DNA from: Thioalkalivibrio sp. K90mix | GTDB taxonomy: Bacteria; Pseudomonadota; Gammaproteobacteria; Ectothiorhodospirales; Ectothiorhodospiraceae | Length of the DNA stretch: 64,000 nt | Assembly (NCBI RefSeq): GCF_000025545.1 | Contig: NC_013889.1 | Location: forward strand, 2,473,501-2,537,500 | Direction of reading: 5' to 3' | Shown here: in pieces, positions 1 through 64,000 of the stretch | Numbering within the stretch: position 1 is the first letter of the stretch | How the letters are laid out: each line of letters starts with the position of its first letter | Translations under genes and position numbers: made by a program | The notes under the pieces: model-generated | Told to the model about the DNA's origin: nothing | The model's database searches: none | The model's input: the letters and a program-made list of their open reading frames with translations, nothing else

Positions 1-314
1 CATTCCCGGCTGGCGGCCTCGTCACTTTCCTGTCCGGTGATAATGGCGACCGGGAGATCGGCCGGAAGCCCTTCAGCGCCATCGCGGATACGCAGCAGCA
101 GGTCCTGGCCATCCAGGCCCGGCATGGACAGGTCGGTCAGCACCAGACCGATATCAGCGTTGCGCTGCAGTAACGACCAGGCCTCTTCGCCATCCGCGGC
201 CTCGTAGACCACGCGCTCGCCCTGCAGGATGCGCTGGAGGGCGATCCGGATCACCTTGGAGTCGTCCACCACCAGGATGGCGGTGCGGGTCGCTGACGGT
301 TTTTGTTCAGTCAT
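1..314 (-). CDS. Response regulator receiver protein, truncated by window edge
   Basis: Reading leftward from an ATG at 314, the first 104 codons form the N-terminal part of a CheY-like receiver domain. The start of the domain reads AILVVDDSKVIR, so D17 and D18 are the acidic pocket, and the phospho-acceptor is D61 in LTDLSMPGLDGQ. A conserved Thr lies in AIITGQ. A strong Shine-Dalgarno sequence, GGAGG, sits six bases upstream of the ATG. The C-terminal part, including the conserved Lys and any output domain, lies outside the window, so I cannot say whether this is a stand-alone receiver or a larger regulator. It reads in the same direction as the GNAT/nitrilase gene upstream of it (143 bp gap). 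Confidence 0.85.
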   Translation of the reverse strand, partial: MTEQKPSATRTAILVVDDSKVIRIALQRILQGERVVYEAADGEEAWSLLQRNADIGLVLTDLSMPGLDGQDLLLRIRDGAEGLPADLPVAIITGQESDEAASRE

Positions 315-457
315 CAAAGCCCTCCCGGGCACGTCGAGGCCGCGCATCCCTGCCCGGCCGGACTCGAAATCCCGTCCAGAAGGTTACGCATGCACCCGCC
401 CCGGCGCCAGCGCAGACCGCAACCCGGTGCGAACCCGGTCACGTTTTTCCTCCCGGC

Positions 458-2011
458 TCAGACGGGCTTCGATTTCCACTGGACCGTGTAGAGATCCCGC
501 CGCCGGTCACGCAGGTTGCGCACCGAGCCGTGATTGCGCAGTTCTTTCAGGTTGTCGAGGTCAAGATCGACAATCAGGGTCATCTCGGTATTGGGCGTCG
601 CCTCGGCGGCCACCGCATCGTGCGGGAATGCGAAATCGGACGGTGTGAACACCGCCGCCTGTGAATACTGCATATCCATGTTCTCGACCTTCGGCAGGTT
701 GCCGACCGAGCCGGACATGACCACATAACACTCGTTTTCGATCGCGCGCGCCTGGGCACAACGGCGCACCCGCAGATAGGCATTCTTGGTGTCGGTCCAG
801 AACGGCACGAACAGGATCTGCAGCCCCTTCTCGGCCATCACCCGGGGCAGCTCCGGGAACTCGACGTCGTAGCAGATCAGGATGCCGATCTTGCCGAAGT
901 CGGTGTCGAACACGTGCACCTCGTCGCCACCCTGCAGGCCCCAGTAGGCGACCTCGTCGGGGGTGACGTGCACCTTGTACTGGCGATCCCAGGTGCCATC
1001 GCGCCGGCACAGGTAGGAGACATTGCGCAGGACCTCGTCGCTGTACTCGGGCATCGAACCGGCGACGATATTGATGTTGTAGGCAAGCGCCAGGCGCACC
1101 ATCTCCTCGCGGATCTGCTCGGTGTATTCGGCCAGGTGGCGCACCGCCTCGGCCGGGTATTCCTGGTTGAATGCCCCCATCAGCGGCCCGTTGAAGAACT
1201 CCGGGAACAGCACGCAGTCGGAGCGGTAGCCGGAGACGGCATCGACAAAGTACTCCACCTGCTGAAACAGCGAATCGAGGTGCGGGGTCGGCCGCATCTG
1301 CCACTGGACCACGCCAATGCGCACGTCCGACCGGCTCCCCCCGATCAGCTTCTCCTTCTCCTCGTAGTAGATGTTCAGCCACTCGATCAGCGTCGCGTAG
1401 GCGCCGGACTTCTCGTCGTCCGGGAGGTAGTTGGTGATGATCTTGCGGACGTGGAAATCGTTGGCCAGCTGAAAGGTCAGGATCGGGTCGGTGACCTCGT
1501 GGTTCTTCACCTTCTCCACATACTGTTGTGGAGTCAGTTCGTCACGGTACTGCTCGTAGCCCGGAATGCGCCCACCGGCCACGATCGCGCGCAGATTGAG
1601 CTTCTGGCACAGCTCCTTGCGCGCGTCGTACAGGCGACGCCCGAGACGCAGGCCGCGGTAATCGGGGTGGACGAAGATATCCACGCCATAGAGGGTGTCG
1701 CCGTCCGGGTCGTGAGTTGTCAGAAACCCGTTTCCGGTGATCTGCCAGTAGCCGTGCTGATCGCCGAAACGCTTGTATTCGACGATCAGGCTGATCGCCG
1801 CGGCTACCACCTTGCCCTTGTCCTCGATGCAGATCTGGCCCTCGGGGAAACGGGAGATCTGCGAACGAAACTGGGCCTCGCTCCAGGCCCCGTCGAGGTC
1901 CTCGTAGACCCGCTCCATGATCTCGCGGATATCGTCGTAGTCCTCCATCCGCGTCGGCCGCAGCGTCAGCCGGTGCGGCACATTGGGGTCGGCATCTTGC
2001 TGATTACTCAC
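458..2011 (-). CDS. GNAT acetyltransferase / carbon-nitrogen hydrolase fusion protein
   Basis: This 517-residue protein joins two enzyme domains. Residues about 14-200 are a GNAT N-acetyltransferase fold, with the acetyl-CoA loop region around VHPDYRGLRLGRRLYD (114-129). Residues about 230-505 are a nitrilase-superfamily amidohydrolase. Its expected catalytic triad is visible: E271 in LFPEFF, K346 in RQYKVHV and C380 in ILICYDVEFPE. This bifunctional architecture is known in bacteria, but its substrate is not established, so only an acyl transfer plus amide or nitrile hydrolysis can be inferred. No signal peptide is seen, so it is probably cytoplasmic. It is monocistronic or loosely linked to the response regulator downstream. 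Confidence 0.85.
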   Translation of the reverse strand: MSNQQDADPNVPHRLTLRPTRMEDYDDIREIMERVYEDLDGAWSEAQFRSQISRFPEGQICIEDKGKVVAAAISLIVEYKRFGDQHGYWQITGNGFLTTHDPDGDTLYGVDIFVHPDYRGLRLGRRLYDARKELCQKLNLRAIVAGGRIPGYEQYRDELTPQQYVEKVKNHEVTDPILTFQLANDFHVRKIITNYLPDDEKSGAYATLIEWLNIYYEEKEKLIGGSRSDVRIGVVQWQMRPTPHLDSLFQQVEYFVDAVSGYRSDCVLFPEFFNGPLMGAFNQEYPAEAVRHLAEYTEQIREEMVRLALAYNINIVAGSMPEYSDEVLRNVSYLCRRDGTWDRQYKVHVTPDEVAYWGLQGGDEVHVFDTDFGKIGILICYDVEFPELPRVMAEKGLQILFVPFWTDTKNAYLRVRRCAQARAIENECYVVMSGSVGNLPKVENMDMQYSQAAVFTPSDFAFPHDAVAAEATPNTEMTLIVDLDLDNLKELRNHGSVRNLRDRRRDLYTVQWKSKPV

Positions 2012-2050
2012 GCGTTGAGTGCTCCGTGACGGGACCGCCCGCCGGCCGGA

Positions 2051-2374
2051 TCAAAAGATCCAGGCCAGCAGCAGCCAGAAAAAGACAAAGAACAAAAAGA
2101 AACCGGGGATCATGAACTGCAGCTCACCAATAAGCCCTTCGCCGGCCGCCAGCGCGAACACCAGCATCACCAGCACCGAGACGATCGCGGCGACCAGGGC
2201 CGCCATCTGCAGCCCCATGCCGTCATCGAAGGTGGTGGCGACCCACTCGGACAGGCCGGGCAGCGTGACCGCCGCGCCCAGCACGATCAACGCCACCAGC
2301 AACGCGGCCAGTGCCGAGGTCCCCAGCAGGATGCGCAGGGCCAGGCGGCTGTCGCGGCGATCCCGGGTGCTCAC
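2051..2374 (-). CDS. Small hydrophobic membrane protein of unknown function
   Basis: This protein of 107 residues has three likely transmembrane segments (about 11-38, 53-78 and 82-107) and ends in a strikingly aromatic run (FFLFFVFFWLLLAWIF). I do not recognise the family. The chosen start is a GTG whose last two bases form the TGA of the upstream PH-domain gene (GTGA overlap at 2371-2374), so the two are probably co-translated. The frame stays open for about 470 bases upstream, but that part is the shadow of the PH-domain gene. A role together with that membrane protein is inferred only from the overlap. Confidence 0.6.
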   Translation of the reverse strand: MSTRDRRDSRLALRILLGTSALAALLVALIVLGAAVTLPGLSEWVATTFDDGMGLQMAALVAAIVSVLVMLVFALAAGEGLIGELQFMIPGFFLFFVFFWLLLAWIF

Positions 2375-2763
2375 GCGGCCGCCTCGCGGCGATCGCGCAC
2401 ATAGTCGCGCACGCGGTGCGGGTCCGGGATGCCGGTGACGCGAAACTCCGGGTTGTCGCCCGTGGTGTACACCGCAATCTCGCCAACCCGGAAGACCCGA
2501 TTCCAGAAGCTCTGGTTCACCTTCACCGTGCGAATCTGCCCGATATCGAGGTCCACATGGGACTTGCTGAGGAGTCCCTCCTCCAGATGAACCTGATCGG
2601 CATCGATGCGCAGACGCACCGAACGGGTCTGCAGATACCACCACAACAGGATCAGCAGACCCAGGCCGAAGGCCGCGATCAGCAGTACGCTGAGAATGAA
2701 CCCGAACGGGTGATTGCGAAACATCGCCGGGTGGGCGTCGATCGCGGGCGCACGACTGGACAT
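2371..2763 (-). CDS. PH-domain (YdbS/DUF304-like) membrane protein
   Basis: This 130-residue protein has a short cytoplasmic N-terminus, one long hydrophobic segment at about 21-44, then a bacterial PH domain from about 48 to 118 (strands around RSVRLRIDADQVHLEEG and a VDLDIGQIRTVKV core). Such bPH2 proteins occur in bacterial membranes, but their ligands are mostly unknown. The start is the ATG at 2763 with GGAGG four bases upstream; a longer reading from 2826 lacks such a site. It overlaps the next gene by four bases. The family assignment is by pattern only. Confidence 0.6.
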   Translation of the reverse strand: MSSRAPAIDAHPAMFRNHPFGFILSVLLIAAFGLGLLILLWWYLQTRSVRLRIDADQVHLEEGLLSKSHVDLDIGQIRTVKVNQSFWNRVFRVGEIAVYTTGDNPEFRVTGIPDPHRVRDYVRDRREAAA

Positions 2764-2905
2764 GGGACCTCCGGTTCTGCGGACAGGTACCGACAGTGTG
2801 CCAGATGGCGCGCCCGACGCGCGCACGGTGTGGACAGGGTGCCAAGCCCCGCCCGATGACTCAAAGGTGGATGACCAGCCCGCCGAAGGGGGCGACCCAC
2901 CCGGG

Positions 2906-3715
2906 TCAGGCGGGGCGGCTCATGTTCTTGCCGTAGAAGATCTCCATCATCTCGTGCTTGAGCAACTTGGCGATGCGCTTGGCCTCTTTCGCCGAGTAGT
3001 CATCCTTGCCCAGGCCGAACAGGTAGCTGTCCAGATCGAAGTCCTTCAGGACCATCTTGGTGTGGAACAGGTACTCCTGGTACACGTTCACATCCACCAT
3101 CTGGTACTTCTCCTTGGTATCGCGGGAGAGGAAGTCCTGGATGGAATTGATCTTGTGATCGATGAAGTGCTTCTTGCCGCGCACATCACGGGTAAAGCCG
3201 CGCACGCGGTAATCCATGATCACGATGTCCGACTCGAAGCTGTGGATCAGGTAGTTCAGGGCCCGCAGCGGCGAGATGCGCCCGCAGGTGGAGACATCGA
3301 TATCCGCGCGGAACGTCGCGATCCCGCCCTCCGGGTGCGCCTCGGGATAGGTATGGACCGTGATATGGCTCTTGTCGAGGTGGCCGACAACCGTCTCCGG
3401 CAGCGGGCCCGGGCCCTCGGTGTACCCAATCATCTCGGTCGCCACCGGCTCCTCGGAGATCAGCATCGTCACCGAGGCGCCCTGCGGGTCATAGTCCTGA
3501 CGCGAGATATCCAGGATATTGGCCCCAATCAGGTGGGCCACGTCCGTCAGGATCTGCGTCAGACGCTGGGCGTTGTAGGCCTCGTCGATGTACGCAATGT
3601 ACTCGTCTCGATGGCGTTCGCCGGAGGCGTAGCAGATGTCATAGATGTTGAAGCTCAGGCTCTTGGTCAGGTTGTTGAACCCGTGGAGCTTGATCTGCTT
3701 CTTGTGACGGGGCAT
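2906..3715 (-). CDS. speD: S-adenosylmethionine decarboxylase proenzyme
   Basis: This enzyme decarboxylates S-adenosylmethionine to give the aminopropyl donor for spermidine. The 269-residue length fits the E. coli-type enzyme (264 residues). The self-cleavage site is visible as K115-S116 in [13 protein letters not shown]; the Ser becomes the pyruvoyl group of the alpha chain. The conserved [20 protein letters not shown] segment follows. The start is the ATG at 3715 with an AAGAGGA ribosome site; an upstream in-frame extension to 3772 has no support. No spermidine synthase gene (speE) is in the window. The order speD - OsmC-like - crp matches the PA0654-PA0652 region of Pseudomonas aeruginosa. 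Confidence 0.95.
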
Positions 3716-3826
3716 GGCATTTCCTCTTGCCCGGTGCGCAGGGAACGGCGGATTGTAGACGTCCCGGGGCATCAGGGAAACACGCCACGTCCATTGACGA
3801 AAATTCCCGTCGCCCGCGCGGGTGTC

Positions 3827-4255
3827 TCAGCGGGGCGCGGGGCCCTCGATGATCTCGAAATCGTGGGTGACCCTGGCCGCCGCCCCAAGCATCAGCGAGG
3901 CCGAACAGTATTTCTCCGCGGACAGCTCCACCGCCCTCCCAACCTGCTTTTCGGACAGGCCATGGCCATAGACCCGAAAGTGCACATGGATATCGGTGAA
4001 CACCTTGGGCACCGTCTCGGCCCGCGTCCCGTCCACCGTGACTTCGCAGTCGAGGACCTCCTGACGCCCTTTCTTGAGCATCGCCACGACATCGAAACTG
4101 GTGCACCCACCCAGCCCCAGCAGCAGCATCTCCATCGGGCGCGCACCCAGATTCCGGCCACCGGTATCCGGGGGGCCATCCATCACGATTGCATGGCCGC
4201 TGCCGGTCTCGCCGACAAACGCCACCTGCTCCAGCCACTTCACCCTGACCTGCAT
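3827..4255 (-). CDS. OsmC-like peroxiredoxin-fold protein
   Basis: This 142-residue protein belongs to the OsmC/Ohr superfamily, thiol-dependent hydroperoxide reductases. The two family cysteines are present: C51 in LGGCTSFDVVAMLKKGRQ and C117 in EKYCSASLML. This YhfA-like branch has no firmly assigned substrate. The ATG at 4255 is preceded by AAGGAG with good spacing, which rules out the longer reading from 4486. In Pseudomonas the orthologue also lies between vfr and speD. It is transcribed away from crp, so the 208-bp gap at 4256-4463 must hold both promoters. Confidence 0.85.
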   Translation of the reverse strand: MQVRVKWLEQVAFVGETGSGHAIVMDGPPDTGGRNLGARPMEMLLLGLGGCTSFDVVAMLKKGRQEVLDCEVTVDGTRAETVPKVFTDIHVHFRVYGHGLSEKQVGRAVELSAEKYCSASLMLGAAARVTHDFEIIEGPAPR

Positions 4256-4463
4256 CAGCGTCTCCTTTTGCCCACAATTTCGGCCCGTTTGGAAGGCCCT
4301 GTGTGGCCTATACTCAACAAAAAATGCATGAACTTTGAGAGTCAAAGCACAAAATCGAATCCTGATCGGCGGATTTTGTGACTCGATCCCGACACCCGGG
4401 TCCCGCTTGCGGAGGGCTGAATTAAACTGAAAACCGTCCCCAACAAGCGAGACGTTAAGAGCC

Positions 4464-5117
4464 ATGGATGCCATGACCATGAACAACCCGTTCGTCTATC
4501 GCCCGGCACAGCCGTCGCCGGCCCTGGAACGCTTCCTCGGTTATTGCCACCGCCGGCACTACCGCAAGCGCACGACGATCATTCATTCCGGCACGGTACC
4601 GGATACGCTGTACTACGTCGTCAGCGGATCGGTTTCCGTACTGGGCGAGAATAACGGTCACGAACTCGTACTGGCCTATCTGAACAAGGGCGAGTTCTTT
4701 GGTGAACTCGGCATGTTCGAGGACGATCCGCGTTCGGCCACGGTCGTCACCCGCGAGGATACCGAAACCGCCGAGATCCCCTACACCCAGTTCCGCGAAA
4801 TCGTGCAGCGCGATCCGGAGATCCTGATGCTGCTGACCAGCCAGATCGCGACCCGCCTGCGCCAGACCTCGCGCAAGGTGATGGACCTGGCCTTTGTCGA
4901 CGTGACCGGCCGCATTGCCCACACCCTGCTGGATCTGGCCCGCCAGCCCGATGCCATGACGCACCCGGACGGCATGCAGTTACGCATCACCCGGCAGGAG
5001 ATCGCGCGCATCGTCGGCTGCTCGCGCGAGATGGCCGGACGCGTCCTGAAGGACCTGGAGGAGCGTGGGCTGATCACCGCCCACGGCAAAACCATCGTGG
5101 TGTTCGGCACCCGCTAG
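4464..5117 (+). CDS. crp: cAMP-responsive global regulator, CRP/Vfr family
   Basis: This 217-residue protein is very close to E. coli CRP and Pseudomonas Vfr. The cAMP pocket includes E81 (FFGELGMFEDD), R90 and S91 (PRSATV), and T135/S136 at the dimer interface. The C-terminal helix-turn-helix (about 177-198, ITRQEIARIVGCSREMAGRV) is nearly identical to that of CRP and should read TGTGA-type sites. In Pseudomonas, Vfr controls type IV pili and virulence genes; a similar link here to the pil genes at 42.8-52.3 kb and 61.5-64 kb is inference. The ribosome site is weak (GAGAC or AAGAG). It converges on trpC. Confidence 0.95.
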   Translation: MDAMTMNNPFVYRPAQPSPALERFLGYCHRRHYRKRTTIIHSGTVPDTLYYVVSGSVSVLGENNGHELVLAYLNKGEFFGELGMFEDDPRSATVVTREDTETAEIPYTQFREIVQRDPEILMLLTSQIATRLRQTSRKVMDLAFVDVTGRIAHTLLDLARQPDAMTHPDGMQLRITRQEIARIVGCSREMAGRVLKDLEERGLITAHGKTIVVFGTR

Positions 5118-5135
5118 CGAACCATCCTGGGGAAT

Positions 5136-5163
5136 GCCTGCCCGCACCCCGTCGCGGGCAGGC
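5136..5163. terminator. Hairpin between convergent crp and trpC
   Basis: A perfect 10-bp inverted repeat, GCCTGCCCGC and GCGGGCAGGC, with an 8-base loop, lies in the 82-bp convergent gap. Neither strand has a clear T-run after it, so it would be a weak or non-canonical bidirectional terminator. Confidence 0.4.
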
Positions 5164-5199
5164 GCAGCACCAGCAGCCCCTGTACGACCGGCTTCCGCT

Positions 5200-6006
5200 T
5201 TATGCCTCGCCGCGGAACAGACGGCCCAGCGCCAGTCCCGGATCCTCGGTACGCATGAAGGCCTCGCCCACCAGGAAGGCATTCACCCCCGCCTCCTGCA
5301 TGCGCGCCACATCCTCGCGGGTATGAATCCCGCTCTCGGTGACCAGCAGTGCGGACTCGGGCACCTGATCCTTCAGCTCCAGCGTGGTCTCCAGCCGCGT
5401 CTCGAAGGTACGCAGATCGCGGTTGTTGATGCCGATCAGATCCGCGCCGACCTTCTTCGCGCGCTCGAGCTCCTCGGCATCGTGCACCTCGACCAGGGCA
5501 TCCATGCCCAGCTCGCGACTCAGGAAATACAGCTCGTGCAGTGCGGTGTCGTCCAGCGCGGCGGCGATCAGCAGCACGCAGTCGGCTCCCAGCACCCGCG
5601 CCTCGTAGACCTGATACAGGTCGATCACGAAATCCTTGCGCAGGATCGGCAGCTTGCAGGCCACACGCGCATCGCGCAGGTCCCCATCCCGGCCCTTGAA
5701 GAAGTCCACGTCGGTCAGCACCGACAGACAGGTGGCCCCGTGTTCCTCGTAGCTGCGGGCAAAGGCCTCGGGGTTGAAGTTCGGGCTGATCTGCCCCTGG
5801 CTGGGGCTGGCCTTCTTGATCTCCGCAATCACCGCCGCACGGCTGGCATCGATGTCACGCTGGAGCGCGGCCCGGAACCCGCGCGGCTCAGGCGCCGAGC
5901 CCATCCAGCCACGCAGCTCGCGCAATGGCCAGAAGGCCTCGCGCTCCTTCAGCTCTTCGCGCTTGCGTTCGAGGATACGCTTGAGGATGTCCGGGACGTC
6001 GTTCAT
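5200..6006 (-). CDS. trpC: Indole-3-glycerol-phosphate synthase
   Basis: This enzyme closes the ring of carboxyphenylamino-deoxyribulose phosphate in tryptophan synthesis. The 268-residue monofunctional TIM barrel shows the family signatures EIKKASPSQGQI, LRKDFVID, GINNRDLRTF, VTESGI and FLVGEAFM. It is not fused to TrpF, unlike the enterobacterial enzyme. It is the last gene of the minus-strand trp cluster, nine bases after trpD. Confidence 0.95.
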   Translation of the reverse strand: MNDVPDILKRILERKREELKEREAFWPLRELRGWMGSAPEPRGFRAALQRDIDASRAAVIAEIKKASPSQGQISPNFNPEAFARSYEEHGATCLSVLTDVDFFKGRDGDLRDARVACKLPILRKDFVIDLYQVYEARVLGADCVLLIAAALDDTALHELYFLSRELGMDALVEVHDAEELERAKKVGADLIGINNRDLRTFETRLETTLELKDQVPESALLVTESGIHTREDVARMQEAGVNAFLVGEAFMRTEDPGLALGRLFRGEA

Positions 6007-6015
6007 GAGGGCTCC

Positions 6016-7038
6016 TTAGTTGGTCAATCGTGCACTGGCCGCCTGCAGACGCTCCAGGCGCTCGCGGGCCGCGCCGGAGTCGATCACCTCGGCTGCGCGG
6101 CTGACCCCCGCGGCCAGCGTCTCGGCGCCACCCCCGGCATAGATCGCGGCCCCGGCGTTCAGCAGGACGACATCGCGCGCCGCTCCGGCCCGTCCCTCCA
6201 GCACCCCTCGCAGCATCTCGGCCGAGGCCTCCACGCTGTCGACCCGGATCGCGTCCAGCCCGCTCCGGGTCAGCCCGAAATCCTCGGGCATCACGGTGTA
6301 CTCCTCGATCGCGCCGTCCTTCAGCTCGGCGACGCGGGTGGGGGCGCCGATACTGATCTCGTCCAGTCCGTCCTCGGCGTGCACCACCAGCACATGCTCG
6401 CTGCCCAGCCCCTTCAGCGCCTCGGCCAACGGGCGCACCCAGGCATCGGAGAACACCCCGAGGACCTGATTCGGCGCCCCGGCGGGGTTGGTCAACGGGC
6501 CCAGCACGTTGAACAAGGTACGCACACCCAGCTCCTTGCGCGGGCCGATGGCGTGCTTCATGGCGCCGTGATGCGCGGGCGCAAACAGGAAACCGACGCC
6601 GACCTCCTCGATGCAGGTACCGACGGCCTCCGGTGACAGGCCAAGATGAATCCCCAGGTACTCCAGCACGTCGGCGGAACCGGACTTCGACGACACCGAG
6701 CGGTTGCCGTGCTTGGCCACGCGCACCCCGCCGGCCGCGGCCACCAGCGCCGAGGCCGTCGAGATATTGAAGGTGCCGGAGGCGTCGCCGCCGGTGCCGC
6801 AGGTATCGACCAGCCCGGTACGCGGCACGTCCACGCGCGTCGCCAGTTCGCGCATCACGCCCGCCGCTGCACGGATCTCCTCAATGGTCTCCCCCTTCAT
6901 GCGCAGGGCGACCAGCAGTCCGCCAATCTGGGCATCGGTGGCCTCGCCGGTCATCACCGCCTGCATCACGGCGGTCATGGCGGCCTCGTCCAGGTCGCGG
7001 CGTTCGATCAGGGTCGCTATCGCTTGCTGCACGGTCAC
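6016..7038 (-). CDS. trpD: Anthranilate phosphoribosyltransferase
   Basis: This enzyme transfers phosphoribose from PRPP to anthranilate. The 340 residues carry the glycine-rich PRPP loop [18 protein letters not shown] and the [18 protein letters not shown] segment that binds substrate and metal. The start is a GTG at 7038 with AGGAG seven bases upstream. The protein is stand-alone, not fused to TrpG. It lies between the MFS gene (30-bp gap) and trpC. Confidence 0.95.
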
Positions 7039-7068
7039 AGGGTTGCTCCTGCCGGGGGATCGGGAGCG

Positions 7069-8283
7069 CTAGTGTAACGCCCGTTCCCGCGCGGCACGAA
7101 CCAGCCCGCCGCCAGCGAACCATACGAACACTGCGAACAGCCAGATCACCGCCGCACCGGCGACCAGATGCCACAGGACATCATCCAGCCAGTCGACCAC
7201 GAAGAGCGTGAGCAGGGCCGCCAACCCCAGCTGGACGAAAGCCTGCATCGCCGAGGCCATGCCGCGCGCCCCCGGATAACAGTCCAGCGCCAGCAGGGTC
7301 AGCGAGGGCATCCCCAGGGCCAGTGCAAAGCTGTACAGGGCAAACGGCAGGGTCACTGCCGCCACGGAAGTTTCCGGGGCCAGCGCCGCCCAGCCCACCA
7401 GCGCCAGCGCAATACCGGTAAGCAGCAAGCCGATGCGCACCGTGACCTCGGGCGCCACGCGCCCGGCACTCCAGCCGGAGGCCATGCCACCGAGCATCAG
7501 CCCCACGACCATGGGCGCGAACAGCCACCAGAAATCACGCTCGCCCCCACCGAGGTGGACATAGATCAGGGCCGGCGAGGCTGCGACGAACAGGAACTTC
7601 GCCCCGAACAGGGTGGTATGCACCAGCACCGGCTGCAGGAACTGCACATTGCGCAGCGTGCCCGCATAGCGCCTGAGCACCAGTCGCGGCTGGCTGGATA
7701 CGCGCCCGACCGGGGGCAGGGTCTCGGGCAGCCACAGTCGCGCGGCCACCAGCAGGACCACCCCGTAGAGCACCAGGAACGCAAACACCGAACGCCACCC
7801 GAACGCCGACTGCAGATAGCCGCCGAGGATGGGGGCAATCGCGGGACCCATCGCGAACATGATGGTCACCAGTGCAAACACGCGCCTTGCATCGATGGGG
7901 TCGAATCGGTCGCGCACCAGGGCACGACTTACGACCACGCCGGCTGCCGCCGCGAACCCCTGGCCGATGCGCAGCCCGATGACCTGCCAGTACTCCACCG
8001 CCACCACCAACAGCGCGGATGTCGCGACATAGGCCACCAGCGCCCACAGCACGACCGGTCGCCGCCCAAAGGCATCCGACAGCGGCCCGGCCACCAGGGT
8101 AGCCAGGGCAAAGGCGACCAGGTAGGCGGATAGCGTGGCCTGCATCGCGGCGCCATCCACGGCCAGATCGTCGGCCATCGCCGGAAACGATGGCAGGTAG
8201 GTATCCAGCGAAAACGGCGCCAGCAGCGCCAGGGGCGCGACCAGCAGCGCGAAACGCAGCCGTGTGCGGCGCTCCGGTGTCAA
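7069..8283 (-). CDS. MFS transporter, Bcr/CflA-type efflux family
   Basis: This protein of about 404 residues has twelve predicted membrane helices. It has the loop 2-3 motif LSDAFGRRPVVLW and the Bcr/CflA-like N-terminus (PFSLDTYLPSFPAMADDL), typical of drug:proton antiporters. The start is a TTG at 8283 without a clear ribosome site; the next Met would remove the first helix, so TTG is the best choice. It begins only seven bases after the trpG stop and is followed 30 bases later by trpD, so it sits inside the trp operon. A role exporting tryptophan, anthranilate or related aromatics is suggested by position only; the family itself points to multidrug efflux. Confidence 0.85.
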   Translation of the reverse strand: MTPERRTRLRFALLVAPLALLAPFSLDTYLPSFPAMADDLAVDGAAMQATLSAYLVAFALATLVAGPLSDAFGRRPVVLWALVAYVATSALLVVAVEYWQVIGLRIGQGFAAAAGVVVSRALVRDRFDPIDARRVFALVTIMFAMGPAIAPILGGYLQSAFGWRSVFAFLVLYGVVLLVAARLWLPETLPPVGRVSSQPRLVLRRYAGTLRNVQFLQPVLVHTTLFGAKFLFVAASPALIYVHLGGGERDFWWLFAPMVVGLMLGGMASGWSAGRVAPEVTVRIGLLLTGIALALVGWAALAPETSVAAVTLPFALYSFALALGMPSLTLLALDCYPGARGMASAMQAFVQLGLAALLTLFVVDWLDDVLWHLVAGAAVIWLFAVFVWFAGGGLVRAARERALH

Positions 8284-8290
8284 CTCGTCA

Positions 8291-8884
<594 letters not shown>

Positions 8885-8998
8885 GCCGGGGTTTCCTCCA
8901 CCGCACCGGACGGGTACAGGACGCAGACTAGCGCGAGCCCGTCCGGCACGCCCGACAACCGCGCTCGCACTGCCCGTTCTGCGCCCGCCATCACGTCC

Positions 8999-10486
8999 TC
9001 AGCCACGGTGCCTGCGCGGCCCCAGCCCGCCCAACGCCATCTCGGCCGCACGCACCACCGCCCGGCCCTTGTTCAGGGTCTCCTGCCATTCGCTCTCGGG
9101 CACCGAGTCGTGTACCACCCCGGCACCGGCCTGGATGTGCAGCTCGCCGTCGTGCAGCACGGCGGTGCGGATCGCGATCGCGGTATCCATGTTGCCGGAC
9201 CAGGACAAATAGCCGACTGCACCGGAATACGGTCCGCGCTTGACCGGCTCCAGTTCGTCGATGATCTCCAGCGCGCGGATCTTCGGCGCACCGGAGACCG
9301 TCCCGGCCGGAAAGGTCGCGCGCAATACGTCCATCGGCGAGTGCCCCGGCGCCAACTGGCCCTCCACGTTGGACACGATGTGCATCACGTGCGAGTAGCG
9401 CTCGATGGTCATCGTATCGGTCACCTCCACCGAGCCGATCTCGCAGACCCGACCGACGTCGTTGCGCCCGAGGTCGATCAGCATCAGGTGTTCGGCGCGC
9501 TCCTTCGGGTCCGCCAGCAGCTCGACCTCCAGCGCGCGGTCCTCTTCCTCGGTACGCCCGCGCGGGCGGGTGCCGGCGATCGGCCGCACGGTCACGCGGT
9601 CGTCCTCCAGGCGCACCAGGATCTCCGGCGAGGCGCCGACCACGTGGTGGTCGTCCAGGTCCAGGTAGTACATGTAGGGCGACGGGTTCAGCGCCCGCAG
9701 CGCACGGTAGAGATCCAGCGGGGGTGCCGAGAACGGCACGCTCATGCGCTGTGCCAGCACGACCTGCATCACGTCGCCATCCATGATGTATTCCTGCGCC
9801 CGCGCCACGGCCGCCTTGAAACCCTCGGCCGACCAGCCCGGCACATACTCCGGCACCGCGTGCGGGTGCGGCGGGTCCTCCGGCGGCACCAGCGGCTCGC
9901 CGATCCGGCTCTCCAGCGCGTCGAGGCGTTCGGCCGCCACGGCCTGCCCGTCGGGGCGCGAGGTATCGGCATGCACCACCAGATACAGCCGCCCGGAGAG
10001 GTTGTCGTAGACCACGACCTCCTCGGAGACCATCAGCAGGATGTCCGGCAGGCCCAGGGCATCGGGCTTTTCCGGGCCTTCCAGACGCGGCTCGATCAGG
10101 CGTACGGTCTCGAAGCCGAAATAGCCGACCAGGCCACCGGTGAAGCGCGGCAGGCCCGGCAGGTCGGCGACCTTGAAGCGCGCCTGGTAGGCCTCGATCC
10201 AGGCCAGCGGGTCAGTCTCGGTGGTTTGCTCGACCACATCACCGTCGGTCTCCACCGTGATGTCATGGCCGTGCACCCTCACCCGGGTCCGCGCCGGCAG
10301 GCCGATAAAGGAATACCGGCCCCAGCGCTCCCCGCCCTGCACCGACTCGAACAGGTAGGAATACGGCCGGTTGGCCAGCTTCAGAAAGATGGACAGCGGG
10401 GTCTCGAGATCCGCCAGGACCTCGCGCACCAGCGGGATGCGGTTGTAGCCCTCGCGGGCCAGTGCGTCGAACTGTTCGGGGGTCAT
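8999..10486 (-). CDS. trpE: Anthranilate synthase component I
   Basis: This enzyme makes anthranilate from chorismate with ammonia from TrpG. The 495-residue protein has an N-terminal LFESV element, the likely tryptophan feedback site, and a C-terminal chorismate-binding domain with [23 protein letters not shown] and [15 protein letters not shown]. The start is the ATG at 10486, in the family context [19 protein letters not shown], with AGGA nine bases upstream. I found no Trp-rich leader peptide or attenuator in the 92-bp gap upstream, so regulation probably relies on feedback inhibition or a distant promoter. Confidence 0.95.
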
Positions 10487-10578
10487 CACAAGGGTTCCTG
10501 ACAAGAGAGGGGCAGACGGCACGGCAGATCAGTCGCCGTTTCGCCATCGCCTCGCTGTCCGGCCCATTGCGATCATAC

Positions 10579-11262
10579 TCAGGCCGCCCGCGCGGGCAGC
10601 AAGTCCGGCAGTTCGTCCAGCCGGTCGAGCACCGCGTCGGGGTTCTCGTCGCGGATGTCGTCGCCGTGATTGTAGCCGTAGGTCATGCAGACGATCTGGA
10701 AGCCGGCCGCGCGTGCCGCCTTCACGTCGCTCTTCGAGTCCCCGACCATCAGCGACTCGGAGGGGTCGACACCCAGCTTGTTCGCCGCGTGCAGCAGCGG
10801 CGCCGGGTCGGGCTTCTTCTGCGGCAGGGCGTCGCCGGCGACCACGATCTCGAAGTCGTCGAGGATGCCCTTTTCGCGCAGCAGCGGCACGGTGAAGCGC
10901 TCGGCCTTGTTGGTCACGCAGCCCAGGCGGTAACCGGCGGCCTTCAGTTGGTCCAGCCCCTCGCGCACCCCCGGGTACAGCGGCGAGCGCCCGGCAGTGT
11001 TCTCCTGATAGATGCGCATGAAGACGGGTAGTGCGCGCTCGAAGGCCTCCGGGTCCGGTTCGCCGTCGAGCGCATTGATCAGCGCCCGCTTGACCAGCCG
11101 TTCCACCCCATTGCCGACCCAGTTGCGCACGGCCGCCTCGCCGCGCTCGGGCAGGCCCAGCTCGCGCATCATGGCATCCACGCTATAGGCCAGGTCCGGC
11201 ACGCTGTCGATCAGCGTGCCGTCCAGGTCGATCAGGATCATGCGGGGGCGCTTGAGGGACAT
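10579..11262 (-). CDS. gph: Phosphoglycolate phosphatase, HAD family
   Basis: This 227-residue HAD hydrolase should dephosphorylate 2-phosphoglycolate. Motif I is ILIDLDGTLIDS (nucleophile D12, acid/base D14), motif II/III is in CVTNKAE and motif IV is MVGDSKSDVKAA. The start is the ATG at 11262 with GGAG six bases upstream. The order rpe-gph-trpE is conserved in many gammaproteobacteria. In an autotroph it would clear the product of RuBisCO oxygenation; no RuBisCO gene is in the window, so that remains inference. Confidence 0.9.
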   Translation of the reverse strand: MSLKRPRMILIDLDGTLIDSVPDLAYSVDAMMRELGLPERGEAAVRNWVGNGVERLVKRALINALDGEPDPEAFERALPVFMRIYQENTAGRSPLYPGVREGLDQLKAAGYRLGCVTNKAERFTVPLLREKGILDDFEIVVAGDALPQKKPDPAPLLHAANKLGVDPSESLMVGDSKSDVKAARAAGFQIVCMTYGYNHGDDIRDENPDAVLDRLDELPDLLPARAA

Positions 11263-11287
11263 CCCGGTCTCCGTCGGACGTGGCGAA

Positions 11288-11977
11288 TCAGGCCTTGGCC
11301 AGTTCGTCGCGCATCTGCTGGATGATGCTGTTGTAGCGGTTCGCGTCGGCGTCGTTGCCGGCGCCGAAGATCGCGGACCCGGCGACGAAAGTATCGGCAC
11401 CCGCGGCCTTGATCTCGCGGATGTTGTCGGCCTTCACGCCGCCGTCGATCTCGAGGCGGATGTCACGCCCGGATTCTTCGATCATCTTGCGCGCGGCGCG
11501 CAGCTTGTCGAGCGTGGCCGGGATGAACTTCTGGCCGCCAAAGCCCGGGTTCACCGACATCAGCAGGATCATGTCGACCTTGTCCATCACGTATTCCAGG
11601 TAGGACAGCGGGGTCGCCGGGTTGAACACCAGCCCCGCCTTGCAGCCCTCGGAGTGGATCAGCTGCAGGGTACGGTCGATGTGGTCGGAGGCCTCCGGGT
11701 GGAAGGTGATGTAGCTGGCACCGGCCTGGGCGAAGTCCGGGATGATGCGGTCCACCGGCTTGACCATCAGGTGCACGTCGATCGGCGCGGTCACGCCGTG
11801 CTTGCGCAGGGCATCGCAGACCAGCGGGCCGATGGTCAGGTTCGGCACGTAGTGGTTGTCCATCACGTCGAAGTGGACGATGTCCGCGCCGGAGGCCAGG
11901 ACGTTGTCGACTTCCTCGCCCAGACGGGCGAAGTCGGCGGAAAGGATGGACGGGGCAATGAAATCGGGTTGTGCCAT
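11288..11977 (-). CDS. rpe: Ribulose-phosphate 3-epimerase
   Basis: This enzyme interconverts ribulose 5-phosphate and xylulose 5-phosphate. The 229-residue barrel has the metal and substrate motifs [42 protein letters not shown] and EIDGGV. The start is the ATG at 11977, preceded by GAGG with six bases between; the longer reading from 12019 lacks support. It is the first gene of the rpe-gph-trpEG cluster and lies behind a terminator hairpin (12106-12131). Confidence 0.95.
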
Positions 11978-12105
11978 GGGAAGCCTCGCAGGAATCGCTG
12001 GGATAGCGGGACCGACCATCGGCCACGCTCTCGGAACCGCGAAACTTTACCGGATGCCGCCATGCCAGGCAAAAGGCGGCTCATGCGACAGGCCCTCCAA
12101 CGCAA

Positions 12106-12131
12106 ACGGGCCGGGGGAAGCCCCGGCCCGT
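12106..12131 (-). terminator. Strong GC hairpin after the cytochrome c gene
   Basis: A perfect 11-bp inverted repeat, ACGGGCCGGGG and CCCCGGCCCGT, with a 4-base loop lies 27 bases after the cytochrome stop. On the minus strand it is followed by TTTGCGTT, a weak T-run. It probably separates the cytochrome gene from rpe. Confidence 0.65.
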
Positions 12132-12158
12132 CGGCTTGCCGCTTCGTCGTGGCCCGAA

Positions 12159-12482
12159 TCAGTTGAATTCGGACTCGATGAAGGCGGCCACGTTGGCGAT
12201 GTCGTCATCGCTCAGCGCCTGGGCATGCGGGCGCATCAGACCGGTATGGGAACCGATCTCTTCACCGGCGCGGTAGCGCTCGAGCTTGTCGGTCACGTAC
12301 TCGGCGTCACGACCGGCCAGCGCGGGGAAGATCGCCTGCCCCTTGCCTTCGGCGCCATGGCAGCTCAGGCAAGTGGACTGGTACTTGGACTGGCCAGCCT
12401 GGATGTCGGCCGCCTGCGCGGCGGAGGACAGCATCAGCACACTCCCTGCGATCCCGGCCAGAACGAACAGCTTGGTTTTCAT
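12159..12482 (-). CDS. Periplasmic class I monohaem cytochrome c
   Basis: This 107-residue precursor has a Sec signal peptide (residues 1-24, cleavage after AAQA) and one haem site, C38-L-S-C41-H42. The distal axial ligand is probably M83 in HTGLMRPHAQ. It resembles small c4/c5-type electron carriers that shuttle between the bc1 complex and oxidases or sulfur-oxidising enzymes; the partner cannot be told here. A good GAGGAG site precedes the ATG. It is apparently monocistronic, with its own promoter region at 12483-12616 and a terminator downstream. Confidence 0.9.
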   Translation of the reverse strand: MKTKLFVLAGIAGSVLMLSSAAQAADIQAGQSKYQSTCLSCHGAEGKGQAIFPALAGRDAEYVTDKLERYRAGEEIGSHTGLMRPHAQALSDDDIANVAAFIESEFN

Positions 12483-12616
12483 TGTTGTGGTCTCCTCGTT
12501 TGCAGCTCACCAACGGGGTTGCGGCCCCATCTGAAGCGAACGTTAGCAAGGCTTCCCTGAACGGTGCATTAACATAAAAACCGATAGGGATATGCCGATT
12601 CCGTCGCGTCCCGCGG

Positions 12617-13282
12617 TCAGCGCCCGTGCACGTAGCGCTCGTCCGACCAGGTCGCCAGCCACTCCGGGCGCACCATCACCAGGCCGGTCACCACCATGCC
12701 GTTGAGGACGGCCTCGGGCAGCACGAGCAGGGCCAGATAACGCACGTAATCGCGGTAGATATCGCCCCAGGCCAGGTCGGTGAACAGCCCGTAGATCACC
12801 GCCGAGCTCAATACCGTGGCGGCCACCGTCAGGGCCCCGCCAAGGAAGGCAACCCCGTACAGATAGATGAACATGTGCCGCGGCAGCCAGGCCTCGGTCG
12901 CCCGCAGCAGGCCCCAGGTCACGGCCACCGGCAGCACGCCCGCCAGCAACACCGTCAGCGGAAAGGCCGCAAGCGGCAACGCCCCCAGCAGGGCCAGCCC
13001 CGCCACCACCAGAAACACCATCAGGATGGCCAGCTGCCAGCCAAACATCAGCGTAATCGTGGCCATGCCGAGAAAATGCAGCGCCAGTCCCTCAAGGGTC
13101 TGCGCGCGCAGCCCCCAAATCAGCAGCAGACACAGCGTGGCGATCACAAAGAGCTGCGTACGCCCCGGGACGAAGAAGGCCTCCCAGGGCATACGCCGCA
13201 GCATGAACAGCAGCCCCGCCCCCAACAGCAGGGCGGACAACACGCGGAGCGCAACCGGGAGTTCGCCCGCACCCTCGACCAT
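12617..13282 (-). CDS. CbiM-like energy-coupling permease, orphan
   Basis: This 221-residue polytopic membrane protein (six to seven helices) resembles CbiM/NikM-type permeases that bind the transported cobalt or nickel in ECF transporters. Recognisable segments are ALHFLGMATITLMFGWQLAI and the C-terminal PEAVLNGMVVTGLVMVRPEW. A CbiM N-terminal His that coordinates metal is not visible, and no CbiN, CbiQ or CbiO gene lies nearby. Its substrate is therefore unknown, and it may not work as a classical ECF S-component. It starts two bases after the methyltransferase stop. Confidence 0.65.
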   Translation of the reverse strand: MVEGAGELPVALRVLSALLLGAGLLFMLRRMPWEAFFVPGRTQLFVIATLCLLLIWGLRAQTLEGLALHFLGMATITLMFGWQLAILMVFLVVAGLALLGALPLAAFPLTVLLAGVLPVAVTWGLLRATEAWLPRHMFIYLYGVAFLGGALTVAATVLSSAVIYGLFTDLAWGDIYRDYVRYLALLVLPEAVLNGMVVTGLVMVRPEWLATWSDERYVHGR

Positions 13283-13284
13283 GG

Positions 13285-13902
13285 TCAGTCGGGCTCGCGC
13301 TCGGCGACCGCAACCGTATACTCGCGGCCCTGCTTGACCTTGTCGTAATTGCCGAACACTTCCTTGAACCCCTTCTCGATGAAACGCCGCAAACCCGTGA
13401 TGGTTACGACATAGATGCGACCACCGGGGTTCATCTGCTCGTGGGCATCCAGCAGGTAGGTGTAGAGCATCTCCCGCCCCACCTTGGCCGGCAGGTTGGA
13501 AGCCACGAGATCGAAGCGGCGATCGCGGATCTGGGCCAAACCATTGCTGGTCACACACTCGACGTTGGTGATGCCGTTGAGTTCGGCGTTGCGCCGGCTG
13601 TATTCGACTGCGAGGAAATTGGTATCCACCAGCGTCGTGATGCCCTGCGGGGCCTTGCGCGCCAGGGTCAGGCCGATCGGGCCATAACCGCAACCCAGGT
13701 CAAGGCAGTCATCACTCGGACGCACCTCGATGCGATCCAGCAGCATGCGCGTGCCATCGTCGATCCGGCGCGGCGAAAAAAGCCCCCAGGTCGTGCGAAA
13801 ACGCAGAGACTCGCCCGCCAGGGTATCGTCGAATTCCAGGTCGCGCTTGAGCTCCGCCTGGCGAATCCGGCGCGAACGGCTGTCCGGGAATGCCTCGGTC
13901 AC
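13285..13902 (-). CDS. RsmC-like class I SAM methyltransferase
   Basis: This 205-residue methyltransferase has SAM motif I as DLGCGYGPIGL and the MTS-domain fold of RsmC/RlmG enzymes that methylate guanine N2 in rRNA. The catalytic tetrapeptide is unusual: in place of NPPF it reads NLPA (ASNLPAKVGRE), a variant found in a subset of small MTS proteins. Target assignment is therefore unsure. The start is a GTG that shares GTGA with the purK stop, so it is coupled to purK. E. coli RsmC is longer (about 343 residues); this is the single-domain form. Confidence 0.7.
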   Translation of the reverse strand: MTEAFPDSRSRRIRQAELKRDLEFDDTLAGESLRFRTTWGLFSPRRIDDGTRMLLDRIEVRPSDDCLDLGCGYGPIGLTLARKAPQGITTLVDTNFLAVEYSRRNAELNGITNVECVTSNGLAQIRDRRFDLVASNLPAKVGREMLYTYLLDAHEQMNPGGRIYVVTITGLRRFIEKGFKEVFGNYDKVKQGREYTVAVAEREPD

Positions 13903-15062
13903 GCGGACACCCCGACCGCCCGCGCCAGATCCTGCCACAGCCCCTCGGCGGTGGAGGCCGAGGCCATCGCGTCTTCCTCGCCAGGCAGCCCCAGCACACT
14001 CAGGTGCCCCATCTTGCGCCCCGCCCGCGCCTCGGACTTGCCATACAGATGCAGGCGCGCTCGCCCGGCCTCCAGCGCACCGGACCAGTCCGGGCTGCCG
14101 TCCGCGGGCCACAGGTCCCCCAGCAGATTGACCATCGCCACCGGGGCCGTCAGGCGCGCCGGGGCGAGCCCCAGACCACAGATCGCACGCACCTGCTGCT
14201 CGAACTGGGAAACGGTGCAGGCGTCCAGCGTGTAATGACCGGTGTTGTGCGGGCGCGGAGCGATCTCGTTGACCAGCAGTTCGCCACTCATCGTCAGGAA
14301 GAACTCGACCGCCAGCACGCCACAATAATCCAGGCGATCGGCAATCAACTGGGCGATCGCCACCGCGCGCCCGGAGAGGTCCTCGTCGACGCGCGCGGGT
14401 ACCCGGCTCAGGTGCAGGATCCCGTCTCGGTGGACATTCTCGGACACCGGGAAGGCCTCGCTGCGACCGTCCGCAGTGCGCGCCACGACGACCGACAGTT
14501 CGCGCTCCAGCTCCACCCGCTCCTCCAGTACGCAGTCCACGCCACCGAGTTCTGCGTGCGCGGAAGCCAGATCGCCCATGTGCTCCATCGGGCGCTGCCC
14601 CTTGCCGTCGTACCCCAGCCGGGCGGTCTTCAGGATCGCCGGGAAGGAGGGCGCACCGGTGGCGTCCTCGCCACCATCGCCACCGGCTGTCACCGGACGC
14701 CACGGCGCGACCGCCACCCCGATCTCGGCGAGAAAACGCTTCTCCTCCAGACGGTCCTGGGCCACGCCCAGCGCGCACAGGCCGGGCCGCAGGCAGGCGT
14801 TGGCCTCCAGCCATTCCAGCGCCGGCCGCGGGATATTCTCGAACTCGCAGGTAATCACCGCGCACTGACCGGCCAGGGCCGACAGCGTCTCGGCATCCTC
14901 GTAGGGCTGGCAAAGATGACGTGTGGCGACCTGTCCGGCGGGGCTGTGCGGGTCGGGGTCCAGCACCCAGACCGCATAGCCCATCTCGCGCGCGGCGCGC
15001 ACGAAGTAGCGACCGAGCTGCCCGCCGCCGAGCAGCCCCAGGGTGGCGGGAGGCAGGATCAT
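13899..15062 (-). CDS. purK: N5-carboxyaminoimidazole ribonucleotide synthase
   Basis: This 387-residue ATP-grasp enzyme carboxylates AIR with ATP and bicarbonate in purine synthesis. The N-terminal motif is [19 protein letters not shown]; the ATP-grasp core includes [14 protein letters not shown], and [19 protein letters not shown] is the substrate segment. The start ATG at 15062 overlaps the purE stop by four bases (ATGA), the usual purE-purK coupling. A longer reading to 15137 is a shadow over purE. Confidence 0.95.
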
Positions 15063-15574
15063 GATGCGGCCGGCGGCAGGATCTGGTTGAGCACCGTATC
15101 GCGCTGCGCACGGCGAAAGGCATCCAGGCGCTGGCACAGGACGGGGTCGTTGTTGGCCAGCATCGCGGCCGCAAACAGCGCGGCATTGGCTGCGCCGGCT
15201 TCGCCAATGGCAAAGGTCGCGACCGGTATCCCCTTCGGCATCTGCACGATCGACAGCAGAGAATCCTGCCCCTGCAGGTGGCGCGAGACGACCGGCACAC
15301 CGAGCACCGGCACCGAGGTCTTGGCCGCCAGCATCCCGGGCAGATGCGCGGCGCCCCCGGCCCCGGCAATGATCACGGCCAGGCCCCGTTCGCGAGCCTG
15401 TTCGGCATATTCGAACAGGAGATCCGGGGTGCGGTGGGCGGAGACCACCCGTGCCTCGTAGGGCACGCCCAGTTCCTCCAGCACATCCACCGCGCGTTCC
15501 ATCGTCGCCCAGTCGGAAGTGCTGCCCATCACCACGCCTACACGTGGGGCGGTATTGTCGTTGTTGGCCGTCAT
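15059..15574 (-). CDS. purE: N5-CAIR mutase
   Basis: This 171-residue class I PurE moves the carboxyl group of N5-CAIR to make CAIR. The signature loops are [12 protein letters not shown] and [14 protein letters not shown], with the catalytic His in SAHRTP, and [16 protein letters not shown]. The start is the ATG at 15574 with AAGG upstream; an upstream Met at 15610 has no better site. It is the first gene of purE-purK-methyltransferase-permease. Confidence 0.95.
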
Positions 15575-15677
15575 GGACGGAACCTTAGCCGCCCCGCCCC
15601 GGGGCGACAAGCCCGCGCCGAGGCCGAATCTCCAGGACGCGGGGCTGACACCCCGCGATCCACCGCTCGTACGCCGC

Positions 15678-16589
15678 TCATCCCAGTTCCGCCAGCAGCT
15701 GGCGGATCATGCGCTCGGCCTGCGAGCCGTAGCCGCCACCAAACAAGTGATCGTGGTTCAGGATGTGGTAGAGGTTGTAGAGCGTCTTGCGCACCGGGTA
15801 GCCGGCATCGACCGGACGCATCTCCTCGTAGGCGTCGAAGAAGTCCTGCCCGGGATGGCCGAACAGCTCCATCATCGCCAGATCCGCCTCCGGATCCCCG
15901 TAGTAAACGGCCGGATCGAACAGCACGGCCGCCCCATCGGACTGGAAGCCCCAGTTGCCACTCCACAGGTCCCCGTGCAGCAGTGAAGGCTCGGGGCGGT
16001 AGTCGCTGAAAAACCCGCCCAGATTCGCTTCCAGGGACTCCAGCGCCTGGATCAGCGAATGCGCGGCCCCGCGCTCGCGCGCCAGACCCCGCTGGAAGCC
16101 CAGGCGCTCGTCGCGATAGAACGATACCCAGTCATCGTGCTGGCGGTTCGACTGCAGCGTCGAGCCGATGTAGTTATCGTGATCCAGCCCGAAGCGCGCG
16201 GCCGTCTTCATGTGCATGTCGGCCACCCCGTGCCCCAGCGCAACGCCGTCGCGCCGCCCGCCCAGGTCCAGCTCCTCCAGCACGATGAAGCAGGCACTCC
16301 CCGCCTTGCCCGTACCGATCACTGCGGGGATCTTCATCCGCTCGCAGCGGGCCAGCTCCTCGAGGCCACGCGCTTCGGCCGCAAACATCGCCTCGGCCAT
16401 CGCGCCCCGGTTGAGCTTCACGAAAAAGGTCCGGCCATCGGTCCCGGTCACGCGCTGGGCCTGGTTGATCGAGCCCCCGGAACAGGCCTGGCTTCCTGTC
16501 GGCTCGAACGCGCTTGCGGTATGGTCCGTGATGCACTGGGCCACCGCCGCCGTGATGGCGTCAGGGCCCGCAGAATCCAATCGGTTCAT
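15678..16589 (-). CDS. Fructosamine kinase family protein
   Basis: This 303-residue protein belongs to the fructosamine/ketosamine 3-kinase family, which phosphorylates sugars attached to amines so that glycated proteins can be repaired. The kinase-like fold is recognised by [12 protein letters not shown] (catalytic loop with Asp) and [18 protein letters not shown] (metal-binding Asp). The start ATG at 16589 diverges from the truncated haemoglobin gene (71-bp gap). Family membership is clear; the natural substrate in bacteria is uncertain. Confidence 0.85.
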
Positions 16590-16660
16590 CCTCGGTATCC
16601 GGCTTGCTGATCCATGTGCAGGTTAACGGTTGCCGCAGCATACGTCAGGAGACCAGCCCC

Positions 16661-17041
16661 ATGGCCTTTCGCAAACTCGAGCCGCTGTGCGACAAGATCG
16701 GCGCCGAACGCATCCGCACGGTCATCGACGACTTCTATCGCCGCCTGTCCAGCGATCCCGAGATCGGGCACCATTTCGAACGCATCCAGGACTTCGAGGA
16801 CCATGTCCGGCGCATCTCGGATTTCTGGTACATGAACCTGGGCGGACGCCTGGAGCAGCCGCCCACCATCGACATGGTCGGCAAGCATGCCCCGCTGAAC
16901 CTGACCGAGGCTGATCTGGCGGTCTGGATGCGCCACTTCAAGGCGACCACCGAGGAGCACCTGGAGGCACCACTGGCAGCCCAGTGGCAACAGCTGGCGG
17001 ATGGCATCGCCAGTCGGATGCGCGAGGACATCATTCGCTAG
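16661..17041 (+). CDS. Group III truncated haemoglobin
   Basis: This 126-residue globin fits group III truncated haemoglobins. The N-terminus reads MAFRKLEPLCDKIGAERI, followed by FYRRLSSDPEIGHHFERI; the probable proximal haem His is in GKHAPLNLTEADLAVWMRHF. Proteins of this group bind oxygen or NO, but their roles are poorly defined. The start is the ATG at 16661 with AGGAG nine bases upstream; the longer reading from 16604 is not needed. The gene is followed by the 0.9-kb repeat block. Confidence 0.85.
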   Translation: MAFRKLEPLCDKIGAERIRTVIDDFYRRLSSDPEIGHHFERIQDFEDHVRRISDFWYMNLGGRLEQPPTIDMVGKHAPLNLTEADLAVWMRHFKATTEEHLEAPLAAQWQQLADGIASRMREDIIR

Positions 17042-17065
17042 CGTCTTCCCACCCGCCTGCCCTGT

Positions 17066-17345
17066 TGAGGCTGGCCCTGGTTCGTCCTCTGGAGTTAACG
17101 GTGGCTTTGGCCATCCGTCTGCCTTGTTTGGCTGGTCCTGGTTCGGCATCCGGTGTTTACGTGCTTTCGGTCCGCCGCCTGCCAAGCGCTCTCTCGCGAG
17201 CGCACCGCGAGGTACTTTCTTGCTTGCCCAAGAAAGTACCCAAAGAAGGGCACCCGGATTCCGCCCGGGGACCTTGCTCCAGGGCCCTCGGGCCGGCGGC
17301 GCTGAAACTCGCTGCGCCTTCGGCTTCGCTCAAACAGTCAGCGCC
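17066..17345 (+). repeat. Left arm of a long imperfect inverted repeat
   Basis: This gene-free arm contains two tandem related units of about 60 bp (each with a CTGGTTCG core, starting near 17069 and 17130), then a segment with AGAAAGTACC and CCGGGGACCTTGCTCC, ending in CGGCGGCGCTGAAACTCGCT and CAGTCAGCGCC. The same landmarks occur in reverse order and on the other strand at 17712-17937. Open frames across it are compositional artefacts. Confidence 0.75.
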
Positions 17346-17517
17346 TTCTCCCGGCCCGAGGACCCCTCCGCAAGGGGCTTCATACGGGGGGATAAGGTCA
17401 AGACAACGGCGGTCCTGACGTTTGTGCCAATGGATGGAGGCAAGGTGTTCCAACATCCTGGGCACGCGCGGCCTTCGGCCCTGGCGTGCCGCGCCCGCCA
17501 GCGGGCGCCAGGCCCAT

Positions 17518-17549
17518 GTAGGATGCTGATGAGCGCGGCGAATCGCATC
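17518..17549 (+). repeat. REP-like palindrome with GTAG head (copy 1)
   Basis: The sequence opens with GTAGGATGC and ends with GCATC, the two flanks able to pair around a GAGCGCGGCGAA core. It matches the copies at 17572-17602 and 61491-61521. Together with the next copy in reverse orientation it forms a REP doublet (REPIN-like) of 85 bp. No RAYT transposase gene lies in the window. Confidence 0.7.
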
Positions 17550-17571
17550 AGGGTTACCCCGGCGTCGGAAC

Positions 17572-17602
17572 GGTGCGTTTCGCTGCGCTCAACGCACCCT
17601 AC
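17572..17602 (-). repeat. REP-like palindrome with GTAG head (copy 2)
   Basis: Read on the minus strand it starts GTAGGGTGCG and ends CGCACC, with a GAGCGCAGCGAA core. It is the inverted partner of the copy at 17518-17549, 22 bases away. Confidence 0.7.
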
Positions 17603-17711
17603 AGCTCGGGGCTTAGGACAGGTACGGGGACACCGTCGGTTTTGACCTACCCTCCCGGTATGAGCCCCTTGTGGAGGGCGTGACAGGCCGGACGATTCAA
17701 AATAGAAACGG

Positions 17712-17937
17712 GGCGCTGACTGTCTGAGCGAAGCGAGTTTCAGCGCCGCCGGCCTGGCGCGGCCGGAGCAAGGTCCCCGGGCGAATCCCGGGCGTGTTTC
17801 TTGGGTACTTCTTTGCACGAGCAAAGAAGCCCGTTTTTGATTAAGAACTGGCGCGGCGCGCTCGCGAGTGAGCGCAGGCAGGCGGCCGGACGAAGCCACC
17901 GTAAACACCGACGACGAACCAGGGCCAGCCTCAGCGC
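17712..17937 (-). repeat. Right arm of the long imperfect inverted repeat
   Basis: Reverse-complemented, this arm carries the same ordered landmarks as 17066-17345: GAGGCTGGCCCTGGTTCG, a GTTTACGGTGGCTT stretch, an ACTCGCGAGCGCG stem, a GTACCCAAGAAA stretch, CGGGGACCTTGCTCCGG and CGGCGGCGCTGAAACTCGCT. The rest of the gap 17042-17956 (17346-17517 and 17603-17711) holds GC-rich sequence with short palindromes and no gene. Confidence 0.75.
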
Positions 17938-17956
17938 GTGAAGCAGCCCCGGCCCG

Positions 17957-20017
17957 TCAGCAGGCGTTCTCGGTGTAGCCGGGTGCGTCGCAGAAGGCGC
18001 GACCGAGCGCGAGGTCCTCGCGCATGTTGCGTAGCGCCCGGAGGTGATCCTCGCGGCTCGCCGCGAGCCTGGATTCCGGCGTCACCGGGAACAGCAGCTG
18101 CGACAGCGACGGCGGGTCCTGCCCCAAGCGCACCGCATAGACGATCTGGTAGGCATACACCCGGCGCACGTAGTCACGCGTCTCCGAGAACGGGATCAGC
18201 TCGGCCCAGATGTCCGCGTCCATCTCGCCGTCGTCCGGCAGCCAGGAGCGCACGCGATGGGCCCCGGCATTGTAGGCCGCCGTGGACAGCAGGCTGTGCC
18301 CGCCAAAGCGGTCCAGGTTGCGCCGCAGGTAGTACGTGCCCAGGGTCGCGTTGGTCGCCGGGTCGAGGATGTCCCAGTCGGAGTTGACCCGGACCCCGGC
18401 GCTGGAAGCGATCGAGCGCCCGGTCGCCGGCATGATCTGCATCACCCCCAGCGCCCCGGCCCCGGAGCGCACGTCATGCAGAAAGGCGCTCTCCTGGCGG
18501 GCAATCGCCATCGCCCAGGCCGGGTCGATGCCCTGTTTTTCCGCGCCCGGGACGATTACGGAATCGAAGGCCAGCGGGAAGCGCAGCTCGATGTCGTCCC
18601 AGTTGCGGGCCCGCGCGATGGTGAAGATCGCGCGGTCGTACCAGTTCCAGTCGGCGAACTCGGCCGCCGCGGCCTCGAGCTCGGGCGGCTCCATGCTGGC
18701 GACGGTGCGGGTCCATTCGCGGCGTGCCTCAGCGTAGCGGTCCAGCGCCACCAGCTCGCGCATGCGCTGCATGGACGGCCGCTCCATGATCGATTCGCGC
18801 GCGCCATGGCCCAGTTGCAGGGGCTGGTGCGCAATGCGGTAGGGCTGCCCCAGACGGTCGGCCGCCAGGAATCCGTGGAAGTTGCGCTCACGCGCCGCCC
18901 GTTCGTAGAAGAAGCGCGCTTCGTCGGCATCGCCCAGCTGCTCCAGTGCACGGGCATACCAGTACTGCCAGGCAGTCTCGTCACGGGCGTCGCGGCTCAT
19001 GGCACGAATCGCGCTTTTGACGGTCTCCCAGTCACGCTGGTGCAGAGCAGCCCGCACCTGCCACTGGCGCAACTGATCGTCGAACACCTCCGCGTCCAGC
19101 TCGTCCATGACGGCCAGTGTTTCGTCCCGATAGCGCAGCGCCAGACGCAACGCAAGCGCGTGCTCGATCTCGCGAGCGGTCTCCGTCGACAAGCCCAAGC
19201 GCTCGCTCCGTTCCTCCCAGCCCTTCAAAGCGGCATCCAGGTCCTGCGGAATCCAGCGCTTGAACGCCTGTTCCAGCATCGCCTCGGCGGAGCGATGCTC
19301 ATCCGCGCGGAAGTCCACCTCGACCACCCGCGACGGTCGCGATTCGAGCTCCAGCCAGCGCTCCGCCCAGTCGCGATCGGAGCTCGCCAGATAGCGGCGC
19401 AGGTAGCTCGCGAGCCCGGTCTGGCGCGCCTGCATCGCCAGGGCGAAACGGTCCCAGGCCAGCTCTTCGGTCAGCCCGCCGGCATCGCGCCAGGCCTTGA
19501 GCGCCGGATCGCAGACACTGGGACGGGACTGGCCGTGCAGCCAGATGGAGTCCATGTCCTCGATCGCCGCGGAGGTATTGCCGGTCTCGATCAGCGCCTT
19601 GCGCCGCTGACAGTCCTGTGTCACGGAGAGGTCGCGGCCGTCGTCGGCAAAGTCGAGATAGCGCGACCAGGCCTCCTCACGGGCCAGATAGGAGAGGTAG
19701 TTGCTGCGCAACTGGCCGGCCAGCGGGGTGTCGTCGTGCTCCTCGATAAAGGCCCGCACCGCATCGGGGTCCGCGCGCCCCAGGTCGCGCGCCAGTTCGC
19801 GATGATCCAGATAGGGCGTCAGCGGATAGCCCTCGAGCGTACTGCGGGCATTGCGGTAGGCCACCATGTCGCCACGGCTCAGGGCACGTTCGGCATGCAG
19901 GAACAGGCTGCGTTCGAAGACCATTCCGGTCGGGGCCGGGTTCGCCGCCGGGGCCCCGGCGGCGAAGGCCATGACCAGACCGGTCAGACCCGTGGTGAGT
20001 ATCCTGGGCAGGCGCAT
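17957..20017 (-). CDS. slt: Soluble lytic murein transglycosylase
   Basis: This periplasmic enzyme cleaves peptidoglycan to 1,6-anhydromuropeptides. It has a Sec signal peptide at the N-terminus (MRLPRILTTGLTGLVMAFAA), a long alpha-helical superhelix and a C-terminal SLT domain. The catalytic Glu is E509 in AMAIARQESAFLHD, followed by GALGVMQIMPATGRS and STAAYNAGAHRVRSWLP. The 686-residue length is close to Slt70. The start at 20017 gives a standard signal peptide; an ATG at 20050 would add eleven residues to the n-region and cannot be excluded. The gene stands alone next to the repeat block. Confidence 0.92.
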   Translation of the reverse strand: MRLPRILTTGLTGLVMAFAAGAPAANPAPTGMVFERSLFLHAERALSRGDMVAYRNARSTLEGYPLTPYLDHRELARDLGRADPDAVRAFIEEHDDTPLAGQLRSNYLSYLAREEAWSRYLDFADDGRDLSVTQDCQRRKALIETGNTSAAIEDMDSIWLHGQSRPSVCDPALKAWRDAGGLTEELAWDRFALAMQARQTGLASYLRRYLASSDRDWAERWLELESRPSRVVEVDFRADEHRSAEAMLEQAFKRWIPQDLDAALKGWEERSERLGLSTETAREIEHALALRLALRYRDETLAVMDELDAEVFDDQLRQWQVRAALHQRDWETVKSAIRAMSRDARDETAWQYWYARALEQLGDADEARFFYERAARERNFHGFLAADRLGQPYRIAHQPLQLGHGARESIMERPSMQRMRELVALDRYAEARREWTRTVASMEPPELEAAAAEFADWNWYDRAIFTIARARNWDDIELRFPLAFDSVIVPGAEKQGIDPAWAMAIARQESAFLHDVRSGAGALGVMQIMPATGRSIASSAGVRVNSDWDILDPATNATLGTYYLRRNLDRFGGHSLLSTAAYNAGAHRVRSWLPDDGEMDADIWAELIPFSETRDYVRRVYAYQIVYAVRLGQDPPSLSQLLFPVTPESRLAASREDHLRALRNMREDLALGRAFCDAPGYTENAC

Positions 20018-20159
20018 CGGGTTGCGTTCTCGCTTGTCTGATCCGTTCATATTCCGCACGACCTGTGGCGGGCGCAATGGTCTTGTGGTGATTTCGCACC
20101 GGCCGGGCCGCATTCCGCGACAATCCCGCGTTGCACCGGTGCGGTGCCTGTGGCCGGTT

Positions 20160-20702
20160 TCACTCGCGTTCGATCACGGAAAAGGCTCCGCGTTCCACTC
20201 CGTCCAGGGTCCAGGAGGCCACCCGGTAGCGCACCAGGCGCAGGGTCGGATGCCCCACCGCGGCGGTCATGCGCCGCACCTGGCGGTTGCGCCCCTCGTG
20301 CAGGGTCAGCGCGAGCCAGGTGGTCGGGACGGACTTGCGAAAGCGCACGGGCGGGTCGCGCTCCGGCAGGTCAGGCGGTGTCATGCGCTCGACCTTCGCC
20401 GGCTGCGTGCGCCCGTCCTTCAGGTCCACCCCGGTACGCAGGGCCTCCAGAGCGGCGTCATCGGGCTCGCCCTCTACCTGTACCCAGTAGGTCTTGCTGG
20501 TCTTGTGCCGCGGCTGGGTCAGCCGCGCATTCAGGCGCCCGTCGTCGGTCAGCACCATCAGCCCCTCGCTGTCGCGATCCAGACGCCCGGCCGGGTACAC
20601 CCCGGGGATGTCGATGTAATCCGCCAGCGTGGGGCGCCCTTCCGGGTCGGTGAACTGCGGCAGCACGCCCCAGGGCTTGTGGAACAACACGATTCGGGAC
20701 AT
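20160..20702 (-). CDS. rluE: 23S rRNA pseudouridine synthase, RluE-like
   Basis: This 180-residue RsuA-family enzyme should convert a uridine (U2457 in E. coli 23S rRNA) to pseudouridine. The catalytic Asp lies in [19 protein letters not shown], and [19 protein letters not shown] is the conserved C-terminal motif. It lacks an N-terminal S4 domain, as RluE does. Its ATG overlaps the TAA of the DUF1007 gene by one base (TAATG), so the two are translationally coupled. Confidence 0.88.
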
Positions 20703-21367
20703 TAATCGCAGCGCACGGTTACGCGCTGGGCGAAATGGCGTCCCAGGTCATAGTCCACCGTGGCCCCGTAATCGAGCATCATGGCCTTGGCGACGAGTTG
20801 GGGATCCGGGCGGGGGCGCTCCAGCTCTGCACTGCAGCCCGCGGCCGCGAGCCCGTCGGCCTCGATGATGCGCGTACCGGCCGGCTCCTCGTGCAGGAGC
20901 TCGATGAAATAGGTCGGATCGTAGACCTTGTACGCCAGGGTCTCGGAACCCACATCGACTGGCTCGTCCAGCGCCAGGCGGAAACGGAAGAACAGCAGCC
21001 CCTCTTCCATGCGCATGGACGGATCGGGCTCGGCAACGACGTCCACCTCGCGCCCGCCGGCCTCGACATGGCTGTACCACTCGTATTCCTCGAGGTTGCC
21101 GAGGATCTCGCGGGCGAGCGCCTGCAGCTTCTCGTCTTCGGTCGCGCCCTCCTGATGCGCCAGGGCGTCCTCGTAGAGGTACTGCCCGTAGGTCGGGTCG
21201 AAGCGCCAGCGATGCAGCATGTGGCTGATGCGCCCCTCGCCATCGCGTTCCAGCGTGATCTCCAGGTCGATCCAGGCATGCGGATGCGCCTGCACCTGCG
21301 CACTGACCAGCAGCAGCCACACCAGGCCCGCGGCAAGGATGGCGTAGAGAACAGAACGTGGGCTCAT
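20702..21367 (-). CDS. DUF1007 family exported protein
   Basis: This 221-residue protein has a signal peptide (residues 1-27, cleavage before HPHAW) and the DUF1007 hallmark [12 protein letters not shown] at the mature N-terminus. In other bacteria DUF1007 proteins are often beside nickel/cobalt or zinc transport genes, and the exposed HPH suggests metal binding. No metal transporter is adjacent here, although a CbiM-like permease lies 7.4 kb away. The function is unknown. The start overlaps the exonuclease stop by four bases (ATGA). Confidence 0.75.
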
Positions 21368-22311
21368 GCAATCTCCGGGGTCGTGGACCGCCAGGCACCG
21401 GCGGCCGCCAGCAGGCAACCATGATAATCGCGCGCCACCCCGAGTTCCGCGAGCCAGCGCGCGGCATCGGGTTTCGGCCCGGTGGGGTGCAGTGTCTCGA
21501 GCCGCGGCAGGTCGGGGATGCGGTCCACCAGACCGGTCAGGCGGCGCGACAGGCACAGCCGGTCCGACTGCCCGGCGATGCGCGCGGCTACCGCGTCGGC
21601 CCGGCGGATAGTGCAGCGCGCCACGGCCTGCGGATCGGCGAGTACCGTCTCCAGATCGCCCAGGCGGCGCAGGATCCGCGCCGCGGTCCTGGGGCCCACG
21701 CCCTCGATACCCGGGATGTTGTCGCTGGCATCGCCCGCCAGGGCGAGCATGTCGGCAACCTGTTCCGGACGGATGCGAAAGCGCTTCTCGATCGCGCGGC
21801 GATCCAGCGCGGTCCCGCGTTCCGGGTCGTGCAGCCGGTCCTGATCACCGAGGATGACCTGGGTCAGGTCCTTGTCCGCGCTCTTGACCTCGATGCGGAA
21901 ACCCGCGGCCCGGCCGGCTCGCGCCAGGCTGGCGATCAGGTCATCGGCCTCATACTCGGGATGGGCCAGGGTCCGGAAGCCGAGCTGCCCGAGCAGTTCC
22001 CGGATACGCGCGAACTGCTCGCGCAACTCGGGCGGGGCCGGCGGGCGGTGGGCCTTGTAGGTGGGGTCGAGCCGGTGGCGAAAACCCTGGCGCAGGCTCT
22101 CGTCGAAACAAAAGGCGATCGGGCCCGGGGCGCAGGCGGGCAGCCACTGGCAGAGCGAATGCACCAGCCCGTGCACGGCCCCGCCCGGACGTCCGAGAGG
22201 ATCCGGGTCCAGCCCGCGCGCGAACCAGGCACGAAAGACAAAGATGCTGGAGTCGACCAGCGTCAGGGTCGGGCACGGCGGTCCCGCGTGCGACTCAGTG
22301 CAGGCGTTCAA
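21364..22311 (-). CDS. 5'-3' exonuclease (Xni/PolA-N family)
   Basis: This 315-residue nuclease of the FEN/PolA 5'-exonuclease family acts on flapped or nicked DNA. Acidic metal ligands are seen in TLTLVDSSIF, EYEADDLIAS and KSADKDL, and the helix-3-turn-helix is GDASDNIPGIEGVGPRTAAR. There is no polymerase domain. The reading opens with a TTG at 22311 that overlaps the mdh end by 17 bp; no better in-frame start exists before the conserved LVDSS, so the N-terminus is uncertain. Confidence 0.85.
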   Translation of the reverse strand: MNACTESHAGPPCPTLTLVDSSIFVFRAWFARGLDPDPLGRPGGAVHGLVHSLCQWLPACAPGPIAFCFDESLRQGFRHRLDPTYKAHRPPAPPELREQFARIRELLGQLGFRTLAHPEYEADDLIASLARAGRAAGFRIEVKSADKDLTQVILGDQDRLHDPERGTALDRRAIEKRFRIRPEQVADMLALAGDASDNIPGIEGVGPRTAARILRRLGDLETVLADPQAVARCTIRRADAVAARIAGQSDRLCLSRRLTGLVDRIPDLPRLETLHPTGPKPDAARWLAELGVARDYHGCLLAAAGAWRSTTPEIA

Positions 22312-23218
22312 GGTCCTTGCGCACCCCGGCGATGGACTGGTCGAAGCCCGCGCGCTCGTCGGCGTCCAGCGCCAGCTCGATCACCCGCTCCATGCCCCCC
22401 TGGCCGAGGATGCAGGGCACGCCCATCGCCACGTCACGCTCCCCGTATTCCCCTTCCAGCAGAGCCACGGTCGGCAGGACGCGTCGACGATCCAGGGCGA
22501 TCGCCTCGACCATCTCGGCGATCGCCGCGGCGGGTGCACCATAGGCGCTGGAGGTCTGCTTCAGGGCGAGGATCTCGGCACCCCCGTGGCGGGTACGCTC
22601 GACGATATTGTCCAGCGTTGCCTGGTCCATGAAGTGGTGCAGCGGCACGCCGTTGACACTGGAATAGCGCAGCAGCGGCACCATCGCATCGCCATGACCG
22701 CCCAGCACCAGGGCCTGGATGTCGTGGGTGGACAGCCCCGTCTCCAGGGCGATAAAGGCCGCCATGCGCGAGGTGTCCAGGACCCCCGCCTGCCCGAAGA
22801 CCCGATCGCGGCTCCAGCCGGTCTTCTGCCAGGCGCGGTAGGTCAGCACGTCGACCGGGTTGGACACCACCAGGATGCGGCTCTGCGGCGCATGGACGAG
22901 GATGTCCTGCAGGATCTGATCGAGGATCTCGACGTTCTTGTCCAGGACATCGGAGCGCGACATACCCGGCTTGCGCGGCAGCCCGGCCGTGACGATCACC
23001 AGTTCCGCCCCGGCGATTACCGAGGGTTCGTGACTGCCGCTCAGTCGCGTATCGAAGCGCAGCAGGGGTGCGGTCTCCTGGATATCCAGTGCCGCACCGG
23101 CCGCCGCACCCTCGCGCACGTCCAGCAACGCGATCTCGCGGGCGACATCGCGCCGGGCCAGAAACTGGGCAGTGGATTCGCCGACGCGTCCGGCTCCGAT
23201 GATGGCGATTTTCTGCAT
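22295..23218 (-). CDS. mdh: Malate dehydrogenase, LDH-like type
   Basis: This NAD-dependent enzyme interconverts malate and oxaloacetate. The 307-residue protein has the Rossmann motif IAIIGAGRVGES, the substrate loop GLPRKPGMSR, whose first Arg favours malate over lactate, VVSNPVDVLTY and the catalytic His in LGGHGDAMVPL. Its size and motifs fit the tetrameric LDH-like MDH rather than the E. coli type. It is followed by the exonuclease and preceded by malic enzyme, giving a malate-metabolising pair. Confidence 0.93.
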   Translation of the reverse strand: MQKIAIIGAGRVGESTAQFLARRDVAREIALLDVREGAAAGAALDIQETAPLLRFDTRLSGSHEPSVIAGAELVIVTAGLPRKPGMSRSDVLDKNVEILDQILQDILVHAPQSRILVVSNPVDVLTYRAWQKTGWSRDRVFGQAGVLDTSRMAAFIALETGLSTHDIQALVLGGHGDAMVPLLRYSSVNGVPLHHFMDQATLDNIVERTRHGGAEILALKQTSSAYGAPAAAIAEMVEAIALDRRRVLPTVALLEGEYGERDVAMGVPCILGQGGMERVIELALDADERAGFDQSIAGVRKDLERLH

Positions 23219-23301
23219 GCTTCCCTCGTCTGACGGGGGGGTGGAGTTTGGTTACCGGAATGAACCACCTGCGGTGGTCGATTCCGGCGGCACGCCTCTG
23301 T

Positions 23302-23334
23302 GCCGCAAGGAAACGCTGATCAATCAGCGGTTCC

Positions 23335-23340
<6 letters not shown>
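23302..23340. repeat. Long hairpin over the malic enzyme stop codon
   Basis: An imperfect 19-20 bp palindrome pairs GCCGCAAGGAAACGCTGAT with ATCAGCGGTTCCTTAGCGGC around a CA loop, with one bulge and one mismatch. It includes the TAA stop of the malic enzyme gene at 23335-23337. Its GGAAACGCTGAT arm resembles the terminal arms of the two MITE-like elements at 26.4 and 60.2 kb. It could act as a terminator for the malic enzyme gene, but no T-run follows on the minus strand. Confidence 0.6.
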
Positions 23341-24555
<1,215 letters not shown>

Positions 24556-24627
24556 GGTAATGCGAGGCCTTCTTGGCAAGTGCGTGGGGACGGGAGCCGC
24601 AGCGCCCGTTCCCGCGGTGAACCGTGA

Positions 24628-25485
24628 CTAATTGACCGGATGCGTCGGGACCGATCGCCGCTGTGCCTGCTCGTAAAGCGGGCGGAATTCGTCGGCCATG
24701 CGGGTCAAATCGCGCTGGCGCGACTCGGGCGCCGGGTGCGTGCTCAGGAACACCGGATGGCGTCCGTTGGCCTGCTCCGCCATCTTGCGCCATAGGCTCG
24801 CGGCTGCGTCCGGATCATAACCGGCCCGCGCGGCCAGTTCGATCCCGATGCGGTCGGCTTCCGATTCCATCCGGCGGCTGTGGGGCAGCTGCACCGCGAG
24901 CGCGGCCCCGAGCGCGGCGCCAGTCAGCGCGACGGGCGAACGGTCGCCGGTCATCGCATAGCCCGCCACCGCGAGATTGCTGGCCAGGGCCACGGACATC
25001 TTCTCGGCCGTGTGCGCAGACAGCGCATGGGCGATCTCGTGGCCGATGATCTGCGCCAGCTCGTCATCGGTCAGCTCCAGCTGCTCGATGATGCCGGAGT
25101 AGATCGCCATCTTGCCACCGGCCATGGCGAAGGCGTTGACCGTGTCCGGCGCCTCGATCACGCGAATCTCCCACTCCCAGTCGGCGGTCTCGGGGCGGTA
25201 CTGGACCGCCTGCGCCACCACGCGCTCGGTGATCTGCTGCACGCGCGCGGTCATCTCGGGGTCGGCGTCCACGCGCCCCTCCTCGCGCGCCGGGGCGAGC
25301 ATCTCCACATAGGCGGTGCGCGAGGCATCGATCGCCTGATTCTCGGAGACCAGCATCAGCTGCGAGCGCCCGGTGACCGGATTGGTGGTGCAGCCCGGCA
25401 GCGCGACGGCCAGGCCCGTGCCGATCAGCAGCGTCAGGGCCAGCGCCGCCCAGCGACGGGGAAACAGGCGGGACAGGGCGTTCAT
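24628..25485 (-). CDS. M48 family metalloprotease, lipoprotein
   Basis: This 285-residue zinc protease is predicted to sit in the periplasm as a lipoprotein: the lipobox ALPGC has its lipid Cys at C32. The zinc site is H149-E150-I-A-H153 with the third ligand E207 in MESEADRIG. It resembles LoiP/BepA-type quality-control proteases of the outer membrane, but without the TPR domain of BepA. Its ATG overlaps the stop of the SNase-like gene by four bases. Confidence 0.88.
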   Translation of the reverse strand: MNALSRLFPRRWAALALTLLIGTGLAVALPGCTTNPVTGRSQLMLVSENQAIDASRTAYVEMLAPAREEGRVDADPEMTARVQQITERVVAQAVQYRPETADWEWEIRVIEAPDTVNAFAMAGGKMAIYSGIIEQLELTDDELAQIIGHEIAHALSAHTAEKMSVALASNLAVAGYAMTGDRSPVALTGAALGAALAVQLPHSRRMESEADRIGIELAARAGYDPDAAASLWRKMAEQANGRHPVFLSTHPAPESRQRDLTRMADEFRPLYEQAQRRSVPTHPVN

Positions 25486-26306
25486 CGATCAAGTACCTCG
25501 AGATCAAAGGGGTGGCGGATCCGCATCCGCCCTCGCTCCCTCCAAGGATACACCGTGCCGCGTGCAACAACGGTGTTACCCAGCAGTGAGCGGGGTTCCA
25601 TATCCTCGAAAAAATCGCGATCATCCCCGGAGATCAGCAGGTCCAGCAGTCCGTCCAGGACCAGGACCCAGTGCGGGTCGCGCACGCGCACGTCGATCAC
25701 CTCGCCCTGGACCCGCAACCGCCCCTGCGAGCGCTCGCGCGGTGGCTCCAGCCAGCCGACCGGGAGGGCCTCGAGCCGCTCCAGCCAGAGCCCTCGCGGC
25801 GCTTCCCGTGCCGCGGCCTCGGCCCCGTAATAGCACTCGTCCAGGGGCCCCGGTTCCGGCCCGGGGCGCGGCATCGCCAGGCCATCCCCAATCAGGCTGG
25901 CCGCCAGCAGCGGCCCATCGTCGATCCAGGCATGCATGCGCAGGCGGCCATAGGCGTCGCGGGCCGGACGCCCCGGCAACAGCACCAGGCGCTGACCGAC
26001 GCCGCGCAGGCGTTCCTCCAGGGACTCGCTCAAGTCCAGCCCGAAGCCGACTGGCAGCAGCTGTGGCGCAACCGGCGGAAGCGGGGCCACCGGTGCCAGA
26101 CCCAGCAGACGGATGTGTCGCCCGTCTTCCAGTTCCAGGGCATCCGGCGCCCACACACGCTCGACCGTCACGCGCTGCAGATCGCGCGGATCGTGGTCCT
26201 CCAGCGCACATTGCGCCGCGGCCACCGGCGCGAGCAGCCACGCCGACAGCGAGACGAAACAAACGAGGGCGCCCCGCAGGGCGCCCTCGTTGCTTGGCAC
26301 AAGCAT
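25482..26306 (-). CDS. Exported SNase-like (thermonuclease-fold) protein
   Basis: This protein of about 274 residues has a signal peptide (MLVPSNEGALRGALVCFVSL onward, cleavage near AAAQC), then an OB-fold region similar to staphylococcal nuclease homologues (VERVWAPDALELEDGRHIRL, then RDAYGRLRMHAWIDDG, LIGDGLAMPRPG). The Arg and Glu residues of true nucleases are not clearly conserved, so it may be non-catalytic. The start is uncertain: ATG at 26306 or 26342. A terminator-like 13-bp hairpin overlaps codons 5-15 or so of this reading. The gene is coupled to the M48 protease by an ATGA overlap. Confidence 0.65.
   Translation of the reverse strand: MLVPSNEGALRGALVCFVSLSAWLLAPVAAAQCALEDHDPRDLQRVTVERVWAPDALELEDGRHIRLLGLAPVAPLPPVAPQLLPVGFGLDLSESLEERLRGVGQRLVLLPGRPARDAYGRLRMHAWIDDGPLLAASLIGDGLAMPRPGPEPGPLDECYYGAEAAAREAPRGLWLERLEALPVGWLEPPRERSQGRLRVQGEVIDVRVRDPHWVLVLDGLLDLLISGDDRDFFEDMEPRSLLGNTVVARGTVYPWRERGRMRIRHPFDLEVLDR
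26262..26291 (-). terminator. Intrinsic-terminator-like hairpin, probably for rpmE
   Basis: A perfect 13-bp stem, AACGAGGGCGCCC and GGGCGCCCTCGTT, closes a 4-base loop. On the minus strand it is followed by TGTTTCGTC, a modest T-rich tail. It lies downstream of rpmE but beyond the MITE-like insertion, and inside the first codons of the SNase-like reading. Confidence 0.6.
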
Positions 26307-26362
26307 CCGCTGGACGCCCTGCCAGAAACCGCCTCGCGCCATCGGGCGCGAACGCACTCTAG

Positions 26363-26628
26363 GGAGACGCTGGTCTAATCGCACGTCCGCGTTGACACCC
26401 CAGGTTTTCCGAGACAAGGCGCGGTGCGCAGCCGGTAGTGGTTCTACCGGCAAGGGCCGCAACGCCGGATCGGGGAACCTGGGGTGCCAACCCCGAAGGG
26501 GCTCGGCCGCTTTTGCGCGAGAACGGCGTTGCGGTTCCTTTGTGCAGAATGACTGCACGGCAGTCACCGCGCCTTGTTCGCACGCAAAAGCGACTCGAGC
26601 GCGGACGCGCGATTAGACCAGCGTCTCC
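26363..26628. mobile_element. MITE-like palindromic element, copy 1 (266 bp)
   Basis: The ends are inverted repeats of 29 bp (GGAGACGCTGGTCTAATCG onward) with one mismatch. The element is flanked on both sides by CTAG (26359-26362 and 26629-26632), which looks like a 4-bp target duplication. Inside, ACAAGGCGCGGTG near the left pairs with CACCGCGCCTTGT near the right, and two smaller nested palindromes are present (ACCCCAGGTT/AACCTGGGGT and CTTTTGCGCG/CGCAAAAG). It encodes no transposase. A related copy lies at 60179-60487. The right CTAG supplies the TAG stop of rpmE. Confidence 0.7.
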
Positions 26629-26832
26629 CTAGAATGCGAAGCGGCGGTTGAACTTGTCGACCTGACCGGCGGTGTCAACGATCTTCTGCTTGCCGGTGTA
26701 GAACGGATGGCACTGCGAGCACACGTCCACGTGCATCTCGTCCTTCGAGAGAGTGGAACGGGTCTCGAACTGCGTGCCGCAGCTGCAGATGACCTTGACG
26801 TTGTGGTAGTTCGGATGAATGTCGGCTTTCAT
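26629..26832 (-). CDS. rpmE: 50S ribosomal protein L31 (zinc-binding form)
   Basis: This 67-residue ribosomal protein belongs to the cysteine-containing C+ type of L31. The zinc ligands are in VICSCGTQ and [13 protein letters not shown]. The start is the ATG at 26832. The stop TAG is part of the CTAG that borders the MITE-like element. A sigma-70-like promoter is placed at 26868-26897. No C-minus paralogue is in the window. Confidence 0.95.
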
Positions 26833-26867
26833 GGTCGGCTCACGCGTGTTCTGGCGAAAAGTGCGAT

Positions 26868-26897
26868 AGCATAGCCGCCTTCGCGGGGCTGTTGCAA
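26868..26897 (-). promoter_or_regulatory. Predicted sigma-70 promoter of rpmE
   Basis: On the minus strand TTGCAA and TATGCT are separated by 18 bases, about 36-65 bases upstream of the rpmE ATG. The rest of the 337-bp gap 26833-27169 holds the rimO upstream region and one isolated DnaA-box-like 9-mer; I see no other gene. Confidence 0.45.
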
Positions 26898-27169
26898 GGT
26901 CCCGCGTTAAGGCCGGGAGGCGGGGCCTGTGTACGCAAGCCCCTGAAGATAGCGCCCCTTCGAGGGATTCAAAGCGGCCTGTGGATAACCTTGTGGACGA
27001 ATTGTCAGCGACTGCCGCGCCCGGGACCAAGTGGGGCAGCGCAACCCGCCCCCGACCGACAACCCGAACACGCAACCCGTTCAATCAAAAGAACAATCCG
27101 GGAGAACACCGACTGGCGCACCAGGATCCGGGCGCGCCCGGAGCCGCTCCCAGAAGGCGAAAACGTACT

Positions 27170-28531
27170 GTGAATAAAAGCAACACCCCGTCTCCCGACA
27201 ACGTGCAGCGCGTGGGCTTTGTCAGCCTCGGCTGCCCAAAGGCCCTGGTCGACTCCGAGCAGATCCTGACGCGCCTGCGCGCCGAGGGTTACGAGATCGC
27301 CGCCGACTACGACGGCGCGGACCTGGTGGTGGTCAATACCTGCGGCTTTATCGACGATGCGGTGGCCGAATCCCTGGACGCGATCGGCGAGGCCATGGAT
27401 GCCAATGGCCGAGTCATCGTGACCGGCTGCCTGGGCAAGGACGCGGAGCGCATCCACGAGACCCACCCGGGCGTGCTCGCGGTCACCGGCCCGCATGCCT
27501 TTGATGAAGTCGTGGGCGCGGTGCACGAGCACCTGCCGCCGCCGGCGACTCCGTTCGAGTCGCTGGTGCCACCGCAAGGTATCCGCCTGACCCCGCGCCA
27601 CTATGCCTACCTGAAGATCTCCGAGGGCTGCAACCACCGTTGCAGCTTCTGCATCATCCCGAGCCTGCGCGGCGACCTGGTCAGCCGCCCGATCGGCGAG
27701 GTGCTGGCCGAGGCGGAGCGCCTGGCCGCGGCCGGCGTGCGCGAGATCCTGGTGATCTCGCAGGACACCTCGGCCTATGGCGTGGACGTGAAATACCGCA
27801 CCGGTTTCCATGGCGGACGCCCGATCCGCTCCGACATCGCCCACCTGGCCGAGGCACTGGGCCAGCTCGGCATCTGGGTGCGTCTGCACTACGTCTACCC
27901 CTACCCTCACGTGGATCGACTGATCCCTCTGATGGGCTCGGGCGAGGATGGCGGGATCCTGCCGTATCTGGACATGCCGCTGCAGCATGGCCACCCCCGG
28001 GTACTCAAGGCGATGCGCCGCCCGGCCGCCGCCGAGCGCGTGCTGGAACGCATTGCGAAGTGGCGCGAGCAAGTCCCCGACCTGACCCTGCGCTCGACGT
28101 TTATCGTGGGCTTTCCGGGGGAGACCGAGGCCGAGTTCGAGACGTTGCTGGAGTTTCTGCACGAGGCGCAGCTCGACCGCGTCGGCGCCTTCGCCTACTC
28201 GCCTGTGGAGGGTGCGGCCGCGAACGAACTGGCGGACCCGGTACCGGAGGCCGTGCGCGAAGAACGTCTGGCGCGCTTCATGGACGTGCAGGCCCGGATC
28301 AGCGCCGACCGGCTGCGCCGCCGGATCGGCAGCCAGCCGGTGGTGCTGGTCGACGAGGTGCACGCGGACGGGACCGTGATTGCCCGGTCCGCCGCGGAGG
28401 CTCCGGAGATCGACGGCGTAATCCGCGTGGCCGGGATCGACCCGACATCGGTGGATATCGGGGACTTCATCGAGGTCGCGATCACGGACACCGACGAGCA
28501 CGACCTGATCGCCGAACTGGCAGACGACTAA
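27170..28531 (+). CDS. rimO: Ribosomal protein S12 methylthiotransferase
   Basis: This radical-SAM enzyme adds a methylthio group to Asp89 of ribosomal protein S12. The 453-residue protein has the N-terminal MTTase domain with its three cluster cysteines ([25 protein letters not shown]), the radical-SAM motif [13 protein letters not shown] (C-x3-C-x2-C) and a C-terminal TRAM domain. The start is the GTG at 27170 in the context [20 protein letters not shown]; the ATG-like extension to 26981 is rich in Pro/Arg and unsupported. It is followed 27 bases later by purC. Confidence 0.93.
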
Positions 28532-28558
28532 CCACAAGCCGACCGAACGGAAGCACTG

Positions 28559-29455
28559 ATGAGCGACGCCCTGCTGGAAAGCCACATCCCCGATCTCGAC
28601 CTGGTCCATCGCGGCAAGGTGCGTGACCTGTACGCGGTCGATGCAGACCACTGGCTGATGGTCACCACCGACCGCCTGTCGGCCTTTGACGTGATCCTCC
28701 CGACCCCGATCCCGGGCAAGGGGTGCATGCTGACCGCGATTACCGAGTTCTGGATGCACAAGGTCGAACGCGAGCTGGGCATCCCCAACCAGCTGACCGG
28801 CATCCCGCTGGAGCAGGTGGTCCCCGACACGGCGATCCGGGCGCCACTGGAGGGGCGCAGCCTGGTGATTCGCCGGCTCGAGGCGCTGCCGGTGGAAGCG
28901 GTGGTGCGCGGCTACCTGATCGGGTCCGGCTGGAAAGACTACCAGGCCAGCGGCGCGGTCTGCGGCATCCCGCTCCCGCCCGGCCTGGAACTGGCCTCGA
29001 AGCTGCCGGAGGCGATCTTCACCCCCAGCACCAAGGCCGCGGTCGGCGATCACGACGCCAACATCGACTTCGCCACTGTGGTGGAGACGATCGGCGAGGA
29101 ACGGGCCCGACAGGTACGCGATGCCGCACTGGCGATCTACGCGATGGCGCGCGACTACGCGTCCGAGCGCGGGATCATCATCGCGGACACCAAGTTCGAA
29201 TTCGGTGTGGACGCGAACGGGACCCTGCACCTGATCGACGAGGTCCTCACCCCCGATTCCTCGCGCTTCTGGCCGGCCGATCAATACGCGCCGGGTCACA
29301 GCCCCGAGTCCTTCGACAAGCAGTACGTGCGCGACTATCTCGAGACCCTGGACTGGGACAAGACCGCCCCCGGACCCGAGCTGCCGACCGAGGTCGCGGA
29401 GCAAACGGCCGCGCGCTACCGCGAGGCCCTGGAACGCCTGACCCGCGACGCATGA
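28559..29455 (+). CDS. purC: SAICAR synthase
   Basis: This enzyme ligates aspartate to CAIR in purine synthesis, so it acts just after the PurK/PurE steps encoded at 13.9-15.6 kb. The 298-residue protein belongs to the longer, yeast/Bacteroides-like type and shows [46 protein letters not shown] and [21 protein letters not shown] site precedes the ATG. It overlaps bioD by four bases. Confidence 0.95.
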
Positions 29456-30168
29456 TCGGCGTGCCACAAGGCCTGTTCGTTACCGGGAGCGATACCGGGA
29501 TCGGCAAGACCTTTGTCGGCTGCGCCCTGCTGTCAGCATGGCGCGCCGAGGGCCTGGCCCCGCAGCCGCGCAAGCCGGTGGAATCGGGCTGCCCCGAGCG
29601 CGACGGCACGCTGTTCCCCGAGGATGGCGCCGCCCTGACGGCGGCGGCCGGCCTGCCCGCGACGGCCGTGGAGCAGGTGACACCCTGGCGGTTTCCCGAT
29701 GCGCTGGCGCCCGATCAGGCCGCCGCGCGCCAGGGTGTGCGGCTGACGGTTGCGCAACTGGCGCAGGCCTGCGAGACACCGGGTAACGCCCCCCGACTGG
29801 TGGAAGGCGCGGGCGGGTTCTATTCGCCGCTCTGCGGCGATGGCCTGAACGCCGACCTGGCGCAGGCCCTGGGCCTTCCGGTCCTGCTGGTCGCCGAGGA
29901 CCGGCTAGGGGTGCTGAACACCTGCCTGCTGACACTGGAGGCCCTGGAACGTCGTGGCCTGCAACTGGCCGGGATCGTGCTCAACCGGCGCCGCGCCGAT
30001 ACCGATGCCCTGCTGGACAACGCCGGGGCGCTGACCCGGTACACGGCCGCGCCGATCCTGTCGCTGCCGGAGGGGATAGCCCCACAGGACGCGACTCAGA
30101 AGCTCTCGATCTGGAAGTCGTCCTGGCGGATGCCGCCCTCGCCCGGCGTCACTTCGTCCAGGGTCTGA
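29452..30168 (+). CDS. bioD: Dethiobiotin synthetase
   Basis: This enzyme closes the ureido ring of dethiobiotin in biotin synthesis. The 238-residue protein has the P-loop [17 protein letters not shown], the KPVESG segment, [11 protein letters not shown] and a C-terminal LNRR region. The ATG shares ATGA with the purC stop. No other bio gene is near. The last 24 codons overlap the end of the convergent SYLF gene by 73 bp, and the tail after about residue 212 looks unlike the family, so the C-terminus may be a recent read-through extension. Confidence 0.9.
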
Positions 30169-30899
30169 TCCGGGCGCATGGCACCATTCCCGCTCTCCGG
30201 CTCGGCGGCCTCACCGGACTGACGGAACGAGGCCAGCAGATCACGCAGCTCGCGCGTCCCGGCGTGATCCACACGTCGGCTTTCGATGATGTGCACCGGC
30301 CGCTGCGCCTCGCCGTAGTACGCCTCGTTGAAGTCGTCGCGCACAGTCAGGCGCGAGCCGGACAGGCTCATCCCCAGGTAGGCCCCACGCGAGCGGGAAT
30401 AGGTCAGAAAGTCGGCCGTCGGGGTGGAGCCACGCCCGGCCCCGACCGGACCGGCGGCAACGGAGGCGTCGGCGCCGAGACGAATGGCGGAACCGAACAT
30501 CGAATCAACTGCATCCTGGGTACGTGCGACCATCACGACCTCGGCGGCATCCCCCCCGAACTGCATGCCAAAACTGATCGACCCCAGCGAATAGAAGGCA
30601 ACCGGTGAGTAGTCGCCCTTGTCCTCGTCCCAGGCGAGGAACACACCCATGCCCCCGGAGCCCCCGATCAGGAAGGCACCACGCCCGATACGCGGAAAGA
30701 TCACGACACCTCGAGCGGTACGCAGATCTTCCTGCAGGTGTTCATATTCGGGGTGCGTGGCCAGACGCTCCAGCGTGACCTTCGCCCGATCGACGATGTC
30801 CTGCGGGTCAACCTCGCGGCTGAACGGGTTGGCGTGGGCAGTGGCGGACAGCGCAGCCACCACCAGCGCGGTCAGGCAAAGATGGATCAGTCGCTGCAT
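30096..30899 (-). CDS. Exported SYLF-domain (YSC84-like) lipid-binding protein
   Basis: This 267-residue protein has a Sec signal peptide (cleavage after TAHA, residue 23) and a SYLF/Ysc84 domain (about 65-205) with RTARGVVIFPRIGRGAFLIG and YSLGSISFGMQFGGDAAEV. Eukaryotic SYLF domains bind phosphoinositides; bacterial ones are secreted or periplasmic with unknown roles. The C-terminal 50 residues are low-complexity and acidic, and their codons overlap the convergent bioD 3' end. It starts 91 bp from the fba stop, beyond a terminator. Confidence 0.8.
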   Translation of the reverse strand: MQRLIHLCLTALVVAALSATAHANPFSREVDPQDIVDRAKVTLERLATHPEYEHLQEDLRTARGVVIFPRIGRGAFLIGGSGGMGVFLAWDEDKGDYSPVAFYSLGSISFGMQFGGDAAEVVMVARTQDAVDSMFGSAIRLGADASVAAGPVGAGRGSTPTADFLTYSRSRGAYLGMSLSGSRLTVRDDFNEAYYGEAQRPVHIIESRRVDHAGTRELRDLLASFRQSGEAAEPESGNGAMRPDQTLDEVTPGEGGIRQDDFQIESF

Positions 30900-30940
30900 T
30901 GGATAAACGCTCCGGATTGATCGGAATTGGCGACATGATC

Positions 30941-30971
30941 GCATAAAAAAAGGGGGCCGAAGCCCCCTTTT
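30941..30971 (-). terminator. Intrinsic terminator after fba
   Basis: On the minus strand GGGGGC, a TTCG tetraloop and GCCCCC form a stem extended by A-T pairs and followed by a run of seven T. It is a textbook Rho-independent terminator ending the tkt-gap-pgk-pyk-fba cluster; the A-rich side could also act weakly on the plus strand. Confidence 0.92.
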
Positions 30972-30990
30972 CCGTGCTGCGATCCGCAGA

Positions 30991-32055
30991 TCAGTTGACC
31001 TTGGGATCCAGCTCGCCGCTCTTGTAGCGAGCGACCATGTCGTCCAGCGAGACCGGCTTGATCTTGGACGCCATGCCGGCGCAACCGAAGGCCTCAAAGC
31101 GGGCCTTGCAGATGTCCTTCATGGCCGCGGTGGAGGCCTTCAGGAACTTGCGGGGATCGAATTCCTTCGGGTTCTCCGCCAGGAACTTGCGCACCGCGCC
31201 GGTGGAGGCCATGCGCAGGTCGGTGTCGATATTGACCTTGCGCACGCCGTGCTTGATGCCTTCCTGGATCTCTTCAACCGGCACGCCATAGGTCTCGCCC
31301 ATGTCGCCACCGTAGTTGTTGATGATCTGCAGCCATTCCTGCGGCACCGAGGACGAACCGTGCATGACCAGATGGGTATCCGGAATGCGGTTGTGGATCT
31401 CCTTGATGCGCTCGATGGCGAGGATGTCCCCGGTCGGCGGACGGGTGAACTTGTAGGCGCCGTGCGAGGTACCGATGGCGATCGCCAGGGCGTCGCACTT
31501 GGTGTTCTTCACGAAGTCGGCCGCCTCGTCCGGATCGGTCAGCAGCTGGTCGTGGGACAGCTTGCCTTCGGCACCGGAACCGTCTTCCTCACCGGCCATG
31601 CCGGTTTCCAGCGAACCCAGGCAGCCCAGTTCGCCTTCCACGGACACGCCGCAGGAATGCGCCATCTCGGCGACCTTGGCGGTCACGTCACGGTTGTAGT
31701 CGTAGCTGGCCGGAGTCTTCATGTCGGGCATCAGCGAGCCGTCCATCATCACCGAGGTGAAGCCGGACTGGATCGAGCGCAGGCAGACCGCGGGCTCGGA
31801 GCCGTGGTCCTGGTGCAGGACGATCGGGATGTCCGGGTACTGCTCGGCGGCGGCCTCGATCATGCGACGCAGGAAGGGCTCGCCGGCGTACTTGCGCGCA
31901 CCGGCCGAGGCCTGAATGATCACTGGAGAGTCGACCTCGGCGGCCGCTTCCATGATCGAATGGATCTGTTCCATGTTGTTCGCGTTGTAGGCCGGCATGC
32001 CGTAGCCATGCTCGGCGGCATGGTCCAGCAGTTGGCGAAGGGAGATCAGTGCCAT
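30991..32055 (-). CDS. fba: Class II fructose-bisphosphate aldolase
   Basis: This zinc aldolase splits or makes fructose 1,6-bisphosphate. The 354-residue protein is the Calvin-cycle-associated (CbbA-like) type: [14 protein letters not shown], zinc His in [22 protein letters not shown], the zinc His in [10 protein letters not shown] and [19 protein letters not shown] precedes the ATG closely. It is the last gene of the carbon cluster and also can act on sedoheptulose bisphosphate in some autotrophs. Confidence 0.95.
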
Positions 32056-32124
32056 GGGTTCCTCCTTAACGGGATCGGACTGACGTAGTAAAAAATCTTG
32101 GGATTGTCAGGGGGCCGCGTCGGC

Positions 32125-33555
32125 TCACAGCTCGTCGCCAACGCGCACGATCTTCATGGCGTTGGTGCCGCCATGCTCGCCCTGCAAATCACCCTTGGTA
32201 ATGATAACCAGCCCGCCATCCTGCACGACGCCCTCGGCCCGGAGCAAGTTGACCGCCTCACGGTTCAGGCTCTCGTGGCTTTCGGGGATCGGTTCCAGGA
32301 TCCGGGGATATACCCCGCGATAGAGCGTCATACGGCGGCTGGTGGACTCGTGCTGGGTGAGCGCGTAGATCGGGATACCGGAGCTGATACGCGACATCCA
32401 CAGGGCCGTGGAACCGGATTCGGTCAGCGCAGCAATGGCCGCCACGTCCAGGTGATTGGCCGTGTACATCGTGGCCATCGCGATGGCCTCGTCCACGCGG
32501 CCAAAGGTCGAATCCATGCGGTGATCCGACTGGCGCGCGGCGCGCTGACGCTCGGCGGCCTCGCAAATCCGGTCCATGCTCTCGACCACGCGCGCCGGAT
32601 AGCGACCCGTCGCGGTCTCGCCGGAGAGCATCACCGCGTCCGTGCCGTCGAGCACCGCGTTGGCCACGTCGAAGACCTCGGCTCGCGTCGGGATGGGGTT
32701 CTGGATCATGGTCTCCATCATCTGGGTCGCCGTGATGACCAGACGATTGAGGGTGCGCGCCCGCGAGATCAGGGTCTTCTGCACGCCGGGCAGCTCGGCA
32801 TCACCGATCTCCACGCCGAGGTCCCCGCGCGCGATCATGATGACCTCGGAGGCGGCGATGATCTCGTCGATCACCTCCAGGGCCTCGGAACGCTCGATCT
32901 TCGCGCAGATACCGGCCTCCCAGCCGGCGTCCTTCAGCAGGCTGCGCGCCAGGTGCAGGTCCTGCGCGGAACGCGGGAAGGAGACGGCCAGGTAGTCCAC
33001 CTGCAGCTCGGCCGCCAGACGGATATCCTCGCGGTCCTTGTCGGTGATCGCGGGGGCGGACAGGCCGCCGCCCTGGCGGTTGATGCCCTTGTTGTTGGAC
33101 AGCTCGCCCCCGACCACGACGGTCGTCTCGATGCGCGCCCCGTTGACGGCGATCACCTTGAGCACAATGCGTCCGTCATCCAGCAGAAGGATGTCGTCGG
33201 GACGCACGTCCTGCGGCAGCTCCTTGTAGGTCAGCCCGACCTGGGTCCCATCCCCGGCGTCGCGATCCAGGTCCCCGTCCAGCGCGAAGGATGCGCCCTC
33301 CTGGAGCTGGACCCGGCCTTCGCGAAAGCGGTCGATGCGGATCTTCGGGCCCTGCAGATCGCCAAGCACCCCAACGCAGCGACCCGCCCGATCCGCCGCG
33401 GCGCGCAGGCGTGCGAGGCGGGCACGGTGGTCATCCGGGTCGCCATGCGAGAAGTTCAGCCGAACCACATCCACGCCGGCCCGGATGATGACCTCCATGG
33501 CCTCGTCGGTATCCGTGGCCGGCCCGAGGGTGGCCACGATCTTGGTACGTCTCAT
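32125..33555 (-). CDS. pyk: Pyruvate kinase
   Basis: This enzyme transfers phosphate from phosphoenolpyruvate to ADP. The 476-residue protein shows the N-terminal MRRTKIVATLGPATDTDEAM, the ADP/metal motif KIERSEALEVIDEIIAASE, MIARGDLGVEIG and TATQMMETMIQNPIPTRAE, plus DAVMLSGETATGRYP. An effector-binding C-domain is present. A 530-codon open frame on the opposite strand is its shadow. Confidence 0.96.
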   Translation of the reverse strand: MRRTKIVATLGPATDTDEAMEVIIRAGVDVVRLNFSHGDPDDHRARLARLRAAADRAGRCVGVLGDLQGPKIRIDRFREGRVQLQEGASFALDGDLDRDAGDGTQVGLTYKELPQDVRPDDILLLDDGRIVLKVIAVNGARIETTVVVGGELSNNKGINRQGGGLSAPAITDKDREDIRLAAELQVDYLAVSFPRSAQDLHLARSLLKDAGWEAGICAKIERSEALEVIDEIIAASEVIMIARGDLGVEIGDAELPGVQKTLISRARTLNRLVITATQMMETMIQNPIPTRAEVFDVANAVLDGTDAVMLSGETATGRYPARVVESMDRICEAAERQRAARQSDHRMDSTFGRVDEAIAMATMYTANHLDVAAIAALTESGSTALWMSRISSGIPIYALTQHESTSRRMTLYRGVYPRILEPIPESHESLNREAVNLLRAEGVVQDGGLVIITKGDLQGEHGGTNAMKIVRVGDEL

Positions 33556-33592
33556 CCGCGTCGCTCTCCGTCAGCGGAGAGCGCGCCGGGCA

Positions 33593-34771
33593 TCAGCCGC
33601 GGGCGCGCTCTTCCAGGATGGCGACGGCCGGCAGGGTCTTGCCTTCCAGGAACTCGAGGAAGGCACCACCACCGGTGGAGATGTAGCTGATGCGATCGGC
33701 CAGGTTGTACTTGTCGATCGCGGCCAGGGTGTCACCACCGCCGGCGATGGAGAACGCATTGCTCTCGGCAATGGCCTCGCCCAGGGCCTTGGTACCGGCG
33801 GCGAACTGGTCGAACTCGAACACGCCGACGGGGCCGTTCCAGACGATGGTGCCGGCGTTGCGCAGGGCCTCGGCGTAGGTCGCCGCGGTCTCGGGACCGA
33901 CGTCGAAGATCATGTCGTCATCGGCCACGGCATCGACCGACTTGGTCTCGGCCGGGGTCGACTCGGAGAATTCCTTGCCCACGGTCACGTCGGTCGGCAC
34001 CGGGATCTCGCCGCCCTTGGCGCGGGCCGCCTCCATCAGGCGCTTGGACTCGTCGACCAGGTCCGCCTCGTACAGCGATTTGCCAACACCGTGGCCCTGG
34101 GCCGCGATGAAGGTGTTGGCGATGCCGCCGCCGACGATCAGCTGATCCACTACGTTGGACAGCGACTCCAGCACGGTCAGCTTGGTCGAGACCTTGGAGC
34201 CGCCGACGATGGCCACCAGCGGGCGCTTCGGGGTCTCCAGGGCCTTGCCCAGGGCCTCCAGCTCCTTGGCCAGCAGCGGACCGGCGCAGGCCTGCGGGGC
34301 AAACTTCGCCACGCCGTGGGTCGAGGCCTGGGCGCGGTGGGCCGTACCGAAGGCATCCATCACGAACACGTCGCACAGGGCCGCGTACTTCTTCGCCAGC
34401 GCCTCGTCGTCCTTCTTCTCGCCCGCATTGAAGCGGACGTTTTCGAGCAGGATGACCTCGCCCGGCTTGGCGTCCACACCGTCGAGGTAGTCCCGTACCA
34501 GACGCACCTCGCGGCCCAGCAGACCGGCCATGTGCTCGGCGACCGGGGCCAGGGAATCCTCTTCGGAGAACTCGCCCTCGGTCGGGCGGCCGAGGTGCGA
34601 CATCAGCATCACCGCGGCGCCGGCGTCCAGCGCCTTCTGCACGGTCTCCAGGCTCGCACGGATACGCGCGTCGGAGGTGACCTTGCCGCCTTTCACCGGC
34701 ACGTTCAGGTCCTGGCGCACCAGCACACGGCGGCCATTCAGGTCGAGATCGGTCATCTTGATGACAGACAT
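33593..34771 (-). CDS. pgk: Phosphoglycerate kinase
   Basis: This 392-residue kinase exchanges phosphate between 1,3-bisphosphoglycerate and ADP. Motifs are [53 protein letters not shown] and the C-terminal [14 protein letters not shown]. The start is the ATG at 34771 with AGAGG upstream; the longer reading to 34870 crosses a hairpin and is rejected. Two hairpins in the gap behind gap (34813-34903) may lower its expression relative to gap. Confidence 0.96.
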
Positions 34772-34812
34772 GGGAGTACCTCTCGAAATTCGGTTGAAAA
34801 GAAAAAGGCTTC

Positions 34813-34838
34813 GGGCGAGCCCCGTTCGGGGCTCGCCC
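34813..34838 (-). terminator. Hairpin in the pgk leader
   Basis: A perfect 11-bp stem, GGGCGAGCCCC and GGGGCTCGCCC with a 4-base loop, lies 42 bases before the pgk ATG. On the minus strand it is followed by GAAGCCTTTTTC. It may be a terminator, an attenuator or an mRNA-stabilising hairpin between gap and pgk. Confidence 0.55.
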
Positions 34839-34875
34839 CAGGCCTCTGGTCCCCGGTCAACCCGGGACAAGGAAA

Positions 34876-34903
34876 ACGGCCGGGCCCGCGAGGACCCGGC
34901 CGT
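34876..34903 (-). terminator. Intrinsic terminator just after gap
   Basis: The stem ACGGCCGGG/CCCGGCCGT lies six bases after the gap stop on the minus strand and is followed by TTTTCC. It probably gives partial termination, leaving more gap than pgk message. Confidence 0.6.
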
Positions 34904-34909
34904 CAGGCC

Positions 34910-37958
<3,049 letters not shown>

Positions 37959-38267
37959 GCTGAACTCCTGCTCTTTCGAAATAGTGTTGGGTTCGGCTGG
38001 CGGCGATCAGCGGCGCGGGGCGCCAGCGGCGGCCAGACCCGGACAGGTCGACCGATCGAGGGCACACAGATCCTGCCGGCGCTCAAAGACACGGAATGGC
38101 CCGAGCAGCCCCAGCAAAGGCGATGCATTTTGGCCACTTTCCGCGATCGGGGCAAGTCGGTGCCAGAGCGCACCAGAACGCGGTCTCGACGGGATTCGTG
38201 CGCCCCGGGGCCCCACAAACACCGGGAGGGGGGGCTTAGAAAATCTCGTCGAGTTGCGTTACAGTAC
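37959..38267. other. Divergent tkt-metK intergenic region
   Basis: This stretch between tkt and the metK leader hairpin carries no supported gene. It should hold the promoters of both tkt and metK, but I could not fix a convincing -35/-10 pair. Confidence 0.5.
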
Positions 38268-38302
38268 GGGTCGTTTTGCGCAAAACTAAATCGAAACGAC
38301 CC
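38268..38302 (+). promoter_or_regulatory. Palindromic element in the metK 5' region
   Basis: GGGTCGTTT and AAACGACCC form a perfect 9-bp inverted repeat around a 17-base loop, ending 15 bases before the metK ATG. A second, overlapping perfect palindrome, TTTTGCGCAAAA (38274-38285), competes with its left arm. It has no T-run and does not match a SAM riboswitch I know. It could be an operator or a translation-control hairpin. Confidence 0.4.
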
Positions 38303-38317
38303 ACAAAGGAACGCCTA

Positions 38318-39490
38318 ATGTCCAACGATTACATCTTCACCTCGGAATCGGTTTCCGCGGGCCATCCCGACAAGATGGCCGACCTGGTCTCCGACACCAT
38401 CGTCGACGCCATCATCGAGCAGGACCCGCATGCGCGTATCGCCTGCGAGACCGCCACCAAGACCGGCATGGTCATGCTGCTGGGCGAGATCACCACTGGC
38501 GCGCAGATCGACTACGAAAAGCTGGTGCGCGAGACGGTCTGCGAGATCGGCTACAACGATTCCGACGTCGGCTTCGACGGCAAGACCTGCGCCGTGCTGA
38601 ACGTGCTGGGTGAACAGTCCCAGGACATCGCCATGGGTGTGGACCGCGACGTCTCCGACCGCGCCACCCAGGGCGCCGGTGACCAGGGCCTGATGTTCGG
38701 CTACGCCGCGCGCGAAACCGATACCCTGATGCCCGCCCCGATCTTCTACGCCCACAAGATGGTGCGTATCCAGTCCGAACTGATGAAGAGCGGCAAGCTG
38801 CCGTGGCTGCGCCCGGACGCCAAGTCCCAGGTCTCGCTGCGCTACGAAGACGGCAAGCCGGCCGGCCTGGACGCGGTGGTCCTGTCCACCCAACACAGCC
38901 CGGACATCTCGCAGAAGGACCTGAAGGAAGCGATCTACGAAGAGATCTTCAAGAAGGTGCTGCCGAACGAATGGCTGAGCCAGGTCTCGGATGACAAGAT
39001 TCACATCAACCCGACCGGCAAGTTCGAGATCGGGGGCCCGGTGGGTGACGCCGGTCTGACCGGCCGCAAGATCATCGTCGACACCTACGGCGGCATGGCC
39101 CGTCACGGTGGTGGCGCGTTCTCCGGCAAGGACCCGTCCAAGGTGGACCGTTCCGCCGCCTACGCCGGCCGCTACGTGGCCAAGAACATCGTCGCCGCCG
39201 GCCTGGCCGACAAGTGCGAGATCCAGGTTTCCTACGCCATCGGCGTGGCCGAGCCGACCTCGATCACCGTCGACACCTTCGGCACCGGCAAGGTCGACGA
39301 TCGCAAGATCGAAGGCTTCGTGCGCGAAGTGTTTGATCTGCGCCCGTGGGGCCTGATCCAGATGATGGATCTGCTGCGCCCGATCTACAAGGCGACCGCC
39401 GCCTATGGTCACTTCGGCCGCGAAGACGTCGACCTCCCCTGGGAGCGCACCGACAAGGCCGAGGAACTCAAGAAGATGGCGGGCCTCTAA
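38318..39490 (+). CDS. metK: S-adenosylmethionine synthetase
   Basis: This enzyme makes S-adenosylmethionine from methionine and ATP. The 390-residue protein has [15 protein letters not shown], the glycine-rich loop [13 protein letters not shown] and the signature [19 protein letters not shown]. The start is the ATG at 38318 with AAGGA seven bases upstream; a TTG reading from 38276 lies inside the leader hairpin and is rejected. SAM made here feeds SpeD, RimO and the methyltransferases, and its by-product SAH is handled by ahcY downstream. Confidence 0.97.
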
Positions 39491-39517
39491 ACAGACCCCT
39501 ATTTGGTAAGCGAAATA

Positions 39518-39572
39518 CCCATCCGGCTGAGGAGCGCTGCAGCGGTTTAACCGTCAGGCTCAGCCGGATGTC
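39518..39572 (+). ncRNA. SAH riboswitch controlling ahcY
   Basis: The leader matches the S-adenosylhomocysteine riboswitch (ahcY motif). The outer helix pairs CATCCGGCTGAG with CTCAGCCGGATG; inside lies the invariant core GAGGAGCGCTGCA, then a CGG/CCG stem and TCAGGCTC. The family binds SAH tightly and rejects SAM, and normally switches genes on when SAH builds up. It ends about 51 bases before ahcY; downstream expression-platform bases are not included. Confidence 0.92.
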
Positions 39573-39623
39573 CCCCTGAAACGTGAACACGGCGCTCATC
39601 CAGATAACCGGAGAAGTTGATCC

Positions 39624-41036
39624 ATGAATGCTGTGATGAACGACAAGAAAACGACCGATTACGTCGTCAAGGACATCAACCTTGCCGAATTCGGCCGCAA
39701 GGAAATTGCGATCGCCGAGACCGAAATGCCCGGTCTGATCCAGACCCGCGAAGAGTTCGCGGCCTCCAAGCCGCTGAAGGGCGCCAAGATTGCCGGCTCC
39801 CTGCACATGACCATCCAGACCGCGGTTCTGATCCAGACCCTGGAAGCCCTGGGCGCCGACGTGCGCTGGGCCTCCTGCAACATCTACTCCACCCAGGACC
39901 ACGCCGCGGCCGCGATTGCCGACAACGGCACCCCGGTCTTCGCCGTGAAGGGCGAGACCCTGGAAGAGTACTGGGACTACTGCCACCGCATCTTCGAATT
40001 CGACGGCGGCGCCAACATGATCCTGGACGACGGCGGTGACGCCACTCTGCTCCTGCACATCGGTGCCAAGGCCGAGAAGGACCAGTCCGTCATCTCCAAC
40101 CCGGAGAACGAAGAAGAGATCGCCCTGTTTGCCTCGATCAAGGATCGCCTGGCCAAGCAGCCGAACTGGTACTCCGAGCAGCTCGCCAAGATCAAGGGCG
40201 TGACCGAAGAGACCACCACCGGTGTCCATCGCCTGTACCAGATGGCGAAGGACGGCGAGCTGGCCTTCCCGGCGATCAACGTCAACGACTCGGTCACCAA
40301 GTCCAAGTTCGACAACCTGTACGGCTGCCGCGAGTCCACCGTGGACTCCATCAAGCGCGCCACCGACGTGATGATCGCGGGCAAGATCGCCGTGGTCGCC
40401 GGTTATGGTGACGTCGGCAAGGGTGCCGCCCAGTCGCTGGCCGGCCTGGGTGCCACCGTGTGGATCACCGAGATCGACCCGATCTGCGCCCTGCAGGCCT
40501 CGATGGAAGGCTTCCGCGTGGTCACGATGGACGAGGCCGCCGACAAGGCCGAGATCTTCGTTACCGCCACCGGTAACAAGGACGTGATCACCGAAGATCA
40601 CATGACTCGCATGAAGGATCAGGCCATCGTCTGCAACATCGGTCACTTCGACTCCGAGATCGCCGTGGCCGCGATGCGCAAGTACGAGTGGGAGAACATC
40701 AAGCCGCAGGTTGACCACATCATCCTGCCGAACGGCAACCGGATCATCATGCTGGCCGAAGGCCGCCTGGTGAACCTGGGCTGCGGCACCGGCCATCCGA
40801 GCTTCGTGATGTCCAACTCCTTCACCAACCAGACCCTGGCCCAGATCGAGCTGTGGACGAAGGGTGACCAGTACGACAAGAACGTCTACGTGCTGCCGAA
40901 GCACCTGGACGAGAAGGTCGCGCAGCTGCATCTGAAGAAGCTGGGTGCCAACCTGACCCGTCTGACCGACGAACAGGCCAAGTACCTGGGTCTGCCGGTG
41001 GATGGCCCGTTCAAGCCGGAACACTACCGCTACTGA
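39624..41036 (+). CDS. ahcY: S-adenosylhomocysteine hydrolase
   Basis: This NAD enzyme splits SAH to adenosine and homocysteine. The 470-residue protein shows [14 protein letters not shown], the insert-bearing bacterial form, [36 protein letters not shown], the NAD motif [13 protein letters not shown] and the C-terminal KPEHYRY. It is under the SAH riboswitch, and homocysteine can then be methylated using methyl-folate from MetF. A GGAG site lies ten bases upstream of the ATG; a second ATG at 39636 is possible. Confidence 0.97.
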
Positions 41037-41080
41037 TCGGCCAGCCTCACATTTCAATTCGTTGTTAATGTGAACGCCGG

Positions 41081-41117
41081 GGCGGGCCGCATGTTCGTGC
41101 GGTCCGCCTTCTTTTTG
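41081..41117 (+). terminator. Intrinsic terminator or attenuator before metF
   Basis: GGCGGGCCGCA and TGCGGTCCGCC pair (one G-U) around a 6-base loop and are followed by TTCTTTTTG. It ends only 14 bases before the metF ATG, so it either separates ahcY from metF or acts as an attenuator in the metF leader. Confidence 0.85.
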
Positions 41118-41131
41118 TCTGGAGGACAAAC

Positions 41132-41986
41132 ATGTCTGACCAAAAACGCGTCTTCAGCGTTGAATTCTTCCCGCCCAAGGACGAGGCCGGGGCCGAACGG
41201 CTGGCCAAGGCCCGCAAGCGTCTGGGCGCCCTCAAACCCGAGTTCTACTCCGTAACCTTTGGTGCCGGCGGCTCGACCCGTGACCGCACCCTGGAAACGG
41301 TCAAGGACATCATCAACAAGGACGGCATCCCGGCCGCCCCGCACGTCTCCTGTATCTCCTCGACCAAGGGCGAGCTGCACGAGCTGCTGTCGACCTACCG
41401 CGACATCGGCGTCAACCGTATCGTCGCACTGCGCGGCGACCTGCCGTCCGGCACCAAGAACTCCGGCGGCGACTTCCGCTATGCCTCCGAGCTCGTCGAG
41501 TTCGTGCGCGCCGAGTTCGGTGACCAGTTCAAGATCGAGGTGGCGGCCTATCCGGAGTTCCATCCGCAGGCCCCGAACGCCGAGAAGGACCTGGAGAATT
41601 TCAAGACCAAGGTGGACGCCGGCGCCGATGCCGCGATCACCCAGTACTTCTACAACGTGGACGCCTACGAGGCCTTCATGGAACGGGTGGAGAAGATGGG
41701 CATCACTATCCCGATCATTGTCGGGATCATGCCGATCACCAACTACACCCAGATCGTGCGCTTCTCCGAGATGTGCGGCGCCGAGATCCCGCGCTATATC
41801 CGCAAGCGGATGGAGGCCTATGGCGACGACAAGGAGTCGATCCGCAAGTTTGGCATCGAGATCGCCACACGCCTGACCGACGACGTCCTCGACAAGGGCG
41901 CCCCGGGCATCCACTTCTACTCCATGAACCAGGCCGGTCCGACCGAGACCATCTGGAAAAACCTGGACCTGGACAACCGTCGGTAA
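41132..41986 (+). CDS. metF: 5,10-methylenetetrahydrofolate reductase
   Basis: This flavoprotein makes 5-methyl-tetrahydrofolate for methionine synthesis. The 284-residue barrel has VEFFPPKDEAGAERL, SVTFGAGGSTRD, IVALRGDLPSG, the AYPEFHP motif and ITQYFYNVDAYEAF. TGGAGGACAAAC precedes the ATG. It completes a methyl-cycle cluster: metK, ahcY, metF. The methionine synthase itself is not in the window. Confidence 0.96.
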   Translation: MSDQKRVFSVEFFPPKDEAGAERLAKARKRLGALKPEFYSVTFGAGGSTRDRTLETVKDIINKDGIPAAPHVSCISSTKGELHELLSTYRDIGVNRIVALRGDLPSGTKNSGGDFRYASELVEFVRAEFGDQFKIEVAAYPEFHPQAPNAEKDLENFKTKVDAGADAAITQYFYNVDAYEAFMERVEKMGITIPIIVGIMPITNYTQIVRFSEMCGAEIPRYIRKRMEAYGDDKESIRKFGIEIATRLTDDVLDKGAPGIHFYSMNQAGPTETIWKNLDLDNRR

Positions 41987-41992
41987 CACCCG

Positions 41993-42760
41993 ATGCGCTG
42001 CCCCCGGCTTCTGATCAACGACACGGATCTGGCCGCGGGGCAGTCTATTCCCGCTTCGCAGGACCGGCTGCACTACGCCACCAATGTCCTGCGCCTCAAG
42101 AACGATGCCGCCTGCCGGGTGTTCGACGGCCAGGGCAACGAATTCCATGCCCGCCTGGAGGTCACCGGACGTCGTTCCGGCACCTTCCATCTGGGTGACC
42201 GCGCCGCCGCCCCCACCACACCCGCACGCCCCATTGAGCTTCTCCAGGGCATTGCCCGAGGCGACCACATGGACCTGGCGGTACAGAAGGCGGTGGAGCT
42301 GGGTATCAGTGTGATCCGGCCCGTGCTTTGCGAGCGCAGCCGTTCGGCCGCCGCCCACCGAGGGCTGGACAAGCGCCAGGCCCACTGGGCCGGGATCATC
42401 CAGGCGGCGGCCGAACAATGCGGCCGTAACGAGCTACCACTTCTGGTGCCACCCGCCACACTGGACGAGGCCCTGGACGCCAGCTCACCCGGCCTCGACC
42501 TGGTCGCGGACGAGCAGGGCCCACCCCTGTCCGGGGCGCTCGACTCGTTCGGGAAGGGGGGCACGTCCGGGCGGGTACGGATACTGATCGGACCCGAGGG
42601 GGGGCTGACCGACGAGGAACGCATCCAGGCGCGCAACGCCGGGTTTCAAGCGGTCGCCATGGGCCCCCGTACCCTGCGCACGGAAACGGCCGCGATCAGC
42701 CTCTTGACCCTGGTGCAATGGAGGCTCGGGGATCTCGACGGTGGGGCCGCCCTCACCTAG
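41993..42760 (+). CDS. rsmE: 16S rRNA m3U1498 methyltransferase
   Basis: This 255-residue SPOUT methyltransferase modifies U1498 of 16S rRNA. It has the N-terminal PUA-like domain (LHYATNVLRLKNDAACRVFD) and the knotted C-terminal SAM site with ILIGPEGGLTDEE and GPRTLRTETAAISLL. It starts six bases after metF, so it is co-transcribed, and it ends 12 bases from the convergent chpC-like gene. Confidence 0.93.
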   Translation: MRCPRLLINDTDLAAGQSIPASQDRLHYATNVLRLKNDAACRVFDGQGNEFHARLEVTGRRSGTFHLGDRAAAPTTPARPIELLQGIARGDHMDLAVQKAVELGISVIRPVLCERSRSAAAHRGLDKRQAHWAGIIQAAAEQCGRNELPLLVPPATLDEALDASSPGLDLVADEQGPPLSGALDSFGKGGTSGRVRILIGPEGGLTDEERIQARNAGFQAVAMGPRTLRTETAAISLLTLVQWRLGDLDGGAALT

Positions 42761-42772
42761 GGACCAGCACGC

Positions 42773-43264
42773 TTATACCGCTTCCGGCTGTGAAAGCTCG
42801 AGCAGGCGATCCTCGATCGCATCGAGCCGCAACAGGTGGCTGGTCACTCCCGACGCCTTTACCTTCCACGCCCACGGAGAGGCGTCCGCCTCGTCAACGG
42901 CATAGATGTTTTGCGGCGTGATGCGCACCGGATGTGGCGTGCCACGTACCTCCAGCGCATAGAATGGCAGTCGGTCCGGTTGGGTAATCGCCTGCATGAC
43001 CAGCAAGCGGGTAAACCGGCGCTGCGCATCCTCGGCTGGATGTTCGGGATACAACAGACGGTGGACATTGACCACGGGCACCTGGACGTCCTGCCAGATC
43101 AGCGTGGGCTCCAGCCAGGGGATGTCCGCATGCTCGTGATCAGTCTGCACGGCACCTGCCCGGGTGGTGACCTCGAGAAAGGCGCTACGCGGCAACAGGA
43201 TGGACCCGGTGTCCAGCTGCACGATCACCGATTCGACCGACGGCTCGCGGGTCTCCTCGCTCAT
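42773..43264 (-). CDS. chpC: CheW-like protein of the Pil-Chp system
   Basis: This 163-residue protein carries a CheW-like adaptor domain (VIVQLDTGSILLPRSAFLEV, PVVNVHRLLYP, RLPFYALEV). It is the last gene of pilGHIJ-chpA and overlaps the chpA stop by four bases. In Pseudomonas ChpC is a second, accessory CheW-like coupler; no chpB methylesterase or pilK methyltransferase gene is present between these genes. Confidence 0.75.
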   Translation of the reverse strand: MSEETREPSVESVIVQLDTGSILLPRSAFLEVTTRAGAVQTDHEHADIPWLEPTLIWQDVQVPVVNVHRLLYPEHPAEDAQRRFTRLLVMQAITQPDRLPFYALEVRGTPHPVRITPQNIYAVDEADASPWAWKVKASGVTSHLLRLDAIEDRLLELSQPEAV

Positions 43265-46200
43265 GCGGGAACCTCCTCAAGGTGACGCCGGATTTCGTCC
43301 AGCAGGTCATTCTCCAGATACGGCTTGCCCAGATAGCCATTGACACCCAGCCGCGAGGCACGCTCGCGATGCTTCGTGCCACTGCGTGATGTGATCATGA
43401 TAATCGGGACCTGACTCAACTCCGGATGGTCGCGGACATGGGCAGCGAACTCGAACCCGTCCATGCGCGGCATCTCCACATCCAGCAGGATCAGCTGCGG
43501 TCGCCGCTCCTCCAGCATCGTCACGGCATCGAGACCGTCGCGGGCCGTGACCACATCGTACCCATGGCGGGCGAGCAGACGCGCGGTAACCTTGCGGATG
43601 GTGATCGAGTCATCCACGACCATGATACGCGGGGCACCGGCAATCTCCGCCGGCACGCCCGCCTCGACAGTGCCCGCCGTGGCCGCCGCGAACCGGACCA
43701 GCATGCTCAGGTCGAGGATCAGCATGACCGAGCCATCGCCCTGCAGAGTGGCACCAGCGACCCCGGGGATACGACTCAGGACCGGGCCTACCGATTTCAC
43801 AACCACTTCCTGGCTCCCCAGCAACCCGTCGATCCGCAACGCCACGCGCTGATCGTCGGCGCGCACCAGCAACAGCGGGAACGCGTGGTCCGGCAGATGG
43901 CTGGCACTGGCCTGTGTCTCGACACCCATCAGGTCACCCAGGGCCCGCACGGCGTAGTCCTGACCGGCGTAGGGATAGCTCACATGCCCGTCGCCGCCGG
44001 CCACGACCTCTTCGGCATGCGCCCGCACGACGCCCTCCACGGACGCCATGGGCACGGCGAAGATCTCCTCGCCCACCTGCACCAGCAATGCCTGCGAGAT
44101 CGCCAGCGTAAACGGCAACCGCATGGTAAAGCGCGAGCCTCGTCCGGGCGTCGAATCGATCTCCAGCGTGCCGCCCAGTTGCTTGACGTCGCTGTTCACC
44201 ACATCCAGCCCCACCCCGCGACCGGCCACCTGCGACACTTCCGTGGCAGTGGAGAACCCGGACTGCAGGATCAACTGCAGGGCCTGGGCATCGGTAATCT
44301 CGGCATCGGCTGTCAGCAGCCCGCGCTCCACGGCGCGCGTGCGGATAGCATGGGCATCGATCCCGGCGCCATCGTCCGTCACTTGCAAGCGGATCTCGCT
44401 GCCTGACTGCTCGAGCGACACCACGATCTGGCCCGTTTCCGCCTTGCCGGCCGCGCGACGCGCCTCGCTGTCCTCAATACCGTGCGCAATTGCATTGCGC
44501 AGCAGGTGCTCGAGCGGGGCGACCAGCCGTTCCAGCAATGCGCGGTCGAGCTCGGCCCCCTGCCCGGAAAACTCCACACGGACCGACTTGCCCATGTCGT
44601 CGCCGGCCTGGCGTACCACACGCCGCAGACGCGGGGCCATACGCGCGAAGCGCACCATGCGCTGGCGCATCAGCTGGTCCTGGAGATCAGTCCCCACGCG
44701 ACGCTGCTGCAGCAGGATACCGCCAGCATTCTGCAGCTCGTCACCCACGTCCTGCTTCAGGGCCTCAAGGTCACTGACACTCTCGGCCAGCGCACGCGAG
44801 AGCTGCTGAATGCCGGAATAGCGGTCCATCTCCAGCGGATCGAAATCCACCGCCTCATCACCGCTCTCCTTCTCGACCCGGAACAGAATCTGCGCCTCGG
44901 TCTCGATCTCGAGCTTGCGCAGCTGCTCGCGCAGGCGAGCGATCGTCCGCTCCAGTTCATCGACCTGACCTTCGACACGACCCACCGTCTGCTCGAAGCG
45001 ACGATGGAAGGTCGCAAGCTCACCGGCATGATTGACCAGCGCATCCAGCACCTCGGCATCCATGCGTACCTGGTCCTGGATACGGCGTGCATCCATCGGC
45101 GCGGGCTGCGCGGCGGTCTCCGGCTCGTCGTCCGGCAGCAGGGCCGCGGGCTCCGCGTCCTCGGCCTCACGGCTGGGGGCCGGCTGGCTCTCGAACTCTT
45201 CACCACCACCGGATGCCCAGTCGCGCAAGGCCGGCAGGGTCTCGCTGGCCTCTTCGTTCGTCTGCCAGCTACCGACCCCGCGCTCGACCAGGTGCTGGAC
45301 ATCGGTCAATGCGCGCTCGACCAGCCGGAAGAATCCTTCTCGGGGCTCCAGTCCGGTCTCGGTCTCCACGCCCAAGGCACTTTCCAGGGCATGGGCAATC
45401 GCCCCGACCACCTCGAAACCAGCCATCCGGGCACTGCCCTTCAGCGTATGCACCTCGCGCTGGAAGGCATTCTGATCCGGCCCCGGACGGCCGCCGGCCT
45501 CGCGCCACGATGCCAGGGCCGCGAACGCGGCCTCCAGGATATCGCGGGCCTCTTCGATGAATACCTCGGCGAACTCCGGATCGATCTCTTCCTCCAGCTC
45601 CACCTCCAGCCCGGCATCCGGCTCGCCCGCCAGCCCGGCGTCGCCGGGCTCGGCGCCCACCGCTTCGGCCTCCGCTGGCTCGGACGTCGAAGGTGTCGCG
45701 TCGTCGACATCCGGTTGCGGTGGCTCAAGCGCCGATTCGTGCGCATCCGACTGTGGCGGCTCGGGGACCTGCTCGGCGGCATCCTCGTCGGTAGCGCGCA
45801 GCAACTGCTCGGCGGTCGCATGGTCGAGGAGCTCGTAGACCTCGGGCGACCACTTGGGCGGTGCGTCGGTCTTGAGCGGGTCGGGATGCTCGTCGGCCAC
45901 TGCATCCGCCACGTAGCGCTCGAGTTCGGCGAGCAGGGTCTGGGCGCGCGCCGCCAGCGGCCACTCCATCTCGCGATGGATGCGCACGATGCGCTCAAAC
46001 GGGCCGCACACGGCGTAGATGCCACGGATGTCGGCCGTTCGGGCACTCCCGTTCAGGGTATGCAGTGCGCGCTCGAGCTCGTGATTCGGCACCCTGTCGG
46101 GCCGGCTCCCGGACGCGTCGATCCATTCACGAAGGGTAGCCAGATGGGTACGGGCCTCGGCCGAGAACACCTGCCAGAGTTGCGGGTCGGTGCCCGCGTC

Positions 46201-48759
46201 CTCGGGCAGCTCGAGCGCTTCGTCGTTTGTTTCCAGCGCGGGTTCCGCAGGGATAGGCGGCTCGAGGGCAGCCTCGGGCGCATCCAGCTCCTGTGCATCC
46301 AGGTCCAGCGGCTCCGCCGCCTCCAGTTGGTCTTCCGGGGCCTCCGGAATGGGGGCTGCCGGCCATTCGGGTTCGGCAGAGCCAGCGGAGTCCAGGGCCT
46401 CCATGCTGCGCGCGAGCGCGGCAAAATCGTCCTCGGCACCGGCCGGCATCTCGGCTGATTCCTCCGCCGGCTCCATCTCGCCGGACAGCAGTGCCTGCAG
46501 GCGCAAGGCGATATCCAGTACCGGGGTATCCGGGCCGGTATCGTCACGGACTTCTGCCACCAGGCCCGGCAGGACCGCAATTGCATCCTCAAGTGCCTGG
46601 ATGGTCGCGAAGTCCGCCTCTTGCCCGCCTTCCAGCAGGCGATTCAGGAATGACTCCACGACCCAGGCAAATTCCCCCAGACGCAAGGCCCCCGCCAGGC
46701 GGCCGGAACCCTTGAGCGTATGAAAGGAACGACGGATCACCGTCAGGGCATCCATGTCGGAGGGCGCGGCCTGCCAGCGCGGGAACTGCTCGCCGAGGCT
46801 TTCGATCTCCTCGTCGGCTTCCTCGAGGAAGATATCGAGAATCTCGGGATCGATATCCGGCCCCCGAACCTGCGAGGACAACACGGACTCGTCGTAGTGC
46901 AAACGTTCTGCACTCGAGACATGCACCGGCGGGGCCGGAGCGGTTTCGGATACTGCCGCCGGCTCGGGAATATCCTCCTCGGCCTCAGCAAAAACGGCCA
47001 GCGGCTCTTCCTGCCCCGTGACCTCCTCGATATCGTCACCCGGTGAAAGTTCTTCCCCGCTTGCACCCAGGGACACATCGGTCAGCGAAACGGGGCGCTC
47101 GACCGCATCGCCACCGGAGATCGCGCCCAGACGCTGCAGTGCGGCCACACCCCGCTCGTGGACACTATCCAGCTCGCGCCAGGGCTGCCCGGAGGACTCC
47201 AGCGCCAGCTCGATCGAGCTCAACACCTCCGCCAGCGCCCCGACCTCGTCCTCACCCAGGTCGCGTGCCGCCAGCCCGGCGTCAGCACGAGCCTCCAGAT
47301 AGCGGATCAACGGCTGCAACAGGGCCTGCAGGGCCTCGAAACCGCCGATCGACATCGCACCGTCGACCCGCTCCAGCGCGCTGCGGGCCTCGTGCAGCCC
47401 GTTATCCGCGCCTTCTCCGGAGAGGTATCCGAGCAAGGTATCGCGCACGCGCCGCACGTCCACCAGGGCCTCCTGGTAGACCGCCGCCGCCAGGTGGCGA
47501 TCAAAGTCGGCACGCGGGCCGCTGGCCGCACGCCGACGCAGGCCCGATTCGAGCAGCGACTCCAGTGCCAGTAGATGCTCGGCCAATTCCATGTCGACCT
47601 GTTCGTCGGATTGCCCGGCCCGCTCCGGCGTCAGGGCCTCCATCAGGGCATCGGTGTGGCGCTGGCCCGCCTCCAGACCGAGCAGACTCAGGGTCGAGCC
47701 GATCCGCTCGACCTGTTCGCTCAGGCTGGCCAATTCCTCTTGGCCGCGCTGTTCCGAACGCATCAGCACGTCCAGACGCTCGCGCACCTCGGCCAGGTCG
47801 TCTTCCAGGGCGGCGCGCAGATTCTGATAGACCGCCTGGCCGACCCCTCCGCCGTCGTCGCCTTGCAGCGCGTCCAGACCGAACACTTCGCGCACCGCGC
47901 GCGCCTGTTCGCCATCGGAACTTGACCCCGCAATGTGGAACAGCAAGGTCTTGATCAGGTCATCCGGGATGGCGTGATCGGGCTCCGAGCCATCGTCGTT
48001 CGATTCGCAATGCTCGCTGAGGATGCCCAGGTATCGCCCGAGCTCGCGGTCCACACGCCCGATCAGGCGGCGAATGTCGGTACTGGCCTCGAGGCCCTCG
48101 TCCGCGAGCGACTCCAGGATGCCACCGGTAATCCAGAACAGGCGCCGGAGATCCCCCGGGGGGACCATTTCCTCGATCTGCTGTGCCACGGGCTTCAGGC
48201 GGCGAGCCGCCGCGATCACATCACCGCGAACCAACTCGAGAAGTTCGCGCTGAAAGCCGCGACGGGCCTCTTGCAGGCGCCGTGCGCGCTCCTCAGGCTG
48301 TAGCGCCTCACCACCGGCCCCGACTCGACCGTCGTCCACCACCTGCAGATCCGGCATCAAGGCCGCGACGTCCATCAGCAAGGTGGCGCCCCGCGCTGCA
48401 CGCAGCTCGTTGAGCAACGGGACCAGGATCATCGGCGAAGGCAGTTCCGAGTCGCCCTCCTGCTCAAGGTAGTCGGGCAACTGCAGCGCGGCGCGCAAGA
48501 GCGCCTCGGTTGCCTCCGGGCTGGGCGGCTCGGCTCCCTGCTGCAGATCCATCACCTGCAACATCTCGTCGCAGATCAGGACCACGCTCTCGACCTGCAC
48601 CATGGTCAGGGTGCCGCGAATCTGCTCCAGTCCCGCGCGGGCCTCATCGAGGCACTCGCTACAGGCAGGGTCCTCGGCATAGCGCCGCAGGGCGTCCTGG
48701 AGTTCGACAAAGAGCTTGTCGAGCTCGTCGCGGACCCAATTCAGTGCGCTGGGTGCCAT
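43261..48759 (-). CDS. chpA: Hybrid chemotaxis histidine kinase ChpA/PilL
   Basis: This 1832-residue kinase is the core of the type IV pilus chemosensory system. The N-terminal 550 residues are helical, like the phosphotransfer-like FimL/ChpA head, but lack a phosphorylatable His. Three HPt domains have full motifs at H680 (SFHTLKGSGRLAG), H900 (ALHTLNGSARTAD) and H1104 (EVHTLKGSARMAG), separated by acidic Pro/Glu/Ala linkers. Then come a coiled dimerisation region, a GHKL ATPase (N-box LLRNAIAHGIE near 1420, VAGRGVGLDVV), a CheW-like domain (about 1540-1680) and a C-terminal receiver with D1760 in LLDVEMPRMDG. P. aeruginosa ChpA has more phosphotransfer sites and about 2470 residues, so this is a compact version. 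Confidence 0.93.
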   Translation of the reverse strand: MAPSALNWVRDELDKLFVELQDALRRYAEDPACSECLDEARAGLEQIRGTLTMVQVESVVLICDEMLQVMDLQQGAEPPSPEATEALLRAALQLPDYLEQEGDSELPSPMILVPLLNELRAARGATLLMDVAALMPDLQVVDDGRVGAGGEALQPEERARRLQEARRGFQRELLELVRGDVIAAARRLKPVAQQIEEMVPPGDLRRLFWITGGILESLADEGLEASTDIRRLIGRVDRELGRYLGILSEHCESNDDGSEPDHAIPDDLIKTLLFHIAGSSSDGEQARAVREVFGLDALQGDDGGGVGQAVYQNLRAALEDDLAEVRERLDVLMRSEQRGQEELASLSEQVERIGSTLSLLGLEAGQRHTDALMEALTPERAGQSDEQVDMELAEHLLALESLLESGLRRRAASGPRADFDRHLAAAVYQEALVDVRRVRDTLLGYLSGEGADNGLHEARSALERVDGAMSIGGFEALQALLQPLIRYLEARADAGLAARDLGEDEVGALAEVLSSIELALESSGQPWRELDSVHERGVAALQRLGAISGGDAVERPVSLTDVSLGASGEELSPGDDIEEVTGQEEPLAVFAEAEEDIPEPAAVSETAPAPPVHVSSAERLHYDESVLSSQVRGPDIDPEILDIFLEEADEEIESLGEQFPRWQAAPSDMDALTVIRRSFHTLKGSGRLAGALRLGEFAWVVESFLNRLLEGGQEADFATIQALEDAIAVLPGLVAEVRDDTGPDTPVLDIALRLQALLSGEMEPAEESAEMPAGAEDDFAALARSMEALDSAGSAEPEWPAAPIPEAPEDQLEAAEPLDLDAQELDAPEAALEPPIPAEPALETNDEALELPEDAGTDPQLWQVFSAEARTHLATLREWIDASGSRPDRVPNHELERALHTLNGSARTADIRGIYAVCGPFERIVRIHREMEWPLAARAQTLLAELERYVADAVADEHPDPLKTDAPPKWSPEVYELLDHATAEQLLRATDEDAAEQVPEPPQSDAHESALEPPQPDVDDATPSTSEPAEAEAVGAEPGDAGLAGEPDAGLEVELEEEIDPEFAEVFIEEARDILEAAFAALASWREAGGRPGPDQNAFQREVHTLKGSARMAGFEVVGAIAHALESALGVETETGLEPREGFFRLVERALTDVQHLVERGVGSWQTNEEASETLPALRDWASGGGEEFESQPAPSREAEDAEPAALLPDDEPETAAQPAPMDARRIQDQVRMDAEVLDALVNHAGELATFHRRFEQTVGRVEGQVDELERTIARLREQLRKLEIETEAQILFRVEKESGDEAVDFDPLEMDRYSGIQQLSRALAESVSDLEALKQDVGDELQNAGGILLQQRRVGTDLQDQLMRQRMVRFARMAPRLRRVVRQAGDDMGKSVRVEFSGQGAELDRALLERLVAPLEHLLRNAIAHGIEDSEARRAAGKAETGQIVVSLEQSGSEIRLQVTDDGAGIDAHAIRTRAVERGLLTADAEITDAQALQLILQSGFSTATEVSQVAGRGVGLDVVNSDVKQLGGTLEIDSTPGRGSRFTMRLPFTLAISQALLVQVGEEIFAVPMASVEGVVRAHAEEVVAGGDGHVSYPYAGQDYAVRALGDLMGVETQASASHLPDHAFPLLLVRADDQRVALRIDGLLGSQEVVVKSVGPVLSRIPGVAGATLQGDGSVMLILDLSMLVRFAAATAGTVEAGVPAEIAGAPRIMVVDDSITIRKVTARLLARHGYDVVTARDGLDAVTMLEERRPQLILLDVEMPRMDGFEFAAHVRDHPELSQVPIIMITSRSGTKHRERASRLGVNGYLGKPYLENDLLDEIRRHLEEVPA

Positions 48760-48774
48760 ATCTGCGGCCCGGCG

Positions 48775-50853
48775 TCAGGCGCGCTGCTCGTTCGGGACGG
48801 TTTCCTCGGAGGACGCATCGGGCTCGGCGGTATCGTCGCCAGGCTCGGGTAGCGTCGGGTCGGGGAGCTTGAAGTCCGACACCGAGGACTGGAGCTGCGC
48901 GGACAGTTGCGCCAGATCGCCGATGGCGGCCGCGGTGGACTGGGTACCCTGAGTGGTCTCCGAGGTGATCTCGCGGATCTGGCCCATGATCGAGGTCACG
49001 TTGCGCGCCATCTCCGACTGCTGGCGTGCCGAGTTCGCGATCCCGTCGATCAGATCCGCCAGATCGGCAGACACCTGCTCGATCTCGGCCAGCGCCTCGC
49101 CCGCCGCCTGGGCCATCTCGGCCCCGGACACCACGTTGGCGGTACTTTGTTCCATCGACGAAACCGCCTCGCTGGTATCCGCCTGGATCGCCTTGACCAG
49201 ACCCTCGACCTGACGCGTCGCGCCGGAGGAGCGCTCCGCGAGGCGCTGGACCTCGTCCGCCACCACCGCGAACCCGCGCCCCGCTTCGCCTGCGGCGGAG
49301 GCCTGGATCGCAGCGTTCAGCGCGAGCACGTTGGTCTGCTCGGCAATATCATTGATCAGCCCGATGATGTCGCCGATCTCCTGCGAGGACTCGCCCAGGC
49401 GCTTGATTCGTTTCGCGGTCTCCTGGATCTGCTCGCGGATGGTATCCATGCCTTCGATCGAGCGGCGCACCGTGGCCGCGCCCTTGGACGCGATCTCCAC
49501 CGAATTTCGCGCCACCTGGGCCGACTGCCCGGCATCCTGCGCGACCTTGTCGACCGACTCGCTCACCTCGTCGATTGCATCGTTCGCCTGCTGGATCTCG
49601 CGGGCTTGTTCCTCGGACTTCTCCGCCAGCCCCAGCACCTGCGAACGGGTCGCGGCCGAGGATTCGCTGATGTCCGCGGCCACCGTGTTAATGGTCGCGA
49701 CCAGGGTACGCAGGTTCTCGATCGCGTAGTTCATCGAGTCCGCGATCGCCCCGGTGAAGTCCTCGGTCACGGTCGCGTTGACGGTGAGGTCCCCATCGGC
49801 GAGGTTCATCATCTCGTCCAGCAGGCGCAGGATGGCCTGCTGGTTGCGCTCGTTCTGCGCCTCAGTCTCGGCCAGCTCGCGCTTGGTGTCGCGGTAGAGG
49901 AACAGCCCCATCGCGATCAACAGCAGCAGCGCCAGACCACCCAGGGCGAACCCGACCAGGGCAATCACACCCGCCTGCTCGGCCTCGCGGTTGAGCGCAG
50001 CCTCGAGACCACCGGTCACATCCAGCATGGCCCCAGAGCGAGCCTCGACCGAGGAGGCGGCCGCATTGATCTCGAAGATCTGCGACGAGGTATCCAGCAC
50101 CCCCTCGACCGCCTCGCTGAAGGCGATGAACAACGTCGCGATCTCCTGCAGCGTACGCTGGGTCTCGGCGTCATCGACGCGCTCGATACCCAGGGGTTCG
50201 AAGCCCTCGATCAGGCCATCGAGCACACGCCCGTACAACGTGGCATCGCGCTCGAACCGCTCGATCGCGGTAGCCGCTGCGGCGCCACCCTGCAACACCT
50301 GGTTGAGGTTATTGGCGATGCGCTGAATGAGCATGGTCTGGCGCGAGGCCGCATAAACCTGCTCCGGCGACTCCCCGATCTGGACCATGCGCCGCACCAC
50401 GTCATCGGACAGACGTGCCAGCTCGGGCGAGAAGGCCTCCACCGCCTCGGAAAACTCCGTCACCTGCTCAATGTCATCGGAGCCCACGATGACGGTGGTG
50501 ACATCATCACGATAAAGCGACCACTCGCGATTGACGTCCGACAGTTCGCTGGACACTGCCTCGGGCAGCGGCAGCAGACCGTCGCCCCCATCGCGCAACC
50601 GCTCGAACTGATCGTCGAAGCGGTTGCGCAACTCCGTGATATCGGTAATCGCCTGTTCGGAGCCCCCGGCCGCTTCCAGGGTACCCGTCGCCAATCGCTG
50701 CGAAAGCAGCTGCATCTCGCTGGCCAGGGCGACACGGTCGCGATACTGGCTTTGCTCGAATTCGTGGTAGGTAAAAGCCACGCCCGTCGCGATCAGGGCC
50801 AGCACCAGCACCCCCCCGAGGACGATATTGCGCAAGCGTCGACTCGATCCCAT
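48775..50853 (-). CDS. pilJ: Type IV pilus methyl-accepting chemotaxis protein
   Basis: This 692-residue inner-membrane receptor signals to ChpA. Transmembrane segment 1 is at about 11-28 and segment 2 at about 297-320, with a periplasmic region between them that holds two PilJ/type-IV-pili sensor helices. A HAMP-like linker follows, then the long coiled signalling domain whose tip is [20 protein letters not shown] (about 490-515). The C-terminus is acidic and Pro-rich without a CheR-docking pentapeptide. In Pseudomonas PilJ senses pilus-related cues and surface contact. Confidence 0.93.
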
Positions 50854-50888
50854 ACGTCATACCCCCTGTTGCAGCCCGCCGGCTCCGC

Positions 50889-51467
50889 TTATACAGCGGT
50901 CGCGGTCTGTTCGGTATTCGATGCCCCAGCCAGCTCCATGCCGGCAAAGCGATTGGTGTCATTCAAAAGCAGATCCAGATCCAGCACCGGGTGCAACCGG
51001 TGCCCAAGGTCGAATCCACCGGTAATAAAGGGACGCACACGGTCGGGCACCGACACCTGCAGTCGCCGTTGCGACGGAATGCAGCGCCGCATGCCCTCGA
51101 CCTGACTCACCAGCAAACCGGCCATACCGTGTCCCTGGGGGGCCACTACGACACGCTGCCCGGCCGCATCGTGCGGCAAGGGAACGTCCAGCAACAGCTT
51201 GCCCATGTCGAATACCGGCAGGACCAGCCCGCGCAGATTCCCCACACCCAGCACGGCCGGGTCCGCCAGCGGCACTCGAGTCAACGACAGCGGATCGGCC
51301 ACCTCGGCGATCGAATCCATGTCGACCAGAAAACGGAAATCGGCGACACGGAGCAGCACCCCGCGCCAGCCCGTGCCGATATCCCTTCGCAGTTCGCGGT
51401 TCACGCGACGCCCTTCGCGATCGAGACTCGCGAGCAGGGCGTAGGGCGTGGACCGCTCGATCTTCAT
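50889..51467 (-). CDS. pilI: CheW-like coupling protein PilI
   Basis: This 192-residue CheW-domain protein should couple PilJ to ChpA. The domain covers most of the protein (GVLLRVADFRFLVDMDSIAEV, GVGNLRGLVLPVFDMGKLL, GMAGLLVSQVEGMRR). Its ATG overlaps the pilH stop by four bases, so the two are coupled. Confidence 0.9.
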   Translation of the reverse strand: MKIERSTPYALLASLDREGRRVNRELRRDIGTGWRGVLLRVADFRFLVDMDSIAEVADPLSLTRVPLADPAVLGVGNLRGLVLPVFDMGKLLLDVPLPHDAAGQRVVVAPQGHGMAGLLVSQVEGMRRCIPSQRRLQVSVPDRVRPFITGGFDLGHRLHPVLDLDLLLNDTNRFAGMELAGASNTEQTATAV

Positions 51468-51829
51468 GCGTTCAGGTACTTACCGATGGTTTGCAGCAGG
51501 TCCTTTTCCGCCACCGGTTTGGTGATGTAGTCCCGGGCCCCCTGGCGCATGGCCCAGACCCGGTCCGTGGCCTGGTCCTTGGTGGACACCACGACCACGG
51601 GCACATGCGAGGTCTCGTCGGATTTCGACAACTCGCGGGTGGCCTGGAAGCCATTGAGCCCCGGCATCACCACATCCATCAGCACCAGATCCGGGACCTG
51701 CGCCTTGGCCGCAGCCACGCCCTCCTCGCCGCTTTCGGCCGTGGTCACGGCATGGCCATGCTTCTCCAGCATGGTGCGCAGGACATGGATCTCGGTCGGG
51801 GAGTCATCAACGATCAGGATGCGGGCCAT
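51464..51829 (-). CDS. pilH: Response regulator PilH
   Basis: This 121-residue single-domain CheY-like receiver has the acidic pair in ILIVDDSPTEIH, phospho-acceptor D52 in LVLMDVVMPGLNG and the Lys in DYITKPVAEKDL. In Pseudomonas PilH acts against PilG, lowering PilU/PilT-driven retraction or acting as a phosphate sink. It lies 38 bp after pilG. Confidence 0.92.
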   Translation of the reverse strand: MARILIVDDSPTEIHVLRTMLEKHGHAVTTAESGEEGVAAAKAQVPDLVLMDVVMPGLNGFQATRELSKSDETSHVPVVVVSTKDQATDRVWAMRQGARDYITKPVAEKDLLQTIGKYLNA

Positions 51830-51867
51830 GGGTCGTTCCTTGTCGGCATCTTGTGGTGCGGCGGGGT

Positions 51868-52287
51868 TCAGCTTCCTGCCGGGCGAGTGTACTGGCGCAT
51901 CGCACCCAGGAGGTCATCCCGGGTGAAGGGCTTGGTCAGGTAATCCTCGGAGCCAACCACGCGGCCCTTGGCCTTGTCGAACACGCTGTCCTTGCTCGAC
52001 AGCATGATGATCGGCGTGGCCCGGAACCGTTTGTTGTTCTTGATCAGCGCGCAGGTCTGGTAGCCATCCAGACGCGGCATCATGACATCGATAAAAATGA
52101 TATCCGGGTTGGAGTTGGCCACCTTGGACAGGGCCTCGAAGCCATCCACGGCCGTAATGACGTCCGCACCGTGCTTTTGCAGCAAGGATTCGGCCGTGCG
52201 CCGAATGGTCTTGCTGTCATCGATGACCATGACTTTCAGCCCCTGAAACTCGGCAGCCGAGTCCGCTTCTGCCAATGCGTTCGCCAC
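51868..52287 (-). CDS. pilG: Response regulator PilG
   Basis: This 139-residue CheY-like receiver has VMVIDDSKTIRRTAESLL, phospho-acceptor D67 in IIFIDVMMPRLDGYQ and KPFTRDDLL. In Pseudomonas PilG promotes pilus extension and cAMP signalling to Vfr, the CRP homologue seen here at 4.5 kb. The start is a GTG at 52287 behind a GGGGGAG site; the longer reading to 52554 overlaps the divergent gshB and is rejected. It is the first gene of the Pil-Chp operon. Confidence 0.92.
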   Translation of the reverse strand: MANALAEADSAAEFQGLKVMVIDDSKTIRRTAESLLQKHGADVITAVDGFEALSKVANSNPDIIFIDVMMPRLDGYQTCALIKNNKRFRATPIIMLSSKDSVFDKAKGRVVGSEDYLTKPFTRDDLLGAMRQYTRPAGS

Positions 52288-52480
52288 CCTGCTCCCCCTG
52301 AAGGCTCTCTGCGCCCCCGAATCTATCGGAAGCTCGAGCCCGTGACAAACAGCACACAATGATATTGCCTGCCCCCGCGAGCAGCGCAAGGAGTAGAAGC
52401 GGCCCTGCCTCGACGGGGATCCATGAGCGCCGCAATGACATGGCATACTCGAGCCACATTCTGACACTGCGGAACCGCTC

Positions 52481-53422
52481 GTGGCGCATGACATCGCTGT
52501 CCTGATGGACCCCATCGCCGGCATCAAGCCCTGGAAGGACACCACCTTCGCCATGCTGCTCGCCGCCCAGGCACGCGGGCACCGCCTGCACTACCTGGAA
52601 CCCGGCGATCTGTGGATCGAAGAAGGGCGCGCATATGTCCGCAGCCGCCCGGTGGCGGTGCGCGACCAGCGCGAGGACTACTACACCCTGGGGCCCGAGC
52701 AAGAAGGCGACGCCAGTCGCTTCGATCTCCTGCTGATGCGCAAGGACCCGCCGTTCGACCTCGAATACATCTACGCCACCTACGCCCTGGACCTGGCCGA
52801 GCGTGACGGCGTGCGGGTAGTCAATCGGCCCGGGGCCCTGCGCGATGTAAACGAGAAGGCCTTCGCCACGCATTTTGTCGACTGCGGGCCGCCGACCCTG
52901 ATCACCCGCGACCGCGCGCGCATCCGCGCCTTCCTCGATCACCACGGCGACATCGTGGTCAAACCACTGGACGGCATGGGCGGGGCCTCGGTATTCCGCA
53001 TCCGCGAGGGCGACCCCAACCTCTCGGTCATCCTCGAGACCATGACCGAATTCGATCGGCGCACCATTGTCGCCCAGCGCTTCCTGCCGGAATACACCGC
53101 CGGCGACAAGCGCATCATCCTGATCGGGGGCGAACCCTACGACTATGCACTGGCACGAATCCCGGCCGAGGGCGAGACCCGGGCCAACCTGGCCGCCGGC
53201 GGGCGCGGCGAGGCCGTACCCCTGACCGATCGCGACCGCTGGATCTGCGCGCAGATCGCCCCCGAGCTCAAGCGCCGAGGCCTGGATTTCGTCGGTATCG
53301 ACGTGATCGGCGACTACCTGACCGAGATCAACGTGACCAGCCCCACCGGCGTACGCGAACTCGATGCCGCCTGCGGCGACGACCTCGCCGGCCAGTTCAT
53401 CGACTACCTGACCCACCCCTGA
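52481..53422 (+). CDS. gshB: Glutathione synthetase
   Basis: This ATP-grasp ligase joins gamma-glutamylcysteine to glycine. The 313-residue protein has IAVLMDPIAGIKPWKDTTFA, VVNRPGALRDVNEK, VVKPLDGMGGASVFRI, DKRIILIGGEPYDYALARIP and EINVTSPTGVREL. The start is a GTG at 52481. gshB diverges from pilG exactly as in Pseudomonas (PA0407-PA0408). The 193-bp gap 52288-52480 should contain promoters for both genes; I could not assign them. Confidence 0.95.
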   Translation: MAHDIAVLMDPIAGIKPWKDTTFAMLLAAQARGHRLHYLEPGDLWIEEGRAYVRSRPVAVRDQREDYYTLGPEQEGDASRFDLLLMRKDPPFDLEYIYATYALDLAERDGVRVVNRPGALRDVNEKAFATHFVDCGPPTLITRDRARIRAFLDHHGDIVVKPLDGMGGASVFRIREGDPNLSVILETMTEFDRRTIVAQRFLPEYTAGDKRIILIGGEPYDYALARIPAEGETRANLAAGGRGEAVPLTDRDRWICAQIAPELKRRGLDFVGIDVIGDYLTEINVTSPTGVRELDAACGDDLAGQFIDYLTHP

Positions 53423-53440
53423 TCCCGCGAGGTGATGCCC

Positions 53441-54493
53441 ATGCCGATCCCGTTTCTGCGCGCCCGCCAGGCCCTCGTCGGACCGATTCTGCTCGCCGCG
53501 CTGGCCCTGGCCGGCTGCGACCGCGACACGCCCGACACCGTGACCCTGAATTTCTTCGCCTTTGGCACGATCGTGGACGTCACGCTCTACCCCGCCGGGG
53601 CCTACGACCTGGAGGCGCTGGAATCCGAGCTGCAGGCCGAACTGGAGATCCTGCATACCTCCTGGCATGCCTGGGAGCCCGGATCACTCGGGCGCACCAA
53701 TGAACTGCTGGCGCTTCGGGCCGAGTTCAGCGCCCCGCCCTCTGTCCTGCCACTGATTGAACGTGGCAAGGAAATGGAAGAGCTGAGCGACGGCCTGTTC
53801 AACCCGGCGCTGGGCAAGCTGATCGCCGCCTGGGGCTTTCATCAGGACGAGCCCGAGGGCCCGCCACCGGACGACGAAACCCTGGAGGCGCTGCTCGAAG
53901 ATCCGCCCAGCATGCGCGACGTCGAGCGCAATGGGGTACGTCTGCGCGGCCAGCACGCGGACCTGCAGCTGGATTTCGGGGGGCTCGCCAAGGGCCTCGC
54001 CGTCGAACGCATGCTCGACCTGCTGCAGGACCAGGGTGTGGAGGCCGCGATCTTCAACGCCGGTGGCGACCTGATGACCCTCGGGCGCCCCACGGATCGG
54101 GCCTGGCAGGTCGCGATCCGCCACCCGCAGGGTGGCATTCTCGGGAGTATCGAGCTTGATGCAGGCGAAGCACTGTTCAGCTCCGGCGACTACGAGCGCG
54201 GCTACGAATGGGACGGCGAACACATCCACCATGTAATCGACCCGCGCAGCGGACGCCCCAGTAGAGACGTTCACGGCGCGACCGTGCTGCACAGCGACCC
54301 TGCCCTGGCCGATGCCGCCGCGACCACGCTGATGATCGCCGGCCCCGAGGAATGGCCGCGCTATGCCCGCAAGATGGGTATCGAGGCCGCCCTGGTGGTG
54401 CTCGACGATCGCATCGAGGCAACCCCGGCGATGGTCGAACGGGTGCGCATGGAAGACAGCCAGCCCGCGCTCGAGGAGCGCGCTCTGCCGTGA
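53441..54493 (+). CDS. apbE: FAD:protein FMN transferase, lipoprotein
   Basis: ApbE attaches FMN through a phosphoester bond to Thr/Ser residues of redox proteins outside the cytoplasm. The 350-residue protein is a predicted lipoprotein (lipobox LALAGC, lipid Cys near residue 23 or so), followed by the ApbE fold: FAFGTIVDVTLY, DFGGLAKGLAVERML, IFNAGGDLMTLGRP, HHVIDPRSGRPS and ADAAATTLMIAG. The ATG at 53441 has GAGG eight bases upstream; GTG/ATG at 53432/53435 are too close to it. Typical clients (Rnf or Nqr) are not in the window. Confidence 0.9.
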   Translation: MPIPFLRARQALVGPILLAALALAGCDRDTPDTVTLNFFAFGTIVDVTLYPAGAYDLEALESELQAELEILHTSWHAWEPGSLGRTNELLALRAEFSAPPSVLPLIERGKEMEELSDGLFNPALGKLIAAWGFHQDEPEGPPPDDETLEALLEDPPSMRDVERNGVRLRGQHADLQLDFGGLAKGLAVERMLDLLQDQGVEAAIFNAGGDLMTLGRPTDRAWQVAIRHPQGGILGSIELDAGEALFSSGDYERGYEWDGEHIHHVIDPRSGRPSRDVHGATVLHSDPALADAAATTLMIAGPEEWPRYARKMGIEAALVVLDDRIEATPAMVERVRMEDSQPALEERALP

Positions 54494-54864
54494 CGTTTTC
54501 CCATCTGCGCTGGGGCGACGGGCTGATCGCCGCCCTGGCCAGCGCCACAGTGGTCGCGGCCTTTGTCCTTGCCTACCTGCCGGATACGGAGGCCTCCATG
54601 CTGGTCATCACCCAGACCGGCGAGCCGCCACGGCAGGAACCCCTGGACCGCACCCGCGAAATCGAGATCCACGGCCCGGCCGGCATCACCCGCGTGCAGA
54701 TCGAGCCGGGCAGGGCGCGCTGCGCCGAATCCCCCGGCACGCGCAACATCTGCGAGAACAGCGGCTGGCTGCAGCGCCACGGCGAGGTCGCGGTCAGCCT
54801 CCCCAACCGGCTGACCCTGCAGGTCCAGGGTCGCGGCCCCAGCCATGACAGCCTTCACTACTGA
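54490..54864 (+). CDS. NusG domain II-like membrane-anchored protein
   Basis: This 124-residue protein has one N-terminal membrane helix (about 11-32) and an extracytoplasmic beta domain of the NusG_II type (TREIEIHGPAGITRVQIEPG, RARCAESPGTRNICENSGW, VAVSLPNRLTLQV). Two Cys in CAESPGTRNIC are conserved-looking and could form a disulfide or bind a ligand. Proteins of this kind are repeatedly found with ApbE and Gx transporters. The GTG start shares GTGA with apbE, and the end overlaps the next gene by 20 bp. Confidence 0.75.
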   Translation: MTFSHLRWGDGLIAALASATVVAAFVLAYLPDTEASMLVITQTGEPPRQEPLDRTREIEIHGPAGITRVQIEPGRARCAESPGTRNICENSGWLQRHGEVAVSLPNRLTLQVQGRGPSHDSLHY

Positions 54865-55417
54865 GCCCGGCGTGACCATCTCCACCCCCGACACTTTGAC
54901 ACAACGCGACCGCACCATTGCCGCGCTGGCCGCCATCGCCATCGGTGTCCAGGTCCTGGAGGCGGCGATCCCGAGCCCGGTGCCTGGTATCAAGCCGGGG
55001 CTGGCGAACATCGTGACCCTGATCGCCCTGCTCACTCTGGGCTGGCGCGCGGCGGTCGCGGTCACCCTCATCCGGGTCGTCGGCGCCGCCCTGCTGCTCG
55101 GCACGCTGCTGAGCCCCGCCTTCTGGCTGTCGCTGGCCGGGGCCCTGGCCGCCCTGGCCGCGCTCGGTCTGCTGCGCCCACTGGCGCCACGCCATATCGG
55201 CGCGCTGGGCCTCGCCATCGCCGCCGCGATGGCGCACATCACCGGTCAGTTCCTGCTGGCCTGGGGCGTGATCATCCCGCACCCGAACCTGCCACTGGTG
55301 CTACCCCCACTATTGCTGGCCGCCCTGATTGCCGGCAGCGTGACCGGTATACTGGCCGCACACGTGCTCGCAGACCCCCGGATCCAGCGCCATGTCCGTC
55401 TCGCACGGCACCCTTGA
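54845..55417 (+). CDS. Gx transporter family membrane protein
   Basis: This 190-residue polytopic protein (five to six helices) belongs to the Gx transporter family, once called heptaprenyl diphosphate synthase component I. The typical stretch is SPVPGIKPGLANIVTLIALL. The family looks like an ECF S-component and is usually encoded with apbE and NusG_II, so it may move a flavin or related compound; this is inference. It overlaps the genes before and after it by 20 and 26 bp, giving very tight coupling. Confidence 0.78.
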   Translation: MTAFTTEPGVTISTPDTLTQRDRTIAALAAIAIGVQVLEAAIPSPVPGIKPGLANIVTLIALLTLGWRAAVAVTLIRVVGAALLLGTLLSPAFWLSLAGALAALAALGLLRPLAPRHIGALGLAIAAAMAHITGQFLLAWGVIIPHPNLPLVLPPLLLAALIAGSVTGILAAHVLADPRIQRHVRLARHP

Positions 55418-56324
55418 ACCCGAATCTCCGCAGCGTCGCGGCCAGCTGGGCCCGATGCTGTTTCTGGCCGTGGTCGCGCATGCCCTGATCATCCTCGGCA
55501 TCGGCTTCGCCGTTGACCCACTGGACACGCCTTCCCGCGAGCCCCTGGACGTGACCTGGGTGACCGACCCGGACGCACAGGAGCCAGAGCCGGAAGAGGT
55601 CGAGCGCATCGCCACCGAGGACCAGGCCGCCAGCGGCGAAGGCGAGGAGGTGCAGGAGGCGCTGTCGCCGGAGGCCGAGGCCGAAGGCATCGGCGAACCG
55701 GAGCCCGAGGGGGTCGAGGCCCCGCTGCCGGACGCGGGGCCGCTGGTCATGGAGCCCGCCCAGCCGGAACCCGAACCGGAGCCCGAGGCCGTGGAGGCCG
55801 AGACGGACGAAGCCGCGCCGACAGCCCCCGAAGTCGCCGAACCCGAACCGATCGAGTCCCCTCAGGCGGAGGAACGCCCGTCGGCCGCCGCGCTGATGAA
55901 CCGGGGCCTGGACACCGCGCGCGCGGCCCCGGCCGAGGAGCGCCGCGAATTCTCCACCCGCGCCACCCGCACCCGCTACCTCGACAGCCTCGCCGCGCGC
56001 AGCGCGCCGGAGGCCGCGTATCTGCAGGCCTGGATCAACAAGGTCGAGCGCGTCGGCAACCTGAACTACCCCGACGAGGCCCGCCGCCGGGGCCTGTCCG
56101 GCACACTGGTGCTGTCGGTGCGCCTGAACCCGGATGGCGAGCTGATGGATATCGAGATCGCCCGCAGTTCCGGCGAGCCGGTGCTGGACCAGGCCGCGAT
56201 GCGCATTGTGGAGCTGGCCGCCCCTTATGCCCCCTTCACCGAGCAGATGCGCGAGGAATATGACGAACTCGTGATCACCCGGACCTGGGCCTTCCGCCGC
56301 GACCAGATGGAGCAGATTCGGTAG
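55392..56324 (+). CDS. TonB-like energy transducer (TonB3-like)
   Basis: This 310-residue protein has an N-terminal membrane anchor (about 21-41), a long acidic Pro/Glu/Ala linker (about 55-160), and a TonB C-terminal domain (about 220-310) with YPDEARRRGLSGTLVLSVRL and GELMDIEIARSSG. In Pseudomonas the gene at this place (PA0406, tonB3) is needed for twitching motility. Its acidic EPEPE linker replaces the usual PK repeats. No exbB/exbD genes are nearby. Confidence 0.85.
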   Translation: MSVSHGTLEPESPQRRGQLGPMLFLAVVAHALIILGIGFAVDPLDTPSREPLDVTWVTDPDAQEPEPEEVERIATEDQAASGEGEEVQEALSPEAEAEGIGEPEPEGVEAPLPDAGPLVMEPAQPEPEPEPEAVEAETDEAAPTAPEVAEPEPIESPQAEERPSAAALMNRGLDTARAAPAEERREFSTRATRTRYLDSLAARSAPEAAYLQAWINKVERVGNLNYPDEARRRGLSGTLVLSVRLNPDGELMDIEIARSSGEPVLDQAAMRIVELAAPYAPFTEQMREEYDELVITRTWAFRRDQMEQIR

Positions 56325-56371
56325 GCCCCGGGTTCCTTGCGGCATAACGGAGCAGCGCCGATACTGAACAC

Positions 56372-56950
56372 ATGACGCAAGCCCCTTCCAGCTCGAGCGC
56401 GGCCAGCCTGCGCGATCACTTCCTGATCGCGATGCCGAGCCTGAACGATGGCTACTTCAGCCATGCGGTCACCTACATCTGCGACCACGACGCCGAAGGG
56501 GCCCTGGGGCTGGTCATCAACCAGCCCACCGAGTTGTCGCTGCGCGACCTGCTGCAGCACGTCGATCTCGAGCCTCGCGACGAGCTGCCGGAGATCCCGG
56601 TCTACCGGGGCGGCCCGGTCCAGCCCGAGCACGGCTTCGTGCTGCACACTGGAAAGCCCGAGTGGCGGGGCAGCCAGCCCATAACCGACTCCATCGTACT
56701 GACCACCTCGCGCGACATCCTGGAGGCCATCAACGAGGGCCGCGGCCCGCACCGCGTCCTCATCGCCCTGGGACACGCCGGCTGGGGGCCGGGGCAACTC
56801 GAGAGCGAACTGGCCGATAACGCCTGGCTGACCACCCGCGCCAATGCCGACATCCTGTTCGACCACCCCAGCGCCGAGCGCTGGGCCGGGGCGGCCAAGC
56901 TGATCGGCATCGACGTCAACCTGATCAGCTCCGCGCCCGGCCACGCCTGA
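56372..56950 (+). CDS. UPF0301/YqgE (AlgH) family protein
   Basis: This 192-residue cytoplasmic protein of the YqgE/AlgH family has the typical FLIAMPSLNDGYFSHAVTYI, GALGLVINQPTEL, YRGGPVQPEHGFVLH and LGHAGWGPGQLESEL. Its biochemical role is unknown; in Pseudomonas it was linked to alginate regulation. It almost always precedes ruvX, as here. Confidence 0.92.
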   Translation: MTQAPSSSSAASLRDHFLIAMPSLNDGYFSHAVTYICDHDAEGALGLVINQPTELSLRDLLQHVDLEPRDELPEIPVYRGGPVQPEHGFVLHTGKPEWRGSQPITDSIVLTTSRDILEAINEGRGPHRVLIALGHAGWGPGQLESELADNAWLTTRANADILFDHPSAERWAGAAKLIGIDVNLISSAPGHA

Positions 56951-56968
56951 GGCGGGCCCGGCAACGTC

Positions 56969-57361
56969 ATGGGGCTTCTGGCCTTCGACTACGGCCGCCG
57001 GCGGATCGGGATCGCAGTGGGCGAGGAACTGACCGGCGCGGCGCGCGGGCTGCGCACACTCAACACCGATTCACCGGAGCTGTGGCCCGTGATCGACAGG
57101 CTCGTAAGCGAGTGGGCGCCCGAGGGCTTTGTCGTCGGCTGGCCCACCCAGGCGGACGGCAAACCCACCCCGCTGGCGAAACGCATTCGCGCGTTCGGGG
57201 CCGCCCTCGAAGCGCGCTACAACCAACCGGTATACTGGTACGACGAGCATCTGACATCGCACCTGGCCCGCGAGCGCAGCGGGCGGGGACGCCACGACCC
57301 GGGGCTGGATGCCCACGCTGCCGCGGTCATCCTCGAAGGCTGGTTTCAGGAGAACGCATGA
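56969..57361 (+). CDS. ruvX: Putative pre-16S rRNA nuclease / Holliday junction resolvase YqgF
   Basis: This 130-residue RNase H-fold nuclease has [18 protein letters not shown] (first Asp), [13 protein letters not shown] and [13 protein letters not shown] with the further acidic residues. In E. coli YqgF it trims the 5' end of 16S rRNA, and Holliday-junction resolution was also proposed. It overlaps pyrR by four bases. Confidence 0.92.
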
Positions 57362-57882
57362 AGACGCCGGACGTCCCAACCCTGCTCGACCGCATGGCCG
57401 ACCAGACGCGCCAGTACCTGGCCAGGCACGACATCGACAACCCGATGGTGGTCGGCATCCACTCCGGTGGAGTCTGGATCGCCGAGCACCTGCGCGAGCG
57501 CCTCGGGGTGGAGAGGCCGCTGGGCAAGCTGGATATCAGCTTCTACCGCGACGACTTCTCGCGCATCGGCATGCATCCACAGGTCCGCCCGTCCGAGCTC
57601 CCGGAGGACCTGGACGGCGTGCATGTCCTGCTGGTGGACGATGTGCTCTACACCGGGCGCACGATCCGCGCCGCCCTGAACGAACTGTTCGACTACGGGC
57701 GCCCCGCCTCGGTCACCCTCGCCGTGCTGGTCGAGCGCGACGGGCGCGAACTGCCGATCGCCGCCGCGATCGTCGGGGAACACATGGAGCTCGGCACCCG
57801 CGAGCAGATCAAGCTGCGCGGCCCCGAACCCCTGCGCCTGGAGCGCGTCACCCTGGAGACCGATGGGGACGCCGACGCATGA
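57358..57882 (+). CDS. pyrR: PyrR-type uracil phosphoribosyltransferase / regulator
   Basis: This 174-residue PRTase has the PRPP loop [18 protein letters not shown], the flexible-loop region [14 protein letters not shown] and [15 protein letters not shown]. In Gram-positive bacteria PyrR binds pyr mRNA to cause attenuation; in gammaproteobacteria it may act mainly as an enzyme, and I see no PyrR-type anti-antiterminator near the pyr genes. ATGA overlaps join it to ruvX and pyrB. Confidence 0.9.
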
Positions 57883-58901
57883 GCGATACCGTGGACACCC
57901 CGGTCCTGGCCGGGGCCACCCGCCTGCCGGAACCGGGCCCGTTGCCCAATCACCTGCAGCTGACCGATGACGGCCAGCTGCGCCACCTGCTGACCATCGA
58001 GGGCCTCAACCGCGATCTCCTGAACGAGATCCTGGATACCGCCGAGTCGTTCGCGAACATGAACGAGAAGGCAGTGAAGAAGGTCCCGCTGCTGCGCGGC
58101 AAGACCATCGTCAATCTGTTCTTCGAGGCCAGCACCCGCACCCGCACCACCTTCGAACTGGCCGCCAAGCGCCTGTCCGCGGACGTACTCAACATCAACA
58201 TCAGCACTTCCTCGGCGGTCAAGGGCGAAAGCCTGCTGGATACCCTGCGCAACCTCGAGGCGATGAACGTGGACATGTTCGTGGTACGCCACGAGGAGAG
58301 CGGGACCGCGCATTTCATCGCCCGCCATGTCGCCCCCGGCATCAGCGTGCTGAACGCCGGCGACGGCCGCCACGCGCACCCCACCCAGGCGTTGCTGGAC
58401 ATGTTCACCATCCGCCGGCACAAGGGCGACTTCACCAAGCTGAAGGTCGCGATCGTGGGCGACATCCTGCACTCGCGCGTCGCGCGCTCGCAGATCCACG
58501 CGCTCAACATCCTGCAGACCGGCGAAGTACGTGTGGTCGCACCCTGTTCGCTGTTGCCGGCGAATGTCGACCAACTCGGCGTGCACGTCTACAACGACCT
58601 CGACGCCGGCCTGAAGGACGTCGACGTGATCATCATGCTGCGTCTGCAGCGCGAGCGCATGGAGCACGCCCATCTGCCCTCCGAGCACGAGTACTACCAG
58701 CTGTTCGGCCTGACCTCGCGCCGTCTGCAACTGGCGCACCCCACCTGCCTGGTGATGCACCCGGGCCCGGCGAATCGCGGCGTGGAGATCGAGTCCGCGG
58801 TGGCGGACGGGCCGCACTCGGTGATCCTGCAGCAGGTGACCTACGGCATCTCGGTCCGCCAGGCCGTGATGTCCATGGTGATGGGGGCGCATCAGTCGTG
58901 A
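57879..58901 (+). CDS. pyrB: Aspartate carbamoyltransferase catalytic chain
   Basis: This enzyme joins carbamoyl phosphate and aspartate in pyrimidine synthesis. The 340-residue protein is of the Pseudomonas class A type, with an N-terminal extension of about 35 residues. The carbamoyl phosphate loop is [16 protein letters not shown]; other motifs are [26 protein letters not shown] and [12 protein letters not shown]. Class A ATCases form a dodecamer with the inactive dihydroorotase-like PyrC', encoded immediately downstream (ATGA overlap). Confidence 0.96.
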
Positions 58902-60193
58902 GTGTACTGATCGAAAATGTACGAATCATCGATCCGGCGGACGACTACGACGCGGTCGGGGCGCTCTGCGTGCAGGGCGCCGAGATCCTGGCGCGGGGCC
59001 AGATACCGGACGGCTTCGAGCCACGCCGGCGCATTGATGGCAGCGGGCTGTGGGTGTTCCCCGGCCTGATCGACCTGTCCGCGCGTATGCGCGAGCCCGG
59101 CGAGGAGCACAAGGCCACCATCGCCAGCGAGACGCTGGCCGCTGCACGCGGGGGCATCACCAGCGTCGTGATTCCCCCGGATACCGATCCGCCAATCGAC
59201 TCCCCGGCCGAGATCGAACTGATTGCGCGCCGCGCACGGCAGGCCTGCGGCGTACGGGTCTATACGCTGGGCGCTCTGACACAACGTCTGGAGGGGCAGC
59301 AGCTGGCCGAGATGGCGGCGCTGCAGCAGGCGGGGGCCCGCGGTGTGAGCAATGCCCACAAGCCGCTGGCCAGCCTGCTGGTGCTGCGCCGAGCTCTGGA
59401 GTACGCGACCACCTTCGGCCTGACGATCGTGCTGCCCGCCCAGGACCTGTCGCTGACCGGCTCGGGCTGCATGCACGAGGGCGCCGTCTCCACACGCCTG
59501 GGCCTGTCCGGGATCCCGGAAGCCGCAGAGACCGCCGCGCTGGGCGCCATCCTGGCCCTGGTCGAACAGACCGGGGCGCGCGTGCATGTCGCGCGCCTGT
59601 CGACGCGCCGCGGGGCCGAGATGATCGCCAAGGCACGCGCCGAGGGACTGCCGATCACCGCCGACGTCGCTGCCCACCAGTTGTTCCTGACCGAGGTCGA
59701 TGTGGCCGAATACGACCCGAACGGCCATGTGATTCCGCCGCTGCGGGCCCAGCGCGACCGCGACGGTCTGCGCGCGGCCGTCGCGCGCGGCGAGATCAGC
59801 GCCATTTGCTCGGACCACCAGCCGCACGAGGCGGACGCCAAGCTGGGGCCGTTCGCCGGAACCGAACCGGGCATCTCGGCCCTGGAGACCCTGCTACCTC
59901 TGACCCTGCGCCTGGTCGAGGATGGCCTGCTGAGTCTGGGCGAGGCGCTGGCGCGCGTGACCTCCGGACCTGCCGAGATCCTGGACTTCGAACAGGGCCG
60001 ACTGGGCGCCGGCGCGCGGGCCGATTTCGTGCTGTACGATCCCACCGCGCTGCAGGAGATGCGCAAGCAGGACTGGCTGAGCACCGGGCGCAACTCGCCG
60101 TTTTTCGGCTGGACCTTCACCGGCCAGGTTCGCGAGACCTGGGTGGCGGGCCGCCCAGCCTGGACCCAGCCCACTGAGGGAAACACTGAATAA
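58898..60193 (+). CDS. pyrC': Inactive dihydroorotase homologue PyrC' (PyrX)
   Basis: This 431-residue amidohydrolase-fold protein is dihydroorotase-like but seems to lack catalysis: the zinc motif D-x-H-x-H is D59-L-S61-A-R63 in [14 protein letters not shown], so both His are gone. The MPNT-type motif is replaced by PPDTDPP. The later [15 protein letters not shown] segment is kept. In Pseudomonas such a protein has a structural role in the ATCase dodecamer, and an active pyrC lies elsewhere. Its last four codons and stop lie in the terminal arm of a MITE-like element. Confidence 0.88.
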
Positions 60194-60487
60194 TGTACAC
60201 GCTCGCGTTGGTACCCCAGGTTGTCCGAGACAAGGCGCGTCGTGCAGCGGGTAGTGGTTCTACCCGCCCGTTCTTGACTGGTTCGGGGCGCAACGCAGGA
60301 TCGGGGAACCTGGGGTACCAACCCCACAAGCCATTAAAGCAGGGGCTCGGCCGCCCGTTGTTATCAAGAACGGGCGCGCGCACGGCGTTGCGGCTCCCCC
60401 GTGCAGAGTCACTGCACGGCGGTCACCGCGCCTTGTTCGCACGCAAAAGCGACTCGAGCGCGAGCGTGTACATTATCCAGTGTTTCC
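60179..60487. mobile_element. MITE-like palindromic element, copy 2 (309 bp)
   Basis: The terminal arms are 29-bp inverted repeats (GGAAACACTGAATAATGTAC onward) with one mismatch. The body shares with copy 1 the ACCCCAGGTT/AACCTGGGGT pair, the GACAAGGCGCG/CGCGCCTTGTTC pair, the short GGTAGTGGTTCTACC palindrome and the CGCACGCAAAAGCGACTCGA block. It also has an extra CCCGTTCTTGA/TCAAGAACGGG pair. The flanks are CTGAG and CTAAG, a poor duplication. It lies between pyrC' and pyrK and fills the whole 307-bp gap apart from the pyrK ribosome region. Confidence 0.7.
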
Positions 60488-60500
60488 CTAAGGACACCGC

Positions 60501-61406
60501 ATGACCCCCACCGACGCCGAACGCCCCCACCGCGGCACGATTTTTCAGGAGACGGCCCGCATCCTCGAGCACCAGGATGCCGGGGCCGGGCAGTGGATCC
60601 TGCGCGCCGAGGCACCGGAATGCGCGCGCCGCGCCGCCCCAGGGCAGTTCGCCCATATCCAGTGTTCGCCGAACCTGCCGATGCGGCGCCCCCTGTCGAT
60701 CCAGCGGGTCGACCGCGAGGCCGGGTGGGTCGAGTTCCTCTACAAGGTCGTGGGCGACGGCACGCAGGCACTGTCGCAGCAGCCGGTGGGCGATTCCCTG
60801 AGCGTACTGGGGCCGATCGGGGTCCCGTTCCGGCTGAACCCGGATCGTCCGCTGCGGCTGCTGCTCGGGGGTGGCGTCGGGATCCCGCCGATGATCTTTC
60901 TGGCCGATCACCTGCGCCGCCAGGGCGAGGCGGGCCAGACCCGCGCGATCCTCGGCTCCGAGGTGCCGTTCCCGTTTCGGGCCAAGCCCTCGGAAATCCT
61001 CTGGCCAGGGCTGCCGGACGGGGCGATCGCGACCCTGCCGCTGCTGGAGGACTGGGGCGTGGCCTGCCGCCTGACCTCGAAGGCAGGCATCCCCGGTGCC
61101 CATGACGGCTTCGTGACCGATCTCGCCCGCGCCTGGCTCAAGACGCTCTCGCCTGTGGAACGTGATCAGGTCGAGCTCTATGCCTGCGGCCCGCACCCGA
61201 TGCTCGAGGCCTGCGCGGAACTGGCGGCGGAGTTCGGCCTGCCCTGTCAGGTCTCGCTGGAGGAATTCATGGCCTGTGCAGTGGGTGGCTGCGCGGGCTG
61301 CACGGTACCGGTGCGCACCCCCGACGGCGTGGCGATGAAGCGTGTCTGCGTGGATGGGCCGGTGTTTGCGGCCGCCGATGTGTTCCCGGAGCCTGCGCGG
61401 GCCTGA
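60501..61406 (+). CDS. pyrK: Dihydroorotate dehydrogenase electron transfer subunit
   Basis: This 301-residue flavoprotein of the ferredoxin reductase family should pass electrons from dihydroorotate dehydrogenase B. It has an FAD domain (MRRPLSIQRVDREAGWVEFL, an RPLS-like motif), an NAD domain (LLLGGGVGIPPMIFLA, YACGPHPMLEAC) and a C-terminal [2Fe-2S] site C-x4-C-x2-C-x15-C in FMACAVGGCAGC and RVCVDGP. A catalytic PyrDB partner is not in the window, so pairing with a distant pyrD is inferred. The MITE-like insertion lies just upstream. Confidence 0.85.
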   Translation: MTPTDAERPHRGTIFQETARILEHQDAGAGQWILRAEAPECARRAAPGQFAHIQCSPNLPMRRPLSIQRVDREAGWVEFLYKVVGDGTQALSQQPVGDSLSVLGPIGVPFRLNPDRPLRLLLGGGVGIPPMIFLADHLRRQGEAGQTRAILGSEVPFPFRAKPSEILWPGLPDGAIATLPLLEDWGVACRLTSKAGIPGAHDGFVTDLARAWLKTLSPVERDQVELYACGPHPMLEACAELAAEFGLPCQVSLEEFMACAVGGCAGCTVPVRTPDGVAMKRVCVDGPVFAAADVFPEPARA

Positions 61407-61490
61407 GGGACAGGACGCACGGAGGGGTTCTTGGTAAGCGCCGGACACTGGGGAGCGCCCCTCCGAGATCCACATTGAGGAGCCGAGGGT

Positions 61491-61521
61491 GATGCGGTTC
61501 GCTTCGCTCAGCGCATCCTAC
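61491..61521 (-). repeat. REP-like palindrome with GTAG head (copy 3)
   Basis: Read on the minus strand it starts GTAGGATGCG, has a GAGCGAAGCGAA core and ends CGCATC. The TAG of the GTAG head is the stop codon of the pilT/pilU-like gene at 61518-62636. It matches the two copies near 17.5 kb. Confidence 0.7.
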
Positions 61522-62636
61522 CGGTCGGGGAGTTGAAGGTCTTCCTCGGCCTCGTCGGCCGCGGAGACGCCGCCGCCGAAGTTGAGGCGCCATTCGAGGT
61601 CGGCACGCGAGTCTGCCTTGTTCAGGGCCTCGTCCAGCATCACTCGGCCACCCTTGAACAGCTTGACGATGGCCTGATCGAAGGTCTGCATGCCCACCGA
61701 GCTGCCCTTGGCCATAATCTCCTTGATCTCGCTGATCTTCTCGTCGCGGATCAGTTCGGAGATATACGGCGTGTTCACCATGATCTCCAGCGCAGCCACA
61801 CGCTGTCCGTCCTTGGTCTGCAACAGGCGCTGGGCGATGATCGCGCGCAGGTTCAGCGACAGATCCGAGAGGATCTGCGAGCGATTGTCCTCGGGGAACA
61901 AGTTGATTACGCGATCCAGCGCCTGGGTGGCATTGGTCGCGTGCAGGGTCGTCAGTACCAGGTGGCCGGTATCGGCGTAGGTCAGGGCCGCACGCATGGT
62001 CTCGCGGGAACGCACCTCCCCGATCATGATCACGTCCGGGGCCTCGCGCATCCCCTCCTGCAGGGCGTGATCATAGCTCGGGGTGTCGATCCCGACCTCG
62101 CGCTGGCCGACGATCGAGCGCTTGTGCGTAAAGAGAAACTCGATCGGGTCCTCGACCGTAAGAATATGACCGCTGGAATGCGTATTACGGTGATCAATCA
62201 TCGAGGCGAGCGTGGTGGACTTCCCGGTCCCGGTCGCGCCGACGATCAGCACCAGCCCGTCATGGTGCGAGACGAATTCCTCCAGCACCGGGGGCAGCCC
62301 AAGCTGCTCGATGGTCGGGATGGACATGCGAATGAAGCGAATGACCATCGCGACCTCGCCGCGCTGGCGATAGACATTCACGCGGAAGCGTCCCAGACCC
62401 TCGCGCGAGACGCCAAAGTTGACCGCGGTCTCGCGCTCGAAGATCTCGGCCTGATGCTCGTTCATCATCTCGCGCGCGATGGCCTCCGCCTGACCGGGTG
62501 CGAGTGCCTTGCGCGAGATCGGCTGCAGGACCCCGTCGACCTTGATGCTCGCGGGCGCGCCGGTCAGGAAGAACAGGTCCGAGGCGGCCTTCTGCGCCAT
62601 CAGGCTCAGGTACGGTTCGATCTGCATCTGGCTCAT
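61518..62636 (-). CDS. PilT/PilU-family type IV pilus retraction ATPase (third paralogue)
   Basis: This 372-residue hexameric ATPase of the secretion-ATPase superfamily has Walker A GATGTGKSTTLAS, Asp-box TVEDPIEFLF, Walker B DVIMIGEVRSRET and His-box TGHLVLTTLHA. It is closer to the PilU-like branch than to PilT and lies 27 bp after pilU. It may tune or support retraction, but its distinct role is not known. Its stop codon is part of a REP element. Confidence 0.85.
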   Translation of the reverse strand: MSQMQIEPYLSLMAQKAASDLFFLTGAPASIKVDGVLQPISRKALAPGQAEAIAREMMNEHQAEIFERETAVNFGVSREGLGRFRVNVYRQRGEVAMVIRFIRMSIPTIEQLGLPPVLEEFVSHHDGLVLIVGATGTGKSTTLASMIDHRNTHSSGHILTVEDPIEFLFTHKRSIVGQREVGIDTPSYDHALQEGMREAPDVIMIGEVRSRETMRAALTYADTGHLVLTTLHATNATQALDRVINLFPEDNRSQILSDLSLNLRAIIAQRLLQTKDGQRVAALEIMVNTPYISELIRDEKISEIKEIMAKGSSVGMQTFDQAIVKLFKGGRVMLDEALNKADSRADLEWRLNFGGGVSAADEAEEDLQLPDR

Positions 62637-62663
62637 CGCTGATCTCCCGAAGGGTGCGGACCG

Positions 62664-63836
62664 TTAGCGGACACTGTAGTCCTCGGGACGGTCGTCCACG
62701 GACAGGCCCTCGCCCGTGTCGGCCACTGCCGGTGCACCGTCATCCTGTGCACGCTGCGAGTCGAGCTTGATGCGCAGCCGCAGGTCATTCACCGAATCGG
62801 CGTTGCGCAGGGCCTCCTCGTAGCTGATCTTGCGGGTCTCGTAGAGGTCGAACAGGGCCTGGTCGAAGGTCTGCATGCCCTGCTCGCGGGAGCGCGAAAT
62901 CAGCTCCTTCATCTCGTGCACGGCACCCTTCAGCATCAGGTCGGCCATCAACGGGGTGTTGATCAGGATTTCTACCGCCGGCACACGGCCCTCGCCATTC
63001 TCCTGCCGCACCAGGCGCTGCGAGATCACCGCCTTGAGGTTCAGCGACAGGTCCATCAGCAACTGCTCGCGCCGGTCTTCGGGGAAGAAGTTGATGATGC
63101 GGTCCAGCGCCTGGTTGGTGCTGTTGGCGTGCAGGGTGGACAGGCACAGGTGACCGGTCTCGGCAAAGGCGATCGCGTAGTCCATCGTCTCCCGATCCCG
63201 GATCTCGCCGATCAGGATCACGTCCGGCGCCTGACGCAGGGTGTTCTTCAGCGCGATCTCGTAGCCCTCGGTGTCCACGCCCACCTCGCGCTGGGTGATG
63301 ATGCTCTTTTCGTGTTCGTGGACGAACTCGATCGGGTCCTCGATGGTGACGATGTGATCGGGGGCATTGCGGTTGCGATGGCCGATCATCGCGGCGAGCG
63401 AGGTCGACTTGCCCGAGCCGGTCCCCCCGACGAAGATCACCAGCCCGCGGCGCTCCATGGTGATCTTCTCCAGCTGCGGCGGCATCTGGATGTCCTCGAA
63501 CTTCGGGATCACCGAGTTGATCGTGCGCAGCACCATTCCGGGGCTGCCGCGCTGAGTAAACACGTTCACGCGAAAGCGCGACACGCCCTGCAGGCCGATC
63601 GCGAAATTGCACTCCTGATGGCGCTCGTACTCCGCGGACTGCTTGTCGTTCATCAGTGCGCGCACCAGCGCCTGGGTATGCGAAGGCGTGAGCTTCTGCT
63701 CGGTCATCGGCACCACGCGGCCGTCAATCTTGGCCGCTGGCGGCATGCCGACCGTGATGAACAGGTCCGAGCCACCCCGGTCCACCAGGGCGCGGAGCAG
63801 GTCGTGCATGTACTTGATCGCCTTGTCACGATCCAT
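62664..63836 (-). CDS. pilU: Type IV pilus retraction accessory ATPase PilU
   Basis: This 390-residue ATPase closely follows Pseudomonas PilU: LVDRGGSDLFITVGMPP, Walker A GGTGSGKSTSLAAMIGHRN, TIEDPIEFVHEHE, Walker B DVILIGEIRDRETMDYAI, and GMQTFDQALFDLYETRKISY. PilU works with PilT to increase retraction force. The C-terminal tail of about 30 residues is acidic and unlike PilT. It lies 43 bp after pilT. Confidence 0.92.
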   Translation of the reverse strand: MDRDKAIKYMHDLLRALVDRGGSDLFITVGMPPAAKIDGRVVPMTEQKLTPSHTQALVRALMNDKQSAEYERHQECNFAIGLQGVSRFRVNVFTQRGSPGMVLRTINSVIPKFEDIQMPPQLEKITMERRGLVIFVGGTGSGKSTSLAAMIGHRNRNAPDHIVTIEDPIEFVHEHEKSIITQREVGVDTEGYEIALKNTLRQAPDVILIGEIRDRETMDYAIAFAETGHLCLSTLHANSTNQALDRIINFFPEDRREQLLMDLSLNLKAVISQRLVRQENGEGRVPAVEILINTPLMADLMLKGAVHEMKELISRSREQGMQTFDQALFDLYETRKISYEEALRNADSVNDLRLRIKLDSQRAQDDGAPAVADTGEGLSVDDRPEDYSVR

Positions 63837-63879
63837 GGTGCTTCTCCCCTTGCCGAATCCCCCGGGCGGGGGCGCGGGC

Positions 63880-64000
63880 TCAGAACGAATCCGGGTTGGC
63901 GGCCTTGCGCTTGGCGTCCTCGCGGCTGATCACGCCCTGCGCCAGCATGTCTTTCAGGCACTGGTCCAGCGTCTGCATGCCAGTGCCGGCACTGGTCTGG
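63880..64000 (-). CDS. pilT: Retraction ATPase PilT, C-terminal end (window edge)
   Basis: The last 39 codons are visible and read TGMQTLDQCLKDMLAQGVIS then REDAKRKAANPDSF and a TGA at 63880. This matches the C-terminus of PilT (GMQTLDQCLKDL ... DARAKA). The motor domain lies outside the window. It is the first of three consecutive retraction ATPase genes. Confidence 0.85.
   Translation of the reverse strand, partial: QTSAGTGMQTLDQCLKDMLAQGVISREDAKRKAANPDSF

Follow-up and report, generated by a model that had tools for sequence, protein, structure and literature searches.

Correia repeat enclosed elements (CREEs) of Neisseria are short, many-copy MITEs that lie beside genes, and their inversion is reported in passages of a review (PMC10969869) that cites Elbeyioglu 2017. 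REP, REPIN and BIME elements are likewise extragenic palindromes present in many copies; parts of one paper describe them as 20–40 bp long, ending in GTAG and associated with IS200/IS605-type transposases, report GTAG REP repeats in Thioalkalivibrio sp. K90mix and cite a review whose title suggests gene conversion for REP elements (PMC3733652). In yeast coding DNA, according to sections of a further study, template switching between inverted-repeat arms (quasipalindrome correction) homogenises the arms and inverts the spacers; it favours short spacers, and spacers of up to 70 bp were searched (PMC8604942).

The two palindromes considered here lie in a window of 64,000 nucleotides (the whole stretch of DNA analysed) from the genome of Thioalkalivibrio sp. 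K90mix, and both are members of a large, non-autonomous, protein-less IS5-type MITE family of Thioalkalivibrio. It resembles CREEs in its short, many-copy elements beside genes and in their inversion, and differs from them in its IS5-type ends, YTAR target, module exchange and measured coupling. The description of REP or REPIN elements does not fit, as the elements are 247–343 bp long, with arms of 28–29 bp and GGRARACRC ends of IS5 type. Arm homogenisation and spacer inversion are shared with template switching as described in yeast, which involves short arms and spacers, whereas the MITE has 28-bp arms more than 200 bp apart. As far as passages and listings of the open-licence literature show, none of the papers found deals with a Thioalkalivibrio MITE, and a search of that literature for invertible MITEs gave no paper. 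The features of the two window copies are as follows.

26359..26362, no strand: CTAG, the left-hand target copy flanking copy 1, read from the sequence
26363..26628, plus strand: copy 1, complete element of 266 bp with B-type arms and a CCAGG-type P2 stem
26363..26391, plus strand: left arm of copy 1 (terminal inverted repeat, 5' strand of P1)
26391..26412, plus strand: 5' strand of the P2 stem of copy 1, with covarying pairs 35-123, 40-118 and 41-117
26431..26451, plus strand: H1 hairpin of copy 1, containing the GGTAGTGGTTCTACC block, in which pair 71-87 covaries
26470..26491, plus strand: 3' strand of the P2 stem of copy 1
26501..26600, plus strand: domain 2 hairpin of copy 1, where the TTTTGCGC / CCCGTTGTTATC.. 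module varies among copies
26600..26628, plus strand: right arm of copy 1 (3' strand of P1)
26629..26632, no strand: CTAG, the right-hand target copy flanking copy 1, including the TAG stop codon of a minus-strand ORF ending at 26629, which we take to be ribosomal protein L31-like
60175..60178, no strand: left target-side sequence of copy 2, TGAG, not YTAR
60179..60487, plus strand: copy 2, complete element of 309 bp with A-type arms and long modules
60179..60207, plus strand: left arm of copy 2; the upstream predicted gene stops (TAA) 15 bases into it
60459..60487, plus strand: right arm of copy 2
60488..60491, no strand: right target-side sequence of copy 2, CTAA

A preliminary description of the window had given the coordinates of the two elements, a shared order of internal blocks, and arms matching at 28 of 29 positions within a copy and at 17 of 29 between copies, all of which hold to the base. 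The single mismatch within a copy falls at arm position 21 in copy 1 and at position 11 in copy 2, the left arms of the two copies differ at 12 positions, and the internal blocks common to both occur in identical order. Repeat finding returned complementarity of 95% over 39 nt in copy 1 and 94% over 34 nt in copy 2; the part beyond the arms is adjoining flank, including the CTAG that borders copy 1 at either end. The ortholog of copy 1 in genome G001 is 99.6% identical. The predicted folds of copies 1 and 2 lie 13.9 and 11.5 SD below those of dinucleotide shuffles (200 and 100 shuffles, respectively) and 52 near full-length copies are present in the K90mix genome; thus, the palindromes are not chance occurrences.

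In total, 202 unique copies were collected from all loci examined: K90mix supplied 52, other genomes 61, named Thioalkalivibrio records 58 and further records 31. A family match was present in 12 of the 24 other genomes of the genus. Partial copies were left out (35 matches for the 202-copy set; 65 unique matches in K90mix were reduced to 52). Our own ORF scorer predicted no gene wholly within any of the 52 K90mix copies, in agreement with the earlier statement that no transposase is encoded, and the label MITE-like proved apt: the elements are short and without transposase, possess terminal inverted repeats and a target duplication, and are multi-copy and dispersed. No Rfam family was found over either window copy, and a search of three loci that admitted E values of up to 5 yielded nothing above the gathering score. 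The H1 pattern was found in none of the virus contigs.

The target is YTAR, which is present on the left side of 133 and the right side of 131 of the 202 copies, and on at least one side of 171. Both sides are YTAR and identical at only part of the independent sites (27 of 108 for A-arm and 37 of 57 for B-arm copies), indicating that the duplication has often decayed. The empty site of copy 1 in genomes G041 and G021 contains one TTAG. An insertion sequence with the same ends, which the preliminary description had envisaged, is resident in K90mix: an IS5_4 transposase was identified (319 bits, with the cut-off at 140) in an element present three times. All three copies of this IS5-family element (NCBIfam NF033581) have GGAAACRCTGAT ends, with CTAG flanks at L102 and L106 and GTAG at L107. 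The MITE shares this outer end over 12–17 bp, as well as the target type, but lacks a transposase, and its arms diverge past about 12–17 bp. Judging from these ends and targets, the MITE may be mobilised in trans by the resident IS5 transposase.

The arms of the 202 copies were classified into two families, with 138 copies carrying two A arms, 63 carrying two B arms and one mixed copy, which was left out of the arm statistics. For these statistics, orthologs were thinned to one copy per site, giving the 108 independent A and 57 independent B sites. Since the window holds one A-arm and one B-arm copy, eight of the 12 arm differences between its copies (positions 4, 7, 16–19, 24 and 25) are explained as near-fixed subfamily differences, and only positions 11–14 differ at the level of single copies. 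For the same reason, the two window copies alone cannot show coupling, although the preliminary description had regarded them as sufficient. The division into arm families favours shared ancestry as an explanation, each copy inheriting matched arms from the parent of its subfamily.

The two arms of a copy nevertheless truly change together, as had been proposed. At the 108 independent A sites, the mean r2 between partner arm positions is 0.43, compared with 0.011 for other arm pairs (102 same-arm and 99 cross-arm pairs), a roughly forty-fold stronger correlation for partner bases than for other arm bases. Partner r2 is 0.35–0.74 at seven of the nine testable A positions; the remaining two, positions 21 and 23, give 0.02 and 0.08. 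Within-copy mismatches average 1.66 at the A sites, compared with 4.01 after shuffling (minimum of 2000 shuffles, 3.67), and 1.19 at the B sites, compared with 2.34 (minimum, 2.02). The mismatch ratio of A arms is 0.29 over the outer 20 positions and 0.73 over the inner nine; that of B arms differs little (0.47 and 0.56, respectively). The pattern of identical arms everywhere with random, unpaired differences, which the preliminary description had named as the outcome that would refute it, was not seen in the other copies. Within family A, ancestry would not link partner positions alone; we therefore reject it as a full explanation of the matching arms and regard it as very improbable. The family offers a natural setting in which to test how the two halves of an inverted repeat are kept alike.

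Among orthologous insertions, 39 arm pairs have changed, 32 on one side and seven on both sides, compared with zero to two two-sided changes in six slid controls. Two of the seven two-sided cases represent one event counted twice and two derive from L269, an ortholog open to doubt, so that about four are independent; L269 was retained in these counts, and an A/B swap (L141/L030) was left out of them. The predominance of one-sided changes after insertion is as expected from ancestry, and drift is visible here, contrary to the earlier argument from its apparent absence.

To account for the coupling, we favour arm exchange over selection for a hairpin. One arm would be recopied from the other arm of the same copy, by template switching or recombination, which would keep the arms of each copy matched while copies diverge from each other and would occasionally flip the interior in place. 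Separately, interior modules would pass between dispersed copies, probably by gene conversion, and the two arm families, A and B, arose. We hold this account of the IS5-type MITE family, taken as a whole, to be moderately probable. With more than 200 bp between the arms, the folded interior would need to bring them together, and exchange would be rare, since most changed arm pairs are one-sided.

Alternatively, the element may be a structured RNA or a DNA cruciform in which compensatory changes in the arms, P2 and H1 are kept for pairing, a possibility that we consider real but rather doubtful. The consensus fold contains 107 predicted pairs on the plus strand and 106 on the minus strand, and eight of the 10 top APC-corrected column pairs belong to P1 or H1 of this fold, P2 pairs ranking lower; conservation is alike in unpaired (0.915) and paired columns (0.910). 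The consensus energy, however, differs little between the plus (−256.6) and minus (−259.8) strands, and wobble is symmetric, with 146 G-U and 146 A-C pairs in the interior and 39 G-U and 57 A-C pairs in the arms excluding positions 21 and 23. At these two positions, A-C (66) exceeds G-U (12), which would correspond to wobble pairs in a minus-strand RNA and speaks for the hairpin. A single mismatch in a 28-bp stem should barely matter for pairing, yet the variable arm positions 13 and 14 remain matched within copies. Two-sided interior changes between orthologs number 12, compared with 2–7 in slid controls and 122 one-sided changes, a weak excess. The orientation of A copies, 65 of which lie along the direction of the neighbouring gene and 13 against it, suggests a strand-specific effect and is in keeping with hairpin selection; B copies show no such bias (12:9). 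These counts come from a gene-context set of 156 sites, from which 46 of the 202 copies (orthologs or short flanks) were left out.

P1, P2 and H1 all contain covarying pairs, which are also expected from arm-to-arm templating. Covariation in P2 and H1 counts against exchange alone, and hairpin selection predicts the same.

Comparison between species revealed both orientations of the element at four same-target sites, which suggests that arm exchange does occur. Seven pairs had inverted flanks, of which three (L239/L069, L008/L258 and L233/L045) were dropped as different targets. At one inverted site represented in three genomes, G000 has one orientation, and G001 and G041 have the opposite. 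The transposase might instead have excised the element repeatedly and put it back into one YTAR site, rebuilding the arms in transposition; this would account for both the arm matching and the inversions, either orientation being possible because YTAR is near-palindromic, and the three dropped pairs resembled separate insertions or nested nearby events. At L020, however, the arms of both orthologs carry the AACGTAC variant or a close form, and the interior is 97.1% identical to that of the inverted ortholog, compared with 92.8% for the best of 40 random other copies, and we judge re-insertion very unlikely. The interior is clearly nearer to the ortholog than to other copies in only one of the four inversions. 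Of the two explanations put forward in the preliminary description, arm homogenisation fits better than a selected hairpin but, given the in-place inversions at conserved sites, it probably proceeds outside transposition and not during it.

The relatives are mostly drafts, in which a 50-copy repeat can be misassembled internally. Most of them comprise several to hundreds of contigs with tens of similar copies each, and assembly artefacts might in principle have produced both the inversions and the block swaps described below. Inverted copies differ directly beside unique flank on both sides, the G001 and G041 assemblies agree against G000, some of the differing blocks are found at about 50 bp or less from unique flank, and the coupling result requires only arms adjoining flanks, all of which makes an artefact highly improbable.

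Interior blocks differ between orthologs, with 53 multi-column blocks at 20 orthologous G000/G001 sites; one of 21 flank pairs, L060/L130, was dropped for flank matches of just 64 and 53 bp. In G000, 25 of the 53 blocks have an exact copy at another place in that genome, as do 22 in G001; no exact donor with a 10-base context was found for 28 and 31 blocks, respectively. In the 138 A copies, linkage drops to 0.016 past 150 columns, and all four gametes occur in 86% of pairs. Dispersed copies thus probably swap interior modules by gene conversion.

B copies favour convergent gene ends; with the arm types separated by location in this way, it can be tested whether the element acts strand-specifically on operons. 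A-arm copies could conceivably be genus-wide invertible 5'-leader elements, i.e. strand-specific structured RNAs between a stop and the next start codon that flip in place and thereby switch expression of a downstream housekeeping gene, the same flipping keeping the arms matched; we consider this unlikely. A single downstream gene class was rejected, the right-hand genes of 24 K90mix A copies being diverse by eye; they are presumably assorted housekeeping genes. A promoter scan found no sigma-70 consensus promoter in either window copy. An intrinsic-terminator scan gave no site in copy 2; in copy 1 it gave a single weak, terminator-like site at 26516–26533 on the plus strand (shuffles: mean 0.3, SD 0.5).

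The coordinates and counts given in the preliminary description for the two palindromic elements of the window, copy 1 (26363-26628) and copy 2 (60179-60487), were exact when rechecked on the sequence. A full-copy set of 202 unique copies (247-343 bp) was assembled from all loci collected. The terminal arms of these copies fall into two families, A (GGAAACACTGATYAATGTACACRCTCGCG; 138 copies) and B (GGAGACGCTGATTNAATCGCRCGTCCGCG; 63 copies), with one mixed copy. Since copy 1 belongs to B and copy 2 to A, 8 of the 12 arm differences between them are family differences, but the proposal that the two arms of a copy change together holds within families, where arms match far beyond shuffled ones: mismatches per copy were 1.70 vs 3.98 (shuffled) in A and 1.14 vs 2.28 in B. 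Because related copies could inflate arm matching, one copy per site was also taken (108 A sites), giving 1.66 vs 4.01 in A and 1.19 vs 2.34 in B. At the 108 A sites, r2 between partner positions (those facing each other in the two arms) was 0.61, 0.49, 0.35, 0.57, 0.74, 0.57, 0.45, 0.02, and 0.08 at positions 3, 11, 12, 13, 14, 18, 19, 21, and 23, respectively (mean over the nine, 0.43), i.e. coupling is near absent at positions 21 and 23. Non-partner pairs at these sites (102 same-arm and 99 cross-arm) had a mean r2 of 0.011 and a cross-arm maximum of 0.20. Block ancestry of the arms as the sole source of this coupling was rejected, because it would link neighbouring positions too, and neighbours are nearly unlinked. 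In A arms, matching is closer at the outer 20 positions (ratio to shuffled, 0.29) than at the inner nine (0.73); the gap is small in B arms (0.47 vs 0.56).

Changes after insertion were followed in 28 groups of orthologs by 36 comparisons, one of which is an A/B swap; with the swap left aside, 35 remain. Of the arm pairs changed at orthologous insertions, 32 were one-sided and 7 two-sided, indicating that drift does break arm pairs. Watson-Crick pairs were kept in 6 of the 7 two-sided changes, among which one event is counted twice and two come from a doubtful ortholog (L269), leaving approximately four independent; six slid controls gave 0-2 two-sided changes. Matching between the arms is thus re-established or maintained only in the longer term. 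In one relative (G001), the right arm of the copy-2 element departs from that in the other four genomes at three positions, at two of them towards the family consensus, with worse pairing to the left arm.

Copy 1 has CTAG on either side, and its site is empty with a single TTAG in two relatives (G041 and G021); the target is thus the 4-bp YTAR, which here also contains the TAG stop codon of a minus-strand ORF. Copy 2 is flanked by two co-directional predicted genes, which at empty sites overlap as ATGA (by eye). Its site was located in 27 of 30 genus genomes (25 read directly; L316 and L317 scored empty as lying outside the copy-2 ortholog group), and the element is present in five: the own genome (G000), G041, G001, G021, and G005. 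At two otherwise empty copy-2 sites, L297 (G042) and L298 (G004), there is a 12-base insert starting GGAAAC, like the element end, which is perhaps an excision or deletion remnant.

A 1.2-kb IS with ends GGAAACGCTGATCAATG and GGAAACACTGATTTATT was found in three loci (L102, L106, and L107), flanked by CTAG in two and GTAG in one, and the GGRARACRCTGAT-like arm ends and YTAR target of the MITE resemble its ends and target. The IS encodes a 321-aa transposase of the IS5 family (Pfam DDE_Tnp_1; NF033581 at 319 bits), present three times in the genome, and we infer from these sequence likenesses that the MITE may be moved in trans by it. At L102:515-2028, an IS5 copy directly adjoins a MITE copy, one CTAG being common to both. 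In the own genome (2.99 Mb, two contigs), 65 unique matches to the element were identified, 52 near full length, and 12 of 24 other genus genomes also have matches; of 15 more distant genomes, one gave a weak match (best E 1.8e-5). A pattern scan of species genomes yielded at least 120 stretches, and among the 80 listed titles 78 are Thioalkalivibrio; the other two, Sphingopyxis and Microscilla, have no full copy by BLAST. An arm-only palindrome with B-type arm ends lies at L110:3017-3062, its interior almost wholly missing.

Inversions were sought by matching left flanks to right flanks in reverse; in seven pairs both flanks agreed. In four of these (L127/L020, L140/L067, L007/L146, and L052/L089), the element is reversed in the same target; the remaining three do not share a target. 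Three of the four are G000-G001 pairs, and orientation is the same at 20 sites shared by these genomes. Interior identities in the element's own frame were 97.1, 89.9, 97.7, and 96.2%, respectively, vs 92.8, 95.2, 96.8, and 96.6% for the highest-scoring among 40 randomly chosen other copies. By this comparison, L127/L020 is clearly the same interior flipped and L007/L146 narrowly so, and L140/L067 looks flipped and replaced. At L020, a site close to a tRNA-Arg gene, the target is the same in G000, G001, and G041, with one orientation in G001 and G041 and the opposite in G000. Flank identity (96% for G001 vs 92%) suggests that G001 is the closer relative here; if so, the flip would lie on the G000 branch.

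Interiors also differ in blocks. At the 20 G000/G001 sites, median flank divergence is 3.4% and element divergence 0 to 17.4%, exceeding that of the flanks at 11. Differences are often blockwise (AAGC / CCGTTCTTGACTGGTTCGG, TTTTGCGC / CCCGTTGTTATCAAGAACGGGC, and CTTGTTCG / ATTAAACG). With 10-base context, an exact same-genome copy exists elsewhere for 25 of 53 multi-column blocks in G000 and 22 of 53 in G001, and none for 28 and 31, respectively. Among the 138 A copies (orthologs included), linkage of unpaired columns falls from 0.243 within five columns to 0.016 beyond 150, and four gametes occur in 86-89% of column pairs >60 columns apart. In L030/L141, the entire element including the arms is swapped, B vs A, with a leftover B end alongside.

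Genes were called with an in-house codon scorer (training set, 2,459 codons). Of 156 independent sites for which 500 bp of sequence was available on each side, none is spanned by a gene. Between co-directional genes, 77 elements are in plus sense and 22 in minus sense, a skew due to A copies (65 : 13, p 1.8e-9) and not to B (12 : 9, p 0.66). Convergent junctions hold 22 of 51 B copies; among 637 junctions lacking an element, from the window and the pattern-scan loci, 12.6% are convergent. Gene context differs between families (chi-square 35.3, p 1e-7), A lying along transcription and B at convergent ends, an observation beyond the original finding. For A orientation, the right-hand gene is favoured as what matters (likelihoods: right-hand gene -109.0, left-hand gene -118.2, neither -127.8), its advantage being small with YTAR sites as baseline (-123.5 vs -125.6). 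Since the arms are palindromic, any strand effect should arise in the interior. Of the 159 gene 3' ends directed towards an element, 77 reach into it or stop no more than 5 bp away, as expected from a target containing TAA or TAG. Two copies, L043 and L044 (G000 C1 1952344 and 1953604), flank a presumably minC-like gene, and L044 lies just before a presumably minD-like gene, with copies and genes all in the same direction.

The consensus fold comprises the paired arms (P1), a P2-H1 hairpin domain, a small CCC/GGG hairpin, and domain 2, and single-copy folds gave z of -13.9 and -11.5. Of the 10 column pairs that covary most strongly, eight belong to this fold; 116-139 and 99-139 lie outside it. 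Strand tests were flat, both for consensus energy (-256.6 vs -259.8) and for interior wobble pairs (G-U 146, A-C 146). The predicted fold and these tests would neither need nor exclude RNA.

As a kind of element, this IS5-type MITE is ordinary; what sets it apart is how clearly it displays co-changing arms, inverted copies at shared sites, and an arm-type-dependent gene context. The nearest precedents are CREE of Neisseria for inversion (PMC10969869) and template switching for the proposed mechanism (PMC8604942). The window also contains a side feature:

39523-39604, plus strand, SAH riboswitch (56.3 bits vs a gathering score of 37)
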